Below are positions 1 to 64,000 of a stretch of 64,000 nucleotides of DNA, piece after piece. Origin of the DNA: Thiocapsa bogorovii (lineage in GTDB: Bacteria > Pseudomonadota > Gammaproteobacteria > Chromatiales > Chromatiaceae); NCBI RefSeq assembly GCF_021228795.1, contig NZ_CP089309.1, positions 3,903,501-3,967,500 on the forward strand, read 5' to 3'. The first letter of the stretch is position 1. Every line of letters starts with the position of its first letter. Under the pieces are notes generated by a model, which was not told the DNA's origin, made no database searches, and saw only the letters and a program-made list of their open reading frames with translations. Position numbers and translations under genes: made by a program.

Positions 1-124
1 GTGCCCGACTTGGTCACGGTACCTAGCCTGGTGGGCAAGTCGGTCGAGACCGCCAATGCTCTGCTGGGCAAGGCCCTGCGGCTCGGGCAGCTATCGAGGC
101 GGCCCTCCGAGACGCCGGAAGGCC
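1..124 (+). pseudogene. PASTA-domain membrane protein, 5' part (interrupted by IS66)
   Basis: The window opens inside a reading frame encoding a PASTA-type segment (VPSLVGKSVETANALLG...). PASTA domains are small modules that bind peptidoglycan or beta-lactam-like ligands in kinases, penicillin-binding proteins and other envelope proteins. The frame is cut after codon 41 by an IS66 element. If the element and one 8-bp duplication are removed, the frame joins exactly to the segment after 2658 (ETPEG joined to LILEQSPPAG) and completes the PASTA fold. The true start may lie upstream of the window; GTG at 1 is only the first codon visible. Confidence 0.7.
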
Positions 125-208
125 GTAAGCGTCCAGCGAAATACATCTATCCCGCGCACTGCGCGATCTGCAAGATGCCGCCATGTTCCACGCACCGAGG
201 GGAAAAGC

Positions 209-568
209 ATGGCAGAGAAGCGGCGCAGTCGCGAGCAGTGGCGGGAGTTGGTCCGGGGCTGGCCGGGCAGTGGTCTGACGCAGGCACAGTACTGCGAACA
301 CCACGGCATTTCCACCGGGAGTCTGTCGCGGTGGCGGGCCGTCTTCGGCCGGGAGCACCAAGCGGGCGGCGGCCCGGCGCGATCCCGCGCCGAGGCGCCG
401 TTATGCTTGCTGCCGGTGCAATTCAGTGAAGCCCTCGAGCCGGCGCGCCGTGATCGGGTGCTGACCGTCGTCTTCGGTGACGGCGTGCGCCTGGAGGTCC
501 CGCCCGGATGCGATGGCGCCACACTCGCGCGGGTGGTGGATGTGCTCGCGCAGCGCACGACGGCATGA
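209..568 (+). CDS. tnpA: IS66 accessory protein TnpA
   Basis: A 119-residue protein with an N-terminal helix-turn-helix region (EQWRELVRGW...GLTQAQYCEHHGIS...SLSRW) typical of the IS66 TnpA/TnpS accessory protein needed with TnpB for transposition. ATG 209 is preceded by the ribosome-binding sequence GAGGGGAA. Its stop overlaps the tnpB start in an ATGA arrangement, implying translational coupling. It reads inside the IS66 copy, in the same direction as the interrupted PASTA gene. Confidence 0.88.
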   Translation: MAEKRRSREQWRELVRGWPGSGLTQAQYCEHHGISTGSLSRWRAVFGREHQAGGGPARSRAEAPLCLLPVQFSEALEPARRDRVLTVVFGDGVRLEVPPGCDGATLARVVDVLAQRTTA

Positions 569-918
569 TCGGCTTCGGCGCACGCACGCAGGTGTATCTG
601 GCTGCAGGGGCCACGGACATGCGCAAACAAATCGACGGTCTTGCGGCCTTGGTGGTCGATGTGCTGCAGGCCGATCCGTTCTCGGATCATCTGTTCGTCT
701 TCTGTAATCGCAGCCGCGACAAGCTCAAGATTCTCTATTGGCACAACAACGGCTTTTGGCTGTGGTATCGGCGTTTGGAGCGCGAGCGGTTTTGGTGGCC
801 GGCGCCGCAGAGCGTCACACCGGTCATGCTCTCGATCCGCGAATTGGGCTGGTTGCTCGAAGGGCTCGATCCGCGCCGTGTCAAAGCCCATCGGCGGGCT
901 GAATTCGACCTGCTTTAA
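565..918 (+). CDS. tnpB: IS66 accessory protein TnpB (IS66 Orf2-like)
   Basis: A 117-residue protein of the IS66 Orf2/TnpB family, recognisable from the segments DMRKQIDGLAALV, FVFCNRSRDKLKILYW and FWLWYRRLE. The family's role in IS66 transposition is established, but its biochemistry is not. The start overlaps the tnpA stop by four bases, and tnpC follows after 48 bases. Confidence 0.92.
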   Translation: MIGFGARTQVYLAAGATDMRKQIDGLAALVVDVLQADPFSDHLFVFCNRSRDKLKILYWHNNGFWLWYRRLERERFWWPAPQSVTPVMLSIRELGWLLEGLDPRRVKAHRRAEFDLL

Positions 919-966
919 ACGCGATGACGCTCGAATGAAGGTCGGTATTCCGGTATTATTCAGTTC

Positions 967-2634
967 ATGGACGGCCCGCTTCAAAGACTTCCGAATGACC
1001 CCGAGATGCTCCACGGGATCATTGGCCGGTTAAGCGATCAACTGGCGCAATCCGAACGCGAGCGAGCCGAACAGTCGCTGCAGTTGGAACAGCACTCCAA
1101 TACCCTGCAACAGCAGACCCGGCGTATTGACCAGTTGCTCGAGTACATCGAGCTGTTGCGGCGCAAGCGCTTCGGCCGCAGTGCCGATCGCATCCCCGAG
1201 AGTCAGCTCGGGCTGTTTGACGAGACCGAGCTCGAGGCGCTGATCGCCGAACTGGAAGCCGAGCTGCCGGCCGACACCGCGCCGCCGGCGACACCCGCCG
1301 AAGACACCCTCGCGCCGCCCAAGGGCAAGCCGGTGCGCCGGCCGCTGCCGAGCCATCTGCCGCGGGTCGAGCGTATCCTGGATCTGCCCGAGGCGGAGAA
1401 AGCCGCCATGGGCGAGGATTGGGTCTTGATCGGCTACGACAGCTCCGAGCAACTGGCGGTCATCCCCCGCCAGACCTACGTCATCGAATACAAGCGCGCC
1501 AAATACGTTGCCCGTAACGAAGATGTGCCGGGCGCGGAGGTCGGGGTGAAGATCGCCCCGCGTCCGGCGCAGATCATCCCCAAATCCATCGCCCACAGCT
1601 CATTGCTGGCCTCCATCGTGACGGCCAAGTTCGTCGATGCCCTGCCGCTGTATCGTCAGGAGACGATCTTCGCGCGCGAGGGCATCGCGCTCGGGCGCCA
1701 AACCATGGCGGGCTTGCTCATCCAACTGCAGGTTCCGCTGCAACCCGTCGCCGCGGCGCTGAAAGACCTGCTGCGCCGGGGAGCGGTGGTGCATATCGAC
1801 GAGACGCCGGTGCAGGTCCTGCGCGAGCCCGGACGCGAGAACACGCAAGACTCCTACATGTGGGTGTTTTGCGGCGGGCCGCCGGGCACACCGGTGCGCT
1901 GGTTCGAGTATGCCCCGAGCCGGGCCGCGGAAGTCCCTCGTCGGGTGCTGTTCGCGAGCGACGTCGATCCGCCGCCGCTGCCGTTGTATCTGCAATCCGA
2001 CGGCTACGGCGCCTATGGTGTCCTCGCCGCTGCGCCCGGAGTCATCGGCCATGCCGGGTGCTGGGCGCACGTGCGACGCAAGTTCGTCGATGCCGCCAAC
2101 GGGCGCAACGCCGGTGCCGCGCAGCAGATGGTGGCCCTGATCGGGGAGCTCTATGCGGTGGAGCGGCGCCTGCGCGACGCCGATCCCCAGACCCGGCTGC
2201 GCGGGCGTAGCGAGCACAGTCGAGCGATCCTCATGCGCATCCGCCGGTGGCTGGATCGCACCGCCACCCGCGTGCTTCCCAAAAGCCTGCTCGGCGAAGC
2301 CATCGCCTATGCCCTCGGCCAATGGCCGATCCTCATCACCTTTCTCGAGGACGGGCACCTGGAGATCGACAACAACATCGCCGAAAACGCCATCCGGCCC
2401 TTTGTGGTCGGGAGAAAGAACTGGCTCTTCGCCGGCAGTCCCAAGGGCGCCGAAACCAGCGCGCTGCTCTTCAGCCTGATCGAAACCGCCAAGGCCAATG
2501 GCCTGGAGCCTTGGGCCTACCTCAACCACCTCTTCGAGCACCTGCCCGGTGCCAAGTCCCCCGAGGCGGTCGCGGCGCTGCTGCCGCACAATCTGAAAAT
2601 GGACGACCTCAAAAGGGAAGGGTCAATCCGGTAG
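967..2634 (+). CDS. tnpC: IS66 transposase TnpC
   Basis: A 555-residue DDE transposase of the IS66 family. In order it has an N-terminal coiled-coil (ERERAEQSLQLEQ...), the LRRKRFGRSADR motif, a linker, then the catalytic core. Candidate catalytic acidic residues are in VHIDETPVQV, YLQSDGYGAYG and NNIAENAIRPF. The GCWAHVRRKF motif is also characteristic. It is full length with an intact C-terminal IS66 region, so it is presumably functional. It ends 16 bases before the right inverted-repeat tip. Confidence 0.95.
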   Translation: MDGPLQRLPNDPEMLHGIIGRLSDQLAQSERERAEQSLQLEQHSNTLQQQTRRIDQLLEYIELLRRKRFGRSADRIPESQLGLFDETELEALIAELEAELPADTAPPATPAEDTLAPPKGKPVRRPLPSHLPRVERILDLPEAEKAAMGEDWVLIGYDSSEQLAVIPRQTYVIEYKRAKYVARNEDVPGAEVGVKIAPRPAQIIPKSIAHSSLLASIVTAKFVDALPLYRQETIFAREGIALGRQTMAGLLIQLQVPLQPVAAALKDLLRRGAVVHIDETPVQVLREPGRENTQDSYMWVFCGGPPGTPVRWFEYAPSRAAEVPRRVLFASDVDPPPLPLYLQSDGYGAYGVLAAAPGVIGHAGCWAHVRRKFVDAANGRNAGAAQQMVALIGELYAVERRLRDADPQTRLRGRSEHSRAILMRIRRWLDRTATRVLPKSLLGEAIAYALGQWPILITFLEDGHLEIDNNIAENAIRPFVVGRKNWLFAGSPKGAETSALLFSLIETAKANGLEPWAYLNHLFEHLPGAKSPEAVAALLPHNLKMDDLKREGSIR

Positions 2635-2650
2635 TTCGCCGGACGCTTAC

Positions 2651-3521
2651 GGAAGGCCTGATCCTGGAACAGAGTCCTCCCGCCGGGGCGAAGCTCCCAC
2701 TCGGGGGCACCGTTAATGTGGTCATCGGCTCCGGCAGTCTCACTCGGGTACCTTGGATTGTCGGCCAAAGCCAGACAGCCGCTGTGGGTCGACTGGATTC
2801 CTCGGACCTACGCGTCGGTCGCGTACTCGCCGAGGCATCCCCGGAGCGGCCGGGCACCGTCATCCGACAGCAGCCCCCCGACGGCAGCCTGGCCCCAAGA
2901 GGAAGCAGAGTGGATATCTGGGTTGCTGTCGGCGGCGCCAACCCTCCACCCCCTCTGTGGCTCTGGCTTATCGGCGCAGCTGCGGCATTGCTGGGTGCAG
3001 CCGGCTGGTGGTGGTCTCGCCGACGAGGATCGGGATCCGGAACAGGAAATGGGTCGGGAACGGAACCCGAGCCGCGGCCGGCAGTACGACCGGCGAGCGA
3101 GCCGAAGGTCAGGGTGCATATCGGAGAAATCGAAGGCCGCGCACCGGACCCGTTGCCGCTCGATCCGCAGATACCGGAAATTGGAATACGGGCCCGTCTG
3201 CTGCGCGGTGATACCGAGATCACACCCGAAAACCTCGTCGTGCATGAGGAGCGGAGAAAAACATGGGCGAACCTGCAATCCGGCTTGTCGACCTTGTTTC
3301 GAGCGGCCTGCGGGTCATGGCTCAAAAGGTGGAAGACGAGCTCAAGAGCGAGACCGTCATCGGCGCTTCTGAAACGGTTTGGCGATTGGTTAGAGCGGAG
3401 ACGGAGAGGCAGCTCGAGCAAGCCCTGGATACCGACCCCGCAGAGCTTATCGCCTTGGCCTGGAGTAAGGCACAACCTCTTGAGAAATATGCCGACCCGG
3501 AACGATACCCACGCGACCTAA
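2651..3521 (+). pseudogene. PASTA-domain membrane protein, 3' part
   Basis: This is the continuation of the interrupted gene after the IS66 target duplication. It holds the end of the first PASTA unit (LILEQSPPAGAKLPLGGTVN), a second PASTA unit (VPWIVGQSQTAAVGRL ... IRQQPPDGSLAPRGSRVDI), a single membrane segment (LWLWLIGAAAALLGAAGWWW) and an acidic/glycine-rich tail. After about position 3262 the translation becomes Arg/Ser/Pro-rich and runs antagonistically over the next gene, so the biologically meaningful end is probably near 3262. The formal stop is at 3521. A frameshift fusing it to the next gene cannot be excluded. Confidence 0.65.
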
Positions 3522-3859
3522 GCGTCATCGTCCATCTCGGAGAACACGAAATGTCGTGGCGCCTCCATCCGGAGATCGACATTGTCGTCGCCGAGGTTCT
3601 GATTCGGACGTTCCGATTCACGATAGAACTGACGGTCGAATTCAAGATTGCCGCACTCACGATCCAAGGCGGCATTGTCCGGTCCGTTGCCCCAGGCTGC
3701 TGCGCGTTCGGGGCCGCACTCAAGTACGGCGACATTACCTTTAAGGAGGAGGAAACCCCCGACGTGCATTTCCCTGGCCATATCGACTTGGACCTGGGCG
3801 TGCCGATTGGCGGCCCTCGCAGGACCTTTATGCATGCACCGGAGGACGGCGAGCGCTGA
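3263..3859 (+). CDS. Hypothetical protein next to the PASTA gene
   Basis: A 198-residue protein with no family I recognise and no signal peptide or membrane span. The N-terminal half is helical and charged (VMAQKVEDELKSETVIGA, ETERQLEQALDTD). The C-terminal half looks beta-rich (FRFTIELTVEFKIAALTIQG...). ATG 3263 follows GAGGAGCGGAGAAAAAC, a good ribosome-binding site. It overlaps the formal end of the preceding frame by 259 bases. This suggests either that the upstream frame lost its proper stop or that both once formed one protein joined at the A5 run at 3255-3260. Confidence 0.55.
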   Translation: MGEPAIRLVDLVSSGLRVMAQKVEDELKSETVIGASETVWRLVRAETERQLEQALDTDPAELIALAWSKAQPLEKYADPERYPRDLSVIVHLGEHEMSWRLHPEIDIVVAEVLIRTFRFTIELTVEFKIAALTIQGGIVRSVAPGCCAFGAALKYGDITFKEEETPDVHFPGHIDLDLGVPIGGPRRTFMHAPEDGER

Positions 3860-4524
3860 GTCGCGGCTCCGCTGCATCGCAGAGACCCGAAAGATACCGG
3901 CCCAGCAGCCGGCGGCTCTGCTCCACTCGCCCGTTGTCCACCGGCTTCAGTACCCCGGATCAGCATGAAGCCACTTGCAGAAGATATGGGCCGACTGTCC
4001 GCTTTGAAGAACCCACGCCAAGTTAGCCACCCATAGTGCGAGCGGCAGGTCTGCAACAGAATCCAGTCGCCCCGCTGCCGGGCCCAACTGGCAGCAAACA
4101 GGATCGAAGAGTCACTCGCTTCCGGTTGATGGGAGACGGCTCCTAGCCGACTGCTGGCGGTCGGCGAGAGGCGGCGGAGCTTCTGCTTGGATTCCCTCGG
4201 TGGACGTGGGGCGTTGCGAGCTGCACTGGCGGCTGCGCGAGATCCGAAGCAACAACCCGTCGAGGTCGTATCGCCACAACCGCTGTAGAGCGTCAGTTAA
4301 ACGGGTGCTCCAGCGGTGGTGGCAGCTCCGGATCAATCGTCATCACGATGCTCCTTGACCGGCCAGGGACGGGACGACCCTCGCTGTTCCAGCCGGACGA
4401 GCGTCGAGTGCTCAGAGGGTGGTGACATGACTATAGGGACTACCCATGCGACGGCGCACGGATGCCTTTGCGACCGGTGCGGCACGTTACGGACAGACCC
4501 TTGGGCCTGATAAAGAAGGTCACC
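3860..4524. other. Non-coding stretch
   Basis: About 660 bases with no convincing gene on either strand; the short open frames here lack plausible composition and ribosome-binding sites. I see no repeat shared with the rest of the window. Confidence 0.5.
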
Positions 4525-4962
4525 GTGAGTTACTCGACCCGCATCTACATTCTCGGACCGGATGACACCCTGTACCGACTGGCCAGCGCGAGGTTCTCCC
4601 GCATGGTCGATGACCCGAAGAGCCACCGACTGGAGCGCTTCGCGGGCCAGCGCGTGCGGATGGCCGAGGTGATCGTGGAGGTGCGTGATCGGGCGCCCTA
4701 TGCCGTCGTCCGGCTCGTCTACGAAATGCTCGGGTTCGATGCCGAAGGGCGGTTGGACCGCGACACGTTCATACGCCGGAACACGGCGTTGGCGGAACTG
4801 GCCATCGATCCCGCGGTGCCTCGAATGGTGGAAGCGGAGAAAACCGTGGTTGCCGCCGGCAGCCGCTTCATCGCGCGAGGGGGATTCTGGCATCCTTCCG
4901 CGGCGCTGGAGCGGGAGATTCTGCGCGCAGCGCTCGACGAGACACCGTGCAAGCGGCTCTAG
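4525..4962 (+). CDS. Small hypothetical protein
   Basis: A 145-residue protein beginning VSYSTRIYILGPDDTLYRL. GTG 4525 is chosen because AAAGAAGGT lies just upstream and because the residues upstream in the same frame are of poor composition. The middle (ERFAGQRVRMAEVIVEVRDR...VVRLVYEMLGFDAEGRL) resembles small conserved hypothetical proteins with an alpha/beta layout; I cannot name a family. No membrane segment or known motif is visible. Confidence 0.6.
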   Translation: MSYSTRIYILGPDDTLYRLASARFSRMVDDPKSHRLERFAGQRVRMAEVIVEVRDRAPYAVVRLVYEMLGFDAEGRLDRDTFIRRNTALAELAIDPAVPRMVEAEKTVVAAGSRFIARGGFWHPSAALEREILRAALDETPCKRL

Positions 4963-5051
4963 CGCGATCGGGCTCAGGCGTCTGAGATAGCACTGACCTG
5001 GATGGCTACAGGCTCAGCATCCGGGTTGCGCGCGACGGAGAGTGGCGCAGA

Positions 5052-6416
5052 TCAGGCCGCCTCGCGAGCCGGCGTGCGCCGGTGCAGGCGCAGCGGCATG
5101 CCGCCTTTTGGGCCGAGCGTGATCTGAGGCTCCAGTTCCAGTTGCTGGTTCGGATGCATGAGCGCGAACCGGTAGCGCTGCCCGATGGTCGCCAGAATCA
5201 GCGGGCCTTCGACCAACGCGAATTGGTTGCCGATACAGATGTGCGGGCCGCCTCCGAAGGGGAAATACTTGAACGTGTGCCAGCGGCGCTCAGCGTTCTC
5301 GGCAAAGCGATCGGGGTCGAAGCGCTCCGGATCCTCCCAGAGATCGGGGTGACGATGCATGGCGTAGGGGCTCGTCATCAGGACGCTGTTCGCCGGAATG
5401 CGGTGCCCGCCGATGTCGAATGGCTCGGCCGCGGCGCGCACCATTAAATACGCGGCCGGGTAGAGCCGCAATGCCTCCTTGAAGACCATCCGGGTATACG
5501 GCAGACGCTCCAGGTCATCGAACCCGGGCGGTCGGCCGCCCAAGACCGCATCGACCTCCGCGTGGAAACGTGCCGCGATCTCCGGCTGGCGCGCCAGGTG
5601 ATACCACACGTAGGTGAGCGTCAAGGCCGTGGTGTCGTACCCGGCGAGATAGAGCGTCAGCACCTCGGCGCGGATCTCCTCGTCGGATAGCCGCGCGCCG
5701 GTTTCGGCGTCGGTCATGTGCACCATCATGGTCAGGAGGTCGCCGCCGTCCGCACCGCTCGCGCGACGCCGGTGGATCGCCTCCAAGACGATGCGGCCGA
5801 GCGTGTCGGAGAGCGCCCGCTGGCGGCGATACTCCGGGGTCGGGAACCAATCCGGGATCTGCAGCAGACGGTCGAACTGGCGCGTGGCGATGGCCTGCAA
5901 GGCCGGAACCGTGGCGGCCACCGTCGCGGTATGGGTGGTGCTGTCGACCCGAAAAAGCGCCGCGGTGACGATGGACAACGTGAGTCCGTCCATCTCCTGT
6001 TCCACATCCGCCTGTTGTCCGTCGTGCCAGCGCTCGGTCAGGGCGAGCGCGCGGCGCGCCATGCTGTCGGCATAGCCTCGCACCTGCTGCAGGTGCAGGG
6101 CGGGGGCGATCATGCGGCGGTGGCGTTTCCATTCCTCGCCTTCGCTGGTCAGAAGACCAACCCCCAAGGTCTTCTCGAGGATTCTGCGCACGAGTGGATC
6201 TCGCGCCAGATGCCGATGCTTGGTCACCAGCAGGTCGCGGATGAGATCCGGATGGGAGATCAGATAGACGCGCCTGTGGCCGAGCCGGAATCCGACGATT
6301 GGCGCGATCCGCGCGCTTTCGGCGAGGAAGCCGAGACGATCCTCGCGAAAGGCCCGCAGACAACCGGTGAGCCAATGGCCCTTGCGCTCGATCAGTGGGA
6401 ACGTCGCGGTGCTCAT
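5052..6416 (-). CDS. Cytochrome P450
   Basis: A 454-residue P450 monooxygenase with all hallmark motifs: the I-helix AGYDTT (258-263), the ExxR pair E314/R317 in KEALRLYP, the PERFDPDRF meander region, and the heme loop FPFGGGPHICIGNQFA with the axial thiolate Cys394. It is full length for a soluble bacterial P450; there is no N-terminal anchor. The substrate cannot be inferred; the sequence style resembles the CYP102/CYP4-like group (EALRLYPAAY). No redox partner is encoded nearby. It lies downstream of dinB on the same strand as the ICE tra genes and is probably cargo. Confidence 0.93.
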   Translation of the reverse strand: MSTATFPLIERKGHWLTGCLRAFREDRLGFLAESARIAPIVGFRLGHRRVYLISHPDLIRDLLVTKHRHLARDPLVRRILEKTLGVGLLTSEGEEWKRHRRMIAPALHLQQVRGYADSMARRALALTERWHDGQQADVEQEMDGLTLSIVTAALFRVDSTTHTATVAATVPALQAIATRQFDRLLQIPDWFPTPEYRRQRALSDTLGRIVLEAIHRRRASGADGGDLLTMMVHMTDAETGARLSDEEIRAEVLTLYLAGYDTTALTLTYVWYHLARQPEIAARFHAEVDAVLGGRPPGFDDLERLPYTRMVFKEALRLYPAAYLMVRAAAEPFDIGGHRIPANSVLMTSPYAMHRHPDLWEDPERFDPDRFAENAERRWHTFKYFPFGGGPHICIGNQFALVEGPLILATIGQRYRFALMHPNQQLELEPQITLGPKGGMPLRLHRRTPAREAA

Positions 6417-6543
6417 GCGGGCCTGTCCTCCCGTGTCCGATCGGTCACGTCTCCGCTGCCTCGGGGATCAGTGGCGAGTGTATTGGCGAGCAGCGCCTTT
6501 ACAAGCAGTCGGCATCCGCGTCGAACCGCCCGGGAGAAGCCTC

Positions 6544-6583
6544 TTATCAACGACAGGGTCGATTTATCAACGACAGGGTCGAT
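6544..6583. repeat. Perfect 20-bp tandem repeat, two copies
   Basis: TTATCAACGACAGGGTCGAT occurs twice back to back at 6544-6563 and 6564-6583, in the gap between the P450 and dinB. Its core ATCAACGACAGGGTC recurs once at about 11816-11830 inside the GNAT toxin gene. Function unknown. Confidence 0.85.
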
Positions 6584-6589
6584 GCATCG

Positions 6590-7768
6590 CTATGGCCGCC
6601 GAGAGAGTCCACGCTGAATGCAGTGCCTGCCGAACTTGAGCCGGATCGCATCGAGCGTCGCGTCGAGGCGATCATCCGCACGAACCTGCTCGCGGGGATC
6701 CATGTCCGCGAACAGATCCGGCTGCACGGGTGCCTGGGTCCAGCCGGAAAGACCCAGACCGATCAACCGCACCGCCCGACCGGCGTGGGTGTCGGCACGG
6801 TACAGGTCCCAGGCCGTACCGAAAATGACCCGATCGTCCGCGGTCGGTGCCTCCAGGGTCCGGGAGCGGGTATGGGTCTCGAAGGGGTGCAGGCGGATCT
6901 TCAGGGTAACCACCGCGCCCTTGCGCGCGGCGTGCCGGGCCAGATAGCCGACCTCCTGCGCGGCCCAACGCAGGGTGTCGCGCAGCACCTCGGTGTCCAC
7001 GACATCCTCGGCGAAGGTCGTCTCCTTGGAGATCGATTGCCGTTCGGTGGCCGGATGGACCCGGTCGTCGGCGATCCCGTGCGACTGCAGATGCACCTGC
7101 GTGCCGGTGCGTGCGCCCAAGCGTCGGCGCAGCTCCTCCAGCGGCCGGGTACGCACGTCGCCGACCGTCCGCAAGCCGGCTTGCTCGAGGCGTCGGGCCG
7201 TTACGGCGCCGACGCCGCGCAGGGCGGCGAGCGGCAGCGGATCCAGGAAGGCGCGGACCTCCTCCAGGCGCACCACCAGGAGTCCATCCGGCTTGCGGGC
7301 GTCCGAGGCGAGCTTGGCGATCAGGCGGTTCGGACCGATCCCCACCGAGGCGGTCAGCCCGACCGCCGCGTGAATGGCCGCCTTGGCGCGCCGTGCGACG
7401 ACCTCGGGCGGACCGATCAGCCGCTCCAACCCCGAGACATCCAGGTAGGCCTCGTCGATCGAGACCGGCTCGACGACCGGGGAGAGGGTGGCGAGCACCC
7501 GCATGATCTCTCGCGACACGCCGGCATAGCGCGCCATGTCCGGGCGCACGTAGACCGTCTCCGCCGGCAGACGGCGCACCGCTTCGGCAATCGGCATGGC
7601 CGAGTGCACGCCGAAGCGGCGCGCCTCGTAGGAGCAGGTCGCGACCACGCCGCGTCGGCCGGGCTCGGCGCCGACGACCAATGGGCGCCCCCGCCACTCC
7701 GGGCGGTCGCGCTGCTCCACCGCCGCATAGAAGGCGTCGAGATCGACGTGCATGACGAGGCGGGACAT
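6590..7768 (-). CDS. dinB: Y-family DNA polymerase IV (DinB)
   Basis: Translesion polymerase of the Y family. It begins MSRLVMHVDLDAFYAAVE, carrying the first catalytic Asp. The second catalytic motif is SIDEAYLDVS. Palm, thumb and little-finger segments follow (GVGAVTARRLEQAG helix-hairpin-helix; SISKETTF). Start 7768 matches the usual family start; an in-frame ATG at 7837 would add 23 residues and begins one base after the traB stop. It sits directly downstream of traB in the tra operon orientation, so it is probably co-transcribed with the ICE genes. SOS-type mutagenesis genes are common ICE cargo. Confidence 0.93.
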   Translation of the reverse strand: MSRLVMHVDLDAFYAAVEQRDRPEWRGRPLVVGAEPGRRGVVATCSYEARRFGVHSAMPIAEAVRRLPAETVYVRPDMARYAGVSREIMRVLATLSPVVEPVSIDEAYLDVSGLERLIGPPEVVARRAKAAIHAAVGLTASVGIGPNRLIAKLASDARKPDGLLVVRLEEVRAFLDPLPLAALRGVGAVTARRLEQAGLRTVGDVRTRPLEELRRRLGARTGTQVHLQSHGIADDRVHPATERQSISKETTFAEDVVDTEVLRDTLRWAAQEVGYLARHAARKGAVVTLKIRLHPFETHTRSRTLEAPTADDRVIFGTAWDLYRADTHAGRAVRLIGLGLSGWTQAPVQPDLFADMDPREQVRADDRLDATLDAIRLKFGRHCIQRGLSRRP

Positions 7769-7838
7769 GCGGCGATGGACCCTCGGTTGCCGGGATAGGG
7801 GCGCGGGCGACGCGACCGTCGCAGAGCGAGCGGCCATG

Positions 7839-9164
7839 TTACTTCACCACGTCGGCGAGCTTCATCGACACCCCGCGATTGAGGATGAACTCCGCCCCGC
7901 GTCCCGCATCGACCTCGATCACCGGCAGCAGCTGCTCGGCCATGTCCAGATAGTAGTTTGCCAGACGGTCCATTGCCCCGCCGACGCCTTGCGCCGAGGC
8001 GGCACTCAGGGCTTGGGGCGTGAGCATGGACTGGAACTGCAGGTCCGTGCCGGTGCCGGTGTTGACCGGGATGCTCGGCATGCGGTTGAAGATCTGCGAG
8101 AAGGATTGCAGGAACCCGGCCTGCAGCGCCTTGGCGAGCAGCACACCTTGTTTGGAGACCACCCGCCCGCGCACCCCGACCTTGCCGTCCTCGCCCACCG
8201 CGTAGCCATCGATGGGGATCTCGATCACGCCGCCGTCGTTGCGGATGCAGCTGAAGGTCTCCCCGCGCAGATAGGCCCGCTCGGAGGCCAGATCGCCGAA
8301 GCCGCCGACCAGCAGGAAGCACTCGCGCAGATCCGCGCGGACTCGGTTGGGCAGGATCGCCTGGTGTTTGACCCGGATCAGGGCCGGCACGGGATCCTTG
8401 CGGGCGTTCTGCCCGGTCGGCATGTCGATGCCGTTGAGCAGCACCCCCTTGAGGATGGCGCCGGCGGGGATATAGACGGAGCCGGGCTCCGGGGTGCCGG
8501 GTGGGGTTGCGGCGGGCGGCGCCGACGACGCCGGCGCGGCGACGGTGCGGATCTGCAGGGTGCGCCCCGGTGTTTGGGCGGGGACGGCGGAGGAGGGTGC
8601 CGCGCCGGGAACAGCGAGCGGTGCCGTCGGCGGTCCGAACAGCGCCTCCATCGGCGCCGGTCGATGTGGCTGCGCGGCGGTGCCGGCCGGCGATGCCGGA
8701 TCCGCAGCGACGGGCTGCTCCGGTTGCGGCAGTCCCGGCGGGTTTGCTGTTGGCCGTGCCCGGGCGGCGAGGGCCTCGCGCAGTTGATCGATCTCTCCGC
8801 GCAGGACCTCGAGCTCGCGCGCGTTGCCCAGATCCTGCTCGCGCTGCGCCGGTCCGAGCGCGGGGGTGTTCGGTGCGGCGGTTGCGCCGCGCTCGAGGTT
8901 GCGCTGCACCTCGCTCATGCGCTTTTCCATGCGCTCCAGGCGATTGACCAGGGCCTCGATCCCGAGTTGACGCGGATCCGCATCCGTGAGGATGTTGCGC
9001 ACCAGGGTATCGCGCGGCGAGGACGACTGCAGGCCAGGGGGCTGCGCCGGGGCGAACAGAAAGCTCCCCGCCGTCAGGACGGAGACCACGAAGACCCCGC
9101 CGCCGAGGGCGGCGACCCGCTTGGCGTTGGGCGAGAGGTTCTCCCAGTGTCGGTGCAGCATCAT
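7839..9164 (-). CDS. traB: Conjugative T4SS core protein TraB (VirB10-like)
   Basis: A 441-residue F-type TraB homolog, which forms the channel core bridging inner and outer membranes. It has an N-terminal cytoplasmic stretch, one membrane segment (VAALGGGVFVVSVLTAGSFLF), a coiled coil (LVNRLERMEKRMSEVQRNLER and EVLRGEIDQLREAL), a Pro/Ala-rich linker, and a C-terminal TrbI/VirB10 beta-barrel domain (GSVYIPAGAILKGVLLNGID, RVKHQAILPNRVRADLREC, GRVVSKQGVLLAKA). The start overlaps the traK stop (ATGA). dinB follows immediately, where traV would be expected. Confidence 0.9.
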   Translation of the reverse strand: MMLHRHWENLSPNAKRVAALGGGVFVVSVLTAGSFLFAPAQPPGLQSSSPRDTLVRNILTDADPRQLGIEALVNRLERMEKRMSEVQRNLERGATAAPNTPALGPAQREQDLGNARELEVLRGEIDQLREALAARARPTANPPGLPQPEQPVAADPASPAGTAAQPHRPAPMEALFGPPTAPLAVPGAAPSSAVPAQTPGRTLQIRTVAAPASSAPPAATPPGTPEPGSVYIPAGAILKGVLLNGIDMPTGQNARKDPVPALIRVKHQAILPNRVRADLRECFLLVGGFGDLASERAYLRGETFSCIRNDGGVIEIPIDGYAVGEDGKVGVRGRVVSKQGVLLAKALQAGFLQSFSQIFNRMPSIPVNTGTGTDLQFQSMLTPQALSAASAQGVGGAMDRLANYYLDMAEQLLPVIEVDAGRGAEFILNRGVSMKLADVVK

Positions 9165-10156
9165 TGCGGCTGCCCGGTCGTGCGATGCGGGGGCGCGCCG
9201 CGGGCGAGGAGGAGAAAGACCTCGGTCTCCTCGCCGGGCGCGAGCACCCGGCGCGGCCAGGCGCCCATCGCGGCGACGGTGGCGGTGTCCGGACGGCAGG
9301 TGTCGTGCTCGATGGTGATCGGTTCCGCGGCGGTGTTGGTGACCCTGGCCTTGATCAGTTCGGATGCGGGACCCTGCGCGCGTTCACCGCTGCGCACCTT
9401 CAGCCCCTCGGCACAGCGCAGCTTCGCTCCGCTCGATCCCTTCGCGATCCGAAAGCCCGCGGGCAACCGACCTTGCGCCAGCGCACGCAGCTGCTCGACC
9501 AGGTCCGAGACGTACGACGGCCCGTTGCCGTCGCCGTCTCGCTCCGAGGCGTTGGCCAACATCGGCATGACGGCCACCGGATCGACTGCGGCGCGCGTCG
9601 TGGCCGTGCTTCCCGCGCGCTTGCCCTGATACCCCGGCACCGTGAGGCGGACCTCGCGCGGCGGAACATACCGCGGCGCCAAGGTCAGCGCCAAGGCGGT
9701 GGTGCTGCCTTGGCCGTCGCCGATGTACAGGGCCACCGGTTCTTCGGTGTCGGTGGCGACATAGACCACACTGCCGTCGACCTGTGTCGAGGCATTCGAG
9801 ACGGTGTGCACGACCGGGTCGGCAAAGGGCGTGACGATGCGGTTGAGGTGTCCGATGGCGATCTCGATCAGCACCGTAGTGCCCGGCGTGACGGCGAGGT
9901 TGCGCGGACCCAGCTCCAGGGTCACCGGCAGGTTCCCGCCGGTGCGCCGCGCCGGCGTGGCTCCGCCGCCCATGACGGTGCGGATCAGGCCCTCGGGTTC
10001 GGCGCGGGACGTCTGCAGAACCGAGGAGACGGCACTCGGCGTGCACCCGGCGTCGAGCAGCGTGCAGGGGACCGGGGGAATCTCGAAGGCCGGGTCGGCC
10101 TGTGCGCTCGACGCGGCCAGGACGGCGGCGAGGATGGAGAGACGTCGGGTGATCAT
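9161..10156 (-). CDS. traK: Conjugative T4SS protein TraK (VirB9-like)
   Basis: A 331-residue secretin-like TraK. It has a signal peptide (MITRRLSILAAVLAASSAQA), then beta-rich segments typical of the family (VTPGTTVLIEIAIGHLNRIVTPFADP, YVATDTEEPVALYI). TraK partners TraV and TraB in the outer-membrane core of F-type systems. It overlaps traE and traB by four bases on each side, so the traLEKB genes form one tightly coupled operon. Its usual partner traV is absent from this window. Confidence 0.88.
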   Translation of the reverse strand: MITRRLSILAAVLAASSAQADPAFEIPPVPCTLLDAGCTPSAVSSVLQTSRAEPEGLIRTVMGGGATPARRTGGNLPVTLELGPRNLAVTPGTTVLIEIAIGHLNRIVTPFADPVVHTVSNASTQVDGSVVYVATDTEEPVALYIGDGQGSTTALALTLAPRYVPPREVRLTVPGYQGKRAGSTATTRAAVDPVAVMPMLANASERDGDGNGPSYVSDLVEQLRALAQGRLPAGFRIAKGSSGAKLRCAEGLKVRSGERAQGPASELIKARVTNTAAEPITIEHDTCRPDTATVAAMGAWPRRVLAPGEETEVFLLLARGAPPHRTTGQPQ

Positions 10157-10749
10157 GTGTTCGCGTCCTCGGGGTGGGCATCGCGCGCGCTGCGCGGATC
10201 GCCGCGATACACCTCCAGATGGGTGATCAGCGGGCGGTAGTTGCGGAACTCGACGCGCAGCTCGTAGGTGCGTCGGTTGAGCACGGGGGCGGCCGCCGGG
10301 CCTTCGGTCTTGTGCTGTCCGGTGACGAAGACGGTGCGGGTGGCGGTGTCGTAGGCGATGGTTTGCGGGGCGAAGTGCATGGCGATGTTCTCTCGCTTGA
10401 TCGCTTCGGTCTGATCGGCGATCGAGGCCATGACCTCGCGATGCAGCCCGCCGGCGAGCAGCGGATCCAGGACGCGCACGAGCCCGTCGACGGTGGTCGG
10501 GCCGACATTGCCGAGCAGCTGGGCGACGTAGACCCCCCAGGACTCCTCGACGGCCTGGCTCGCGTACTCGCGCGCGATCGTGACCTCGCCTTCCAACACC
10601 GGCGGGACCAGCACCACGGTGCGCTCGACCTGACCGACCAGTCCGACCAGGATCAGGTTGGAGGCGACCAGGACCAGCACCGTGATGCGCCAGACGCGGT
10701 TCTCCAGGGTCGTGCCGCGCCAGGTGGAGAGAAAGTCGCCGAGGGTCAT
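10153..10749 (-). CDS. traE: Conjugative T4SS protein TraE (VirB5/8-like position)
   Basis: A 198-residue TraE family protein beginning MTLGDFLSTWRGTTLENRVW, with one N-terminal membrane segment (ITVLVLVASNLILVGLVG) and a periplasmic domain (VPPVLEGEVTIAREYASQ...EIKRENIAMHFAPQ). ATG 10749 is chosen because it overlaps the traL stop (ATGA). An upstream in-frame extension exists but would run over traL and has poor composition. Essential for pilus assembly in F-type systems. Confidence 0.88.
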   Translation of the reverse strand: MTLGDFLSTWRGTTLENRVWRITVLVLVASNLILVGLVGQVERTVVLVPPVLEGEVTIAREYASQAVEESWGVYVAQLLGNVGPTTVDGLVRVLDPLLAGGLHREVMASIADQTEAIKRENIAMHFAPQTIAYDTATRTVFVTGQHKTEGPAAAPVLNRRTYELRVEFRNYRPLITHLEVYRGDPRSARDAHPEDANT

Positions 10750-11027
10750 GGCACGTAGTGCCGCGCGAAGGGGTTGGGCGTGGAGCGTGCCCCGAGCGGC
10801 ATGAGGCCGAACCAGTAGATCAGATGCAGGGCGTAGCCGTCGGCCCGGCGATCGCGAAACCGCCGGTAACCGTGCGAGAGCAGGGCGCCGAGCAGCAGGG
10901 CGATGGTGAGCTGTCCGGCGAGGATGCCGGCGACGAGCGCCAGCACCAGCGGCATCAGATCGTCCATGCGCCACAACAGCAGCGTGGGCGGTTCGTCGAT
11001 GTGGTGGGGAAAGTCGAGGGTCTCCAT
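10746..11027 (-). CDS. traL: Conjugative T4SS protein TraL (VirB3-like)
   Basis: A 93-residue TraL with the signature FPHHIDEPPTLLLW near the N-terminus and two adjacent membrane segments (LVLALVAGILAGQLTIALLL). The family recruits the TraC ATPase in F-type systems. It is the first gene of the traLEKB operon, followed by traE with ATGA overlap. Confidence 0.9.
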   Translation of the reverse strand: METLDFPHHIDEPPTLLLWRMDDLMPLVLALVAGILAGQLTIALLLGALLSHGYRRFRDRRADGYALHLIYWFGLMPLGARSTPNPFARHYVP

Positions 11028-11188
11028 CGGGTGCCTGTGATGCGGTCTTCACGTGAGCGCATGGTGCGTCACTCCAAACCGGCCGGCGAGGGCGATAACC
11101 CGCCACAAACGCGCGCTTTGCCGCAGGTGGAACGGCGTCGCGATCGCCGTCAGGGCGAGGAGGTGTCGCGACCTTGGCGGTTTACAAC

Positions 11189-11207
11189 GTACGGCTTAGT
11201 TACGTAC
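11189..11207. promoter_or_regulatory. Candidate autoregulatory operator of the toxin-antitoxin pair
   Basis: Inverted repeat GTACG-N9-CGTAC located 26 bases upstream of the antitoxin start, in the intergenic region between the divergent traL and antitoxin genes. DUF1778-type antitoxins are ribbon-helix-helix DNA binders that usually repress their own promoter, so this is a plausible operator; inferred from position and symmetry only. Confidence 0.4.
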
Positions 11208-11232
11208 ACTAATACGAGAAACCGAGGACACC

Positions 11233-11514
11233 ATGATGCCGAGAGAGACCATCCGCACCGCCCGCTTCGAGGCCCGGGTATCGCCCGAGGTACTGGCCGT
11301 CGTCAAACGCGCCGCCGAGCTCCAGGGACGCAGTGTCAGCGACTTTGTCGTCGACGCCGCGCGGGACGCGGCCCATCGCGCCATCGAGGAGGCCTGCATC
11401 ATCCGACTGTCCGTCGAGGATCAGCACAGGTTCGCGGAGGCGTTACTGAACCCGGAACCGCTCACGCCCTCGATGGAGCGCGCCGTCGCGCGTTACCTTC
11501 GCCAGAACGCGTAA
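11233..11514 (+). CDS. DUF1778 ribbon-helix-helix antitoxin (TacA-like)
   Basis: A 93-residue protein with the DUF1778 layout: an N-terminal ribbon-helix-helix (RTARFEARVSPEVLAVVKRAAELQGRS split as beta strand and two helices), then a C-terminal toxin-neutralising tail ending LTPSMERAVARYLRQ. It is encoded five bases upstream of a GNAT-fold toxin, the standard TacAT arrangement. ATG at 11236 is an alternative start. It is transcribed opposite to the flanking tra operons, so the pair is a separate insertion that could stabilise the ICE. Confidence 0.88.
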   Translation: MMPRETIRTARFEARVSPEVLAVVKRAAELQGRSVSDFVVDAARDAAHRAIEEACIIRLSVEDQHRFAEALLNPEPLTPSMERAVARYLRQNA

Positions 11515-11519
11515 CGCGC

Positions 11520-12032
11520 GTGCGCGGAGAGGGATTTCGTATCGAGCTTCTCGGAGCGCAGGAGCGCGGGGCCTTTTGCAGCGGCGTCGACGCACTGGAT
11601 CGGTATTTCAGAGAACGCGTCACGCAGGACGTCCGGCGTCGCGTGAGCAACTGCTTTGTGTTGCTGGACGCCGACAACCAGGTTGCCGGTTACTACACCT
11701 TTGCGGCGGCGGGCATCCCGCTGACCGACTTGCCCGAGAGCCTGACCAAGCGTTTGCCGCGTTATCCATCACTTCCTGCCGGACTGATCGGGCGCTTGGC
11801 CGTTGACCGTCGTCATCAACGACAGGGTCTGGGTGCACTCCTTGTCGTCGATGCCGTTGCGCGCGCCGTCCGGGCAGAACCGGCGATCTATGCGCTTGTC
11901 GTGGACGCAAAGGACGATCACGCCGCCGCGTTTTATGCTCGCCTGGGGTTTCATCGCCTTACAAGCCAATCCAACCGCCTTTTCATCCCGATCCGCGAGA
12001 TTGCAAAGCGGCTCTCGGAACAGGGAAAGTGA
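11520..12032 (+). CDS. GNAT-family toxin (TacT-like acetyltransferase)
   Basis: A 170-residue GNAT domain with the TacT-type features DRYFRERVTQD near the N-terminus, the acetyl-CoA loop RRHQRQGLGALLV and the C-terminal FYARLGFHRL. Known TacT toxins acetylate aminoacyl-tRNA and block translation. GTG 11520 is used because it lies five bases after the antitoxin stop; upstream in-frame sequence covers the antitoxin in another frame and is not real. The catalytic tyrosine expected in this family is plausibly that of AFYARLGF. Confidence 0.87.
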   Translation: MRGEGFRIELLGAQERGAFCSGVDALDRYFRERVTQDVRRRVSNCFVLLDADNQVAGYYTFAAAGIPLTDLPESLTKRLPRYPSLPAGLIGRLAVDRRHQRQGLGALLVVDAVARAVRAEPAIYALVVDAKDDHAAAFYARLGFHRLTSQSNRLFIPIREIAKRLSEQGK

Positions 12033-12139
12033 CCATCGCGATCCGAGCCTCGGATGGGTCCCGAATCCGTACGGGCTCACGGACCGAGTGCCTTGACCGG
12101 CCGTGAGACACCCGCAGCGGTTTCGAGGACCGACGCGGT

Positions 12140-12841
12140 TCAGAGCTGCTTCTGCGTATGGGTCACCACGAACGCCACGCACAGCGCCGAGGCGACGCCG
12201 AGTATCGGAACCGCGAGGACCGGCATCGCGATCGGCGCGAACAGCAGCAGCCCGACGATCAGCCAGAGCGCGAGCAGGATCCGCAGCGCGGTGTGATGCG
12301 CCAGCGGGCTGGCGTAGACGAACCCGTATTGCCGGATGCGACGGCGCAGCCAGCCGTCGCCGATCGCCGCCGTCAGCACGATCGCCATGAACGGCCACCA
12401 GGCCAGCAGCAGCGCGAACCGGCGCAGGGCCTGTGCGAACGCGCCCCAAATCACGTCCAGGCGTCCGCGCAGCCAAGCCCAGGCAGGACTCGCGCCGATC
12501 GGCTCCAGGCCGTACCCGGATTCCACGCCCGGTCCGGTCGCGACCAGTCGATAGGTCCAGGGGGCGATGCCGGTCTCCACGAAGAGCGTCTCGTACCACC
12601 GCGCGCCGCGGGCCACAATTGCCTGCGCCGCATCGGCCCCGAGGATCTCCACGAGTTCGCGCCGCTCGGTCTGCTCGACGCCGTGCGCCCAATCGCTCGG
12701 GATGAAGGAGGCGAACAGCACGAGCTCGAGCACGAAGAGCAGCAGGGTGGAGGCGACCGCCCACAGCCACACGCCGCGACCCTCTTTGGTGCTCGGGCTA
12801 TCCCACACGCGACGTATGTCTCGGGGGCACGCGCCGCGCAA
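12140..12841 (-). CDS. DUF4400-type ICE membrane protein
   Basis: A 233-residue integral membrane protein with an N-terminal membrane segment (VWLWAVASTLLLFVLELVLF), a periplasmic middle (SDWAHGVEQTERRELVEIL...) and at least two C-terminal membrane segments. It matches the protein encoded between traD and traL in SXT/R391-like ICEs, in length and position. The exact role in conjugation is not established. It overlaps the preceding small gene by 44 bases if ATG 12841 is used; GTG 12808 (VWDSPSTKEG) would reduce the overlap to about 11. Confidence 0.8.
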   Translation of the reverse strand: MRGACPRDIRRVWDSPSTKEGRGVWLWAVASTLLLFVLELVLFASFIPSDWAHGVEQTERRELVEILGADAAQAIVARGARWYETLFVETGIAPWTYRLVATGPGVESGYGLEPIGASPAWAWLRGRLDVIWGAFAQALRRFALLLAWWPFMAIVLTAAIGDGWLRRRIRQYGFVYASPLAHHTALRILLALWLIVGLLLFAPIAMPVLAVPILGVASALCVAFVVTHTQKQL

Positions 12842-13196
12842 GCACTCGGCGCTGCGGCTCGGTCAGCGACCGCGCCACGCAATACTGGTATCGGCGCGCC
12901 AGAGCGAGGGTAATACCGTCGACGAAGGCCGCGAAACGCGCCGGATCGTCCTCGCCGTCGCCGCGGGCGCGACGGTAGGCGGCGATGCCCGCGCGCACCA
13001 TCGCCAGCGCGGGTTCGGCAGGGTCGTCCGCGGACGGCGCGGGCGGGCAGGCGAGCAGCGCGACCCGCGCCATCAGCCCGACGGCATCCGGCCACTCCAA
13101 CTCCAGGGTGCGCAGCGTCCGGGCGTCGGCCCGCGACAGGCCCGACAGCGCCAGTCGACTGGTCGGATCGCGAGGGCGTGGCATCCCCGTCGTCAC
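12798..13196 (-). CDS. Small ICE protein between traD and the DUF4400 gene
   Basis: A 132-residue soluble, Ala/Arg-rich, largely helical protein (SRADARTLRTLELEWPDAVG; AFVDGITLALARRYQYCVAR). I do not recognise a family. GTG 13196 overlaps the traD stop (GTGA), a strong sign that it is a real, translationally coupled gene of the transfer operon. No membrane segment is visible. Confidence 0.7.
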   Translation of the reverse strand: MTTGMPRPRDPTSRLALSGLSRADARTLRTLELEWPDAVGLMARVALLACPPAPSADDPAEPALAMVRAGIAAYRRARGDGEDDPARFAAFVDGITLALARRYQYCVARSLTEPQRRVLARRVPPRHTSRVG

Positions 13197-15013
13197 CGTT
13201 CGCCCGTTGGCGGCAGGGGCTCGCCGAGGATCGGCAGGCGGCCTTTGGAGACGCGCCCGCCGGGCCAGCGGGCCAGGTACTCGAAGTTGGGCAGCTCCCC
13301 GAGCAGCGCCGCCGGGAACAAGGGCGCCTCGGCTTCGTCGAGGCGCTCCCCGGCATTTCCGGTGAAGAGCAGCGGTCGGTCGCTCGCGGTCGTGGAGCCC
13401 TGGCTCTTCACCACCGTGCAGAGCCGCACCGCCGGGAGACTCTCGGCGATGTACTCCTGCGTCTTCGCATCGATCACGCGCATCGCGATCAGTCCGTTGA
13501 GGTTGCCCAGCACTTGGCGGGCCTTCTCCTCGCTACCCATGCGCGCGGCGAAGTCCGCGAAGGTCTGGGTGGCGATGGTCAGACGCAGCCCGGCCCCGCG
13601 TCCCTTGTTGAGGAGCTGGATCAGCGGGTCGGAGACCGTCTCGGCGGCCTCGTCGATGAAGATGTCGGTCGGGCGCGGGTGCGCCTCGTGGTTGTAGATG
13701 GAGCCCGCCACCGCGGCCAGATCGGCGGTCAGCATCGAGCCGATCGCACTGCCCACGATGGGGTCGGAGAGACTGTCCAGACCGACGTAGAGGACCTCGC
13801 GCCGGGCGATGATCTCCCCGATCGAGGCCGCCCGACGCGGATCGTTCGCGTCCGTCTCGTCGGGGGAGAGCAGACCTTCCAGGTGCCCGGAGGTGAGCAT
13901 CACGATCACCGGCATGAGGCTCGCGACCATCTTGCCGAAGTGCACGGCCTCGTGCTCGAGCAGGCCCCCGAGTCCGTCGATCACGGTCGAGGGATGCTCG
14001 CCGCGCACGCGCTCGCGGTAGAAGGCGAGCAGACCCCGTGCACGTCGATTGGCATCGCGGGCCTTGTTGAGGTAGGGGCCGGCATGCTCCTGCCAGTGCG
14101 ACAAGTGGGTGTCGAAGTAGCGGTGCAGGACACGTTCGACCAAGGCATCCGCACCGCCTTCGAGATAGCGGCGCAGCGTCACCAGGGTCGGGCGCTCCTC
14201 CACGGCCAGCAGCCCGTGCACGGCATGGCTCAATGCCATCTGCCCGAATGCCTTGAAGGGATCGTTGCCGGTCTCCGAGGGGATCAGCGCGGCGACCCGG
14301 CTCGCCAGTTCGGTGGCGCGCTGGAAGTGGCGCAACGGATCGAGTCGCACCGAAGCGGCGGGAAAGGCCGGATGAAAGGAGACGAAGCGTTCGGGTGTGC
14401 CGGCCAGCATACAGGCGCGCTCGGCGGCGGCCCGCAGACCCCGATCGCCCTTGGGGTCGAGGATCACCACCGCATCCCCGCGCAGCACCGCCTGGGTGAC
14501 CAGGAGATCGAACAGGCGGGTCTTGCCGCACCCGGTGGTCCCGACGATCAGCAGGTGGCCTTCGGTGTGGGCGAGCGGGACGGTCACTTCCGCATCGGCT
14601 CCGCCGAGACCGTGGATCCAGGTCGCACCCAGACGGGCCGGATCGCGCGGCGCGAACCGCTCGGCTCCGAGCCGGATCAGATCCAGCGCCTCCTGCGCAT
14701 GTCGTGCCTCCCAATCGAACCCCCGGCCCATCCACAGCAATCCCGGCCAGGAGGGCACGCGCGCGGCAAACACCTGCGGGTCGATGAACTGCTGCGGGCG
14801 CCCACGCAGCCAATCGCGCCGGTTGATGCCGCGCACGGTGCCGGGCAGCCAGGTCAAGGCCATCACCAGACTGCCGACCCCGAGCCACCGAAAAGAGGCC
14901 GCGTGCAGATCCCACAGCTCCGCGGTGGCCCAGGACGCGGCCGCGATGCCGGTCCACAGCAGCATGGCGGGCAACTCGAAGAGCGGACGCCAGGGATTGG
15001 CATAGGGGCTCAC
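13193..15013 (-). CDS. traD: Type IV coupling protein TraD (SXT type)
   Basis: A 607-residue coupling protein that links the relaxosome to the transfer channel. It has two N-terminal membrane segments (LPAMLLWTGIAAASWATAEL; FRWLGVGSLVMALTWLPG), Walker A GTTGCGKT (about 158-165), Walker B TDIFIDEAAE, and a C-terminal AAA+ core. The length equals SXT TraD. GTG 15013 is chosen because it overlaps the traI stop (GTGA); the upstream extension in frame is antisense-like sequence over traI. Confidence 0.95.
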   Translation of the reverse strand: MSPYANPWRPLFELPAMLLWTGIAAASWATAELWDLHAASFRWLGVGSLVMALTWLPGTVRGINRRDWLRGRPQQFIDPQVFAARVPSWPGLLWMGRGFDWEARHAQEALDLIRLGAERFAPRDPARLGATWIHGLGGADAEVTVPLAHTEGHLLIVGTTGCGKTRLFDLLVTQAVLRGDAVVILDPKGDRGLRAAAERACMLAGTPERFVSFHPAFPAASVRLDPLRHFQRATELASRVAALIPSETGNDPFKAFGQMALSHAVHGLLAVEERPTLVTLRRYLEGGADALVERVLHRYFDTHLSHWQEHAGPYLNKARDANRRARGLLAFYRERVRGEHPSTVIDGLGGLLEHEAVHFGKMVASLMPVIVMLTSGHLEGLLSPDETDANDPRRAASIGEIIARREVLYVGLDSLSDPIVGSAIGSMLTADLAAVAGSIYNHEAHPRPTDIFIDEAAETVSDPLIQLLNKGRGAGLRLTIATQTFADFAARMGSEEKARQVLGNLNGLIAMRVIDAKTQEYIAESLPAVRLCTVVKSQGSTTASDRPLLFTGNAGERLDEAEAPLFPAALLGELPNFEYLARWPGGRVSKGRLPILGEPLPPTGER

Positions 15014-17256
15014 GGGCGCCCCGCGAGAACGATCCCGCGCGTGTCGGGGATTAAGTCCGGCTGATGCTTGAGGCGCCGCAGCAGTTTCGAGGGCGGGATG
15101 CGGTGCTCGGCGGCCAGGGCCGCGAGGGTGGCGTGGTCGATCAGCAGACCGTTCGAGAGCGCCGTCGTCGGCACCCGCCCGCCCCGGCACTGGGCCGCGA
15201 GGTCCTCGGCGAAGGCGCGTGCGGCGCTTCGGCGTGGCTGCGGTTTTGGCGCGGAGGGTACAAGGGAGGTCGCGCCGGGTGGTGCCTCCGGCACTTCGAT
15301 CGCGTCTACCTGCCGGGAGGGGTTGACGGTGGCTTCGGACTCGCCCGGACCGTCCGCGTTCGGCGTATCCGTCTCCGTCGCGACGCGGTCGTCCGGCACC
15401 TCAACCAGCGGCTCCACCGACGGCTCGACCTGGCGATCGAGAAGTCTCGTCACTACGGCACTGGCTTCCGCCGTGAGCATCGCGCGCATCCGCCCGTCGA
15501 TCTCGCGCACGCGCAGCAACGGGCGGCGCGGATCGATCGCGAGCAGGCCGCCGTCCCACAAGGCGTGCAGGACGTCGGCGGGTTCCATCCCGATGCCGGG
15601 CACGACGAGTGCCGTCAACCCCTCGGGGTAGGGGATCAGCAGATGGCGATCGTGACGGGCGAGGATCTCGGCGGGGCGTTCGCCGTCCGCGATGGACCGC
15701 AGCAGCGTGATCAAGGCGAGGCCGCCGGTGCCGCGGCCGGCGAGCCAGCTGCGGGCCGAGGAGGCGGGGTCGTCCGCCCTTGGCTGCGGTCGAGCCTCGG
15801 CCGCAGCATCCGGCACGGGCTCGGAATCGGCGCACGGTCGGGGCGGTGACGCCGTCGCAGCCACCGTAGCGTCCGGACCGGCCATCTGCTCCGTCTCGGT
15901 GATCAGGTCGAACGGCGCGGCCCGAGCCCCGTCGATGTCGGGAGCATCGACGGCATCGGCGTCGCTCATGATGAGCTCGGTCGGGTCCTCGATCCGGACG
16001 GGCCCGGAGGTCGCACCATCCTGCCAACGCGCCACCGGCGCCGCCGGATGCCCGGCGAAGACCAGCTCGGGCGAGGCGAGCAGCAGCGTCGTCAAGTGCA
16101 CCGGCTTGCCGTCCTTCACGAGCGGCGCCGGGGCGATGCGGCGGTCGAAGCGGTCGCGCTCCTCCTCGCGATAGGTGGTCACATGCCCGCGCTCCACCAG
16201 AATGTCGGCGATGGTCTCGGGTGCCTTGGGGATACCGGGAATCTTGTCCCGCGCCAGCAGGCCGGCGATGTCTTCGCCGCCTTGCGGCCAGACCACATGC
16301 AGCCCGTCGGCGAGCATCCACAGCCGCGCGCCGGGGGTGTTGACCGTCCAGGTGCCGTCGCGCACCAGACGGCGCATGGCGTCGATCAGGTAGCGGTCCA
16401 CCGGCACGCCGAGCGCGAAGGCGTCGGGATCGATGCGGTTCTCGCGCAGATCGCGCGCCACGCTCGCCCGATCGGCGTTGCCGACCACCGTGCCCACGAC
16501 CGAGGTCTCCTCCTGTCCGCCCACGACCGCGATCAGGTTGGCGAGGATCGCCGGATCGCGACTCAGCCAGGTCTTGATCTCGGGGGTAAGGATGGCGTGC
16601 ACCACCAAGGTGCCCATCTGCAGATGGGCATTGTGGCGGCGCGTCTCGCGCCAGCGCAGGTAGTAGCGCTGCAGGCCGTGTCGGCGGGCCCAGTCGAGCA
16701 GCGGCTCTTCATGCGGACACCAGGTCAGGGTGCCGTCGCGATCCGACACCGTCAGGTCGGCAACGGGCTTGCCGATGTCGTGCAGCAGCCCGGCCAGACC
16801 GCTCGCGACCCGCCAGCGCGGCTCCAGGTGATAGCGGTCCTTGGGCTCGCGATCCAGCGCGAAGACGTGGCGCATCGACGCCTGGGAGGCGAGAAATCCC
16901 ACCTCCAGAGAATGGCGCAGCAACCCGCCCGAGCCGCGGTGATGATGGGCCTCGGAGGCGGGCAACAGATGCACGAAGGCGGCGAGGCGGCGCACGACCG
17001 GCAGGACGAGCTGGCGGTAATCCGTGTCGGTCATGCCCACGCCGTCCTGGAGGCGGCGGAGCAACTCCGTTTGCTTGGCGAGCAGCGCGTCCACGTCGGA
17101 GGCCGGCAGCCCCTTGATGAAGGGCGGGTAGCGCAGCAGATCCTCGTCCGGATCGGGGGGCGATTCGGGAATCGTATCGGTACCCGGTGCGGGCGTCGGG
17201 GCGGCCGGCCTGGAGCGGCGAAACAGATCGAAGAGTGTCATCGGGGCATCCTGCAC
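15010..17256 (-). CDS. traI: MOBH relaxase TraI
   Basis: A 748-residue relaxase of the MOBH/TraI_2 family that nicks oriT and pilots the transferred strand. The N-terminal HD-type metal centre is complete: HHHRGSGGLLRHSLEV (His104-106, His115) and GLLHDIGKPVADL (His159-Asp160). The C-terminal TraI_2_C domain (DGTWTVNTPGARLWMLADGL ... VAALAAEHRI) is present after an acidic linker. The length matches SXT TraI. ATG 17241 (MTLFDLFRRSR) is an equally plausible start. It heads the traI-traD-DUF4400 operon. Confidence 0.95.
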   Translation of the reverse strand: MQDAPMTLFDLFRRSRPAAPTPAPGTDTIPESPPDPDEDLLRYPPFIKGLPASDVDALLAKQTELLRRLQDGVGMTDTDYRQLVLPVVRRLAAFVHLLPASEAHHHRGSGGLLRHSLEVGFLASQASMRHVFALDREPKDRYHLEPRWRVASGLAGLLHDIGKPVADLTVSDRDGTLTWCPHEEPLLDWARRHGLQRYYLRWRETRRHNAHLQMGTLVVHAILTPEIKTWLSRDPAILANLIAVVGGQEETSVVGTVVGNADRASVARDLRENRIDPDAFALGVPVDRYLIDAMRRLVRDGTWTVNTPGARLWMLADGLHVVWPQGGEDIAGLLARDKIPGIPKAPETIADILVERGHVTTYREEERDRFDRRIAPAPLVKDGKPVHLTTLLLASPELVFAGHPAAPVARWQDGATSGPVRIEDPTELIMSDADAVDAPDIDGARAAPFDLITETEQMAGPDATVAATASPPRPCADSEPVPDAAAEARPQPRADDPASSARSWLAGRGTGGLALITLLRSIADGERPAEILARHDRHLLIPYPEGLTALVVPGIGMEPADVLHALWDGGLLAIDPRRPLLRVREIDGRMRAMLTAEASAVVTRLLDRQVEPSVEPLVEVPDDRVATETDTPNADGPGESEATVNPSRQVDAIEVPEAPPGATSLVPSAPKPQPRRSAARAFAEDLAAQCRGGRVPTTALSNGLLIDHATLAALAAEHRIPPSKLLRRLKHQPDLIPDTRGIVLAGRP

Positions 17257-17322
17257 CGTCGCGGATGCGCCCGGCCATGGCGATAACCGCGCGGATGGGT
17301 CTGCTTTGCGGCGGATCGCCCG

Positions 17323-18075
17323 CTACGGCCCCGAGTCGCCGACCAGACCCAGCTCGCGGCACCGCTTGGCGGCGGCCCGAAAGCGGGTGCGCACTTCGGC
17401 GAGGTGGCGCGCGGCGGCGCGGATGGCGCCGAATCCCTGCTCGGCCTCCTCCACGAGCGGGCGCTGCCAGTCCCGTGCAATGCCGCGAAAGGCGCTCTTC
17501 GGGTAGCGATCCCCGTCGCCCTTGCGGATGTAGTCCGACAGATAGACGACGCCCGAGGCGGTGCGCACATGGCGGTAGGTGACCCACTCGATGGAGAAGG
17601 CACCGGGGGTCGCGCGGTCGGCCCGCTGCGGACGCACACGTACGCCGATGCGACCCCGGGCACTGCGGGGCAGTCCGCGACCGGCCTCCGCCAGGCGTTG
17701 CTCGAAGGCGCTGCATCCTTGCTCGGCGCGCTCCTGCAGGGCGGCCAGGTTGCGCGCGATCCAGGCGTCGAGCGCCTCCGCGATATCGCTCGGTGCCGCA
17801 TCCTCCTCGGTGGCGTCGTCGTCCTCGGCGTCCCTGCCCGTTGCGCCGGGCGGGCCTGCCCGGAAGGCTGCCTCGAGCCTGTGGGCAGGCGGCACGCCGG
17901 CCGGGCGTTCGCACCCTCTTATCTTTGGTGAAACAGCGCCCGCTGTTCTCACTTGCCGCGGGCAGCTTCCGGTCAGGGCAGGCAGTGCCGTCGTCGCTCG
18001 GTCGGTCGGCGCGTCGCATTCTCCTCGTGCAGAGTGCAACCCCTCGTTCAGGTCTTCCGTATGTCGTCGTGTCAT
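17323..18075 (-). CDS. MobI-like auxiliary mobilisation protein
   Basis: A 250-residue protein with a low-complexity N-terminus and a helical C-terminal core (EALDAWIARNLAALQERAEQ; FSIEWVTYRHVRTASGVVYL; PLVEEAEQGFGAIRAAARHL). The core and its location between traI and the divergent partition genes resemble MobI, the auxiliary factor encoded beside oriT in SXT-like ICEs; assignment by resemblance only. The gene lies in the intact copy of a tandem duplication, and the N-terminal ~70 residues may be spurious because no good ribosome-binding site precedes ATG 18075. Confidence 0.55.
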   Translation of the reverse strand: MTRRHTEDLNEGLHSARGECDAPTDRATTALPALTGSCPRQVRTAGAVSPKIRGCERPAGVPPAHRLEAAFRAGPPGATGRDAEDDDATEEDAAPSDIAEALDAWIARNLAALQERAEQGCSAFEQRLAEAGRGLPRSARGRIGVRVRPQRADRATPGAFSIEWVTYRHVRTASGVVYLSDYIRKGDGDRYPKSAFRGIARDWQRPLVEEAEQGFGAIRAAARHLAEVRTRFRAAAKRCRELGLVGDSGP

Positions 18076-18168
18076 GGGTTGATCCCTGATCGTTCGGGAC
18101 GGGCGTTCCTATTCGCGCGCCAATCGGGTGGGTGTCGCCGGACGGCGCAAAACGCCGCTCGGGTTTTC
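17341..18168. repeat. Tandem duplication, intact copy (mobI-like region)
   Basis: An ~828-bp unit containing the MobI-like gene and its upstream flank. The neighbouring 18169-18816 unit is near identical over most of its length, including an identical block around GCGCCCGCTGTTCTCACTTG and the unit boundary CGGGTGGGTGTC. A recent direct duplication. Confidence 0.85.
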
Positions 18169-18722
18169 GTCCAGACCGAGCTTGCGGCACCGTTTGGCGG
18201 CGGCCCGAAAGCGGGTGCGCACCTCGGCGATGCGGCGCGCGGCGGCGCGGATGGCGCCGAATCCCTGCTCGGCCTCCTCCACGAGCGGGCGCTGCCCGGG
18301 GCACTGCGGGGAAGTCCGCGACCGGCCTCCGCCAGGCGTTGCTCGAAGGCGCTGCATCCTTGCTCGGCGCGCTCTTGGAGGGCAGCCAGGTTGCGCGCGA
18401 TCCAGGCGTCGAGCGCCTCCGCGACATGACTCGGCGCCGCATCCTCCTCGGTGGCGTCGTCGTCCTCGGCGTCACTGCCCGTTGCGCCGAGCGAGCCTGC
18501 CCGAAAGGCTGCCTCGAGCCTGTGGGCAGGCGGCACGCCGGCCGGGCGTTCGCACCCTCTTATCTTTGGTGAAACAGCGCCCGCTGTTCTCACTTGCCGC
18601 GGGCAGCTTCCGGTCAGGGCAGGCAGTGCCGTGGTTGCTCGGACGCTTGCGGTGTCGCTCTCCCCCCGATCGGAAGGCGCAAGCGCATTCTCGTCTTCCG
18701 TATTGCCGTTCGGTCGTGTCAT
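18169..18722 (-). pseudogene. Truncated duplicate of the MobI-like gene
   Basis: The frame starts at ATG 18722 and keeps the N-terminal and first core helix of the intact copy (EALDAWIARNLAALQERAEQ). The ~180-bp deletion then removes the IEWVTYRHVRT segment and shifts the frame, so the C-terminal helices are translated out of frame (SWRRPSRDSAPSAPP). Most likely a non-functional remnant of the duplication. Confidence 0.75.
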
Positions 18723-18816
18723 GCGTTGATCCCTGATCGTTCGGGACGGGCGTTCGTATTCGCTCATCCATCGGGTGGGTGTCTCCGGAGGGCGCAAAAC
18801 GCTGCTCGGGGTTTCA
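18169..18816. repeat. Tandem duplication, deleted copy (mobI-like region)
   Basis: Second copy of the unit, about 180 bp shorter. An internal segment equivalent to ~17469-17653 is missing, joined at GCGCTGCC/CGGGGCACTG. The right end repeats the sequence found at the right end of the first copy. Confidence 0.85.
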
Positions 18817-18822
18817 TTCGTG

Positions 18823-19201
18823 GATCCCTGTTCTCCACTGCAGAACCGCAAAAGCGGACGCCGCGTTCTCACCGATCGGTATTCCGTTTCATTTCCGAAA
18901 CCTATCCGATGATCGGGTCGCGTCTGTTTCTCTTTCCCGCGATCGACAGCCGTTCTCCATTGCTGTTCGGCGCCCGGAGGTTAGCACGCGCAATCCGTCG
19001 AGTGCCCCCCGGAAAGACACCGTTTTCGGTCATTTAAACGGCTGGCATTGCACCGCCTTGACGCCAAGAATGCCGAGCGTTCGCTGTCGCCTTCTCGTGC
19101 GCCGATTGCGGACCTCTTGTGAACCTTGTCATCGGAATGCATCGGGACGGCGACGGCGTGAAGCGCGCTTGTGTACCGCGCGTGCATTCGGTGTGAACCC
19201 A
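18823..19201. promoter_or_regulatory. Divergent intergenic region; candidate oriT / partition centromere
   Basis: About 380 bases between the minus-strand MobI/relaxase operon and the plus-strand partition/transfer operon. In SXT-like ICEs this position holds oriT and the srpC-type centromere. I see recurring GTTCTC(A/C) words (near 18830, 18866, 18953) and short palindromes such as CCGTTTTCGG, but no convincing long repeat array. Position-based inference. Confidence 0.35.
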
Positions 19202-20221
19202 ATGGGCGGAGCCATGTACGTCGTCGGACTGGATATCGGCTATTCGAATGTGAAGATTGCCGCAGGGCCTCGCGGAGACCTGCCGAGACTGATCGTGCGC
19301 CCGGCCGGAGCCGCTCCGCGGGAGCGTCTGGGCGAGCGCATCGGCGCGGAGGTGGAGGCCGGGAGCGCGACGGGCGCGGCCGCCGATCGGCCGGTCCCGG
19401 TCGATCTGGACGGCGTGCTCTGGGCAGCGGCGATCGAGCCCGAGCGCTTCGAGGACTGGCAGCGCCCGCTGCACGAAGACTATCCGGCCACCCCGAGTTA
19501 CCACGCCCTGGCCCTGGCCGCGCTGCAGCTGACGGGGCAGCGCGCCATCGACGTGGTCGTGACCGGGTTGCCGGTCACCCAAGCCGGCGACCCTCGCCGT
19601 CGGGAGCGCCTGAAGCGCCTCCTGACGGGGCGGCACGGCCTGGGCGAGGCGAGCCTCGAGGTCGGGGAGGTGCGGGTCGTTCCGCAGCCGATCGGCGCCT
19701 ACCTCGATCTGGTCTATACCGCCACGGACGAGGAGATCCTCGAGCGCATCGAGACCGGCACCGTCATCGTGCTGGACGCCGGCTTCTATTCCTTCGATTG
19801 GGCGCTCGTCGTCAAAGGGGAGCTGCGCCGCAGCGCCAGCGGCACCAGCCTGGAGGCCATGTCGGTGCTGCTGGAGCGGGCCGCGCAGGAGGCCGCGGCC
19901 GAGGCGGGCGGCAAACCCCAGCCGCTGGGTCTGGAGGCCGCGCTGCGCGCCGGGCGTGCGCATGTGCTGCAGGCCGGACATCGCCTGTCGGTGCCGAGCC
20001 TGCTCGGGCGCGCGGCCGGTCCGGTCTGCGCGGTTGCCCTGGAGAGCCTGCGCCGATCCCTGCGTCGCGAGAGCGCGAGTGTGGATCTCGTGCTGATCGC
20101 CGGGGGCGGCGGAAGCCTCTACGTGCGCGCGGCGGCTGGGCTGTTTCCGGGCGCGACGGTCGTGGTGGCCGCGGATCCGATCGCGGCCAACGCGCGCGGG
20201 TTTCATCGTTATGCCGGCTGA
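19202..20221 (+). CDS. ParM/StbA-like actin-type partition ATPase
   Basis: A 339-residue actin-like ATPase with phosphate-1 motif VGLDIGYSNVKIA, the connecting motif VIVLDAGFYSFDW and the adenosine/phosphate-2 segment VDLVLIAGGGGSLY. Members form filaments that push replicons apart; the SXT-like homolog (srpM) stabilises the excised ICE. ATG 19202 or 19214 (MYVVGLDIG) could be the start. The next gene overlaps its stop, and the pair opens the plus-strand operon. Confidence 0.85.
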   Translation: MGGAMYVVGLDIGYSNVKIAAGPRGDLPRLIVRPAGAAPRERLGERIGAEVEAGSATGAAADRPVPVDLDGVLWAAAIEPERFEDWQRPLHEDYPATPSYHALALAALQLTGQRAIDVVVTGLPVTQAGDPRRRERLKRLLTGRHGLGEASLEVGEVRVVPQPIGAYLDLVYTATDEEILERIETGTVIVLDAGFYSFDWALVVKGELRRSASGTSLEAMSVLLERAAQEAAAEAGGKPQPLGLEAALRAGRAHVLQAGHRLSVPSLLGRAAGPVCAVALESLRRSLRRESASVDLVLIAGGGGSLYVRAAAGLFPGATVVVAADPIAANARGFHRYAG

Positions 20222-20480
20222 GGCGCGCTCGTGCGAACTGCTGCGCGCCGTGGTCAACATCGGCCCGTCCCAGCCCGAGCTGCTGGAGGATCTCGTGCAG
20301 CTGCCCAAGCGCTCGCGGGCCGCACGGCTGCGTCACCTCGCCGCCGTCGGGTTGTTGGCGATCAAGGGCGGCGCCGGCGCACTCGCCAAGGTCGCACCGG
20401 CGCCGTCGACGCCCCCCGAGGCGTCGGCGCAACGGCGCCGGGATCGGCTCGTCGGTCGGTTGGGGCGCGTCGATGATTAG
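20211..20480 (+). CDS. Small ParR/SrpR-like partition partner
   Basis: An 89-residue basic protein with a likely DNA-binding helical core (ELLEDLVQLPKRSRAARLRH) and an Ala/Pro-rich tail. It overlaps the ParM-like stop by 11 bases and the next gene by 8. Size, order and basic charge fit a ParR-type adaptor that binds the centromere and ParM; sequence identity to a named family is not clear to me. Confidence 0.6.
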   Translation: MPAEARSCELLRAVVNIGPSQPELLEDLVQLPKRSRAARLRHLAAVGLLAIKGGAGALAKVAPAPSTPPEASAQRRRDRLVGRLGRVDD

Positions 20481-21603
20481 AGGCGTCTGGTTTGCCGGGG
20501 TGCTGTGCGGCGTGCTGGCCATGTCTGCGCCGGTCCAGGCTGCGCCGGAAACAATCGACGGCGCACCGGCCGGCACGCCCGAGAGCCCCGCCCAAGCACC
20601 GTTGCCGCCCGTCTGGGCCGAGCCGGCACGGGCGCACGGCATCGATCCACGTTTGCTCTACGCCGCCGCCCTCTCGGCCAGCGGGCGGATTGCGAACGGT
20701 CAGGCCTCGCCGTGGCCCTGGACGCTGGTCGTGGACGGGCGCCGCGTGCACTACGCCACCCGCGAGGACGCGCAACGCGCCTTGGCTGACGTGTCGACGG
20801 ACGGGAGGACAGACCTCGCCGTCGGACTCCTGGCCGTGCCGGTGCGCAACCTGTGGTTCGGCGGCACGCCGGCCGAGCTGCTCGATCCGGCGCGCAATCT
20901 CGCGCGCGGGGCCGCACTGATCGCCGTCGGCCTGCGCGCCTATCCGAGCAACCCGGCGCGCGGGATCGGTCAGTATCGCGCCGTGCCGGAGACGGCTGCC
21001 GAGACCCTCGGCGCGCGGATCCTCGCGCTCGCCGAGGCGCTGAGCGAGCCGGGCAGCGGGTTCGCGCCGTCTCCGGTTCCCTACCCCGAACACTCTTCAG
21101 AGCGGCCCGCCGTGCCGTCGCCCGCGTCTTCCGGCGCTCCGGCACAGGGCCCGCGCATTCGGACCGTTGTTGCACACCATCACGCCCGGTGCATCGACCC
21201 GGACAAACAACCCGTGGCCGCCCTCGTGGAGGCCGCCGCACGTCGCCACGGCGTGGATCCCGCGTTCGCGCTCGCCATCGCCCGGCGCGAAAGCGCGTTC
21301 CGCCAGACGGCAGTCTCCCCGAAGGGCGCGACCGGCGTGATGCAGCTGATGCCGGCGACGGCCGCCCGCTACGGCGCGAATCCGCGCGACCTCGAGCAAA
21401 ACATCGACGCCGGGGTGCGTTACCTGCGCGACCTGGCCGGGATGTTCGACGGCGATCCCGCGTTGGTCGCCGCCGGCTACAACGCGGGGGAGGGCGCCGT
21501 GATCAAGCACGGCTACCGCATCCCGCCCTATCGCGAGACCCGCACCTATGTCCCCCGCGTTCTCGAATCCCGATCGGAGTATCTGCAATGCCGACAGCCC
21601 TGA
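20473..21603 (+). CDS. Lytic transglycosylase with two SLT-like domains
   Basis: A 376-residue exported peptidoglycan hydrolase. Signal peptide (VWFAGVLCGVLAMSAPVQA), then a degenerate SLT-like domain (HGIDPRLLYAAALSASGRI ... LLDPARNLARGAALI) in which the catalytic Glu position of the usual ALTESG motif is Ala. A Pro/Ser linker follows, then an intact SLT domain (AIARRESAFRQTAVSPKGAT, GVMQLMPATAARYG, AAGYNAGEGAV). It would open the cell wall for the conjugation channel. ATG 20473 overlaps the previous gene; the next gene overlaps its end by 16 bases. Confidence 0.88.
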   Translation: MIRGVWFAGVLCGVLAMSAPVQAAPETIDGAPAGTPESPAQAPLPPVWAEPARAHGIDPRLLYAAALSASGRIANGQASPWPWTLVVDGRRVHYATREDAQRALADVSTDGRTDLAVGLLAVPVRNLWFGGTPAELLDPARNLARGAALIAVGLRAYPSNPARGIGQYRAVPETAAETLGARILALAEALSEPGSGFAPSPVPYPEHSSERPAVPSPASSGAPAQGPRIRTVVAHHHARCIDPDKQPVAALVEAAARRHGVDPAFALAIARRESAFRQTAVSPKGATGVMQLMPATAARYGANPRDLEQNIDAGVRYLRDLAGMFDGDPALVAAGYNAGEGAVIKHGYRIPPYRETRTYVPRVLESRSEYLQCRQP

Positions 21604-21902
21604 TGCCGTACCCCGGAATCCCCGACCTGCAGGACACCGTGCGATGCTGCAATCGCCTCTATTGGATCGGTGCACGGGATGCCGCCCGGGTCTCGCCGCA
21701 GGTGGCCGCGACACTCTTCGGCGTGACCCCGGAACTGGCCGAGTGGCTCGCCGGCGCCACGCTCGAGGCGGTGCTGGATCTGGCCGAGGCACCCGTGGTG
21801 ACCTTCCGCGCGAGCCTCGACGCACCGCTCGCCCGGGCGCAGGTGCCGCCGGCCCTGCGCAATCTGCATCTGGCGCTGCGTGCCGCCGGGGGTGCGGGTT
21901 GA
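21588..21902 (+). CDS. FlhD-like activator subunit (SetD type)
   Basis: A 104-residue FlhD-like protein (YPGIPDLQDTVRCCNRLYWIG; AATLFGVTPELAEWLAGATL). In SXT-type ICEs SetD and SetC are homologs of the flagellar master activator FlhDC and switch on transfer and excision genes. ATG 21588 overlaps the end of the lytic transglycosylase; the FlhC-like partner follows after 26 bases. Position inside the plus-strand transfer operon is unusual compared with SXT, where setDC lies elsewhere. Confidence 0.75.
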   Translation: MPTALMPYPGIPDLQDTVRCCNRLYWIGARDAARVSPQVAATLFGVTPELAEWLAGATLEAVLDLAEAPVVTFRASLDAPLARAQVPPALRNLHLALRAAGGAG

Positions 21903-21928
21903 GCACCGATCCCTTGCAAGGCGGACCG

Positions 21929-22507
21929 ATGGTCCTCGGGCCGTTGTCCGCACGCGTGCCGGATGCCCGTCTTGCACGGCACGACGCCGAGACCCTTGCA
22001 CTCGCCTTGCTGAAGCACGGCGCAAGGGTCGGGGTCGTGCATTGGGCCACCGGACTGAAGTGCACGGTCCTCGCGGGTTGGTATCGGCAGCTGCACGGGC
22101 GGGCGCCGCCGCGCGGTCCGCTGCCGGACAGCGCCGGGTCGATGATCCGCACCCGCACCGAGCATGCCGCGGCCTCGCTCTTCGGCGTGGTCTATGCCGA
22201 GCACCGTCGCGACGGTGCCATCGGGCGCATGATCGACCCGCAAGGGCTGGTACGCGCCTACGAGCTCTACCTGGCGCTGATCGACGGCCCGCATGCGGGT
22301 GTTCTGGGCATCAACCAAGCCTGGATCGTCGCGCGGGATCTGCGCGCCGGGCTCGCCGCGATCGCCTGGTGTCCGTCCTGCGAGGCCCGCTACATCGCCA
22401 TGCGCGACGCGATCCTGATCGGCTGTCCGTTGTGCGCCCTGTATGCGCGGGCCGGCGGACGCGCCTCTCCTCGGCGAGCAGGACACCCCGATGCGACCTC
22501 GCGCTGA
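21929..22507 (+). CDS. FlhC-like activator subunit (SetC type)
   Basis: A 192-residue FlhC-like protein with the typical N-terminal helical part (RHDAETLALALLKHGARVGV), a central GLVRAYELYLAL segment, and a C-terminal zinc-binding cysteine set (WCPSCEARYI ... GCPLCALY). The ribosome-binding site AAGGCGGA lies just upstream of ATG 21929. With the preceding gene it should form a heteromeric transcription activator of ICE genes. It overlaps traF by 17 bases. Confidence 0.85.
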   Translation: MVLGPLSARVPDARLARHDAETLALALLKHGARVGVVHWATGLKCTVLAGWYRQLHGRAPPRGPLPDSAGSMIRTRTEHAAASLFGVVYAEHRRDGAIGRMIDPQGLVRAYELYLALIDGPHAGVLGINQAWIVARDLRAGLAAIAWCPSCEARYIAMRDAILIGCPLCALYARAGGRASPRRAGHPDATSR

Positions 22508-23492
22508 CGCCATCGCTGCAGGCCTCCTGGTCGCGCTGACGACGGGACCGACGCTCGCAGCATCCGCGGGCGGCTTCTATGCGCGCGATGCCGAGGGCTG
22601 GTTCTGGTATCGGGAGCCGCCGCTGCCGGTTGCTGTCGAGCCTCCGACAAGCGCCGAGCCACCGCGTGCGCCCATCGAGCCCGAGCCCTCCGAGTGGGCG
22701 CCGTCCGAGCCTGTCGCGGAAGTGCCCCCCGAACCGGCGCCGCTCTCCGCGCACTGGTTCCGGGAGCATCTGGACACCTACCGCGACCGCGCCATCGACG
22801 ATCCGTCCCCCGAGAACGTGGCGGTCTACCTGCACCTGCAACGCATCGCGATGGACAAGTCCTCGCGCTTCGCCCGGGTGTCCGAGCGCGTGGTGCAGGG
22901 CGATCCCGTCCTCGACGAGATCACCCGCCGACCCACCGCCAACTTCGGGGCGAACCTGGCCGACAAGCAGGCGAGCGCCGCCGGCGACGCGCTGCTCGAA
23001 CGCCTCGCCGGGGAGACCGCGCTCTGGTTCTTCTTCCGCTCGGACTGTCCCTATTGCGATGCGCAGGCCCCGCTCCTGGAGGCCCTCGCGCAGCGCTACG
23101 GTTTTGCGGTGCTGGCGGTCTCGATCGACGGGGCGGGCCTCGCGGACGGGACGTTTCCCGCATTCCAGATCGACCGCGGTCAGGCCGAGGCGCTGGGCGT
23201 GATCTCCACCCCGGCGATGTTCCTCGCCCGCCCGGACCAGGGCGCGGTGGCCCCGATCGCCCAGGGACTGCTCTCGCTCGCCCAGCTGCGCGATCGCATC
23301 GTCCTCGCCGCCGTCCAGGCCGGCTGGGTCAGCGAGGCGGAGGCGAGCCGTCTCCGAGCGGGTCCGGCCGAGCGGGGCAGCGCTGCCGCGACACTCACCG
23401 CACTCCCCGAGGATCCGCGCGCCTTGCTCGACGCCCTGCGCGCCACTGTCCTTCCCGACACCCGAACCGACACCAGCCAGGCCCCCCGATGA
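22491..23492 (+). CDS. traF: Conjugal pilus assembly protein TraF
   Basis: A 333-residue periplasmic thioredoxin-fold TraF. It has a signal peptide (IAAGLLVALTTGPTLAASA), a Pro/Glu-rich linker, the helical TraF region (LSAHWFREHLDTYRDRAIDD) and a thioredoxin-like domain with the redox motif C186PYC189 (FFFRSDCPYCDAQAPLLEAL). The intact CxxC suggests a disulfide role in pilus assembly. Start ATG 22491 is the one preceding the signal peptide. The stop overlaps the traH start (ATGA). Confidence 0.92.
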   Translation: MRPRADAIAAGLLVALTTGPTLAASAGGFYARDAEGWFWYREPPLPVAVEPPTSAEPPRAPIEPEPSEWAPSEPVAEVPPEPAPLSAHWFREHLDTYRDRAIDDPSPENVAVYLHLQRIAMDKSSRFARVSERVVQGDPVLDEITRRPTANFGANLADKQASAAGDALLERLAGETALWFFFRSDCPYCDAQAPLLEALAQRYGFAVLAVSIDGAGLADGTFPAFQIDRGQAEALGVISTPAMFLARPDQGAVAPIAQGLLSLAQLRDRIVLAAVQAGWVSEAEASRLRAGPAERGSAAATLTALPEDPRALLDALRATVLPDTRTDTSQAPR

Positions 23493-24931
23493 AGATTCGA
23501 TTCGCACCGACCCTTGTCCTGATCGCCGCGACGGCGACGCCCGCCGCCGAGGCGGCCGGCATCGCCACCCAGTCGAGCGTCATGTTCGACAGCATGGTCA
23601 ATCTCACCAACCCCTCCGCGCACATGGGACAGCGCCGCGGCGCCTTCTCGGGCGGGTCGGTCGTGAACCGCAACCGCCTCATGAGCGAGTCGCTCTGGCA
23701 CGTGGTGCCGCCGTCCTTCGAGGCCGGCTGCGGCGGCATCGACATGTTCGCCGGCTCCTTCAGCTTCATCTCCGCGGATCAGTTCCAACAACTGATGCGC
23801 TCGATCGCGGCGAACGCGACCGGCTACGCCTTCGAGGTCGCCCTGACCGCCATGTGCCCGACCTGTGTGGAGGTCATGGAGTCGCTGCAGCGCAAGCTCC
23901 AGGCGCTCAATCAGGGCTACGCCAACTCCTGTCAGCTCGCCAAGGGTCTGGTCAACGACGTGGCGAGCGCCTTCGACGTGCAGCACAAGGACAACACCTC
24001 GCTGGTGGCGATGGTGAAGGGCTTCGGCGACGTCTTCGAGACCCGCAGCCTGACCTCCGGGGAGAGCCCGGTGAACCAGGTCGCGAACAACCTGACCGAC
24101 GAGCAGCGCGCCGAGGCCGATCTGCAGGGCAACCTGGTCTGGCAGGCGCTCAAACGCCGGGGCGCGGCCGGCTGGTTCGTCGGCGGCGACGATGCCCTGC
24201 TCGAAGCCATCATGAGCGTGACCGGCTCGGTGATCCTCGGTCCGCCCGAGCCCGCACCCGACGGGGCCGGGGACAACTTCCGGGTCACCCCGCTGCCGGG
24301 CAACCTCATGAGCGTGCGCGATCTGCTCTGGGGCAGCAGCGCGCACGAGGACACCGGGCCCGGTCAGAGCACGGTGAACCATGTCGTGCGCCGCTACAGC
24401 TGCAACGACACGGCGGTGAACGGCTGCATGGCGCCGAGCGTGATCGCCGATACGCAGACCGTGGGGTTGGTGCAGCACACCGATCATCTGTTGCTGGGCG
24501 ATCCGAACGTCGCCGGCAGCGTCGGTCTGGTGCAGAAGTTTCGTCTGGGCGCGAGCGCGCCGACCGCCCGCGAGCAGGCCTTCATGGAGCTCGCCCCCAA
24601 CGGCATCGGGGCGCAACTGCGCAACCTCGCCCGCCACGACGCGGGCCTGGCGCGGATCTTCGCCAAGCAGGCCGCGCCGGTGATCGCGCTGGAAATGGCC
24701 CAGCTGATCATGTCCGACCTGCTGCGTGCCGCGGAGAACGCACTCGCGATGGGTGGAAGCGCCTACACCGCCAAGGTCGCCGAGCAGATCAAGAGCGCGC
24801 GCGAGCAGGTGTATCGCGAATACGCCGTACTCGCCGAGCGCTACGGCAACGCCCAGACCCTGCTCGCCTATTACCAAGACCTGTCCGCCCAAGTGAAGGG
24901 CCGGGCCGAGTCCACCCCCAACCAGCGCTGA
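23489..24931 (+). CDS. traH: Conjugal pilus assembly protein TraH
   Basis: A 480-residue TraH with signal peptide (FAPTLVLIAATATPAAEAAG), the family N-terminal motif QRRGAFSGGSVVNRN, the segment EAGCGGIDMFAGSFSFI, and paired cysteines in MCPTCVEVME. TraH acts with TraF and others in F-type pilus assembly at the outer membrane. It is coupled to traF by ATGA overlap and is followed after 15 bases by traG. Confidence 0.93.
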   Translation: MKIRFAPTLVLIAATATPAAEAAGIATQSSVMFDSMVNLTNPSAHMGQRRGAFSGGSVVNRNRLMSESLWHVVPPSFEAGCGGIDMFAGSFSFISADQFQQLMRSIAANATGYAFEVALTAMCPTCVEVMESLQRKLQALNQGYANSCQLAKGLVNDVASAFDVQHKDNTSLVAMVKGFGDVFETRSLTSGESPVNQVANNLTDEQRAEADLQGNLVWQALKRRGAAGWFVGGDDALLEAIMSVTGSVILGPPEPAPDGAGDNFRVTPLPGNLMSVRDLLWGSSAHEDTGPGQSTVNHVVRRYSCNDTAVNGCMAPSVIADTQTVGLVQHTDHLLLGDPNVAGSVGLVQKFRLGASAPTAREQAFMELAPNGIGAQLRNLARHDAGLARIFAKQAAPVIALEMAQLIMSDLLRAAENALAMGGSAYTAKVAEQIKSAREQVYREYAVLAERYGNAQTLLAYYQDLSAQVKGRAESTPNQR

Positions 24932-24946
24932 GGCACGGAGGCTTCC

Positions 24947-27172
24947 ATGTTCGAAATCTATTCCATCGGCGACGCCGCCTACCTCGCGGCGGTTCTCAAT
25001 GCGGTCGCCATGCTCATGGGCACCGGCCACATGAGCCAGCTCGCCGGGGTCGGCTTCCTGATCGGCGTCATCCTGGTGACCTTCCAGGGCCTGGTGCAGG
25101 CGCGCGCCCCCCAGTACCAGCAGATGCTGATCGCGCTGGTCATCTACCTGGGCATGTTCGGTCCGAGCGCGCGGGTGAGCGTGGAGGACCTCTATTCCGG
25201 AGCGGTGCACCGGGTCGACAACGTCCCCCTGGGCGTGGCCGCCGTGGGCTCGGCGTTGTCGCAGGTGGGGTACGGCGTCACCCGGCTCTTCGAGCAGGCG
25301 TTCTCCACCCCCGCGATGACCGACTACGGCTTCGCCGCACCCCTGCAGATCCTGCAGAGCGTGCGCGCGGGGACCCTCTCGCGCGCGCGGCTCGGCGCGG
25401 CCAACAGCCCGACACCGGGCGCGGACATCGAGCGCTCCTTCGTCAACTACATCGCCGAGTGCGTGCTCTACGACGTGGACACCGGACAGCGCTCCCTGGA
25501 CAGCGTGCTGCGCGATCCGAGCTGGACCGGCGCCCTGGCCGTGGCCAATCCGATGCCGACCACGGAGCTGTGGTTGGGCGGGGCCCCGACCGTGAAGGAA
25601 TGCGACGACGCCTGGGCGGATCTGTCCGCCTACACGACGACCGAGTTTCTGCCGGCGCTGCGCGGCTCGCTCGCCGCCACCCTCGCCGTGCAGGCCGGGG
25701 AGGTGGACAACGCCGTGCAGACCGCTCTGGATGCCGTCGCCGGTGCCGGGGTGGACGCGCAGAATTACATGGTGATGTCGGTGGCGGCGAGCGTCCTGCC
25801 CAAGGGCGAGGCGCAGGTGTGGGAGGAGCTCGGGCGCTGGGAAACGGCCGCGACCATCACCCAGGCGGCCCAGCAGCGCAACACCCAATGGGCCGCCGAG
25901 GAGACCCTGTTCGCGCGCATCGTGCGCCCCATGATGACCTTCTTCGAGGCGTTCCTGTTCGCCGTCTCCCCGCTGATGGTCTTCGCCGTGGGGCTCGGCA
26001 CCATCGGCATCCGGATGATCGGCAAGTACCTGCTGTTCGGCCTCTGGATCCAGCTCTGGCAGCCGATCCTCGCCGTGATCAACCTCTACGTCATCCTGAC
26101 GACCCAAGGCAAACTCGACGCCCTGCGCAATGCAGGGATGGGCAACCTGGAGCTGCCCTCGATCTTCGCGCTCTGGAAGCTCGACTTCATCCTCTCGGAT
26201 TATCTCGGGGTCGGCGGGATGCTCGCGGCGAGCACGCCGGCGATCTCCTTGATGCTGATCTACGGCTCGGCGGTCACCGCGACCCATCTGGCCGGACGCC
26301 TGCAAGGCGGGGACCACATCAACGAGAAGATCGCGAGCCCCGATGCGGTGAATCCCGCGGCCGCCTTGTCGATGGGGTCGCTCAAGACCCACGCCCCGCT
26401 CACCGGCACGACGACGCCGAACGCCAATTCCGTGCTCTGGTCGGCGGATGTCGGGCGCTCCATGCAGGACAGCGTGCGCTCCGGCGAGCAGGCGGTGCAG
26501 CAGGCCAGCTCCCGGTTCTCCTCCTCGCTGGCCGGCACCGCGAGTGCGTCGGCGTCGAGGTCCGGCGAGTCCTTTGCCTCACGGTCCATGAACTGGGACT
26601 ACGGGGCGACAGGGAGTGCGACGGATCGCGCGATCATGAGCGAAGCGCGGGGGCTTACGGACAAGTATGAGCAGAGCGGGATGAGCACGCAGCAAATGGC
26701 GGGTATCGTCTCCGGAGCCATCGCAGCGAAGGGCCGCTCGGGCGGCGACGAGGGCACCCTCGCGGGTGATCTCTCAAGCCAACTCCGAAGCCAGTACATC
26801 ACCGACGTCAAACTCGCCGACACGATGGCTGCCGATATCGCGCGCCGTGTTTCGGGCGATTCCGGCTTCGAGGCGCGTCTTGCCGAATCGGTCCGCGCCG
26901 ACTCCCAATCCGGCAGTCGCAACGTCTTCGCGGAGCGGCTCTCCAGCGACGAAAGCGCGCGGTTGGAGAAGGACGCAGCCGATGTGGTCTCCTCCTCGCG
27001 TTCGCTGGAGCGCGAGCAGTCGCTGGCGCGCCGCTACGGCGCTATGGGCACCTACGGCGCCGCCGAGATCGGCAATGCGATCGCGAACAACCCGGAGCTC
27101 ATGGATCGGCTGCACCGGGAAATCGACCGGCGCAATCTGACCGGGGATCACCAGCAACTCCGCGAGGCATGG
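24947..27172 (+). pseudogene. traG: Conjugal transfer mating-pair stabilisation protein TraG, 5' part
   Basis: About 742 codons of TraG starting MFEIYSIGDAAYLAAVLNAV, with the TraG_N multi-span membrane domain (LAGVGFLIGVILVTFQGLV; LIALVIYLGMFG; FFEAFLFAVSPLMVFAVGLG). A long Ser/Ala-rich soluble region follows. TraG acts in pilus assembly and mating-pair stabilisation. The frame is broken at 27172 by a 306-bp insertion. Removing the insertion and one 5-bp duplication restores the frame exactly as LREAW joined to AYARNLN. Confidence 0.88.
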
Positions 27173-27478
27173 AGAGCGGAGCGAAGCCGAGCGGCCCCCG
27201 GTAGGCGTCGGCGCGTGCGTGCCGCCGCAGTGGCGAAGCGGCCGTGGTCGCGAAGCCGCGAAGGCGGTATGCAAAGCGCATCCGACACGCCGTCGAGCCG
27301 TTCGTCGCAGGGCCGTGCGCAGCCCGACCGCGCCCCTCGGGCGCACGTCGTGGCGCAGCGCGGCCCGGAGCGGGGCGAACCGGGGCCAAAACAGGTCGTC
27401 GCCAAGGAGCGAGTCCGTCCGGCGGCAGGAGCCCCCGGACGGATTCACGAGCGACACGCGACTCTCCGGTCTCGGGCT
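27173..27478 (-). mobile_element. 306-bp non-autonomous insertion element (copy A)
   Basis: A 306-bp segment inside traG flanked by the direct repeat CATGG (27168-27172 and 27479-27483). Its reverse complement is clearly homologous to 37556-37842. Shared blocks include GAGAGTCGCGTGT, CTTGGCGACG, GACGGCGTG and CTTCGCTCCGCTCT. No transposase frame is inside, so it must move in trans or by an unknown route. The ends carry at most a short AGAG match. Confidence 0.8.
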
Positions 27479-27483
27479 CATGG

Positions 27484-29108
27484 GCTTACGCCCGGAATCT
27501 GAACCGCGACGCGGCGAGCGCGGCGGCCGGTGTCGCGCTGCTGATCGGACACGCGGACGGAACGACCTTGCGGCGATTCACCCCCGCGGAGGCCCAAAGT
27601 GCGAAGGAGGCCGGCTACGGCATTCTGGCGGACACCTTTGGAACACACGCGCCTTCGGTGAACCCGCACGGCAACGATGATCTGCGCGAGTCCGCTCCGC
27701 GCTTCGGCGCCGCCCGAGGCGCCGTGGAGAACGGCGATGTGCGGGATCCTCGCGAGAACGTCGCAGGCCTGCGTGGCGACATCGAGGCGCACGGGCGTTC
27801 GGTCGAGACCCGGTATCGGCCAAGTGCCGCCGACAACTTCCATGCCGCCAACCGTGAGTCTGCAGCAGAGGGCCTTGCCGCCAGACAGGATCAAGTGCGT
27901 GAGCAGGTTCGCGAGCGCATCGGGGCGGAGATCGACCGGCGTGCGATCTTGCCGCGACCCGCGGCGCAGGCCATCCACAACGAAGTCGGGGGCACGTTCG
28001 TGAAGCTTGCGGACTCGGGGGCCTTGGCGCGCGCAGGGGCAAGTGCTGCCATTGGACAGACCGTCGCGGCCGTGAAGGCCTTCGGCTCCACCTTGGCGAG
28101 CGGAGGCGATGTCTCCGCGGCGGTCGCTGCCGGACGGGAGGCTGCAGGTGGCGAGGTCGGCTGGACGCAGGCACGGGGCGCCATGATCGACGCCCGTCTG
28201 CAGCAGGTTGCCGGCCACGGCCTGACGGATTCCCAGCAGATCCTGTTCCGGGAAGCCACGAATTCCGTGTTTGCCTTCGCGCCGAGCGCTGCGCAACAGG
28301 CGGCCCGTCAAGCGGTCATCGACGAGGCCGGGGGTGGCGCGAGGGGTCAACATGTGGCCGACCTCGTCGAACGCTCGGCGGTGTCCCGCGACGACAGCGA
28401 TCTGCGCTTGATCGGCACCTACAATACGCAAGGCATCGGCTCAAAAAAAAAGACTGATGGACTGAGTGGCGCTTCGCAGGCGAGCGACCGCGCGGTCATG
28501 GACCGCAGCGTGACGCCGGGACCTCGCGGCGAGGTGCTGGATCTGCTGGCCCGACCCGAATCACGCGGCAACTACAACGCCTGGTTCGGCAACGCCGACC
28601 AAAGCGCGATCGACCTGACCCGGATGACGGTGTCCGAGGTACGAACGCTTCAGAGTCGTCTCTTGGAGAGCGGAAACGGAGGGTCGGCGATCGGTCGCTA
28701 TCAGATCATTCCGGACACCTTCGATCGGTTGATCGATCGGATGGGGTTGACCGGGGAGGAATTGTTCAGCCGTGACCTCCAGGATCGGATGGCGGTGCGA
28801 CTCGCAAACGATGCCGGCATGAGCAGTTGGATGCGTGGCGGGATCAGCGATCACGACTTCGCCCGCAACTTGTCCCGCATCTGGGCCGGGCTACCCAAGG
28901 ATGCCTCGAACGAGAGCTTCTATCAAAAAGACGGTGTCAACAAAGCCCACATCGATTACGGTGTCGTGATCGCGACGCTCGGCGAGATTCGCGAGCGATC
29001 GGGGTCCCGAAGCGTCGGCACGTCGAGGTTGAAGGGCCTCTTCACTTCGACCCCACGACTGTGTTCCGAGGAAGGTTCAAGAGTGGAACGGAGGTCGGGG
29101 ATGAATAG
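27484..29108 (+). pseudogene. traG: TraG, 3' part with a lysozyme-like domain
   Basis: The continuation of traG after the insertion (AYARNLNRDAASAAAGVALL). The C-terminal third is a phage-muramidase-like domain (EVLDLLARPESRGNYNAWFG; GSAIGRYQIIPDTFDRLIDR; RDLQDRMAVRLANDAG) that would cut peptidoglycan at the mating site. Near 29030 the coherent sequence appears to change frame. In the third frame PLHFDPTTVFRGRFKSG leads to a TAG at 29106-29108 that overlaps the next start. In the current frame there is no stop until 29397, so a second frameshift is likely. Confidence 0.65.
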
Positions 29109-29397
29109 GAGCAAGCGCGTGTGGCGCGCATTGAAAACGGTGCGGTCGCGTGTCTGGTGGATCATCGGTGTGCCCTGCGGTTTCGTCGGCATGTTCCTGC
29201 TCGACAGGCACGTGGCCATCACGGGGTTGTTGATCGGGATGATGGTCCTCTGGCTGACATTCCCGCGGAACGGGAGCGAACAGCAGGCCGATGCGGAGAG
29301 CGATGACTTCTGGATCAACCCATCGACCGGAATGCCGATGGACTCTCCGAGTGGCGTCGATGCAACCGGTTATTCCTACGGCGAGGATGCGTTTTGA
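29101..29397 (+). CDS. Small two-span membrane protein downstream of traG
   Basis: A 98-residue protein with two adjacent membrane segments (VWWIIGVPCGFVGMFLLD; VAITGLLIGMMVLWLTF) and an acidic tail. ATG 29101 is preceded by GGAGGTCGGGG, a strong ribosome-binding site. It begins eight bases before the likely original traG stop, the same overlap style as other genes in this operon. SXT-like ICEs often have a small membrane gene after traG; no specific family is recognised. Confidence 0.6.
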   Translation: MNRSKRVWRALKTVRSRVWWIIGVPCGFVGMFLLDRHVAITGLLIGMMVLWLTFPRNGSEQQADAESDDFWINPSTGMPMDSPSGVDATGYSYGEDAF

Positions 29398-29542
29398 AAG
29401 TGAGTTTCAGGGTTCCGCGTCCCGCCGGTAGCTCCCGCAAAGAAGCAGGTTCGCCCAAGCAACGGGAGTGGTGTTTCTCCCCCCAAGCCGAGGCAACCGA
29501 CCATTACGCACGGCGGGTTGCCGAGCGGAGGAAAACGAAATC

Positions 29543-30082
29543 ATGACGTCGGACATGACGATCAGGAACGAGACGAACGACGATATCGCCGCGATCGCCG
29601 AGGTGACGGTCGCGGCGTTTCGGGACCTTGAGATCAGCAACCAGACCGAACACTTCATCATCGACGCGCTCCGCGCCGCCGAGGCCCTTGCATTCTCGCT
29701 CGTCGCGGAGGTCGATGGCCGTGTCGTCGGCCACATCGCCTTCTCGCCCGTGACCTTATCGGACGGCACACGGGATTGGTACGGACTTGGCCCGATTTCG
29801 GTCTTGCCCCGGGTTCAGCGCCGAGGCATCGGTCAAGCCCTGGTGCGTGAAGGCTTGTCGCGGCTTAAGCGCATGCAGGCGCGCGGCTGCTGCCTGGTCG
29901 GGCATCCGGAATACTACCGAAAGTTCGGGTTCGAGAACTGCCCGCAGCTCGTTCTCGAGGGCGTTCCGCCCGAGGTCTTCTTCGCCGTGTCCTTCGAAGG
30001 GACGCTGCCGCGGGGCACTGTCGCGTTCCACGAGGGATTCGGAGCGGTCGGACCGTCGCCGCCGCGTGCGAACGAGATCTGA
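29543..30082 (+). CDS. GNAT N-acetyltransferase (YhbS-like)
   Basis: A 179-residue GNAT enzyme with the acetyl-CoA loop PRVQRRGIGQALVREGL and the YhbS-type segment VGHPEYYRKFGF. ATG 29543 follows GGAGGAAAAC. Substrate unknown. It is not an obvious ICE backbone gene and may be host or cargo DNA beyond the transfer region. Confidence 0.88.
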   Translation: MTSDMTIRNETNDDIAAIAEVTVAAFRDLEISNQTEHFIIDALRAAEALAFSLVAEVDGRVVGHIAFSPVTLSDGTRDWYGLGPISVLPRVQRRGIGQALVREGLSRLKRMQARGCCLVGHPEYYRKFGFENCPQLVLEGVPPEVFFAVSFEGTLPRGTVAFHEGFGAVGPSPPRANEI

Positions 30083-30883
30083 CAGCGGGCGCGGCGCCGA
30101 TCGCAGCGGACTGAGCGGCCGGCCGTTCACCGGAACCGCCTCGTCCGGATCGGCCGATACGCGCGCTCGTGCCGGGGCGGACGCCGGCCGTCTGATCTGA
30201 TCCTGAATGCCCAAAGGCTGCTTCAGGCCGCCTTGCTTTCAGCCTGCACGGCGTCTCTCGCATGGTTTCGGTACCGGGTGGATCGGCTCTATCGCGGGTT
30301 TCCGCGGTAGATGACAGGTGCTCGCGTGGTGTGGCGGGGGTCGACATTCGGAGCGAATCGGGAGCTCGACCGTCGCTCGTGGCGGCCATATCCGGTCGGA
30401 GCGCAACCCTTACCGGGTAGCAAAGCGGGCCTGCGGCATGCGATCTCAGCTGCCGGTTCGGCGTCGATGGATTATCGTTGCCAGCGGAATGCGAGGGGTG
30501 TTCTCGACGGGAATGGGCCACGGAGACCGCGACCCTGTCGCGACCTGAGGGGACCAGTTCACGCTCGGCTGGCGACCCGGTGAGCGTGTATTTCAGTCGA
30601 TCAAGTCCACGTGATCGGGCGGCAAGAGACGACCCGGATCTGCTGCTCGGCGCTTCGTCCTAGGCGACCGTTCTGGACGCTTATGGAAAGCTTTCCATAG
30701 GCGTCCTTTGCAGTCACCGAAGCAACGGGTCTCGGGGCACGGGCGCAGTGTGACGCCATCGCCAGAGCCGCCCCCGCAAGGAGAGCAAGCTCCCGGGCCT
30801 GACCTGACGCCCGAGGTTCGTGCGGGTTTGTTCCCTTACTCGTTACAGCACCACATGCCGCCCCCATGCTCCGCAAGCCACGC
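30083..30883. other. Non-coding stretch
   Basis: About 800 bases with no supportable gene. It contains an AT-richer palindromic stretch GGAAAGCTTTCC near 30684-30697 and no match to other parts of the window. Confidence 0.5.
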
Positions 30884-31120
30884 CTAACGCCGCTCCCACT
30901 CCGCCAGGGCCCGCCCCACCCGTCGCCAACACCCCGGGGTGCGTTTGGGCTCGCTGAGATGTGCCAGCGCATGGACGATGACATGGTCCCTCACAGTGGC
31001 AGGCAAGGTGGCCGTGGCTCAGTGAAAGGCAACGTTCGCGGCCTAGCTGCAGGAGACCCAGCGGAAGCCGAGATCCCTTATCTCCACACCCTTGCGCTTG
31101 CGGCCACCTTGCTTCTCCGC
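30884..31120 (-). pseudogene. YgjP/DUF45-like metallopeptidase remnant
   Basis: The minus-strand frame reads AEKQGGRKRKGVEIRDLGFRWVSCS, a stop, AANVAFH, a stop, then TVRDHVIVHALAHLSEP ... GRALAEWERR. This matches the C-terminal half of YgjP-type metal hydrolases (often found beside restriction systems). Two in-frame stops are present, and the HExxH zinc motif reads HALAH, losing the catalytic Glu. No start is preserved. It lies 37 bases downstream of the brxHI remnant. Confidence 0.65.
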
Positions 31121-31157
31121 TGCGGGACACCCGGCGGTGGTCTCATCGGCGCAATGC

Positions 31158-33259
31158 TCACGAAGCGATATGCACATCGACTATCGGTGCGTCCCCCGCC
31201 CACTCGATCTCGGGCTTAGCCAGTTGCCTTCGCTCGAGCACCCGACGCCGCAGGCGAGGCGGCACGCAGTCCATGAACTTCTGGGCCTCCAAGGCCTCTT
31301 CGGCATAGCGCAGCTGGAAATCGGATGGAGCGCGCCTGGCGAGTTCGGCTGCCCGATCGTGTAGACCTTGAGCATTTGCGCGCCGGGTGAGGCAGACCGC
31401 GTAGTCGTCACAGTCCTCGGCAGACCGATCCGCGCCGAGGTTCGCGGCAAGTACGGCGTTCAAGCGACGGCCGGCGAAGGTCCACCAAAGATGCTTTTCT
31501 GCGTCGTGGACCGCGGTCGTGCTGCCCTTGCGAACCCAATCGAGCGACGCCCTGAGCTCATCCAGCTTCGCCTGACCGCGTGTGGACAGCCAGCTCGGAG
31601 CCGACTCGTCCGTTAGCACGGTCTGCATGGCCTGGCAGAGGTCAAAGTGCATGCCCTGTCCGCCACCCAGCCAGCGCGAGCGACCCTTGGCGTCACTGGG
31701 CTCGACGTAGGCCCGCTGGCGGACCCAGTCGACGTGCTTGACCAACCAACCGCGTCCGGCGAGTGAGATCAAGAGCGGCCCCTGGCCGGGTGCCTGGAAC
31801 GTCAGGGGTGGACCTGGCCTATCTCGGTTCGGCCGTGCAGAACGGCGTACAGCGGCGGGCTGTTGAAGACGGAGAAGAGTTCCAGATAGTTCCGCAGTCC
31901 GTACTTGGCCTCTCCGCCGCTACCGACGGAAAGCAGGCCATCGGCCTCGAACAGCAGCTCCTCGTCGATCATGTACGCGATCAGCGCCTGGGCCTCAGCG
32001 ACGCCGATTCCCGTGGCGTGACGGAACCCGGCGAGCCAGTCGGCCCAGGCGTAGCGCTCCGCTCCGCCCTCCTGCAGCGTGAGCGCCAGCACCTGCTGGG
32101 CCATGACCTGGTAGGGCAACGGCGGCGGCGTCACCGGCTCGACGTAGCCGCTGGCCCAAAGCCGAAGCAGTGCTAGCGCTCGCAGGAAGGCCTCGTCGCG
32201 GATCGCGAGGAACAAGCAATTGCGCCGTGTGCCTTGTCGCCGACCGGTGCGTCCGAGCCGCTGCAGGAAACTCGCCACGCTGTGCGGCGCATCGATCTGG
32301 ATGATCCGGTCGAGGTCGCCGACGTCGATGTCCAGCTCCAGGGTGCTTGTCGCGACGATCACGCAGTTCTCGCCGCTCGCAAAAGCCTGCTCGGCCAGGC
32401 GTCGTGCATCGACGCTCAGCGAGCTGTGCGACACAAAGGTGTGAACTCCGAGCGCCCGAAGCCCTGATGCGAGATTCTCGACCTGGGTGCGGCTATCGCA
32501 GAACACCAGTCGCTTCTCGCCCCGGTGCAGCCGGGAGATGACGACGGCGGCGTTCTCGATCGTGCCTACGAAATCGACCAGCACGTCGGCGTTCGCGGCC
32601 GGGCCGGCGTCTGGAGCGACCACCTGCCGCTCCCCTGGGCTGCCGGCGACCAGCCAGTCGAGCAGCTCCTTAGCGTTGCCGACCGTTGCCGACAGCCCCA
32701 GCCTTTGAGGCGCCCGCTCAGTCAGGTGCCCAAGCCGATCGAGTAGCGCGATCAGATGCCAGCCGCGGTCGTCGCCGGCGAACGCGTGGATTTCGTCCAC
32801 AATGGCGACTCGCAGCGTTCGAAAGAGCTCCCGGTGCGCCACACGCCGCGAGACAAGCACCACCTCGAGCGACTCCGGCGTCGCCAGCAGGAGGTCCGGC
32901 GGCTCGCGCACGATTCGCGCCCGCTCGGCCTGCGGGATGTCGCCGTGCCAGACACCAACGCGTCGCCCGAACAGCCCCGCGTAGGCAGCGAGTCGCTCCG
33001 CCAGATTGTTGATCAGCGCCTTGATCGGGCAGACGTAGATGACACTGAGTCCACGCCAGTCCTCGCTCAGCATCCGCGACAAGACCGGCAGGACTGCCGC
33101 CTCGGTCTTGCCGCCCGCCGTGGGTGCCAGCAACAGCGCATGATGCCCAGCAAGAACAGGCCCGATCGCCGCCTCTTGCAGCGGCCGCAGCGACTTCCAG
33201 CCGAGACTGTTGACGATGTGGTGCTGGACCGCCGGGTGCAACCGGTCGAAGGCCGTCAC
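31158..33259 (-). pseudogene. brxHI: BrxHI-like Lhr-family helicase, frameshifted
   Basis: DNA helicase of the kind that ends type 2 BREX (Pgl) phage-defence operons. The intact 485-codon N-terminal part (31802-33259) has Walker A LAPTAGGKTEAA, the DEIH box AIVDEIHAF, SAT in LGLSATVGN, and motif VI QRLGRTGRR. After GQVHP a stop appears. Adding one C in the C-run near 31803-31806 restores HPLTFQAPGQGPLLISLAGR and continues through 31158 (HVDWVRQRAYVEPSD ...). GTG 33259 overlaps the brxD stop. The frameshift is either a real inactivation or a sequencing error. Confidence 0.78.
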
Positions 33260-34112
33260 AGGTCGAGCTCGATGTCGTCGACACTGCGCGCCGCGCGGGC
33301 ATTGCGCTCGATCGCGGTCAACTCCGAATCCTGCAGCGTCAAGGCGTAGTGCTGCCGGGGGTCGAAATCCGCGAACTGGTCGATGCGGTCCAGCACATCG
33401 CCCACCAGCTTCTTGAGGAAGAGCCGCGGCGCGATGCCGACCTTACCGCCAAGGTTGCCCGTGACCGCCTCGGCCAGGGTATCGATGTAGCTGTCATCGG
33501 CCAGGGTCATCAGCCGATCTTGGCTGGGTTGGCCCCCTGCGTAGATGTCACGGACACGGCGGCCAACCAGCCCAAGGCGAGCGAGGTCGAAGCCCGGCAG
33601 GCGCACCTGCACCGCGCGCGGGTTGTCGAAGCGTGCGTCGGTGGCGAAGTCGGTGTGCAGACGCTGGGCCAGTGGCGGCAGGCGCTGCACACCCTGCGGG
33701 CCGTCGAAGAAGGCCGGCGTACCGGTCACCAGGATGTACAGTCCGGAGAATCGCCCGGCGTCGACCTCGTCGATGAGTTGTCGCAGGGCGTTGAGGCTCT
33801 TCTCGCGCACGTCGCCGCGCACGCGCTGCAGGGTCTCGACCTCGTCGAGCACCAGGAGAAGCCCGGCGAAGCCCGCATCGCGGAGGATCACGAGCAGTCC
33901 TTGCAGGAAGCTCAGCGCCGCAAAGTGGTCGATGTCGCCCTTCACGCCCGCGTAGCGCTTCGCAGCGATGCCCACATTGGGCTCGCCGGCCAGCCAAGCG
34001 AGGATGCCGTCGGCGATGGCGGTCTCTCCCGCGCCGAGCGCCCGCCTGTAGGCTCGCAACGCGGTCGAAAACGCCGGGGCATAGCGATTGATGGCAGCGA
34101 GCCGCTGCTCCT
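33256..34112 (-). pseudogene. brxD: BrxD-like BREX ATP-binding protein, N-terminally truncated
   Basis: About 285 codons survive, starting with EQRLAAINRYAPAFSTALRA and including the Walker B-like LLLVLDEVETL, the sensor LYILVTGTPAFFD and the C-terminal KVGIAPRLFLKKLVGDVLDR. Family members are ~430 residues, so the N-terminal P-loop portion is missing, cut off by the transposase fragment that begins near 34113. It is coupled to brxHI by a four-base overlap. The rest of the BREX operon (pglX, pglZ, pglW) is absent from the window. Confidence 0.75.
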
Positions 34113-34381
34113 GAATTGCAACGGCAAACCCTCAGCCGTGATGAACTCTTATTGAAGCTCGGTGCGGCCAAGAAAGACACCGGGCGCGCCTATGGGTTGA
34201 TGCGTATTCAGGTGCCTGCGCCAGATGAATCCGTCACTGCCGAAACCTTCACCTTTTCGCTCAATCGCAAAAAGCTACGTCAGGTCCGCCGCCGTGAGGG
34301 CCGCTACTTATTACGTTCCAATCTCGCCAGCAACGACCCCGTTCAACTCTGGACCTGGTATATCCAACTGACCGAAGTCGA
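34113..34381 (+). pseudogene. IS4/IS1634-type transposase fragment, 5' piece
   Basis: In-frame remnant LQRQTLSRDELLLKLGAAKK ... RRREGRYLLRSNLASNDP ... LWTWYIQLTEVE, the middle of an IS1634/IS4-type DDE transposase. The N-terminal part is missing where the fragment abuts brxD. The frame is cut at 34381 by a serine-recombinase element and resumes at 36811. Confidence 0.8.
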
Positions 34382-34413
34382 GATTTACCAGACATGGTGC
34401 CTCCATAAATCAC

Positions 34414-36570
34414 TCAGGCAGGGTCGACGGAGGGATCGTCGCTCCCGACGCGGAGATGCCGCGCCCAGCGGCGGGGGACGCTGCGCAGGGCACGCAGGCG
34501 CTCGACCTCGGCGGCGTCGGCGCGAATCAACCATTGGCGGTGGCCGCCCCGCTCGACCCGGCGGGCCTGCAGCACGCCTTTGCGCAGCCAGCTGAACAGG
34601 GTGACCGACGGCATCTCCAGTTCCAGCGCCAACTCGCTGATGCTCCATTCGTCGGCCTGCCGATCGACCCAAGGCGCTTGTCGGCGCGTCGGTGAACCCG
34701 CCGAGAAGCCTTGGCGGGCGAGCAGATTGGCGACCATCGCGGCGTTGAAGGTCTGGCGCCGTTTGGCCGGATGCCACCGCTCGGCATTGAGTTGCCGGGC
34801 GATCTGCGCACAGGTCTGCCCCTCTTGGTGCAAGCATAGAACACGCGCCGCCAGTTCGGGATAGGTGCTGAGCTGCTCCAGACGCGCCACCGGGCGGGTC
34901 AGGCGTTCCCGGGTGTGGTGACCCCCGATCCAGTGCACCTCCACGGTGACCTGCTCGCTGTCGTCGACGACCGTGACGATGACCCGCTCCACGAGCAGTC
35001 GCACGATGGCTTGGCGCTCCTCGTTGCCGGTGGTCTCGGCGTTCCACAGGGCCGGAAGGTCGCTGGCGAGTCGGCGGATTCGCGCGCGCTCCTCGGCCGA
35101 CAAGGCGGTCGGCTCGCTCGCCAGGCAACGCGCATACTCGGCCTTGAGTTGATCCTCCGCGGCCAGGGCTGCCTCCCAATCCTGTTCCAGGGTGCGCGCC
35201 ACCAGCCGATTCTCCGGCTCGACCGCTCGATACTGCCGCGCGGCACGCTCGGCGTCATAACGGGCGCGCTCCAGACGCTGTTGCCAGTGGGCGTGCCGAC
35301 GCGCGCGCTCGGCTTGGAGGTCGTCGGCGACCTGCAGGCTGATCTCCAACGCCGCCGGCTGCAGCGCCTCCAGGACCAACCGCCCGATCAGGGCATCCAG
35401 GGGTGCGCCGCTGAGCGATTGACACAGCGGCGCCCCGTAGTCGACCGCCTCGCGGCTGCAGGTGTAGCGCAATCCGGATCCGCTGTTGGTGTACTGCGTG
35501 GCCATGGCCAGACCGCAGCGACCGCAGATCAGACGACCCGACAACAACGAGGGACCCGCACGGACCACGCCGCCGGCTTGGGCGGTATTGGCCGCGAGCT
35601 GGCGCAGATTCCGCTCGTATTGGTCCCAATCGATATAGGCCGGCAGGTGATCCTTGATCAGCACCTCCCATTGCTGCGGCGGCGCGACCGTGCGCCCGGT
35701 CGAGGGGCGTCCGGGCTGACGGCGGCGCGGATCAGTGGGGCGACGCCCGTAGACGTAGGCACCGGCGTAGATGGGGTTGCGCAGCAGATTGCTCAGCGTC
35801 ACGCGGTTGGGGCGACGCCAGTCGAGCTCGCCGGTGCGCGGACCGCTGCGCACGCGATCGGGCAATTGGATGTGATGGTCCACCAGATAACGCAGAACCC
35901 CATTGATCGTGCCGCACCGTTGGAACTGCCGAAACACCGTCTCGATCACGCCCCGAACCTGCGCGTCCGGATCCTTGAGCACCTCTCCGGAAGGCGCGCG
36001 GACGTAGCCGCGCGGCAGCAGCGAGTGCAGCTCTCCGCGGCGCGCCTTCGCGCGCTTGCCCTCGAGCATGCGCTGCTTGAGGATATGCAGCTCCGCTTCC
36101 GACATCGTCCCCTTCAGCCCCAACAGCAATCGGTCGTTGTAGGTCTGCGGATCATAGACCCCGTCGGCATCCCCGATCAGGGTCGCGAACAGTCCGCACA
36201 CCTCCAGCAATTGATACCAGTCCCGCGAGCTGCGCGCCAAGCGCGAGATCTCGATGCCGAGGACGATGCCGACATGATCCAGACCGACTTCGGACATCAG
36301 GCGCTGAAAGCCGGGCCGACCCTCGGCGCTCGCCCCGGAACGGCCCAGATCCTCATCGATCACGAGGATCTGCGACGGGGACCAGCCCAGTTCAACCGCT
36401 CGATCCACCAAGGCGTACTGCAGTCGAGTCGACTCCTGGTGGCGCTCCACTTGCTGCAGCGTCGATTGGCGCACATAGACCACGGCCTGGCGCTGCAGAT
36501 GCGAGGACTGGATCTTGCCGTACGTCGGGTTGATCGGCGCACGGTACACGGGCGAGAGGACGGTGCTCAT
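34414..36570 (-). CDS. Large serine recombinase
   Basis: A 718-residue large serine recombinase that probably catalyses excision and insertion of this element. The N-terminal resolvase domain has the nucleophile region VVYVRQSTLQQ (Ser36) and the motif EISRLARSSRDW. The recombinase domain (GVLRYLVDHHIQLPDR ... LLRNPIYAGAYVYG) is followed by a zinc-ribbon (ICGRCGLAMATQY ... YTCSREAVDYGAPLCQSL) and a coiled coil. It ends with an unusual extra MerR-like helix-turn-helix region (ISELALELEMPSVTLFSWLR). It appears intact. Confidence 0.92.
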   Translation of the reverse strand: MSTVLSPVYRAPINPTYGKIQSSHLQRQAVVYVRQSTLQQVERHQESTRLQYALVDRAVELGWSPSQILVIDEDLGRSGASAEGRPGFQRLMSEVGLDHVGIVLGIEISRLARSSRDWYQLLEVCGLFATLIGDADGVYDPQTYNDRLLLGLKGTMSEAELHILKQRMLEGKRAKARRGELHSLLPRGYVRAPSGEVLKDPDAQVRGVIETVFRQFQRCGTINGVLRYLVDHHIQLPDRVRSGPRTGELDWRRPNRVTLSNLLRNPIYAGAYVYGRRPTDPRRRQPGRPSTGRTVAPPQQWEVLIKDHLPAYIDWDQYERNLRQLAANTAQAGGVVRAGPSLLSGRLICGRCGLAMATQYTNSGSGLRYTCSREAVDYGAPLCQSLSGAPLDALIGRLVLEALQPAALEISLQVADDLQAERARRHAHWQQRLERARYDAERAARQYRAVEPENRLVARTLEQDWEAALAAEDQLKAEYARCLASEPTALSAEERARIRRLASDLPALWNAETTGNEERQAIVRLLVERVIVTVVDDSEQVTVEVHWIGGHHTRERLTRPVARLEQLSTYPELAARVLCLHQEGQTCAQIARQLNAERWHPAKRRQTFNAAMVANLLARQGFSAGSPTRRQAPWVDRQADEWSISELALELEMPSVTLFSWLRKGVLQARRVERGGHRQWLIRADAAEVERLRALRSVPRRWARHLRVGSDDPSVDPA

Positions 36571-36697
36571 CGGCGTTCTCCTCTGCCGTCCCGGTCGCGC
36601 TCAGCCGATGTTCGACCAAGCGACTCAGCAGGACAATCAGGCGCTCTCGCTGCCGCGGCGGCAGTGTGCTCCAATCGATCGGAGCCTTGCGCGTCAT
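36392..36697 (-). CDS. Possible small protein of the recombinase element
   Basis: The frame beginning MTRKAPIDWSTLPPRQRERL (ATG 36697) encodes a plausible short helical protein for its first ~50 residues (IVLLSRLVEHRLSATG). It then runs over the recombinase start in another frame, where its composition becomes shadow-like. Small genes in this position occur beside related recombinases, but the true end is uncertain; the meaningful part may stop near 36560. Confidence 0.3.
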   Translation of the reverse strand: MTRKAPIDWSTLPPRQRERLIVLLSRLVEHRLSATGTAEENADEHRPLARVPCADQPDVRQDPVLASAAPGRGLCAPIDAAASGAPPGVDSTAVRLGGSSG

Positions 36698-36810
36698 GCC
36701 GGTGATCCAGCCATTTCGCAAGTTCCAACAACGCCCTACAATCCAGTATTGGTGACGTTTCGGGGGTTGTCAAAAACACATCTATGGCGGTTTTCGTGAT
36801 GGGGTATCGA

Positions 36811-37168
36811 ACAGGCGTTCAAAGAACTCAAAGGTGACCTGAGTATTCGCCCGATTTACCACCAAGTGGATCGACGCATCGAAGCGCATATTTTTGTCGC
36901 CTTCCTCGCCTATTGTCTCCAGGTCACCCTGAAGGCCCGTCTGCGTCCCCTGGCTCCGGGTCTGACCCCAAGGTCCGCCTTGGAGAAATTCGCCGCCATC
37001 CAGATGATCGATGTGCATCTGCCGACGACCGATGGACGTACATTGATTTTGAGCCGCTACACTGAGCCGGAGCCCGACCAGCAACTGCTGCTCGACCGGC
37101 TGCATCTGCAACTGCCCGCACAGCCGCCACCGAGGATCACCGCCGCGCTTCATGCCCTTATACACTAA
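36811..37168 (+). pseudogene. IS4/IS1634-type transposase fragment, 3' piece
   Basis: Resumes the split transposase: QAFKELKGDLSIRPIYHQVD, RRIEAHIFVAFLAYCLQVTL, then the C-terminal tail ending at TAA 37168. The glutamate of the DDE motif is in FKELKGD-like context. Rejoining the 5' and 3' pieces gives an uninterrupted C-terminal half of the transposase. Confidence 0.82.
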
Positions 37169-37555
37169 TCGCTTGTAGTGCCGACCTTTGCCCCTGCGGC
37201 TTCAGCCAAACAATGGGTTACGTGAAAAATGGACGCGAATAGTCGAAGACGGGCTAGCTACGTATGGTCTATAGTTATCTCGTGATCGTTGCGTGTCGTG
37301 AAGGTGAGAGGAACGCGAGGCGCGCAATCGGGTTAGGGGCGGGTCTTGCAGTCGATGCCTTACAGCTAAGCGGCATCTTACGCAGCAGGTGGACGAGAAT
37401 GGGCTAGCGCGTTCTTGGCGAGCTTTTTCGGTTGAATTTCGGGTTTGCTGACTCAGAACCTCGGCGAACCAAGTACCGTAAACCTAATCGTTGCTGCCTA
37501 TAACATAGTGTGGTCGAGGGGGTAACCTGAAGAATTCAAGAACCCTAAATAGATC
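37169..37555. other. Non-coding stretch, AT-richer
   Basis: About 390 bases of lower GC content than the surroundings, between the transposase end and the second repeat copy. It probably includes the IS right end; no gene is visible. Confidence 0.45.
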
Positions 37556-37842
37556 TCCCGGAGAGTCGCGTGTCCCTCGTGATACCTCGCGGGGCATCCT
37601 GCTGCCGCGAGGACTCGGTCCTTGGCGACGGCCTTTTGTGCCTGGGTTCGCCCTGCGGCGGCAGCCGTGCCCGACTCCCCGTTGGTCCGCCGGGTACGAC
37701 TGCGACCTCAAATGGCTTGACGGCGTGTGGGATGCGCTCTGCATGTTGTCTCCGCGGCTTCGGGACTCCCGCCCCTTCGCCACTGCGGCAACACGCTCGC
37801 GCCCACGCCTACCCGGGACTAAGCGCCTTCGCTCCGCTCTTC
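37556..37842 (+). repeat. 306-bp element homolog (copy B)
   Basis: Begins near CCGGAGAGTCGCGTGTCCCT and ends near CCTTCGCTCCGCTCT. It is homologous along its whole length to the reverse complement of the traG insertion (27173-27478), though diverged by substitutions and small indels. It ends 30 bases upstream of the first gene of the paralog cluster, so it may separate or supply that gene's promoter. Confidence 0.8.
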
Positions 37843-37872
37843 GGTGGCGCGCGGCGATCGTCTGGAGTGAAC

Positions 37873-40311
37873 ATGCTACACCTCGACCAAGCGCTCGAGC
37901 TGCACGGCGTAACTGTATATCGCGATTACAACGAGAAAAGTCGCTTCTACTGCCTTCCAGGGTCGCCGCGGCTGGCGGTCGAGGCAGGGCAACCAATGTT
38001 TCAGCTCCTCGTCTACCGCGACATAGTCGAAGAGGAAGATGAGGCGAAGGGTGGCGGATTCCTCGCCATGACCGCGGATCTGGGTATCTCTCCGGATACG
38101 CTCGAGCGTATCCGGAACGAGTTGTCCGGACGGTTCGGAGTTCGGGCGACCTTGGCACCGGTCCCGGTCACGGGAGGGTCGGTGCGTGTCGTAGCGCTCG
38201 ACAGCGAAGCCGACCCCGAAGCCGGCGGCGTGCGATTCGTCGAGAATCTAATCGCGAGCGGCAAGCCTAGTCTCTACGGCGACCAGCGAGCTGTATTCAG
38301 CACCGAACTCAGCAAGAAGGGTGCTGTTTTGATGAAGGCGGCACTCGAGGGAGAAGGCGCCACGCCGGTGGTGCTGATCTACGACCTCCAGTACATCGGT
38401 CTGCACCCCGCCTATGGCGTCAAGATTACGATCAAGTTCCGCCAGGTCTACGAACACCTGCGGAATCGTATGCAGATCAATACCCTTTGGTTCAAATCCG
38501 ACATCGATCGTGAAATGGAGTTGTTGCGCAAGGCGGGCGGAATCGAGATTGAGGAGGTTGTCTACGAGAACGAAACGCCAGAGGACACGTCGGCCCGTAT
38601 GACGCGGTTGAACACGCTTGCCAAGGAGCTTGCCCAGTGGAGCTTCTTCAGTCCAGCGATCAGTCCGGGAACCGTGCTCGCCGCCGACCGTGGCACCCTG
38701 CAAGCCTACGACGCTATTCCTGACATCCAGGCGATCACCGCAGGATTGACCAGCGGATCGAGGGCGGCCTTGACGGGCGTCGGCGCTCGCGCGGACGCCG
38801 GTGCACCACGGCGCCCTGGGGCCGCGGTCGCGACCGATGCGGTCGAGGGGGAAGCTGGAGGAGAGTCCGAAGGTGGCGGCGGAACCAACGCCGAGGAGCC
38901 GACAGCGCGCGACGAGCCGATGACGGCGGTCGAGGCCTGGAACCGGGCAGGGCGCCCGCAGGGTGCCTTCCTGCTGCGCAGCCTCGAGCAGGAAGAGCGG
39001 CACGATATCGTCTACGAGCTCCACCAGGTTGCCGCGGTCGAGCGCTCGTTCGCGCCACAAGGGCAAATCCGGCTTCTCGAGGGTGCGTCGGGGATGCCGG
39101 GGCGCATCCTCCAAGTCGACCTCAGCGCCGACTTCTTCAAGACAATCGAAGGCTCGATCTCGACCACCGCCGACCTCGAGGCGCTAGGCGTCGCGTCCGT
39201 TGTGGTCAAGCTGCGCTACGGCGAGAAAGAGGAAGGGGATCGGTGGAAGGACGAGGACGAGGCCGTGCTCTCCGCGCCGGGCGACTCGCACTCTTACCGC
39301 TTCTTCATCGACCATCGCGACACCCGGGAGGTCGAGTATCAGGTGACGCTCAACTACCGGCCGGATTTCGCGCTCGGGCATGAAGCGCCGACCGAGACCT
39401 CTGGCTGGATTCCGACGACCACGCGGAACCTCGACATCAACCCGCTGGCCTTCAGCTCTGTGCTGCCGATCCATCTGGAAGCCGCGATGGTCGACTGGGA
39501 CTCGGTACAGCAAATTCAGGCTCGCGTGCACTATGCAGATAGCGCCTCGGGCATCGATGCCGCCGACACCAAAATCCTCACGCAACAGTCGGCGTCGGCT
39601 GACTTGCGCATCCGTCCGAAAGACGCGGCCAAGCGCGATGTCAGTTTAGACGCGGTCTTCTTTTACACCGACGGCGAATCGGAAACCGTCTCTATGCGTC
39701 ACGCCGGGGACGAGCCGTTCGTTCTCAATCAGCCTCCGGAGTCGATGGTCGCGGTTAACCTTAGACTGGCCGATATCCTGGATCGTTACAAACGGATCAA
39801 TGTGCAGCTCCGACGCTCCAGTACCGCCGCGCCCGAGGTCGAGCAAACGGTCACACTCGGCGAGGGAACCCTCGACGGACAGTGGTCATTTCGCAGAGAG
39901 GGTGACGACGGCGCGAGCTTCGCCTATCGCGTCACCGCCTTCCTCAAGGACGGCGCGGTGCGCGAAGACGACTGGAAAACAACAGACAATCCCCTCGTGG
40001 TCGTCGGTGACCGCGCCGCCGGCGTGCTCACCGTCCGGGTCATGTTCCTCGGGCCGCTCGCGGACGGGGGGTTCCGGCTCGCCAAGCTCAAGCTTGACTA
40101 TCCTGACGCGCCAGACTGGGCGGACTCGAATGTCGAGCAGGTCTTCCGCACCGGTCAGGAGGAGTTCACCTGGCGGGTCCCGATGACCCGCACCGACGCG
40201 ACGTCCTACATCTATGAGGTTACATGGTTCGGCAACGACGGTAGTCGCCGGACGACCGGGCCGGTCACGACGAACGAAGAGATCCTCCTTCTCGATCCTC
40301 TGGCTCCCTGA
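37873..40311 (+). CDS. Cluster gene 1: large PSLYG-domain protein
   Basis: An 812-residue protein of no family I can name. The N-terminal domain (~1-200) carries the cluster's landmarks: YRDYNEKSRFYCLPGSPRLA, KPSLYGDQRAVFSTELSKKG and YIGLHPAYGVKITIKFRQVY. A helical spacer and a Gly/Glu-rich linker follow. The middle domain has FAPQGQIRLLEG, and about four ~90-residue beta-sandwich-like repeats end with YIYEVTWFGNDG. No signal peptide or membrane segment is visible. ATG 37873 follows GGAGTGAAC. The next gene starts eight bases after its stop. Closest paralogs here are genes 4 and 7. Confidence 0.85.
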   Translation: MLHLDQALELHGVTVYRDYNEKSRFYCLPGSPRLAVEAGQPMFQLLVYRDIVEEEDEAKGGGFLAMTADLGISPDTLERIRNELSGRFGVRATLAPVPVTGGSVRVVALDSEADPEAGGVRFVENLIASGKPSLYGDQRAVFSTELSKKGAVLMKAALEGEGATPVVLIYDLQYIGLHPAYGVKITIKFRQVYEHLRNRMQINTLWFKSDIDREMELLRKAGGIEIEEVVYENETPEDTSARMTRLNTLAKELAQWSFFSPAISPGTVLAADRGTLQAYDAIPDIQAITAGLTSGSRAALTGVGARADAGAPRRPGAAVATDAVEGEAGGESEGGGGTNAEEPTARDEPMTAVEAWNRAGRPQGAFLLRSLEQEERHDIVYELHQVAAVERSFAPQGQIRLLEGASGMPGRILQVDLSADFFKTIEGSISTTADLEALGVASVVVKLRYGEKEEGDRWKDEDEAVLSAPGDSHSYRFFIDHRDTREVEYQVTLNYRPDFALGHEAPTETSGWIPTTTRNLDINPLAFSSVLPIHLEAAMVDWDSVQQIQARVHYADSASGIDAADTKILTQQSASADLRIRPKDAAKRDVSLDAVFFYTDGESETVSMRHAGDEPFVLNQPPESMVAVNLRLADILDRYKRINVQLRRSSTAAPEVEQTVTLGEGTLDGQWSFRREGDDGASFAYRVTAFLKDGAVREDDWKTTDNPLVVVGDRAAGVLTVRVMFLGPLADGGFRLAKLKLDYPDAPDWADSNVEQVFRTGQEEFTWRVPMTRTDATSYIYEVTWFGNDGSRRTTGPVTTNEEILLLDPLAP

Positions 40312-40319
40312 GGTACGCC

Positions 40320-43136
40320 ATGTCGCATCCTGATCTCCCCACCTACCGAGACGGTTTCTTCGAGACATTCCTCGCCGAGCTGCCGGCTTCGCCGACCCTC
40401 GCGGATCTCGAAAGACGGCAGCCGGCCGGCCGGCCGCTTGCGATGCTAGGCGACTACATAGAGTACTCGGGCAGCGCGTTGGCCCCGCTGCCGGGCGCTT
40501 CGGTCACGCCCCAGTACGCGGTGCGCACGGATGTCGGGGGCGAACCCCGGACCTACGTTCTTCTCTGGGTGGTGGAGCGGATCGACGTGGCCACGGACAC
40601 CCGTCCGACAATGGCGCGGATCCTCGCAGACTTCAGGCCGCCGACAGTGGGCACCGGCGAGGAGGAGAACACGCTGACGTCGGCGCATGCGGAATCCTGG
40701 GCGGAGGCCATCGCCTCAGACAATGTGCGCCAGGCGCTGGCGCGCAACCTCGATGAGATTGCCGAGGTTCCGTCCGGTCTGCCGACGAGCGATCTCACCG
40801 AGCTCAAGGACTTTCTCCTCCACTTCGGGACCTACAAGAGCGATGGCACTTACTATACGAAGGGGACGGTCACCGAGGGTGAGTTTCCGGCCGGGGTCGG
40901 CGAGCCTTACCTGGCGGCCGACACGGGGAACGTCGCCGAAGTACGCCTGCCGCGTGACCAGTTCTACTGCTCGGCCCTCGTTCCGGAACGGCTGTGGAGC
41001 CCGCAGGCTCCGGCCGACAACTACCGACAGCTGGTTTACCGGATCGAGGACCAAGGCGAGGACGCGACCGAGCGCTGGCGCCTGGGGCTCGTGCACACAG
41101 TCAGCGCGTACCAACCCAGCTCCGGAGGATTTTCGCGGTTCGTATTCTTCCATGCCGCGGTCGGTCTCGGGCTCGCAGTGCCGGAGGGCGCGCGCACGGC
41201 TCTGGCGCCGTCGACCGCGGGGCTGCTGGATGAGCTGCCCGCCCACCTTGCCGCGCTGTCGGAAGCTCTCTCAGATTCGGACACGCCGATCGTTGGAACG
41301 ACCGAGACCCCGTACGTTCTTCTGATCGGCGCGGTGGCGGAGGGCTTCCCTCGCAGCGACCTTCCCGCACTCCCCGAGGGACTTGTCGCCGACGGCACAG
41401 GGTTTGTTCGCACGTTTCGCTGCCCCCCGGAGCATGTGATGGCGCTCGCCCAGCGCGATGATGTCGATGACCTCGAACTCTCGACGCCAGTGTGGCCGAC
41501 GATGAGCGATGCAATGAATGAGCTCAACCTCGGCGCGCGGACCTTTCCATCGGGCGTGACCGCGGCCAATAGCGGCCACGGCGTCGTCGTCGGCATCGTG
41601 GATACCGGGATCGACGGAGGGCACCCGGCGTTTCTGGGGCGGCACGACGACGCGACCAAAACGCGCATCCACTCCGTCTGGCACCTGTGGGAGTCGGGGG
41701 GCGAATCGCCGTGGCTGCGCAGTGGCAGGGATGCTGCCTATCGGTCGATGCACTTCGGCCGCGAGTACATCGGACACGACGAAGTGACGACGACACGGGA
41801 CTACGCGCCGGACGGGAGCGGTGGCTGGAACTCGGGCCATGGCACTCACGTCGCTGGCATCGCAGCGGGTAGGTCGTTTGGAGCCTGGCCGGGCGGAATC
41901 GCCCCCGGAGCCACGATCGTCGTGGCAGGCGTTGGCTCTCGGGGTGGCTACGTGAATGACGTGATCGCGGGGGTGAAGTACTGCTTTCAAAAAGCGACCG
42001 AGCTGGGAATGCCTTGCGTCGTCAACATCAGCTTATCGACCCAGCGTCACTCACACGACGGTACCGATCCACTCTCGATCGGGGTCACTCAGCTTGTCAG
42101 TCGCAACTTTGTTCCAGCAACAGGCCTGGGGCCGCTTCCGAGCGCGATGCCAGGCTACCTCGACGGGCGCGTAATATGCGCCGCCGCAGGTAACCTCCGA
42201 AGCGATCCGACCCACTGGCAGGCGACGATCCCGGCGGGGAGCGAGGCTTCGGTCCTCTATCAGCCGTTCGGCCGGGGGGGCAGCTCGCGCCAACCGAACG
42301 ACGGAGTGAGCTTCTGGGCCTACAACGGGGACGGAACAACAGTACGGCTTCGGATTTCGGCGCGCCACTCCTCAAACGCTGTCCTTGCGACTCCCGAGAT
42401 CGGCATGCGGCGCACCGGCGGCGCAATTACGACAAATCTGCCCGGAGGCCTGAGGGTCAACCTGCACAATCCGCCCGAACGTCCGAACAACCGCCACTTC
42501 AACCCGGAGGTGTACTGGATTCGCCCTACCCCGGCGACTGCTGTGGCAACCGCCCCTTGGATCATCCGGCTGCGTAACCGTGGCCGCGCAGCGTGCATAG
42601 TCCACGGTTTTTCCGCCTTCCGAGAGCATCGGGGCGGATTCGTTTTCGACGCGGCCCGGACGCAGCCCCTGATCGGTGTGACCTACACTGCCGACCAGCT
42701 TGCATCGTTCGAATCGCATAAGATCGGGATTCCCGGCTCCGGACACGGCACGATCTGCGTCGGTGCCTTCACCAGTCGACCCGGTATGGCCGGCAGCCCT
42801 GTCGGCGAAATCGCCCCGTTCTCGTCTCCGGGACCGCACCGAGCAGCCGCTCCGGGTCAGCGGGTTATCGATGTCGCGGCTCCCGGGCACGTGATCAGCT
42901 CCGCCAAGTCCTGGATGCCCGACGACGCGAGCCGCGGCGTCACCGACAAGTCGGGGACGAGCATGGCGAGCCCGATGGTCACGGGGCTCGTGGCGGCGCT
43001 GATGCAAATCGACCGAAACCTCGATATGGGACAAATTCGCAACAGGCTCGAGCTAGCGAGCTCGCGCCGAGCGACCGACTCGGTCGACGACTGGGGGTTG
43101 GGACGCATCGACGCAGCGGTTCTGCTCAGGTCCTGA
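40320..43136 (+). CDS. Cluster gene 2: subtilisin-like serine protease (S8)
   Basis: A 938-residue S8 peptidase. A unique ~410-residue N-terminal region precedes the catalytic domain. The catalytic set is complete: Asp428 in VGIVDTGIDGGHPAF, His507 in NSGHGTHVAGIAAG, oxyanion Asn625 in CAAAGN, and Ser881 in SGTSMASPMVTG. A ~200-residue insert lies between Asn and Ser. No signal peptide is visible, so it is either cytoplasmic or exported by a non-Sec route. The ribosome-binding site overlaps the previous stop. The context suggests processing of the large paralogous proteins; inference only. Confidence 0.93.
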   Translation: MSHPDLPTYRDGFFETFLAELPASPTLADLERRQPAGRPLAMLGDYIEYSGSALAPLPGASVTPQYAVRTDVGGEPRTYVLLWVVERIDVATDTRPTMARILADFRPPTVGTGEEENTLTSAHAESWAEAIASDNVRQALARNLDEIAEVPSGLPTSDLTELKDFLLHFGTYKSDGTYYTKGTVTEGEFPAGVGEPYLAADTGNVAEVRLPRDQFYCSALVPERLWSPQAPADNYRQLVYRIEDQGEDATERWRLGLVHTVSAYQPSSGGFSRFVFFHAAVGLGLAVPEGARTALAPSTAGLLDELPAHLAALSEALSDSDTPIVGTTETPYVLLIGAVAEGFPRSDLPALPEGLVADGTGFVRTFRCPPEHVMALAQRDDVDDLELSTPVWPTMSDAMNELNLGARTFPSGVTAANSGHGVVVGIVDTGIDGGHPAFLGRHDDATKTRIHSVWHLWESGGESPWLRSGRDAAYRSMHFGREYIGHDEVTTTRDYAPDGSGGWNSGHGTHVAGIAAGRSFGAWPGGIAPGATIVVAGVGSRGGYVNDVIAGVKYCFQKATELGMPCVVNISLSTQRHSHDGTDPLSIGVTQLVSRNFVPATGLGPLPSAMPGYLDGRVICAAAGNLRSDPTHWQATIPAGSEASVLYQPFGRGGSSRQPNDGVSFWAYNGDGTTVRLRISARHSSNAVLATPEIGMRRTGGAITTNLPGGLRVNLHNPPERPNNRHFNPEVYWIRPTPATAVATAPWIIRLRNRGRAACIVHGFSAFREHRGGFVFDAARTQPLIGVTYTADQLASFESHKIGIPGSGHGTICVGAFTSRPGMAGSPVGEIAPFSSPGPHRAAAPGQRVIDVAAPGHVISSAKSWMPDDASRGVTDKSGTSMASPMVTGLVAALMQIDRNLDMGQIRNRLELASSRRATDSVDDWGLGRIDAAVLLRS

Positions 43137-43248
43137 CTGGAGGCGACCGTGCGCCGCGAGACAGGCCGTCGACCGAGCACGAGCGATCTCCTCGCCGCGG
43201 CGAGAGGCTTCTGCCGTTGGCGCCGGCCAAGACATAGGGTGGCGATCG

Positions 43249-45318
43249 ATGCTTGACGCCGGACGCGCTCCTGCCTATCTGCACGGGCTGATCGTTTTTT
43301 TCGACCACGCCGACGAGGACCTGCGCTACATCGTTCCCGAGACGCCGAGGATCGTCCTGGACCCTGATCCTCGGCTCTCGCTGTTGCTGTATCGGAGCGG
43401 CGAAGGCGGTAGCGGCGGTCTGTTGCAGCTCGAGTCGTCTCTCGCCCCGACCGAAACCCAGCTGGAGGCGGTCGAGAGAGACCTCGCCAGCGCCGGGCGA
43501 ACCCCGACCTTGGCTCGCCCGGACTGGCGCTCCGGGACCGTCCGTGTCGTCGGCTGGCTCGATGAGGGGGGGCTGACGCCGATTGCGCTGGCGGTCGGGC
43601 CGCCGTCACTGGTCGGCGATCCGCTCGTCGTTCTTGCAGCTCACCTCGACCAGGCTGGCGCCGCGTTGGCCGATAGAGCGCTGCGCGACGAATCGCTTCC
43701 GACTGCCCTCATCTTCGAGTTGGAAACGATCGGCCTCTCTGGTCCGCTGGGTATCGAGGTCGAGGCCGATCTGCAGGCGGTCCACGACCGTCTGACGGCC
43801 GAGGGGGCGCTCACGACACCTTACGGGAGAGCCCGCCTGGCCAAGACCTGGGAGGCGCTCGAGCGGGAGAACCTGATCCGCGTAAAAGTGGTCGACGAGG
43901 GTGGCGATGTCGAGAGTCGGCGCGCCGAGGCTATGCGTCGAGTCGGCGAGGACCTGATCGCCAGCATGTTCAGCCCTTTCCCGCCACCCGAAAAGCCAGC
44001 GGCGCTCGGCGACGAGGCGGTCGCCGCCATCGAGTTGAGCTTCAAGCTCACGATGCGTCGCGAAGAGGTGTCCCGCACCTCGCGGTGGGCCTTCCACGAG
44101 CGTCGCGCGGTCCCGGTTAAGCACTACGCGGCCGCCAGCCTCGTCGGGCTGCTCGGTGGGAAGTCGCCGGCCGATCGCATCCACCAAGTCGACCTCGAGC
44201 CGGAGACGCGCGAGATCGTCGTCCGCCTCGAGCCGGAGCTCGCCAGGCTCGGTATCCTTTCGGTCGAGGTCGACCTGACACGCGATACCGGCGACGACAT
44301 TGAGCAGACCGTCCTGCTGACCGACGAGATCCCGGAGCAGCGCATTGTGCTCGTCGCGCGGAACGACGAGACGCTCATGCATCGCGTGCGCGCGCGCTTC
44401 GATCCGCTGGTGACCCGCGGCGAGGATCGGGAGTCCGGCTGGGTCGGGGCGCTCGGCAACCTGGTGGTGGTGTCGGCCCGGCGCCTCTTTCCGCCGCGGT
44501 CCTTCACGGTGATCGCCGGCAGGGTGGAGTTCGATTGGCTCGACAGCGTTGAGGTCATCGTGGCCGCTCCCGAGGAGCTCGAGCGCACCCTTGTCCTCGA
44601 CGCGAGCACCCGCAGCGCAGATTTGTTTCTACCCGCCGCCGGAGCGGGGCCGCTGAACGTGACGACCCACTGGCGCGGTCTGCCGGGAGAGCCAACGCAT
44701 TCCGACCCACCGCGCTTGGTTGACGACGACCTCCTGGTTCTCGACAGCCCCTTCGGGGACTCGATCCGTGTTTTGGCGGTGCCTCTGCCGCTGTCGGACA
44801 CGCTCTCGATCGTCGTCGAGCTACGCTACGCGGATGAGGGGTACAGCCACAAAAAAACGCTGACTTGGGAGGGAGGCGATCGGGCGCCGAAACGAGCCGG
44901 GCTGCGGCGCCTCGTGGGGAGCCCGCGGAGCTATGAGTATCGCGTTGTCTTACTGCGTCAGAATGGGATACTCGATGAAGGCCCCTGGATCTCGACCGAG
45001 GAGGTCACGCTGGCGGTCGGGGCGCAAGAGGCGGTGCGGGTCCACGAGACCGAGCTGGTGGTCCTCGGAGGCGGGCCGGCCGGGCGCGGAAGTCTTGCCG
45101 TCGAAGCCTTGCTCGAGGCGGGGACGCATCAGGTTCGGCAGCTCCTGGAGGGCGAGGCCGATCACGCCCGGCTGGTGCTGGTCGCGCCGGAGGAGGCCCC
45201 GGCTCCGGCCCTCGTTGTTCGAGAATTCATGATGACCGGCGCCATCGAGGAGACCCTTTGGGAGTCGCCGGAATCCCTCGTTGTGCTGCCTCCTCCGATA
45301 CCCGCCGAAGACCCATAA
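43249..45318 (+). CDS. Cluster gene 3: diverged PSLYG-domain protein
   Basis: A 689-residue paralog. Its N-terminus (LHGLIVFFDHADEDLRYIVP) matches cluster gene 6 most closely (FGDHADENRVYYV). The PSLYG landmark is eroded to PPSLVGDPLVVLAAHLDQAG. A middle domain and two to three beta-sandwich-like repeats follow (e.g. LSIVVELRYADEGYSHKKTL; SYEYRVVLLRQNGILDEG). No export signal. The ribosome-binding site AGGGTGG before ATG 43249 is weak. It lies 112 bases after the protease and 18 before the next gene. Confidence 0.8.
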   Translation: MLDAGRAPAYLHGLIVFFDHADEDLRYIVPETPRIVLDPDPRLSLLLYRSGEGGSGGLLQLESSLAPTETQLEAVERDLASAGRTPTLARPDWRSGTVRVVGWLDEGGLTPIALAVGPPSLVGDPLVVLAAHLDQAGAALADRALRDESLPTALIFELETIGLSGPLGIEVEADLQAVHDRLTAEGALTTPYGRARLAKTWEALERENLIRVKVVDEGGDVESRRAEAMRRVGEDLIASMFSPFPPPEKPAALGDEAVAAIELSFKLTMRREEVSRTSRWAFHERRAVPVKHYAAASLVGLLGGKSPADRIHQVDLEPETREIVVRLEPELARLGILSVEVDLTRDTGDDIEQTVLLTDEIPEQRIVLVARNDETLMHRVRARFDPLVTRGEDRESGWVGALGNLVVVSARRLFPPRSFTVIAGRVEFDWLDSVEVIVAAPEELERTLVLDASTRSADLFLPAAGAGPLNVTTHWRGLPGEPTHSDPPRLVDDDLLVLDSPFGDSIRVLAVPLPLSDTLSIVVELRYADEGYSHKKTLTWEGGDRAPKRAGLRRLVGSPRSYEYRVVLLRQNGILDEGPWISTEEVTLAVGAQEAVRVHETELVVLGGGPAGRGSLAVEALLEAGTHQVRQLLEGEADHARLVLVAPEEAPAPALVVREFMMTGAIEETLWESPESLVVLPPPIPAEDP

Positions 45319-45336
45319 CGCTGCGGAGAAGATGCC

Positions 45337-48300
45337 ATGCTTTACACTGATCCGATACTTTACTTCCGTGGGCTCACCATCTTCCGTGACTTCAGCGATC
45401 CGAACACCTACTACTTCCTGCCGCCCGAGGCACCCCGGATCGCGCGCAGCGCCGAGGGGAGCGGGGACTATGCGATGCGCCTCGTGCTCTATCGTCCGGA
45501 TCCCAACGCCGCCCCGCCGCAGGGGATGGAGGATGGCGGCGGTTTCCTGAACCTCGACGTCGACCTGGCGATTCCCGACCGGCTCCGCGAGGCGGCCGAA
45601 CAGGAAGTCACGCGGCGATTCGGCGGTCGCGCGAGCCTGGTCCCCGTTCCCTTCATGTCCGGCTCGGTGGAGCTCGTGCTCCTCGGCGTCGGCCGCGAGG
45701 ACGAGGGCCAACCATTCGTGCGCAAGGTCGCCGGATCGACGGTGCCCTCGCTCTACGGCACGCAGCGCGCCGCCTTCAGCGTCGTTCTCGATCGCGACGG
45801 CGCCGCGCTCATGCAGCAGGTGATCCGGGCCGGCGGGGCGACCATGGCGCTGGCGATCTACCATCTGACCTACGCCGGGATCGGCCCAGCCTACAACTTG
45901 AAGATCACGATCGACTACGAGCGGGTCTTCGAGAGCCTCGACCTGAAGCTCAACGCGGGCATCTCCGTGAGCCGGGGACAGTCGTCGTTTGTCGGTAAGG
46001 CCGGCTTCCACATGCTGATGGAGGAGCTGCGCGAGAATCGATCGATCATCGTGGAGGAGACCGATCCCGTCCCGGGGGAGAACGGCCGGACGCCGGTCGA
46101 TCAGGCGAAGATTAACGAGATCATCGGCAACCTGATGGGCTCCAAATGGTTCAAGCCGTCACTGGCCCAAGCGTCCCAGGTGACCAACCTGGGCGCCGCT
46201 GCGACGGAAGGCACCAGGTCGTCCGGGACGGGCTCGTCTTCGTCGTCTTCAGCGGACTCTTCCTCGTCGTCCGCGTCCGGCTCCACGTCAACAGCCAGGC
46301 AGCGCCGAGACGCCGACTGGGAGGTGGATTCGACGACGCCCGCACCCTGGCCGTCCGACCTTGGTGTCGAGCATATTCGGCCGACGGATAGCGGGACGCG
46401 TGAGACACTGCGGGTGCGCGGCAGCGGCGCAACCGCGAAGGTCGGCCCGCGACCGGACGCTCTGGAGCCCAAAGCGCTCCAAGGAAGCGATCTCGTCGTC
46501 GACGTTCCGGCCGGCCAGACCCGGCACGTCGAGATCACCTGGCCCGAGGTCGAGCCGGGTCCGCAGCCGCAGCCCCAACCTCAACCGCAGCCAACTCCAC
46601 AGCCACAGCCCACACCACAGCCGTTTCATCTGTTCTTCGCGTTCGACGAGCCCTATCTTGAAAGCGATATTAATTCCTATATCGCGCGCGTTCCACCTCC
46701 GCCCAACCGCAACCATCGGGACCAAGGGCCTCGCGACACGAGATTCCTCGATCACTCCCAGCAGCGAGGATCCGAGCATCCCGGTCTGCACACCCTTGAC
46801 GCATGGCTGGCTGGTCTCAGCCAAAGTCGTCTGAGGTTGCGTGCCTACGCCAGCTACGAGCAGGACCCAGCTGACCAGGAACACAATAGAGATCTGTCGG
46901 ACCGCCGACTCCGGGTCGCGCTTGGCCTGATCCAGGGAGTCAGCAATCGCATCGATAAGGACTTCGATATCAGTGATACCCGAGCACTCGGTCACGACCC
47001 GGCGAGTCGCAATGAGATTCCAACCCTGAGCCCAGACGGCGGCCCGACCGACCCGTTCCCCGGCAGGCACAACAGCAGGCTCGAGCATCGGGTGGTCATC
47101 ATCGAGGCGATCGGAGATCCCAGTCCGCCGGAACAGCCCGAACGGCCCGAGCCGCCCGAGCAGCCTGAGCAACCACGGCAACCGGGGACACCCGGGCGCC
47201 CGCGATCCGTGCTGCGCGGACACCTCGAGCGCCGCGAAGGCGAACGGCCGAGCACCGAGGAAGAAGCGACCAAGATCGAGGCGAGCTTCGAGGTCAACCT
47301 CGAGATGATCCAGCGCGAGGAGCGCGTCACAGCGGTCTACGAGCTGAGCTCGCGCAAGGCGGCGACGCACGAGGTGCACCCGCAAGGTCAGCTCCTCCTC
47401 GAAGCGATCGACCCCGCCGACTACGTCCTGGAGGCGGATGGCGCGATCGATTTCTTCCAGTGGCTCGAGATCGCGGCGACAACAACCGCACAGTGGGAGC
47501 TCGAAGGGATCAATTCGATCCATGTCGAGATCCGCTACGCGCCGCTCGACGGCTCCTTCCGCCGCACCGGCGAAATCGTCATGACCGCAGAGAACGAGGA
47601 GGGCACTTGGAAGACGGGTGTCCTGCGCGAGAGCAACGACGACGAGTCGGCGGTCATCTACTGGTACGAATATCGAGTCACCGTCCACTATCTGCCGGAT
47701 GTGGCGCTCGGTGACCAGTCCGGTGCGGTCACCAGCGTCGGCGTCGAGGGGGCGGACGCCGAAGGCTGGTTACGGAGCACAGAGCGAAACCTCGTGATCC
47801 ATCCGCGCGACGTCACGCCGGCGATTACCGTAAACGTCGCGGCCGGCATCATGCGTTTCGACCTGCTGCAACGTGCGCAACTGGTGCTGAGCTACGGCCC
47901 CTACCGGCAAAACCTCACCCTGTCGGCGGAAACCCCGGAGCATCGACTCGTCATCCGCCCGGAGGACGGACTCGAGGACGAGTCGCTGCATACCGAGGGC
48001 ACACTGTTCTATACCGACGGCGCGCAAGTTCCGCTGCCGGTCCAGGAATGGACGCCTCAAGAGCTCATCGTCGTCAACGAGCCGCGCGAGAATACCCTGC
48101 GGGTTCAGGTTGTGCTGGCCGATCCGGCCGACGAGTACGTACGCGTGGTCGTGCGATTGCGTTACACGCACGACAATCGCATCGTCGAGGAGGAGCGCGA
48201 GCTGACCGAGCACGCTCAGATGGAGCAGTGGGCGGTGCGCCTCGAGGATCCGAGCGTACGTGCGTGGGAGTATCAGGCGACCCTCATCAAGCGCTCCGGG

Positions 48301-48654
48301 GACATCGATACCATCGATTGGACGGAGGGCGAGGGAGGGCAGCTCATCCTGGGAGTCGAGGCGATCGACGTCGTCCCGGTGCAGGTCACCTGGCTGGTGC
48401 CGCCGCCGGCGGGAGAGCTTATCGCCGTCAAGATCGACCTCCGCTACGACGATGAGCGCAACCGCGTGCACTGGGACCACTCGGAGCTGATTCGTAGCGG
48501 CCATACCGGCGACTTTGTCTGGTCGATCCCAATCAAGGACATGCATGTCCGCACTTATCAGTATCGAGTGACCGAGTTCCGGGCGACCGGAGCACAGGAG
48601 GGTGAGTGGCGGGAATCGACAGAGGAACGGCTGGTGCTGCTGCCCAGCGCCTGA
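45337..48654 (+). CDS. Cluster gene 4: PSLYG-domain protein with OmpA-like insert
   Basis: A 1105-residue paralog, the largest here. N-terminal domain: IFRDFSDPNTYYFLPPEAPR, VPSLYGTQRAAFSVVLDRDG, YAGIGPAYNLKITIDYERVF. A Ser-rich stretch and a Pro-Gln repeat linker (~408-429) lead to an OmpA-like domain at ~430-592 (HLFFAFDEPYLES; LRLRAYASYEQDP; RDLSDRRLRVALGL; SRLEHRVVIIEAIG). A second Pro-rich linker is followed by the PQG middle domain and about four beta-sandwich-like repeats. OmpA-like domains bind peptidoglycan, so part of this protein probably meets the cell wall, although no signal peptide is visible. Confidence 0.82.
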   Translation: MLYTDPILYFRGLTIFRDFSDPNTYYFLPPEAPRIARSAEGSGDYAMRLVLYRPDPNAAPPQGMEDGGGFLNLDVDLAIPDRLREAAEQEVTRRFGGRASLVPVPFMSGSVELVLLGVGREDEGQPFVRKVAGSTVPSLYGTQRAAFSVVLDRDGAALMQQVIRAGGATMALAIYHLTYAGIGPAYNLKITIDYERVFESLDLKLNAGISVSRGQSSFVGKAGFHMLMEELRENRSIIVEETDPVPGENGRTPVDQAKINEIIGNLMGSKWFKPSLAQASQVTNLGAAATEGTRSSGTGSSSSSSADSSSSSASGSTSTARQRRDADWEVDSTTPAPWPSDLGVEHIRPTDSGTRETLRVRGSGATAKVGPRPDALEPKALQGSDLVVDVPAGQTRHVEITWPEVEPGPQPQPQPQPQPTPQPQPTPQPFHLFFAFDEPYLESDINSYIARVPPPPNRNHRDQGPRDTRFLDHSQQRGSEHPGLHTLDAWLAGLSQSRLRLRAYASYEQDPADQEHNRDLSDRRLRVALGLIQGVSNRIDKDFDISDTRALGHDPASRNEIPTLSPDGGPTDPFPGRHNSRLEHRVVIIEAIGDPSPPEQPERPEPPEQPEQPRQPGTPGRPRSVLRGHLERREGERPSTEEEATKIEASFEVNLEMIQREERVTAVYELSSRKAATHEVHPQGQLLLEAIDPADYVLEADGAIDFFQWLEIAATTTAQWELEGINSIHVEIRYAPLDGSFRRTGEIVMTAENEEGTWKTGVLRESNDDESAVIYWYEYRVTVHYLPDVALGDQSGAVTSVGVEGADAEGWLRSTERNLVIHPRDVTPAITVNVAAGIMRFDLLQRAQLVLSYGPYRQNLTLSAETPEHRLVIRPEDGLEDESLHTEGTLFYTDGAQVPLPVQEWTPQELIVVNEPRENTLRVQVVLADPADEYVRVVVRLRYTHDNRIVEEERELTEHAQMEQWAVRLEDPSVRAWEYQATLIKRSGDIDTIDWTEGEGGQLILGVEAIDVVPVQVTWLVPPPAGELIAVKIDLRYDDERNRVHWDHSELIRSGHTGDFVWSIPIKDMHVRTYQYRVTEFRATGAQEGEWRESTEERLVLLPSA

Positions 48655-49637
48655 GCATCGAGGAGACCCTCCTACGGGTAGCACTGCTCGCCCGCTACGG
48701 TAGAGCGGCGCGGGGAATCGCACAGCGCCTTGCCGCTGTGTGCGCCCCCGGCGAAGCTCGCTCCTGCTTCGAGGCGGGTGCGCCGCTCCAGCTGGCGATC
48801 GACGCACCGGGGTCGGCCGAGCTCAGGGTCGGCCTGCGATTGGGAGGGCGTCTCGACCCCGAACGTCTCCGGGAGGTCGTTTCCGAGCGTACCCTGGATC
48901 ACCTCGCCGACTTTCTCGAACCGCTGCCGGCCGATCGCCACGAAAGCCTGGGAGCGTGGCTCTACTGGACTCCGGAACAGCCCGCCGTCTTCGTCGATCT
49001 GCGCGATCCGGACCCGCGCGTGGCCCTCGGGCGACTTGAGCGGGTGCTCGGCGCTCGTCGGCGAGCCCGTCTCGAGGAGGTACGCCCGGCGCTCGGGCTC
49101 GCGCGGCCCTGGGGTTTGAGAGTTGCGGCGGGTGACGCCGGCGTCGAGCGCGTCGATGTGTATTGGCTGCTGGCGCGCCATTCATCCCCGGCGAGCCTGA
49201 TCGAAGCGAGCGTGCCGGGGGGCTGGGCGCAAGTGTGCGAGCTACTCGGCCACTTGCTGCGCCGTCCCGCCGTCGCAGGCCGGTGGACCGTCTCGACGTC
49301 GCTCGAGGACGGTGGCTCCGCTCGGCTTCGAGTCGGCAACTCGGGCTGGACGCTGGTGCCCGAAGACGAGCGCAAGCACCGTGCGGTCGGACGGCTGGTA
49401 AGTGCTCTCGGGGGGCCTCGGGACTACGCCGAGGCCCTCTGGAGTCTGTGCCGCGGAATAGCGGCGCCTGACTGGCGGGTGGGAAGGTCGTGTGAAATCG
49501 AGCTCGGCGAAACGGAGCTGCGCGCGCGCCTCTTCCTCACGCCCGACGTTCATGTGGGTGCCGCAGCCATCACGAGCAACTCGGCAACGTCGGCCACCTC
49601 GGCGGCGCCGCGAACGGGTCTGCCATCGAGTCCGTAG
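48606..49637 (+). CDS. Cluster gene 5: hypothetical protein
   Basis: A 343-residue protein without the cluster's shared domain and with no recognised family. It is Ala/Arg/Leu-rich, alternating helical and strand-like parts (IEETLLRVALLARYGRAARG; WRVGRSCEIELGETELRARL). GTG 48606 follows AGGAGG at 48596-48601 and overlaps gene 4 by 49 bases. The last ~25 residues (ITSNSATSATSAAP...) are encoded antisense to the end of gene 6, so the natural C-terminus probably lies near 49560 and the frame has run on. Confidence 0.65.
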   Translation: MAGIDRGTAGAAAQRLSIEETLLRVALLARYGRAARGIAQRLAAVCAPGEARSCFEAGAPLQLAIDAPGSAELRVGLRLGGRLDPERLREVVSERTLDHLADFLEPLPADRHESLGAWLYWTPEQPAVFVDLRDPDPRVALGRLERVLGARRRARLEEVRPALGLARPWGLRVAAGDAGVERVDVYWLLARHSSPASLIEASVPGGWAQVCELLGHLLRRPAVAGRWTVSTSLEDGGSARLRVGNSGWTLVPEDERKHRAVGRLVSALGGPRDYAEALWSLCRGIAAPDWRVGRSCEIELGETELRARLFLTPDVHVGAAAITSNSATSATSAAPRTGLPSSP

Positions 49638-51898
49638 CGCACCACGCGGTAGCGGAAAGACGTCACGCCATCCTCTGCGACGGGAGCCAACAGGACGGCT
49701 GGTTCGCGCTTCGATTCCGAGAACACGACCTGATCGACGACCTCGTCGCCATCGCCGAGTAGCTGCACTTGTACGGCGATGACGCCGTGGTCGGCCAGGC
49801 GCGCACCTGCCAGCAAACGGACGCGGACCTGGCGCTGGTCCCCATCCCGGTCGCGGACGAGGATCACCGGGCTGGTGGTCTCGAACGGTTCGCCGATGAA
49901 GGGAGAGCCGTCGCCCCGGATGACGAGGACATCGACCCGCAGGGGTGGCGCATCCTCCGATAGCGAGGGCAGGACCACTGTTTTTGCGCCCCGTTCGCCG
50001 GTGTTGAATTGAACCTCCGCGGCGCGCGCCCTGCCGTGCTCGGAGAGCGTGACTGTTACCGACGCCGTCATGAAATCGTCGGGCAGCAACGGAAAGAGAC
50101 GCACCGCACGCTGGCTCCTCCAGGGTCGATGGACGAGCAGCGTTGTACCCTCGACCGGCGCCCAGTCCCCTTCGACTTTGCCGCCCTCGGCTAGAAACCA
50201 GATCGGGCGGGCTTCGACGAGCGGAGCAGCCTTGACTTGCACGCCTTCGGCGTCATCACCGCCGGATGCTTCCCCTGCGCCGCTTGCGGGCTGCAGTCGG
50301 CGGCGGTAGGTCGCGGTCGGTTGTACCGCACTCAACATGTGCGACGATGGCGCACCGCCGTCGATCCGCAGATCGATCTGTACCTGCGGCGTTTCCTCGA
50401 ACTGCACAGTCCCCGGCGAGATTTCAATCTCGACCCGGGGTACATCGCTCAACGGGTGCACCGCGAGCTCCAGCGATCGGCGCGTTTGCCAGTCACCGAT
50501 GTGGACTGGCGGGCCGGGCCAAGCGCCCTCGCTGTCGAAGTGGACCTCGGTGCGGGCGCGGTAGCGTGGCGGGTTGCCATCGGTCCAGACCTCGAAAGAC
50601 TCCGGCGGGCTATCGCCGGATGCGAAGGTGAAGGATTTCACGTCGCCATCCTCGTCCGGGTAGGCAAGCTGAACGACCATCCGCTGGACGCCGAGCGCTT
50701 CGAAATCCCCCAACGGCCGGACGTTGACCTTGAGCCGGTCCCAGATGTCGTCGCTCTCGTCGACCACGACGATCCTCGGGGCCGGGCCGATGCGCGACAG
50801 CAGTCCCTGCGGGGCGGCTGTTCGACGCTCGGCCCTTGCCTCCGACCAATCGAGAGTGATCATCTTGAGCTCCTCCTGGCGGATATCGCGCAAAGCGAAC
50901 TGGAGCTGAAGCGCGAAACTGGACTCGCTCCCCGCCGCTCCGCCCGCGCCCCGGGTGTCGCTGGCGCTGGCGAGCGAACCGAGCATGTCGGGTGAGATGC
51001 CAAGGATCTGCGCCAGCTCGCCCGCCATACTGGTGTCGGCGACCGCCTCTTGAAGATTCGCGGCGCCGAGCGCCGTCGCGGCATCGATTGCCCGTTGCAG
51101 GAGGTTTTCGTGGGCCGGTGGCTGCAGCGAGCTTTCGAAGAGCTCTTCGAGGATCCGATCCTGGAACCAACGCACCGCTTTGTCGACCCGCGATTGCAGA
51201 TCGGCGTCGTCAGTGAAGTGCAACACCTCTACCTGAATCGCACCCGACTCCACCAGCTTCTGGGTCGCCGACTCGACGCCGACGCGAACCCCGATGCCCT
51301 CATATGACGCGCCGAGCTGGAAGCCCCACGACAGCTCATCGTAGACCCGCTTGTAGTCGGCTCGGATGCGAACCTCGAGGGCCGGGCGTAGACCCGCGTA
51401 TTCGAGCTCGTAGCGCACTCCGAGCGGGTTGGCACCCTCCTCCATCCGGATCAAGGCCTCCACCAGGTCCGCGCCCTCCTCGCTCAGCGTGGCGGAGAAC
51501 ATCGCGCGGTTGCTGCCGATCAGATCGGGCGTGACCTCAGCCAGCATCTTCTCGACGAAGCGGTCGCCTTCGGCGAGGGCGGCGGCGAAGACGGCCTTGC
51601 CTCCGAGCCATGGGGTTTGCGTCAGCACCGGTCGTTGGATGCCGAGATCCACCAGGTGGTCCCGCGCTTCGTCGAGCGATTCGTCGCTGGCAGCGAGCTC
51701 CGTGGTGAAGGAGAACAGGCCAACGCCGCCCTCGGCGGCGTCGCGACCGCGATATTTGATGAACGACAACTCCGGCTCGCCGTTGAGTCGTGCCACTCGT
51801 GGCCGCGTCTGGACGTAGTAGACGCGGTTCTCATCCGCGTGATCGCCGAAAAGCGCTAGCCCCGAAATCACGCCGAGGGGGCGGTCGAGCGCCAGCAT
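49550..51898 (-). CDS. Cluster gene 6: PSLYG-domain protein
   Basis: A 782-residue paralog beginning MLALDRPLGVISGLALFGDH; ATG 51898 is chosen because it overlaps the gene 7 stop (ATGA), while upstream in-frame sequence is antisense-like. N-terminal landmarks: DLIGSNRAMFSATLSEEGAD and YAGLRPALEVRIRADYKRVY. A helical spacer, a middle domain (LKMITLDWSEARAERRTAAP) and beta-sandwich-like repeats follow (VPRVEIEISPGTVQFEETPQ; ending SFRYRVVRYGLDGRP). No signal peptide. It is last in the four-gene minus-strand unit and overlaps gene 5 tail to tail by 88 bases. Confidence 0.82.
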   Translation of the reverse strand: MLALDRPLGVISGLALFGDHADENRVYYVQTRPRVARLNGEPELSFIKYRGRDAAEGGVGLFSFTTELAASDESLDEARDHLVDLGIQRPVLTQTPWLGGKAVFAAALAEGDRFVEKMLAEVTPDLIGSNRAMFSATLSEEGADLVEALIRMEEGANPLGVRYELEYAGLRPALEVRIRADYKRVYDELSWGFQLGASYEGIGVRVGVESATQKLVESGAIQVEVLHFTDDADLQSRVDKAVRWFQDRILEELFESSLQPPAHENLLQRAIDAATALGAANLQEAVADTSMAGELAQILGISPDMLGSLASASDTRGAGGAAGSESSFALQLQFALRDIRQEELKMITLDWSEARAERRTAAPQGLLSRIGPAPRIVVVDESDDIWDRLKVNVRPLGDFEALGVQRMVVQLAYPDEDGDVKSFTFASGDSPPESFEVWTDGNPPRYRARTEVHFDSEGAWPGPPVHIGDWQTRRSLELAVHPLSDVPRVEIEISPGTVQFEETPQVQIDLRIDGGAPSSHMLSAVQPTATYRRRLQPASGAGEASGGDDAEGVQVKAAPLVEARPIWFLAEGGKVEGDWAPVEGTTLLVHRPWRSQRAVRLFPLLPDDFMTASVTVTLSEHGRARAAEVQFNTGERGAKTVVLPSLSEDAPPLRVDVLVIRGDGSPFIGEPFETTSPVILVRDRDGDQRQVRVRLLAGARLADHGVIAVQVQLLGDGDEVVDQVVFSESKREPAVLLAPVAEDGVTSFRYRVVRYGLDGRPVRGAAEVADVAELLVMAAAPT

Positions 51899-54186
51899 CA
51901 AAGGGTCTCCGGCGGCGCCCCGGGCACAATGATCAGCCCGTCGGTGCGCGTGGTCGGTCCGACCCGCTGATTGAAGCCGTCCTCGCGAATCCAATTCATC
52001 GTGACCTGGTAGTCGCGCTTGCCGGCGTCCTGAAGCTGGATCTTCCAATCCGCCCGCGAGTCGGATCCGAGCCGGTAGCTCTCCTCCTCGTGCAGTCCGT
52101 TGTCCTCGTCGTCATACACGAGCGACACCTCGACGGCCTCGACGCCCGGGGCGAGCTCGCCGGTGACGATCTCGACCGCAAGCTGGCGCACGTACTTCTC
52201 GCCGACGGGCAGGGTCGGCGCGTCCGTCTCCAGCCAGCCAGTCTCCATGAACTCGCCGTCGGTTGTCACCAGCGTCATCCGATAGCGGTAGCGCCGCTTG
52301 AGCGGATCGGCCAGATGCACTCGCCACGTCTTCGGCATGTTCACGTCCTCCTGCGAGAAGGACAGACTGCGGGTCTCGTGGATGCCCGCATCCTCATCGA
52401 CGTACTCGAAATCGACGATCAGGTTGGCGATCTTGGAGCGGTCTCCGGCGACTACGGCCCGAATGTCGAGTGCGCTGCCGTGCGGGTCCTCGACCACCCA
52501 CTGGTCCTGCGGCATCGGCATCCATTGGGTGTCGACGCGCTCGCCCGTGGCGCCGAGGTAGATCAGCTTGACTTCGCGCGTGCCGATCATGTCGCGGTCG
52601 GTCCGAAAGCGAGTGGTGAAGGCCAGCGCGCCCTTCTTGAGGACGCCGTCCTCGTAGTGCTCGAAGGTCTCGTCCTCGGTGTGGTAGCGAAGGATCGCCT
52701 GCACCGCGGGCCAGCGCTCAAAGGAGAAGCCATCCACCACCATGACCTCGAGCTGGTGGCTGCGGTAGAGGTCACGGGGTTGGATCACGAGGACCGAGCC
52801 TTCGTGATCGATCCATCCGCCAGAGTCGACCTTGGGGCTCGGCCCGGGCACGGAATCATCCTGGAAAACAACCTCGTATTTGTAGCGAAACGCGTTGCCG
52901 CTCGTGCGATCCATCCAGTCGCGATGCTCGTCGCTGTCATGCTCGCGGTCGAGGAAGGTACTCCAGGTGCGCACGGCGCCGCTGTCGGCGTCCTCGTACT
53001 CGATGTCCACCGAAATGCCCGCGATTCCGTCCGTTTCCCATGCGGCGGCGGCGCTGACGCGGAAGGGCAGGGTCTTCCAGACGGCGTCGCTGCCGTCGAT
53101 GATGGTGACAAGCTGCTCCTGGGTGACCGCGGAGCCGGTCAACAGTTTGTGCATGTGGGCTTGCGGGTAGATGGTGCGCTCGGCCGCCTTGCGCGCCGTG
53201 TAGTCGAGGTCCAAGGTGCGCAGTTCGTCGATCTTGACCTCTTTCCTGCGATAGGTGTAGCCGATCCCCAGGGTCAGGCCATTCTGGGCGATGTTGGTGA
53301 GCGCGCCCGTGACCCGGTCCTCGGCAGCGTCACCGACCGCGGTCTCCCGTTCAAAGGTCGCCTCGAAGAACTTGTCGAAGATCAACTGCCGGACCGTGTT
53401 CATGACCTGCTCACGCTCCGCATCCATCGCCGCTGCACCAATCCCTTCGACCATCTCGACGATCTCGATCGCCCGCTCGTCGACGAGCGAGTCGATCGAT
53501 TCTTGGATGTCGCGCTCATAGAAGAGGAGATCGAGCTCTTTCTGCTCACTGAAGTGATCGACCACTCGCTGCCAGTCGACCCGGGCTCGGATGTTGAAGG
53601 CCGGCTGCAGGCCGGCGAAGGTGAGCGAGTAGACAACACCGATCGGTGTGACGCCGTCGAGCGCCTGCGACAAGACCACGGCACCCTTTTTGGGCAGCAT
53701 GGCCTGAAAGATCGCCCGATTGTCCCCATAGAGCGAAGGTGAGCCGGCGCCTAGGATCTTGATGACGAACTCGGTCGGCTGGGCTTCACCCGGGTGAGCC
53801 TCCTCCTCTTCGGGAGTGACGGCGTCGAGCAGCATCAGCTTTACGGACCCCTCGCGGAAGAAGATCGGCGCCAGCCGCGGCTTCTGCATGAGGTTGTCTT
53901 CGAGCTGCAGCTTGCTGATTGCCTCATCAATCGCATCGGCGGGCCAGGAGACGTCGACGTCAAGGCTGAGGAAAGCCACCGCCTCGTCGTCGTCGTCATC
54001 GATCGTGTCGAGATCCTCCCGGTACACCAGCAAGCGGATCGCCGGAGTGCCATCCGCCATGCTGGCGATGTGCGGCACGTTCGGGAGGTAGTAGAACGCG
54101 TTCGGATCACTGAAATCGGGAAAGACCTGAATGATACGATCGCCGCTTACGCTGATTTGACGTGCACCCTCACCCAAATAAAGCAT
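51898..54186 (-). CDS. Cluster gene 7: PSLYG-domain protein
   Basis: A 762-residue paralog with the best-preserved landmarks: FPDFSDPNAFYYLPNVPHIA, a run of Asp, EGSVKLMLLDAVTP, GSPSLYGDNRAIFQAMLPKK and FAGLQPAFNIRARVDWQRVV. A helical spacer with the QESIDSLVDERAIEI segment precedes the middle domain (TIYPQAHMHKLLTG). Three to four beta-sandwich-like repeats follow (IANLIVDFEYVDEDAGIHET; RRYRYRMTLVTTDGEF). Ribosome-binding site GAGAGGA precedes ATG 54186. Sits between genes 8 and 6 in the minus-strand unit. Confidence 0.85.
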   Translation of the reverse strand: MLYLGEGARQISVSGDRIIQVFPDFSDPNAFYYLPNVPHIASMADGTPAIRLLVYREDLDTIDDDDDEAVAFLSLDVDVSWPADAIDEAISKLQLEDNLMQKPRLAPIFFREGSVKLMLLDAVTPEEEEAHPGEAQPTEFVIKILGAGSPSLYGDNRAIFQAMLPKKGAVVLSQALDGVTPIGVVYSLTFAGLQPAFNIRARVDWQRVVDHFSEQKELDLLFYERDIQESIDSLVDERAIEIVEMVEGIGAAAMDAEREQVMNTVRQLIFDKFFEATFERETAVGDAAEDRVTGALTNIAQNGLTLGIGYTYRRKEVKIDELRTLDLDYTARKAAERTIYPQAHMHKLLTGSAVTQEQLVTIIDGSDAVWKTLPFRVSAAAAWETDGIAGISVDIEYEDADSGAVRTWSTFLDREHDSDEHRDWMDRTSGNAFRYKYEVVFQDDSVPGPSPKVDSGGWIDHEGSVLVIQPRDLYRSHQLEVMVVDGFSFERWPAVQAILRYHTEDETFEHYEDGVLKKGALAFTTRFRTDRDMIGTREVKLIYLGATGERVDTQWMPMPQDQWVVEDPHGSALDIRAVVAGDRSKIANLIVDFEYVDEDAGIHETRSLSFSQEDVNMPKTWRVHLADPLKRRYRYRMTLVTTDGEFMETGWLETDAPTLPVGEKYVRQLAVEIVTGELAPGVEAVEVSLVYDDEDNGLHEEESYRLGSDSRADWKIQLQDAGKRDYQVTMNWIREDGFNQRVGPTTRTDGLIIVPGAPPETL

Positions 54187-54217
54187 ACTGTCCTCTCGTG
54201 GTGTGAAGTGCGAAGAG

Positions 54218-56902
54218 CTATGACTGTCGCGGTGCCGGGGGTATGACCACGGCCGGCTTGTCCAAGGTCACCGGGCTCGAGGTGACGGTGGCTCCGTCGG
54301 CCATGTACCAGGTGACGGTCATCACGTAGCCCAGCGGGGCGTCGTCGGCAACGGGCACGAACCACTCTTGCACGGTGCCGTCCGTGAAGACCAGGGTCAT
54401 GCGCTCGTGAACATCGCGCTGCGCGTCGTCATAGCTCAGGTTGACCTCGACGGCGGGAGTCGCCGTAAAATCCTGCCGGATCGGCATGAACTTTGCGCCG
54501 ACCTTGGGGATCGAGTATCTGTGCACGACGATCAACTCGTCCTCGGTCGTTTCCCACTCGCGCTCGACCGGGTCGCCTTCCACCGGGAAGTAGGTCGTCT
54601 GGTAGCGGTATCGTTTCGGCCCCCCCTCGCGGATCGGAATCGACCAGATCTTGACATCGTCCGGTTTTTGCAGCGACACGCTCTCGACGTCACGCTCGCC
54701 TTCCGGGTCGTCGTATTCGAGATCGACCTTCGCCAGCGGTGTGCTTGCGAAATCGAGCACCGCTCCGGTGACTCTGACTTCGAGCCGAGGCGGCCCGACG
54801 ACCTTGAGGCCGAGCGCTTGGTCGCCATCGCGCGACAGCCACTCGGTCTCCTGGGTATCGCCGTTCAGGAAGGTCGAGAGGATGCGGTACTCGAAGGCAC
54901 GCTTGTTCGGATCGAGCAGGATTACCGCCCACTTCTTGAATTCGTCCGACTTCTTGAAGTTATACTGCGCGTCGCGATGATAGTCGCCGTCCTGGTAACG
55001 CAACGAAACGACCGACTGAATGACGTCGGTCCATATTCCTGCCGGCACCAGAGGCACGTCGAGGACGTCGATCTCGGGCGGTTTGATCAGGATATTCTGC
55101 GTTGGTCCGTCGGTCTTTTCCCAGCCAACCTCGATCGAGGTCCCGGTCTTGAGCAGGTACTCCACGCGGTAATCGATCGGTTTCTCCCATGGCGCATAGA
55201 GTGGTAGTCGCCAAGTGCCCGACGGTCTATCCGGCGCGAGCAGGATCGACTGCCCCGACTCCGGCACGTCGTTTGAGCCATCCTCGTACTTCAGGTGCAC
55301 CAAGACGGCGTCGAGGATGTTCTCGAAGTCGAGCCCGACTCCGGTGACCTCGGTGGAAAGGATGCCAGGTGTTTCCACCGAGACGTTGAGATTGCGCGTT
55401 GTCTCCTTGTTCCATCGCGACCAGTCCTCCGGCTCGCGGCCCTCGAAGGCGACCCGCCAACGGTACTCATAATCCCGATTGCCGGCGATCACCGACGGGT
55501 CCCACTCCTTGGGGTCGTTGTCGGTCGCAGTAAAGGTGAAGGTCTGCGTCTTGATCTGGCCGCCGTGGGAGTATTTGATCTCGATCTCGACGAAGGCGAT
55601 CTCATCTTCCTCCCAATTGGCGAAGGCGCGCGCTTTGAGGCCGAGGGTGTTGAAAAAGGCGTCGCCGAGCAGGATCTGGCGCACGAATTTGTCCATGTCG
55701 GTGCGGCCGTGAAAGAAGACAGCCAAGGTTCCCTGGGGCGCGATCTCGAATTCGGTTGTCGTGTTGATCTCCATGGTGTGCTCGAAGTTCGTCATGTCGA
55801 CTTCGGTGACCTGCTTGAGGCGATAGACCTCGTTGGAGCTCTCCGCGAGGTCCGAGTCAGCCCACTCTTCCATGGGCTCGCGCTCCTTTTCGGCAAACCT
55901 GTCGGTGAGCAGCTGCTGGACCATGTTCATGGCCTGCTGCATCATCATCTGCTCGAGGTCGTCGTCCTGCACCCCGCCCATGTCGATCTTGACGGTGATC
56001 AGGCCCGCCTCGATCGCCGTGCTCATCAAATTCTCGGACGTGAAGTAGTCGTCGGTGCAGTTGTGGTGCTCGTGGAAGAGCTCTTGGACGGAGTGATAGA
56101 TCGAAGCGGTGTTGAACTTCACGTACATCGTGGCCGGGGGTAGTTTGGCCAGCATCTTGATCTGGTAAACCACCTGGATCGGGCTCAGGTCGGTAGCGCC
56201 GCCGCCATCTTCACCGACCAGCGTCTTCTGCATGAATGTGGCGCCGTCGGGGGTGAGGTCCATGTTGAACGCGGCGACATTATTGCCGATCAGCGACGCG
56301 GGCCGCTCGGTGGTGGCGTGCTGCACGAGACCGGTGGATTGTGGCGCGCTCATGGTGACGTTGCCGCTGATCCACAGCGGCTCGCCGATCACGACCTGCG
56401 GCGCCGGCGCACCCGTGGTCGGTGGCTCGAAACCGCTGCCGGGCATGGTCAGGAAAGTGGTGGAGCCACGGCTCGCCGAGGCGCGTCTTGTGCCGCGCAT
56501 GCCTTCCTGCCCCCAGTGCTCGCCAATCGTGTCGACAAAGGTGGCGCCGAGCTCGAGCGTCCGCAACTTGTCGTTCGGCATGTGCTTCATTCGCTCCCAC
56601 TCGGCGTCGACCCAGCTCTGAAGGTCGGCTATGATGTGGTCGCGGTGCTCCGCACTCACCTTGAGCTCCGAGTCGAACACCATGTAACCGCCGCCGCGCG
56701 GCAGCTCGGGATCCTCTTCGCGCGCCGCATCGGAGAAGGCATATTTGATGAGCTGAAAGACCGGATCGCCGTCGGGCGTCAACCGAACGGTCGGGAATCC
56801 GGGAATGGCGTAGAAACGCCAGAACTGGGCGTCGTCTTGAAAGACAGTCGCGGTCTCTCCAGTCGGGAACTGGTACTGCTTGAAGGCGGGGAGCTTCAGC
56901 AT
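54218..56902 (-). CDS. Cluster gene 8: PSLYG-domain protein with five repeats
   Basis: An 894-residue paralog, most similar to gene 9 next door (shared MLK(L/I)PA start, DELPRGGG-type motif and N-terminus WRFYAIPGFPTVRL). Instead of PSLYG it has ERPASLIGNNVAAFNMDLT. The spacer has a Met-rich stretch (DLEQMMMQQAMNMVQQ). The middle domain contains EFEIAPQGTLAVFF. The C-terminal half is five ~88-residue beta-sandwich-like repeats (e.g. DFASTPLAKVDLEYDDPEGE; KRYRYQTTYFPVEGD). Ribosome-binding site GAGGAGAA precedes ATG 56902. No signal peptide. Confidence 0.85.
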   Translation of the reverse strand: MLKLPAFKQYQFPTGETATVFQDDAQFWRFYAIPGFPTVRLTPDGDPVFQLIKYAFSDAAREEDPELPRGGGYMVFDSELKVSAEHRDHIIADLQSWVDAEWERMKHMPNDKLRTLELGATFVDTIGEHWGQEGMRGTRRASASRGSTTFLTMPGSGFEPPTTGAPAPQVVIGEPLWISGNVTMSAPQSTGLVQHATTERPASLIGNNVAAFNMDLTPDGATFMQKTLVGEDGGGATDLSPIQVVYQIKMLAKLPPATMYVKFNTASIYHSVQELFHEHHNCTDDYFTSENLMSTAIEAGLITVKIDMGGVQDDDLEQMMMQQAMNMVQQLLTDRFAEKEREPMEEWADSDLAESSNEVYRLKQVTEVDMTNFEHTMEINTTTEFEIAPQGTLAVFFHGRTDMDKFVRQILLGDAFFNTLGLKARAFANWEEDEIAFVEIEIKYSHGGQIKTQTFTFTATDNDPKEWDPSVIAGNRDYEYRWRVAFEGREPEDWSRWNKETTRNLNVSVETPGILSTEVTGVGLDFENILDAVLVHLKYEDGSNDVPESGQSILLAPDRPSGTWRLPLYAPWEKPIDYRVEYLLKTGTSIEVGWEKTDGPTQNILIKPPEIDVLDVPLVPAGIWTDVIQSVVSLRYQDGDYHRDAQYNFKKSDEFKKWAVILLDPNKRAFEYRILSTFLNGDTQETEWLSRDGDQALGLKVVGPPRLEVRVTGAVLDFASTPLAKVDLEYDDPEGERDVESVSLQKPDDVKIWSIPIREGGPKRYRYQTTYFPVEGDPVEREWETTEDELIVVHRYSIPKVGAKFMPIRQDFTATPAVEVNLSYDDAQRDVHERMTLVFTDGTVQEWFVPVADDAPLGYVMTVTWYMADGATVTSSPVTLDKPAVVIPPAPRQS

Positions 56903-56914
56903 GTTGCATTCTCC

Positions 56915-59734
56915 TCAAGCTGTCTGGTACGGGGTAATGGAGACGACCGGATCATCACTCTGACCGGAAGGCCCATCGATCCGCCGGCCGTCAGCGAGGT
57001 TGTAGACCACCTCGTAGCTGTAGGTGCGCTGGGCACGGTCGCCCACATCGACCGACCACGACATGTTCTTCTGGTTCTCGTGGAGCGTCAGCGTCTTGCG
57101 CTCCTCGCGATCTCCATCGACCCAGGTCAGAGTGACGTCGACGAAAGGCGTGTTGGCGAAATCGACCGCGAAGCCGCGGACGATGACCTCGAGCTTTCCG
57201 GGAGTGACGAGCTTGGCTTTGGGAATGAAGAGCTCGGTATCGGCCGTGCGAACCAGTCCCGAGCGGATCGGGTTGCCGTCGGTCGGGTGCCACGTGATCT
57301 CGTAGGTGTAATTTCGGCTGCCGTCGACGTCCAGGGGGACCTCCCAGGAGGCTGTTCGGGAATCCGTGAAGCTCAGGGTCTTACCCTCCCCGCCGTAGGT
57401 CAGCGAAACCGTCACCGCCGGCGTTCGTGTGAAATCGACCAAATTCGAGAGGATGTTGACCCGGAGCTTCGGAACCCCCTTGACCTTGATCGGGATCGCC
57501 TGATCTCCGGTCTCGGTGTGCCACTGCGAATCCTCGAATTGGCCGTTCTTGTAGGTCACGAGGGTCTTGTAGCGGAAGGTACGGCGGGTCGGGTCGCGCA
57601 GAAGGACTTGCCACTCGGCGAAGTCGTCGACCTTCGCGAAGCGATAAGTGCGGTCGAAGACCTGCCCGTTACCGGCGTCGTACTCGAGCGACACGACTGC
57701 CTGCGCTACGTCGCTCCAGTCGCCGGTCGGCACCAGACTGACGTTGAGCACGTCCACCTGCGGCGGCGGAACGACGAATAGGTTCTCGCTCGCGGCGACC
57801 TTCTGGGGCTCGGCCTCGACGACCTTGTCGTCCTTCAGAAAATAGGTGGTTTGAATGTCGACGGCACCGAGCAGTTCGCGCTTGAAGCCGTGCTCCCACT
57901 TGCGGGTTGGGACGAGCTCGGTGAGCTCGAAGGTCCTCTCGATCAACGGATCGCTACGATCCGGATCCGAATAGGACAACTTGACCGTGATGCCGCGGAG
58001 GATCTCCCAGTTGAGCGCCGCCGACGAGACCTCGAGCTCGAGCCGCCCCGGATCGACGATGCTGATGTTCAAGGCCCGGTTGGTCGACATCTCCCATGGC
58101 GTGTACTCGGTTACCCCCCCATCATCGTAGAAGATCCGATAGCGGTGCTCGTACTCGTGCTTGCCGCCGATGATGGCGGGGTCGAACCGCTGTGGGTCCA
58201 TCTCACCGGCGCGGAAGGTGAACGCGGCGTTCGTCGTATGCTCCTCTCCATTGTCGGCCTTAGCGCTGTACTTGAGCTGGATCTCCACGGCTTGGAACGG
58301 AGAAGTCTCGAAGGCGACCATCGCCATTACCGTCACTCCGAGGGTATCGAAGTCGTTGGGGAAAAGCTCGACGACATGACGTCCGATCTCATCGGCGCTC
58401 GCTCCGCTGAAGAAGGTGGCGAGCGTCGCTTGGGCGACCAGCGGCCATTCGACCACCTGGGAGCGATCGATCTTGATCTCGAGCTTCATCGTCGAGTAAT
58501 TGACCGTCTTGCGGACCTTGTAGCGGCTTGTCGGGGGACGCCAGACCTTCGCCGATTGGGCCCGATTGTCCCAGCCGCCACCGAGGCTCCTCATCGAAGA
58601 GCTGATCTGCTTGCTCTGACCACCGTATCCGGTTCTACGATAGAGCGTCACGCGATGTCCGGGACGTACCCGAACCGATGATACTTTGCCCTTGAGGTCA
58701 TCCAGGCTGTCCTGGTCTTCGTCGACCTCGAGGCTGGTCCCCGAGTAGTTTCTTCCATCGTATAGAACGGCTGCCCAACCGGGGTCGCGATCCTGGCTCT
58801 CCTGATCGTCGGAGTCAAATTCGAGGTTCTCGTCGTCGCCCTCGGCCGGCACGAGAAAGCGCTCCTCGATCATGGTGTCGAAGAGATCGAGTGCGTAGTC
58901 CTGAAGAGCCTCGACAATCTCGTCCGGAACGGTTGCATCGCCCTTGTCGATTTGCACCTTGACATCGCCCGACTCGCGCAGCGTCGAGCTGTTGACACCG
59001 CTCTCGCGGAAGGTTTCTACCTCGCGCGGTGTGCACGGGTTGTCGCGATTGGTCTCGGAGATTTTGAGCAAGGTCTTGTGCACGCGCTTCGATTGCCCCG
59101 TCACGGTGATCAGTATCGGTGGCGTACGTGCCCACATCCTGAGGTCGTAAATTACCTGAACCGGCGTCAGGTCGATTCTTCCAGTACCGTCGGTGTCGAC
59201 CATGAGATCCTTCATGAACTCGGCGCCGAGCGCGGTCAGGTCCATATTGAACACTGCGGTCGAGCCGCTCACCAGAGAGGCGGGCGCCTCGGCGAAGCGG
59301 TCGGTGACGAGGAGATCCGACTGCGTCGTCTGCATCTTGACCGTGCCGCCCGAAAGCAACGGATCGGCGAGCTCGACGGTCGGAGCTTGACTGTCGGCGT
59401 ATTCGCGCAGTCGGGAGAACTGCCGATGCCCGCGCCGGCGCGCGTACTCTTCCTCGACCCACTGCTGAAGCTCGGTTCGGGCGCGCTCGGTTGTCTCTTC
59501 GTCAACGGCGAACTGAACATCGAAGTTCATGAACCCCCCGCCCCGCGGTAGCTCGGGATTCTCCGCGCGTTCCTGGTCCGAGACATGGTAGCTCGCGAGC
59601 AGGAATACCGGCCGGCCGTTCTGATCGCGGCGGATGCTCGGCATGGACGGCAGAAGGTAGAAGCGGTACCAGACGGCATCGTCTTGGTAAACGGTGACAT
59701 CGCCAATCTTGCGGATAGCCGGAATCTTCAGCAT
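56915..59734 (-). CDS. Cluster gene 9: PSLYG-domain protein with crystallin-like insert
   Basis: A 939-residue paralog starting MLKIPAIRKIGDVTVYQDDA; ATG 59734 follows GGGGGAAG. The N-terminal domain (WYRFYLLPSMPSIRRDQNGR; APASLVSGSTAVFNMDLTAL) and spacer are followed by a beta/gamma-crystallin-like unit at ~319-400 (AAVLYDGRNYSGTSLEVDED; RVTLYRRTGYGGQSKQIS; WDNRAQSAKVW). A middle domain and five beta-sandwich-like repeats as in gene 8 complete it. Crystallin folds often bind Ca2+; the key residues are not verified. First gene of the minus-strand unit, 149 bases from divergent gene 10. Confidence 0.85.
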   Translation of the reverse strand: MLKIPAIRKIGDVTVYQDDAVWYRFYLLPSMPSIRRDQNGRPVFLLASYHVSDQERAENPELPRGGGFMNFDVQFAVDEETTERARTELQQWVEEEYARRRGHRQFSRLREYADSQAPTVELADPLLSGGTVKMQTTQSDLLVTDRFAEAPASLVSGSTAVFNMDLTALGAEFMKDLMVDTDGTGRIDLTPVQVIYDLRMWARTPPILITVTGQSKRVHKTLLKISETNRDNPCTPREVETFRESGVNSSTLRESGDVKVQIDKGDATVPDEIVEALQDYALDLFDTMIEERFLVPAEGDDENLEFDSDDQESQDRDPGWAAVLYDGRNYSGTSLEVDEDQDSLDDLKGKVSSVRVRPGHRVTLYRRTGYGGQSKQISSSMRSLGGGWDNRAQSAKVWRPPTSRYKVRKTVNYSTMKLEIKIDRSQVVEWPLVAQATLATFFSGASADEIGRHVVELFPNDFDTLGVTVMAMVAFETSPFQAVEIQLKYSAKADNGEEHTTNAAFTFRAGEMDPQRFDPAIIGGKHEYEHRYRIFYDDGGVTEYTPWEMSTNRALNISIVDPGRLELEVSSAALNWEILRGITVKLSYSDPDRSDPLIERTFELTELVPTRKWEHGFKRELLGAVDIQTTYFLKDDKVVEAEPQKVAASENLFVVPPPQVDVLNVSLVPTGDWSDVAQAVVSLEYDAGNGQVFDRTYRFAKVDDFAEWQVLLRDPTRRTFRYKTLVTYKNGQFEDSQWHTETGDQAIPIKVKGVPKLRVNILSNLVDFTRTPAVTVSLTYGGEGKTLSFTDSRTASWEVPLDVDGSRNYTYEITWHPTDGNPIRSGLVRTADTELFIPKAKLVTPGKLEVIVRGFAVDFANTPFVDVTLTWVDGDREERKTLTLHENQKNMSWSVDVGDRAQRTYSYEVVYNLADGRRIDGPSGQSDDPVVSITPYQTA

Positions 59735-59883
59735 GAGCTTCCCCCAATTTGCCAATCGCACCAAGATTCTTGTGCTTAAATGTTAGCAGACGCTCTTGCT
59801 TTTTTTTCTTGGCTCGGGTAGCGATCCCCCGCGGACTGCTTCGGCGACCGTCTCGGTGTCGGTCGAGGTCAGGAGACGCACGA
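59735..59883. promoter_or_regulatory. Divergent promoter region of the cluster
   Basis: 149 bases between gene 9 (minus) and gene 10 (plus), the only place where the cluster's units diverge. AT-richer than the genes, with a T8 run near 59799-59808 and TTAAATGTTAGC near 59774-59785. The ribosome-binding site AGGAGACGCACGA precedes gene 10. No specific -35/-10 pair can be assigned with confidence. Confidence 0.4.
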
Positions 59884-62526
59884 ATGAAAAATCGCTTTTA
59901 CATGGTCGACACCAACCTCGGCGCAACCCGCGTCGACAAGATTCTCCGCCACAAACAACAGTTGCGCATCAAGGAGCCGTTGGGCGCGACGGTGCCGGCC
60001 GCCGGGGATCGCCCGGTGCTCTCCGGCAGGCAGGAGCTCAAACCGAACGCTCTATACGTATCGGCGAATAACCGGCTGATTCGTTACTATTTGCCCCTTT
60101 ACCGCTTGGCCGTCACGGACGGCAAGCCGGAGGTGGAGTTGCGTTATGGCGTCGACGAGGAGACAGAAGAGGTCGGCCGTCTGACCCTGTCCTTGGCCTG
60201 GACGCCGCCACCGGCCGGCCGGGCGTACCGCGTGCTCGCGATGGACCATAGCGCAGTGCCGTTTCTGCGTTATCAGATCCCCGTCGAGAGGGGCGGCGGT
60301 GCCGGCGAGGATACCGTGCCGCTGCAGCCCCTGCAGCAGGAGGGGAATGGGCGGGCCACCTCGGTGACGATCTTCACCGAGAAGGCCCAGTTTGACGCCG
60401 TCTACCAGGCGATGAGCCGTTCCGACCGCGATGCCTCGCTCGTGATCCAGATCGCGACGCGGGTCGGCGTGCGGACATGGCAGCAGGTCGTTGTCGGCGA
60501 TACGGCAAGCAAGAAGGCGCAGGTCAAGGTCCTAGAGCGCCAAGGGGCTTTCTTCACCCAGACATTGAGTCGAGAGAGTCTGGCCACGATGAGGCGGACG
60601 TCGACGACCACCAGTCGAGTGCGGGTCACGGTGCGGCAACCCGAGCCCGGCGAGGAAGCTGACGTCAACGACCTGCGTCGGATGCTCGCGCGGCCGCGCC
60701 AGGGCGCTCGGTTGTCGGCGAGGAATCGCACCCCGCCGCGAATGGCCCAAGTCGCGAGCGGCGCCACGCGGCGCCCGTCCGCGGCCACGAGCCCGCGCAG
60801 AACGGGGGCGCCGCGCCCGCGGGTTGCCGTCGAAAGGACCGTCTCACCATCTACGGTCCGCCTCGCGGCCCCTGTGCTGATGCGCGCCCGCGTTGCTCCG
60901 ACCGCGCCAGTCGCACGCACCACGGTGGCCGCTCGGGCGCCGAGCGCCGCCAGAGTCACGCCCATGCCTACTACGCGCACGTCGGCGTCGACGGCTCGAA
61001 CTGTGACGCCCAGGGTCGCGATCACCAGCGCCAGGGTGTCGGCAACACGCCCGGTTTTTTCATCGGCGGCGCTCGCGCGCGTGAACGCAGTGGCCCTCCC
61101 ACTGGCGGTGGCGAAGAGTGATTTGAAGATCGCTGGCAGAAAGGCCGTGCCGACGAAGATCGCGCTCGATACGCGAGGTAAGCCGGCGATCATCGACACG
61201 GATCTGGAGAACGAGCAAGAGATCCCTTTCAACTTTGACCCTGACGTCGCGACGAATGACGAAGTGTTCGCGATCACCGGCTATCATCGGGGCGGCATCC
61301 ATCTCTTGATACCTGTTCCGTTGTTTGCGGCCTCGGGACGACAGCTCGCCGTCGTCTATCAAGACAATCTGATGCGCGACCTCGTCTATGTGGCGCCAAT
61401 GGAGTTCCGGCTCGCCCGCTACGTTGAAGATCCGTTTCTGCCAGGACTCACCTTTCTGCCGGGGGATTTTTCGACCAGCGCGGGCGAGAGCGAAGCTGAG
61501 GTCTTTTATCAAGTCGTGATGTCCTACCAACTCGAGCCGTGGATCGACCCCGAGGTGATCGAGCTCGCACGTGCTGAGCTGGCGCACCAGGGTCTCGTGG
61601 CGCGCTTTTCGCCGATACTCCCGCGGGAGGCCCGCCTCAAGCTCGACCTCGATATCCTGGGCGATGCGCAGGACCGCGACGAGGCTGAGATCGAGGCCGC
61701 CGTCGGGATCACGGACACGCTGGTACTCGACCACGAGGCCTTCGTACGGCTTTGGCGCGAACGCCTTACGAAGGAAGCAGGGGTCGTACGCGGTCAGGTC
61801 AGCTACCGGTTGTTCGACGGCACCGAGGCCCACAGCGGCGTTGCGATCTCGCTGTGGCAGACCTCCGCAGATGTGTTCGACGTCGACTTCATCGGTCCGG
61901 TGGAGGGTAGCCAGGGGCGGTATCGAGTCCAGTTGCGAAACCGGATCGAGAGTCCGGTGGTGATCGCGGATCCTCCGACTCGAGAGATCCTCGCCGACGG
62001 AGTCGTGGCAGAAGCAGTCAATGGAGCCGCGCTCGCGCAGCGCGTGGTGGCGCCGCAGGAGGTCGTGGAGGTGGACTACCAGGTCACGCCTGCCGACGCC
62101 GCCTTCGCTTCGCTCGAGCCGGTGGTGCTCGGACGCGTACAGCCGAATCCGGGCAGCTTGTTGAGGCTACTGATGTTGACGCCTGGCTATGGCTCGCTGA
62201 GCTTTTCGGTGATGGTTCGAGCCGCCGGGGGAACGTTCGGACCGCCCGCCGAGGGTGCCGAATCCCTTACCGGACTGATGGTCGAGTTCGACGACGGCTC
62301 GGAAGCGAGGCTCACACCCGACCAGTCGGAAGCGGAGGTCAACCTCGTCGGGCGATTGATCGACCAGATTCTCGGCACCGCGGACGATCAGCAGCGTTAC
62401 TTCTACCGGGTCACCAATCTCCATCCGAGTGGCGAGGGGGCTCGCACGGAGTGGCGTGAGGGCCAGGGTACCGATCCTCTCACGGTCGGGACTGCGGTCG
62501 TCAAGCTCGGGCAGTTCGACTTCTGA
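59884..62526 (+). CDS. Cluster gene 10: two diverged PSLYG-type domains
   Basis: An 880-residue protein starting MKNRFYMVDTNLGATRVDKI, ATG 59884 preceded by AGGAGACG. It appears to hold two weak copies of the cluster's N-terminal domain. One is at ~60-210 (NRLIRYYLPLYRLAVTDGKP ... EVGRLTLSLAW). The other is at ~485-690 (YQDNLMRDLVYVAPMEFRLA; TDTLVLDHEAFVRLWRERLT). A basic Ala/Thr/Arg-rich low-complexity linker (~268-400) separates them. The C-terminal part ends with two beta-rich repeats (QQRYFYRVTNLHPSGEG). No signal peptide. It overlaps gene 11 (TGATG). Confidence 0.75.
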   Translation: MKNRFYMVDTNLGATRVDKILRHKQQLRIKEPLGATVPAAGDRPVLSGRQELKPNALYVSANNRLIRYYLPLYRLAVTDGKPEVELRYGVDEETEEVGRLTLSLAWTPPPAGRAYRVLAMDHSAVPFLRYQIPVERGGGAGEDTVPLQPLQQEGNGRATSVTIFTEKAQFDAVYQAMSRSDRDASLVIQIATRVGVRTWQQVVVGDTASKKAQVKVLERQGAFFTQTLSRESLATMRRTSTTTSRVRVTVRQPEPGEEADVNDLRRMLARPRQGARLSARNRTPPRMAQVASGATRRPSAATSPRRTGAPRPRVAVERTVSPSTVRLAAPVLMRARVAPTAPVARTTVAARAPSAARVTPMPTTRTSASTARTVTPRVAITSARVSATRPVFSSAALARVNAVALPLAVAKSDLKIAGRKAVPTKIALDTRGKPAIIDTDLENEQEIPFNFDPDVATNDEVFAITGYHRGGIHLLIPVPLFAASGRQLAVVYQDNLMRDLVYVAPMEFRLARYVEDPFLPGLTFLPGDFSTSAGESEAEVFYQVVMSYQLEPWIDPEVIELARAELAHQGLVARFSPILPREARLKLDLDILGDAQDRDEAEIEAAVGITDTLVLDHEAFVRLWRERLTKEAGVVRGQVSYRLFDGTEAHSGVAISLWQTSADVFDVDFIGPVEGSQGRYRVQLRNRIESPVVIADPPTREILADGVVAEAVNGAALAQRVVAPQEVVEVDYQVTPADAAFASLEPVVLGRVQPNPGSLLRLLMLTPGYGSLSFSVMVRAAGGTFGPPAEGAESLTGLMVEFDDGSEARLTPDQSEAEVNLVGRLIDQILGTADDQQRYFYRVTNLHPSGEGARTEWREGQGTDPLTVGTAVVKLGQFDF

Positions 62527-64000
62527 TGCTCGTCCTAATTCGCGATGGCGACTCCTTTGCGGACGACTCGGACGAAGCGGTTCGGTATCGACTGCCGTCC
62601 GGACTGAGGCCGCTGACCGCGCCAGACGGTTCGAGTCAGGTCGCCCTGAGCCGGAGTCCGGACGGAGGACTGCTCCACCTGCGGCTGACGCCAGTCTGGC
62701 CGAAGCTGGCGGCGGGGGAGCGGCGTGTTTCCTTTGCCGATGGTCGTTTCCGTCTTCTGCTTCGGACTCCAACCGCGTCCGAGAACGGTCAGTGGCGCCG
62801 AACGGCTGCTGTCGGCGATGCGGTCGTCGATCGAAGCGTAAGTCTCGACTCGCTCGAAGTTGCGATTGCCCAGCGTCTCGGCGCCGGCGGCGATGAGGTC
62901 ATCGACGTCGAGGTCGAGCTGAAGGTGCAAGGCTTCGCGCCGACATTCCCCTGGCGTGTGCGTGCCGATGGCCGAATGGTGCAGAGCCAACTCACGGCGC
63001 TTGTAGGCTCATCGCCGGCCGACTGGACACGGATCCAGGATGCGTTTCTCGGGCTTGACACCACGGTATTCACTTGGTACCCGCTGGCACCGGCAGCGCT
63101 GCCACCGCCGAATGACGAGGCGCTGTTGACGATTGCTCTGCACTCCGCGCCTTTCCTGCTGGATGCCGCGGACGACGGGTGGGTCGTTCGGCAGGCGGTG
63201 CCTGAGCATCTGGAATTGAGCCTCCAGGTACCTCGGCTCGACTCCCGGCTGATTGGCTTTCGGTGGTCGTTCTCCGAGTTCCTGGCCGCTCAACCGGATC
63301 CCGCGCGTTACCTGACCGAGATCCGAGAGCCGGCGCCGTTCGAGGCCGCGGAGCTGCTGGTAGTGAACGATGTATTGCTGTCCGACGCCGGCGTGCGCAG
63401 CCTGGAGGTCGAGATCCTCACCGGAGGCCCAACCGGGAGGCTGCGGCATGTGTTCCGCCCCGGTGAGCCAGGGGCAGTGCGGCTGCGTTTCGTGCGAGAG
63501 ACCTTCGAGGTGCTTGCGCTTTCTTGGCGGCTCAAGGCGGCAGTTTACACGCCCAGGGGGACGACGATGACCGAGACCGGCTTCCGGCCGACCGGTCTCT
63601 TCCTCGAAGTGAACACCGCCGCGCTCGGACTCACGCCCCTGCGTTTTCGAGCGGAGCCGGATCTCTTCGATACGCTCGAGGCGTTGGAGGTCGCGGTGGG
63701 TTCTCGAGCTCTGAAGCTGACCGCGGAGTCCCCGGAAGCCTGGGCGGTGGGTCGTCAGCCGCCGCCCGCGGTGGATGTGGCCGCGGTCCTCGCGGGCGGT
63801 CGCCGAGAGCCGATTGGCTCGATACCGATTGGCGAGCGTGGACTTACGGTGGGGGCGACGATTCTCGGTCAGGGCGAGGTTGTCGAGGTCGCGCTGCAGC
63901 CGGCCGCCGACAACGCGAGTCGCGTGGTCTACCATGCGGTTCAAGTGGAGGGCGGACCCTGGCGGACCCTTGAGCTCGATGGCGGAATCGTCTGGCCCGT
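62526..64000 (+). CDS. Cluster gene 11: PSLYG-type protein, partial (runs off window)
   Basis: An open frame from ATG 62526 to the window end (491 complete codons, no stop), overlapping the gene 10 stop in a TGATG arrangement. It starts MLVLIRDGDSFADDSDEAVR and contains YRLPSGLRPLTAPDGSSQVA and FPWRVRADGRMVQSQL, matching the cluster's N-terminal pattern in outline. Repeated beta-rich stretches follow (FEAAELLVVNDVLLSDAGVR). The 3' end lies beyond the window. Confidence 0.75.
   Translation, partial: MLVLIRDGDSFADDSDEAVRYRLPSGLRPLTAPDGSSQVALSRSPDGGLLHLRLTPVWPKLAAGERRVSFADGRFRLLLRTPTASENGQWRRTAAVGDAVVDRSVSLDSLEVAIAQRLGAGGDEVIDVEVELKVQGFAPTFPWRVRADGRMVQSQLTALVGSSPADWTRIQDAFLGLDTTVFTWYPLAPAALPPPNDEALLTIALHSAPFLLDAADDGWVVRQAVPEHLELSLQVPRLDSRLIGFRWSFSEFLAAQPDPARYLTEIREPAPFEAAELLVVNDVLLSDAGVRSLEVEILTGGPTGRLRHVFRPGEPGAVRLRFVRETFEVLALSWRLKAAVYTPRGTTMTETGFRPTGLFLEVNTAALGLTPLRFRAEPDLFDTLEALEVAVGSRALKLTAESPEAWAVGRQPPPAVDVAAVLAGGRREPIGSIPIGERGLTVGATILGQGEVVEVALQPAADNASRVVYHAVQVEGGPWRTLELDGGIVWP

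Follow-up and report, generated by a model that had tools for sequence, protein, structure and literature searches.

Several described bacterial systems resemble in part the gene cluster analyzed here. Umbrella toxins comprise Umb core proteins with ALF repeats and lectins. Two reports (PMC11062931, PMC13274773) describe the Streptomyces umbrella toxin particles as secreted multi-protein antibacterial complexes. Among the EAD, or NTP-dependent, conflict systems, passages of Kaur et al. 2020 (PMC7159879) describe one with several trypsins and at times an S8 domain, as well as EAD1-linked lysozyme- and papain-like peptidoglycan peptidase domains. The remaining points of comparison are the tailocins and contractile injection systems, and proteins with FN3/Ig-like adhesin or macroglobulin domains.

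The cluster lies in a 64,000-nucleotide stretch of the Thiocapsa bogorovii genome (the window) and differs from each of these systems. Like tailocins and contractile injection systems, it comprises many genes for leaderless proteins, near which some lineages encode lytic enzymes, but its scaffold has no credible PHROG or tail-type Pfam match. Tail, sheath and baseplate proteins gave no match in Pfam for g1-g12 or in PHROGs for g1-g10, and a PHROG tail-fibre match (0.06) to the Pro-rich part of g4 was taken as chance. Unlike umbrella toxins as those reports present them, it has many scaffold paralogs, leaderless, and proteases that are encoded on their own or joined to other parts; in the general Pfam scans of g1-g12 no umbrella-type family appeared, and no sequence link emerged. 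The likeness to EAD conflict systems lies in a Paracoccus cassette with EAD1 proteins, a trypsin and a STAND-like ATPase on one strand, whereas Pfam finds no EAD or STAND among g1-g12, and the PMC7159879 passages center on a NucA endonuclease, with no large N-domain paralogs in them. As for adhesins and macroglobulin domains, the tandem β-sandwich tail of the g7 model is a structural resemblance alone, with Z below 8, and the set of N-domain subunits is unmatched.

The original prediction called the cluster undescribed, which holds within the Pfam, NCBIfam, PHROGs, PADLOC, PDB sequences and literature searched. No curated Pfam family covers the scaffold proteins (g1-g12 scanned), NCBIfam and PHROGs hold no described match (g1-g10), and among seven window proteins PADLOC matched only g2, with a generic subtilase model. 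Profile searches with the N-domain, with classes C/D, G, F and A and with the g4 insert gave nothing credible among PDB sequences, and in them the N-domain region was assigned to no characterized system. A match of A8 to the viral polymerase 1khv (0.0013) stands alone and spans 94 positions, and was for these reasons taken as chance. A phage or viral origin was rejected, g7 being without a match in 50,697 phage records and the C/D profile without one in IMG/VR.

Table 1. Genes of the cluster, in window numbering.
Gene	Coordinates	Strand	Length (aa)	Features
g1	37873..40311	+	812	N-domain, then repeat region
g2	40320..43136	+	938	unassigned ~400-aa N-terminal region (g2N) fused to subtilase (S8)
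g3	43249..45318	+	689	N-domain family
g4	45337..48654	+	1105	N-domain family, Ser/Pro-rich spacer, insert
g5 (class F)	48606..49637	+	about 328-343, start approximate	conserved component
g6 (class H)	49550..51898	-	782	N-domain family
g7 (class E)	51898..54186	-	762	N-domain, linker, FN3/Ig-like sandwiches (model)
g8 (class D)	54218..56902	-	894	N-domain family
g9 (class C)	56915..59734	-	939	N-domain family, beta/gamma-crystallin-like insert
g10 (class A)	59884..62526	+	880	conserved component, weak N-domain trace in second half
g11 (class B)	62526..64000, full gene ends 64142	+	538	divergent N-domain family member
g12	64146-66047			after g11, beyond window end

The genes and strands form plus, minus and plus units as first described, with start-stop overlaps (TGATG at the g6/g7 and g10/g11 junctions); the gene ends were amended for the starts of g6 (51898) and g9 (59734), and g11 and g12 run beyond the window. 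A BREX BrxC/D gene lies near the cluster. As judged by sequence comparison, one N-terminal domain (the N-domain) is common to g1, g3, g4, g6-g9 and g11, which makes 8 of the 11 genes rather than the nine first counted; g2 and g5 are without it, and g10 has only a weak trace. BLASTP reveals paralogy among g1, g3, g4, g7, g8 and g9 (E = 2e-75 for g8/g9, 2e-41 for g1/g7 and 5e-27 for g4/g7). For g6, tblastn of g7 in its own genome gives 30% identity over residues 20-279 (E = 1.3e-16), and the alignments agree. The N-domain profile A13 (28 rows, including g1, g3, g4, g6 and g7) matches g8 (9e-15, the best of two pieces) and g9 (6e-24), neither of which is in the profile, in a small set of ~70 proteins. 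Likewise, g11 was placed in the family because the B profile, built from its orthologs, matches g3 (8e-13), one H-type protein (1e-12) and g7 (9e-11), again in a small protein set. The g10 trace comes from hhalign, which matches residues ~489-590 only weakly (E = 6e-4, probability 29), and is therefore not N-terminal; g5 and g2 show no paralogy to other cluster genes. Two inserts stand out: that of g9 matches Inhibitor_I36 (1e-6) and Crystall (4e-6) in Pfam, and that of g4 looks OmpA-like by eye, without an OmpA-type family in Pfam (E up to 10) or any match among PDB sequences.

Homologs co-occur in other genomes as ordered cassettes across unrelated phyla. A search of 37 relatives, including 10 congeners, did not find the cassette, which recurs in rhizobia, Hydrogenophaga, Mariprofundaceae, Chloroflexota, a cyanobacterium (filamentous, judging by its name) and Nannocystaceae, in two conserved arrangements. 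The order A-B-(small)-C-D-E-F-G-H is found in four rhizobial, one Anaerolineae and two Hydrogenophaga cassettes; the Mariprofundaceae cassette has a single C/D gene and, by profile, no F (Mar_x1 was considered as the F protein and dropped, having no profile support). The window order g12-g11-g10, g9-g8-g7-g6 is also present in Nannocystaceae (38-60% identity) and in the cyanobacterium (40-67%), where contig ends interrupt it. The remaining genes have counterparts as well: g1 in Nannocystaceae (44%), g2 in the cyanobacterium (70%), g3 in Nannocystaceae (49%) and the cyanobacterium (60% over the first 261 aa and, on a second contig, 48% over residues 307-683), and g4 in both. The set is rare, occurring in 3 of 398 genomes of the window's own phylum, 4/282 in the phylum of the Nannocystaceae MAG, 1/292 in that of the cyanobacterium and 1/301 in that of the Anaerolineae MAG, counts that include the query genomes. 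When g7 alone served as the query, a first genome scan gave no matches since exact patterns limit it, as the A8 scan showed; the 10 loci of the latter, which relies on two short patterns, are a lower bound. Unannotated loci were read with simple gene callers, which gave wrong-strand frames in high-GC loci and over-extended some starts.

In a tree of N-domains, the seven subunit classes require only six label changes in total, the minimum possible, compared with a mean of 24.4 for shuffled labels (0 of 200 shuffles as low as 6). The tree omits g11, g12, B and the small proteins, Pac_9 and three Nannocystaceae-phylum rows with poor or partial N-domains; its weak spots are the branch joining class C (64/27) and class D, which is split by a Mariprofundaceae gene. 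Since subunits group by class and not by host, these sequence relationships argue strongly that the subunits are non-equivalent and form a set that can be transferred. The first proposal was of non-equivalent subunits in one assembly; that they are non-equivalent is supported by recurring orthologs, conserved order and separate classes, and a set of distinct subunits is well supported.

Twelve cassettes were compared for proteases: that of the window, that of Pararhizobium and the 10 loci of the A8 scan. Ten of the 12, including 8 of these loci, encode one, which is a subtilase, a papain-like enzyme or a fusion of the two. The g2 protein is a complete subtilisin-like protease, as predicted: it matches PF00082 (E = 9.5e-34) and carries the full triad in DTGID (from residue 428), HGTHVAG (507) and GTSMASP (879). 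The expected co-occurrence with an S8 protease extends to the cyanobacterium, two Hydrogenophaga and one Nannocystaceae-phylum genome, whereas other cassettes have a papain-like enzyme instead. The latter, class G, is absent from the window, and its Q331, C337, H519 and N535, which we take to be a papain-like active site, are invariant in 6/6 rows from four lineages. Pfam gives no match for the Pararhizobium (E up to 1) or Anaerolineae (E up to 10) protein, and the class G profile has no credible match among PDB sequences. In both Hydrogenophaga, class G is fused behind a subtilase. The Nannocystaceae stretch that was read has g2N alone, without a subtilase or other protease, and the Roseiflexaceae contig is too short to judge.

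The predicted ~90-residue β-sandwich repeats are present in g7, the protein modeled. The model comprises an N-domain (1-277), a low-confidence linker (278-310) and FN3/Ig-like sandwiches at 371-749, with pLDDT mostly above 80 and four units by our own division. Structural matches span this tail with Z at most 7.9: in a second comparison one anthrolysin O domain comes top (Z 7.9), and the pilus adhesin PitA (6.8-6.9) and other adhesins follow, while macroglobulin and complement proteins lead in Foldseek with TM below 0.1. A complement-like cascade, suggested by macroglobulin-type sandwiches, a TED match (0.04) near a G353 member and a MACPF protein in G678, was dropped because every link is weak. 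The N-domain model is of moderate quality (pLDDT 76, pTM 0.55) and has no clear fold match (best Foldseek E 0.03; best Z 6.0 over 89 residues in the second comparison), although the N-domain may still be a known fold.

In agreement with the original prediction, a crude hydropathy scan finds no N-terminal leader in the window proteins. Internal 19-residue hydropathy windows in g1-g12 peak at 0.9-1.75, which leaves some room for a transmembrane segment. Most cassettes are likewise leaderless, and such forms could be cytoplasmic. By contrast, Sec-type leaders occur on N-domain proteins of two distant Nannocystaceae-phylum sets (G611 and G678), and an apparent leader is likewise found at the start of one G611 caspase. 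The suggested extracellular or cell-wall location is made plausible by these two sets and by peptidoglycan enzymes in or beside several cassettes; against it stands the absence of export signals in the window proteins. A structure at the cell surface that serves in adhesion or as a matrix and is matured by a protease of its own would be one form of the extracellular or cell-wall-associated structure first envisaged. It would fit the tandem FN3/Ig-like domains of g7, its PitA and other adhesin matches, the leader-bearing relatives and hosts such as the filamentous cyanobacterium and the Nannocystaceae MAG. We nevertheless consider it unlikely, since tandem sandwiches are common and hence weak evidence for adhesion, the window proteins are without leader or recognized anchor, and the lytic enzymes beside several cassettes are left unexplained.

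Three lineages encode apparently leaderless peptidoglycan hydrolases within the cassette or next to it. Nannocystaceae encode a muramidase and a Tae4+PG_binding protein as separate genes downstream of g1-g2N and co-oriented with them, Mariprofundaceae an Amidase_3 and a NAL1-type protein co-oriented with the cassette, and in Hydrogenophaga a VanY/M15+PG_binding gene adjoins H on the opposite strand (Pfam scan of one genome, with a near-identical counterpart in the other). Deinococcus has a caspase+PG_binding protein. PG_binding_1 is scarce, with four matches in Nannocystaceae and five in one Hydrogenophaga genome, one each beside the cassette, the Hydrogenophaga one just under the cut-off; as a control, 0/2 matches lie beside the cassette in Mariprofundaceae and 0/2 in G611. 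No peptidoglycan hydrolase was recognized in the flanks seen of the window, Anaerolineae, rhizobial and Paracoccus cassettes, some flanking genes being judged by annotation or first residues only. The reading we tentatively favor is that of a heteromeric assembly which works on cell envelopes, outside the cytoplasm, and combines a dedicated protease with enzymes that can be exchanged. Its lytic or antagonistic role, inferred from these data, is only moderately supported; the physical assembly, the role of the protease and an extracytoplasmic site for leaderless forms are what we infer beyond this.

Other neighbors point inside the cell. The Paracoccus EAD1-trypsin, EAD1 protein and STAND-like ATPase lie upstream of the cassette on the same strand with overlapping ends, caspases are linked to the family in Deinococcus and G611, and a TIR-WD40 gene is divergent from the Anaerolineae cassette, all of them typical of intracellular conflict systems. 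With the leaderless state of most cassettes, sporadic occurrence and the BREX gene near the window cluster, this is consistent with intracellular defense or programmed death, in which the large proteins, as a sensor or scaffold in the cytoplasm, would switch on proteases (trypsin, caspase, papain-like, subtilase) upon infection. The PADLOC result, the Sec-type leaders in two sets, including that of the caspase, and the peptidoglycan enzymes co-encoded in several lineages make this rather unlikely. That the scaffold holds oxidases, as a metabolic or oxidative-modification complex, is highly improbable: a tyrosinase in the Paracoccus cassette and a P450-containing 1423-aa protein upstream in rhizobia suggest it, but no such enzyme was seen in other cassettes, and in Pararhizobium a regulator gene in opposite orientation intervenes.

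If the favored envelope-directed assembly is correct, the cluster would encode one hetero-oligomer in which some eight to nine paralogous scaffold subunits, joined by components A (g10) and F (g5), each take a distinct and conserved place. Each scaffold subunit would consist of an N-terminal β-sandwich-plus-helix domain and, where modeled (g7), an FN3/Ig-like tail. The protease, which is the g2 subtilase in the window and elsewhere a papain-like enzyme or a fusion, would process or activate the assembly, or be its active cargo. The whole set would transfer between phyla as a unit, with a constant scaffold and exchangeable attached enzymes: proteases, muramidase, amidase, carboxypeptidase, phospholipase and tyrosinase. 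A more specific version, which we regard as doubtful, is a new antagonism device not derived from phages, a cross-phylum cassette in which a protease module and interchangeable enzymes that degrade the envelope are attached to a leaderless hetero-oligomeric scaffold of ~nine paralogous, non-equivalent subunits. In this version the active enzyme would dock through g2N, as a fused subtilase in the window and as the product of separate downstream lytic genes in Nannocystaceae.

With roughly twelve genes, a scaffold outside any curated family and an order conserved across Pseudomonadota, Chloroflexota, Nannocystaceae and a cyanobacterium, the cassette has the look of a complete molecular machine that is still unnamed, and the set is compact and testable in laboratory strains. 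Should it serve defense or form a surface structure instead, it would be equally undescribed within the databases searched. If it is indeed an envelope-attacking particle, it would add a route to antagonism that is not made from phage parts.

All 11 genes of the original prediction (g1 to g11) are present as described, apart from corrected ends, in a host genome that is complete (5.65 Mb), and they are followed by an additional gene, g12, related to classes C and D. When g1 to g12 were compared with Pfam, nothing credible was found beyond the subtilase of g2 and an insert in g9 that is β/γ-crystallin-like. NCBIfam and PHROGs (g1 to g10) and PADLOC (seven window proteins) returned only matches to the g2 protease plus weak ones at chance level. 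An insert in g4 (window 46600-47142) looks OmpA-like by eye, for which profile searches gave no confirmation.

Cluster genes, subunit classes, and percentage identity to relatives (window numbering)
Gene	Class	Position	Nannocystaceae	Cyanobacterium
g1			44%	
g2				70%
g3			49%	60% in part
g4			48%	55%
g5	F		46%	47%
g6	H	corrected start 51898	56%	62% in part
g7	E		60%	67%
g8	D		60%	62%
g9	C	corrected start 59734	50%	55%
g10	A		39%	40%
g11	B	ends 64142, past window end	42%	44% in part
g12		64146-66047, after g11	38%	

The predicted sharing of one N-terminal domain (N-domain) stands, at a lower count than the proposed nine of 11. In BLASTP, g1, g3, g4, g7, g8, and g9 show strong mutual paralogy, and g6 is matched by g7 at 30% (E = 1.3e-16). 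The N-domain profile A13 picks up g8 and g9, neither of which contributed rows to it, and the B-family profile connects g11 with the other members, the E-values of both being lenient because they were run on small protein sets. Since g10 has only a weak match, located in its second half, and g5 and g2 have none, sharing is borne out for 8 of the 11. The model of g7 (mean pLDDT 78.5, pTM 0.37) comprises the N-domain (residues 1-277), a low-confidence linker (278-310), and FN3/Ig-like sandwiches (371-749), four by our division, in keeping with the predicted β-sandwich-like repeats. Modeled alone, the N-domain (pLDDT 76.2, pTM 0.55) mixes β-strands with helices; it has no clear match among known structures (best Foldseek E-value 0.03; best Z-score in a second look 6.0, over 89 residues), its weak matches going to β-sandwich domains.

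Searches of 37 relatives with g7, of the 10 congeners among them with the N-domain profile, of phage records with g7, and of IMG/VR with the C/D profile gave no match. By translated search, a Pararhizobium megaplasmid and a Paracoccus plasmid were found to carry homologous gene sets, and Deinococcus a distant member. A pattern scan derived from the C/D alignment and applied to a genome collection yielded ten loci: three rhizobia, two Hydrogenophaga, and five others, namely a filamentous cyanobacterium and one MAG each of Anaerolineae, Roseiflexaceae, Nannocystaceae, and Mariprofundaceae. Sampling with N-domain profiles, query genomes counted, gave positives in 3 of 398 genomes in the phylum of Thiocapsa. 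For the phyla of the Nannocystaceae MAG, the cyanobacterium, and the Anaerolineae MAG, the figures were 4 of 282, 1 of 292, and 1 of 301, respectively.

Several neighboring features deserve mention. A conjugative element adjoins the cluster (window 7839-27502), its F-type genes TrbI, TraK, TraF, and TraG_N being interspersed with one for an SLT transglycosylase and one that is actin-like. Immediately left of the cluster (31802-36570), a DEAD helicase, a BrxC/D gene of BREX type, and a large serine recombinase may represent the boundary of a mobile island. An N-domain copy resembling g3, degenerate and with two stops, and an isolated fragment made up of repeats only (g13) occupy L001:4541-5011 and L001:9164-10024, with insertion sequences nearby, and are remnants of a second copy or a longer cluster. 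Past the cluster, amid insertion sequences, is a Ricin-type lectin with a leader-like start (L001:12119-13009; Pfam E = 1.5e-24). Upstream of A in rhizobial cassettes lies a 1423-aa P450-containing protein with a weak Dyp-peroxidase match (L016:7687-11958), its full length known from Pararhizobium, where a Crp/Fnr regulator gene intervenes. In G678, from the Nannocystaceae phylum, a protein of 1365 aa that begins like a lipoprotein and has LamG and MACPF domains (L094:1660-5757) is encoded near leader-bearing N-domain genes.

Rhizobia, Anaerolineae, and Hydrogenophaga share the gene order A-B-(small)-C-D-E-F-G-H, in which G is a putative protease class absent from the window; the small gene was observed in Anaerolineae and Mariprofundaceae only. 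The Mariprofundaceae set has a single C/D gene and lacks F as judged by profile, and the Roseiflexaceae contig has C and D only. In the cluster studied here, g6-g9 diverge from g10-g12, an arrangement shared with Nannocystaceae, which has g1, g3, g4, and g5 relatives on the same contig, and, scattered across short contigs, with the cyanobacterium, whose profile matches do not include g1. In an N-domain tree of 58 rows, E (support 94/68), H, g1, g3, and g4 each form one side of a branch, as does C, weakly (64/27); D is split solely by the lone Mariprofundaceae C/D gene. All classes together require six label changes, the minimum possible (shuffled mean 24.4, 0 of 200 as low); near-copies cluster any label, but here each class's rows span different phyla. 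Window, cyanobacterial, and Nannocystaceae rows group at 100/100 in E, H, C, D, g3, and g4, across host phyla. The predicted "non-equivalent subunits" are thus supported as distinct, co-inherited classes, for which the simplest account, judging from sequence, would be a multi-subunit assembly transferred as a unit, each subunit with its own role. No system of matching composition was found in searches of open-licence papers.

As predicted, g2 is by motif a complete subtilase, behind an N-terminal region of ~400 residues (g2N). The proposed co-occurrence with an S8 protease holds in the cyanobacterium, in Hydrogenophaga, and in G653 from the Nannocystaceae phylum, where a full-length g2 relative (28%) sits beside a g1 relative. 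In the Nannocystaceae stretch neither G nor S8 was found. Gln, Cys, His, and Asn are invariant in class G, within motifs that we take to be papain-like; both Hydrogenophaga versions are fusions in which G follows a region that matches g2 over its subtilase part (29-30%). G, S8, or both are encoded in 10 of 12 cassettes (the window, Pararhizobium, and the ten pattern-scan loci, the Roseiflexaceae contig being too short to judge). Paracoccus has two trypsin-like genes, Deinococcus a caspase bearing PG_binding, and Mariprofundaceae also a NAL1-type protein. Caspases, EAD1/STAND-like genes in Paracoccus, and a TIR-WD40 gene adjoining the Anaerolineae cassette divergently (L036:2-1642) speak for the chief rival, an intracellular conflict system, which we consider rather unlikely.

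Peptidoglycan enzymes accompany several cassettes. In Nannocystaceae, g2N was the only part of g2 found; its gene overlaps g1, and next on that strand come one further gene, a muramidase, and an amidase of Tae4 type that carries a peptidoglycan-binding domain. A co-oriented Amidase_3 gene lies behind the Mariprofundaceae cassette, and a VanY/M15 protein with PG_binding adjoins class H on the opposite strand in Hydrogenophaga (identified by Pfam scan in one genome; the second has a protein with a nearly identical start). Neither these enzymes nor the Deinococcus caspase show an obvious leader in the translations read. As a control, PG_binding_1 has four matches in the Nannocystaceae genome and five in the Hydrogenophaga genome, one beside the cassette in each (just under cut-off in the latter), and two each in the Mariprofundaceae and G611 genomes, none beside the cassette; this scarcity makes chance proximity unlikely in the first two, although the families were picked after they had been seen there. 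No peptidoglycan enzyme was recognized beside the window cluster or in Anaerolineae, rhizobial, or Paracoccus flanks, several genes of which were judged by annotation or first residues only.

A crude hydropathy scan agrees with the predicted lack of signal peptides, with no window protein exceeding 1.53 across any 15 residues of its first 60. In G611 and G678, eight of the ten N-domain rows score 1.93-2.73 and another 1.57, the remaining one being an over-extended frame, on a scan in which a few cassette proteins without visible leader score 1.6-1.8. Given these leader-like starts, the family probably acts outside the cytoplasm in these two sets, and the co-encoded peptidoglycan enzymes suggest that leaderless sets do likewise, via lysis or some other route. 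We find a surface structure, as originally proposed, unlikely, and tentatively favor a heteromeric assembly that would act outside the cytoplasm, be directed at cell envelopes, and combine a dedicated protease with exchangeable enzymes. That its subunits are non-equivalent and co-inherited is a much firmer claim than any purpose.
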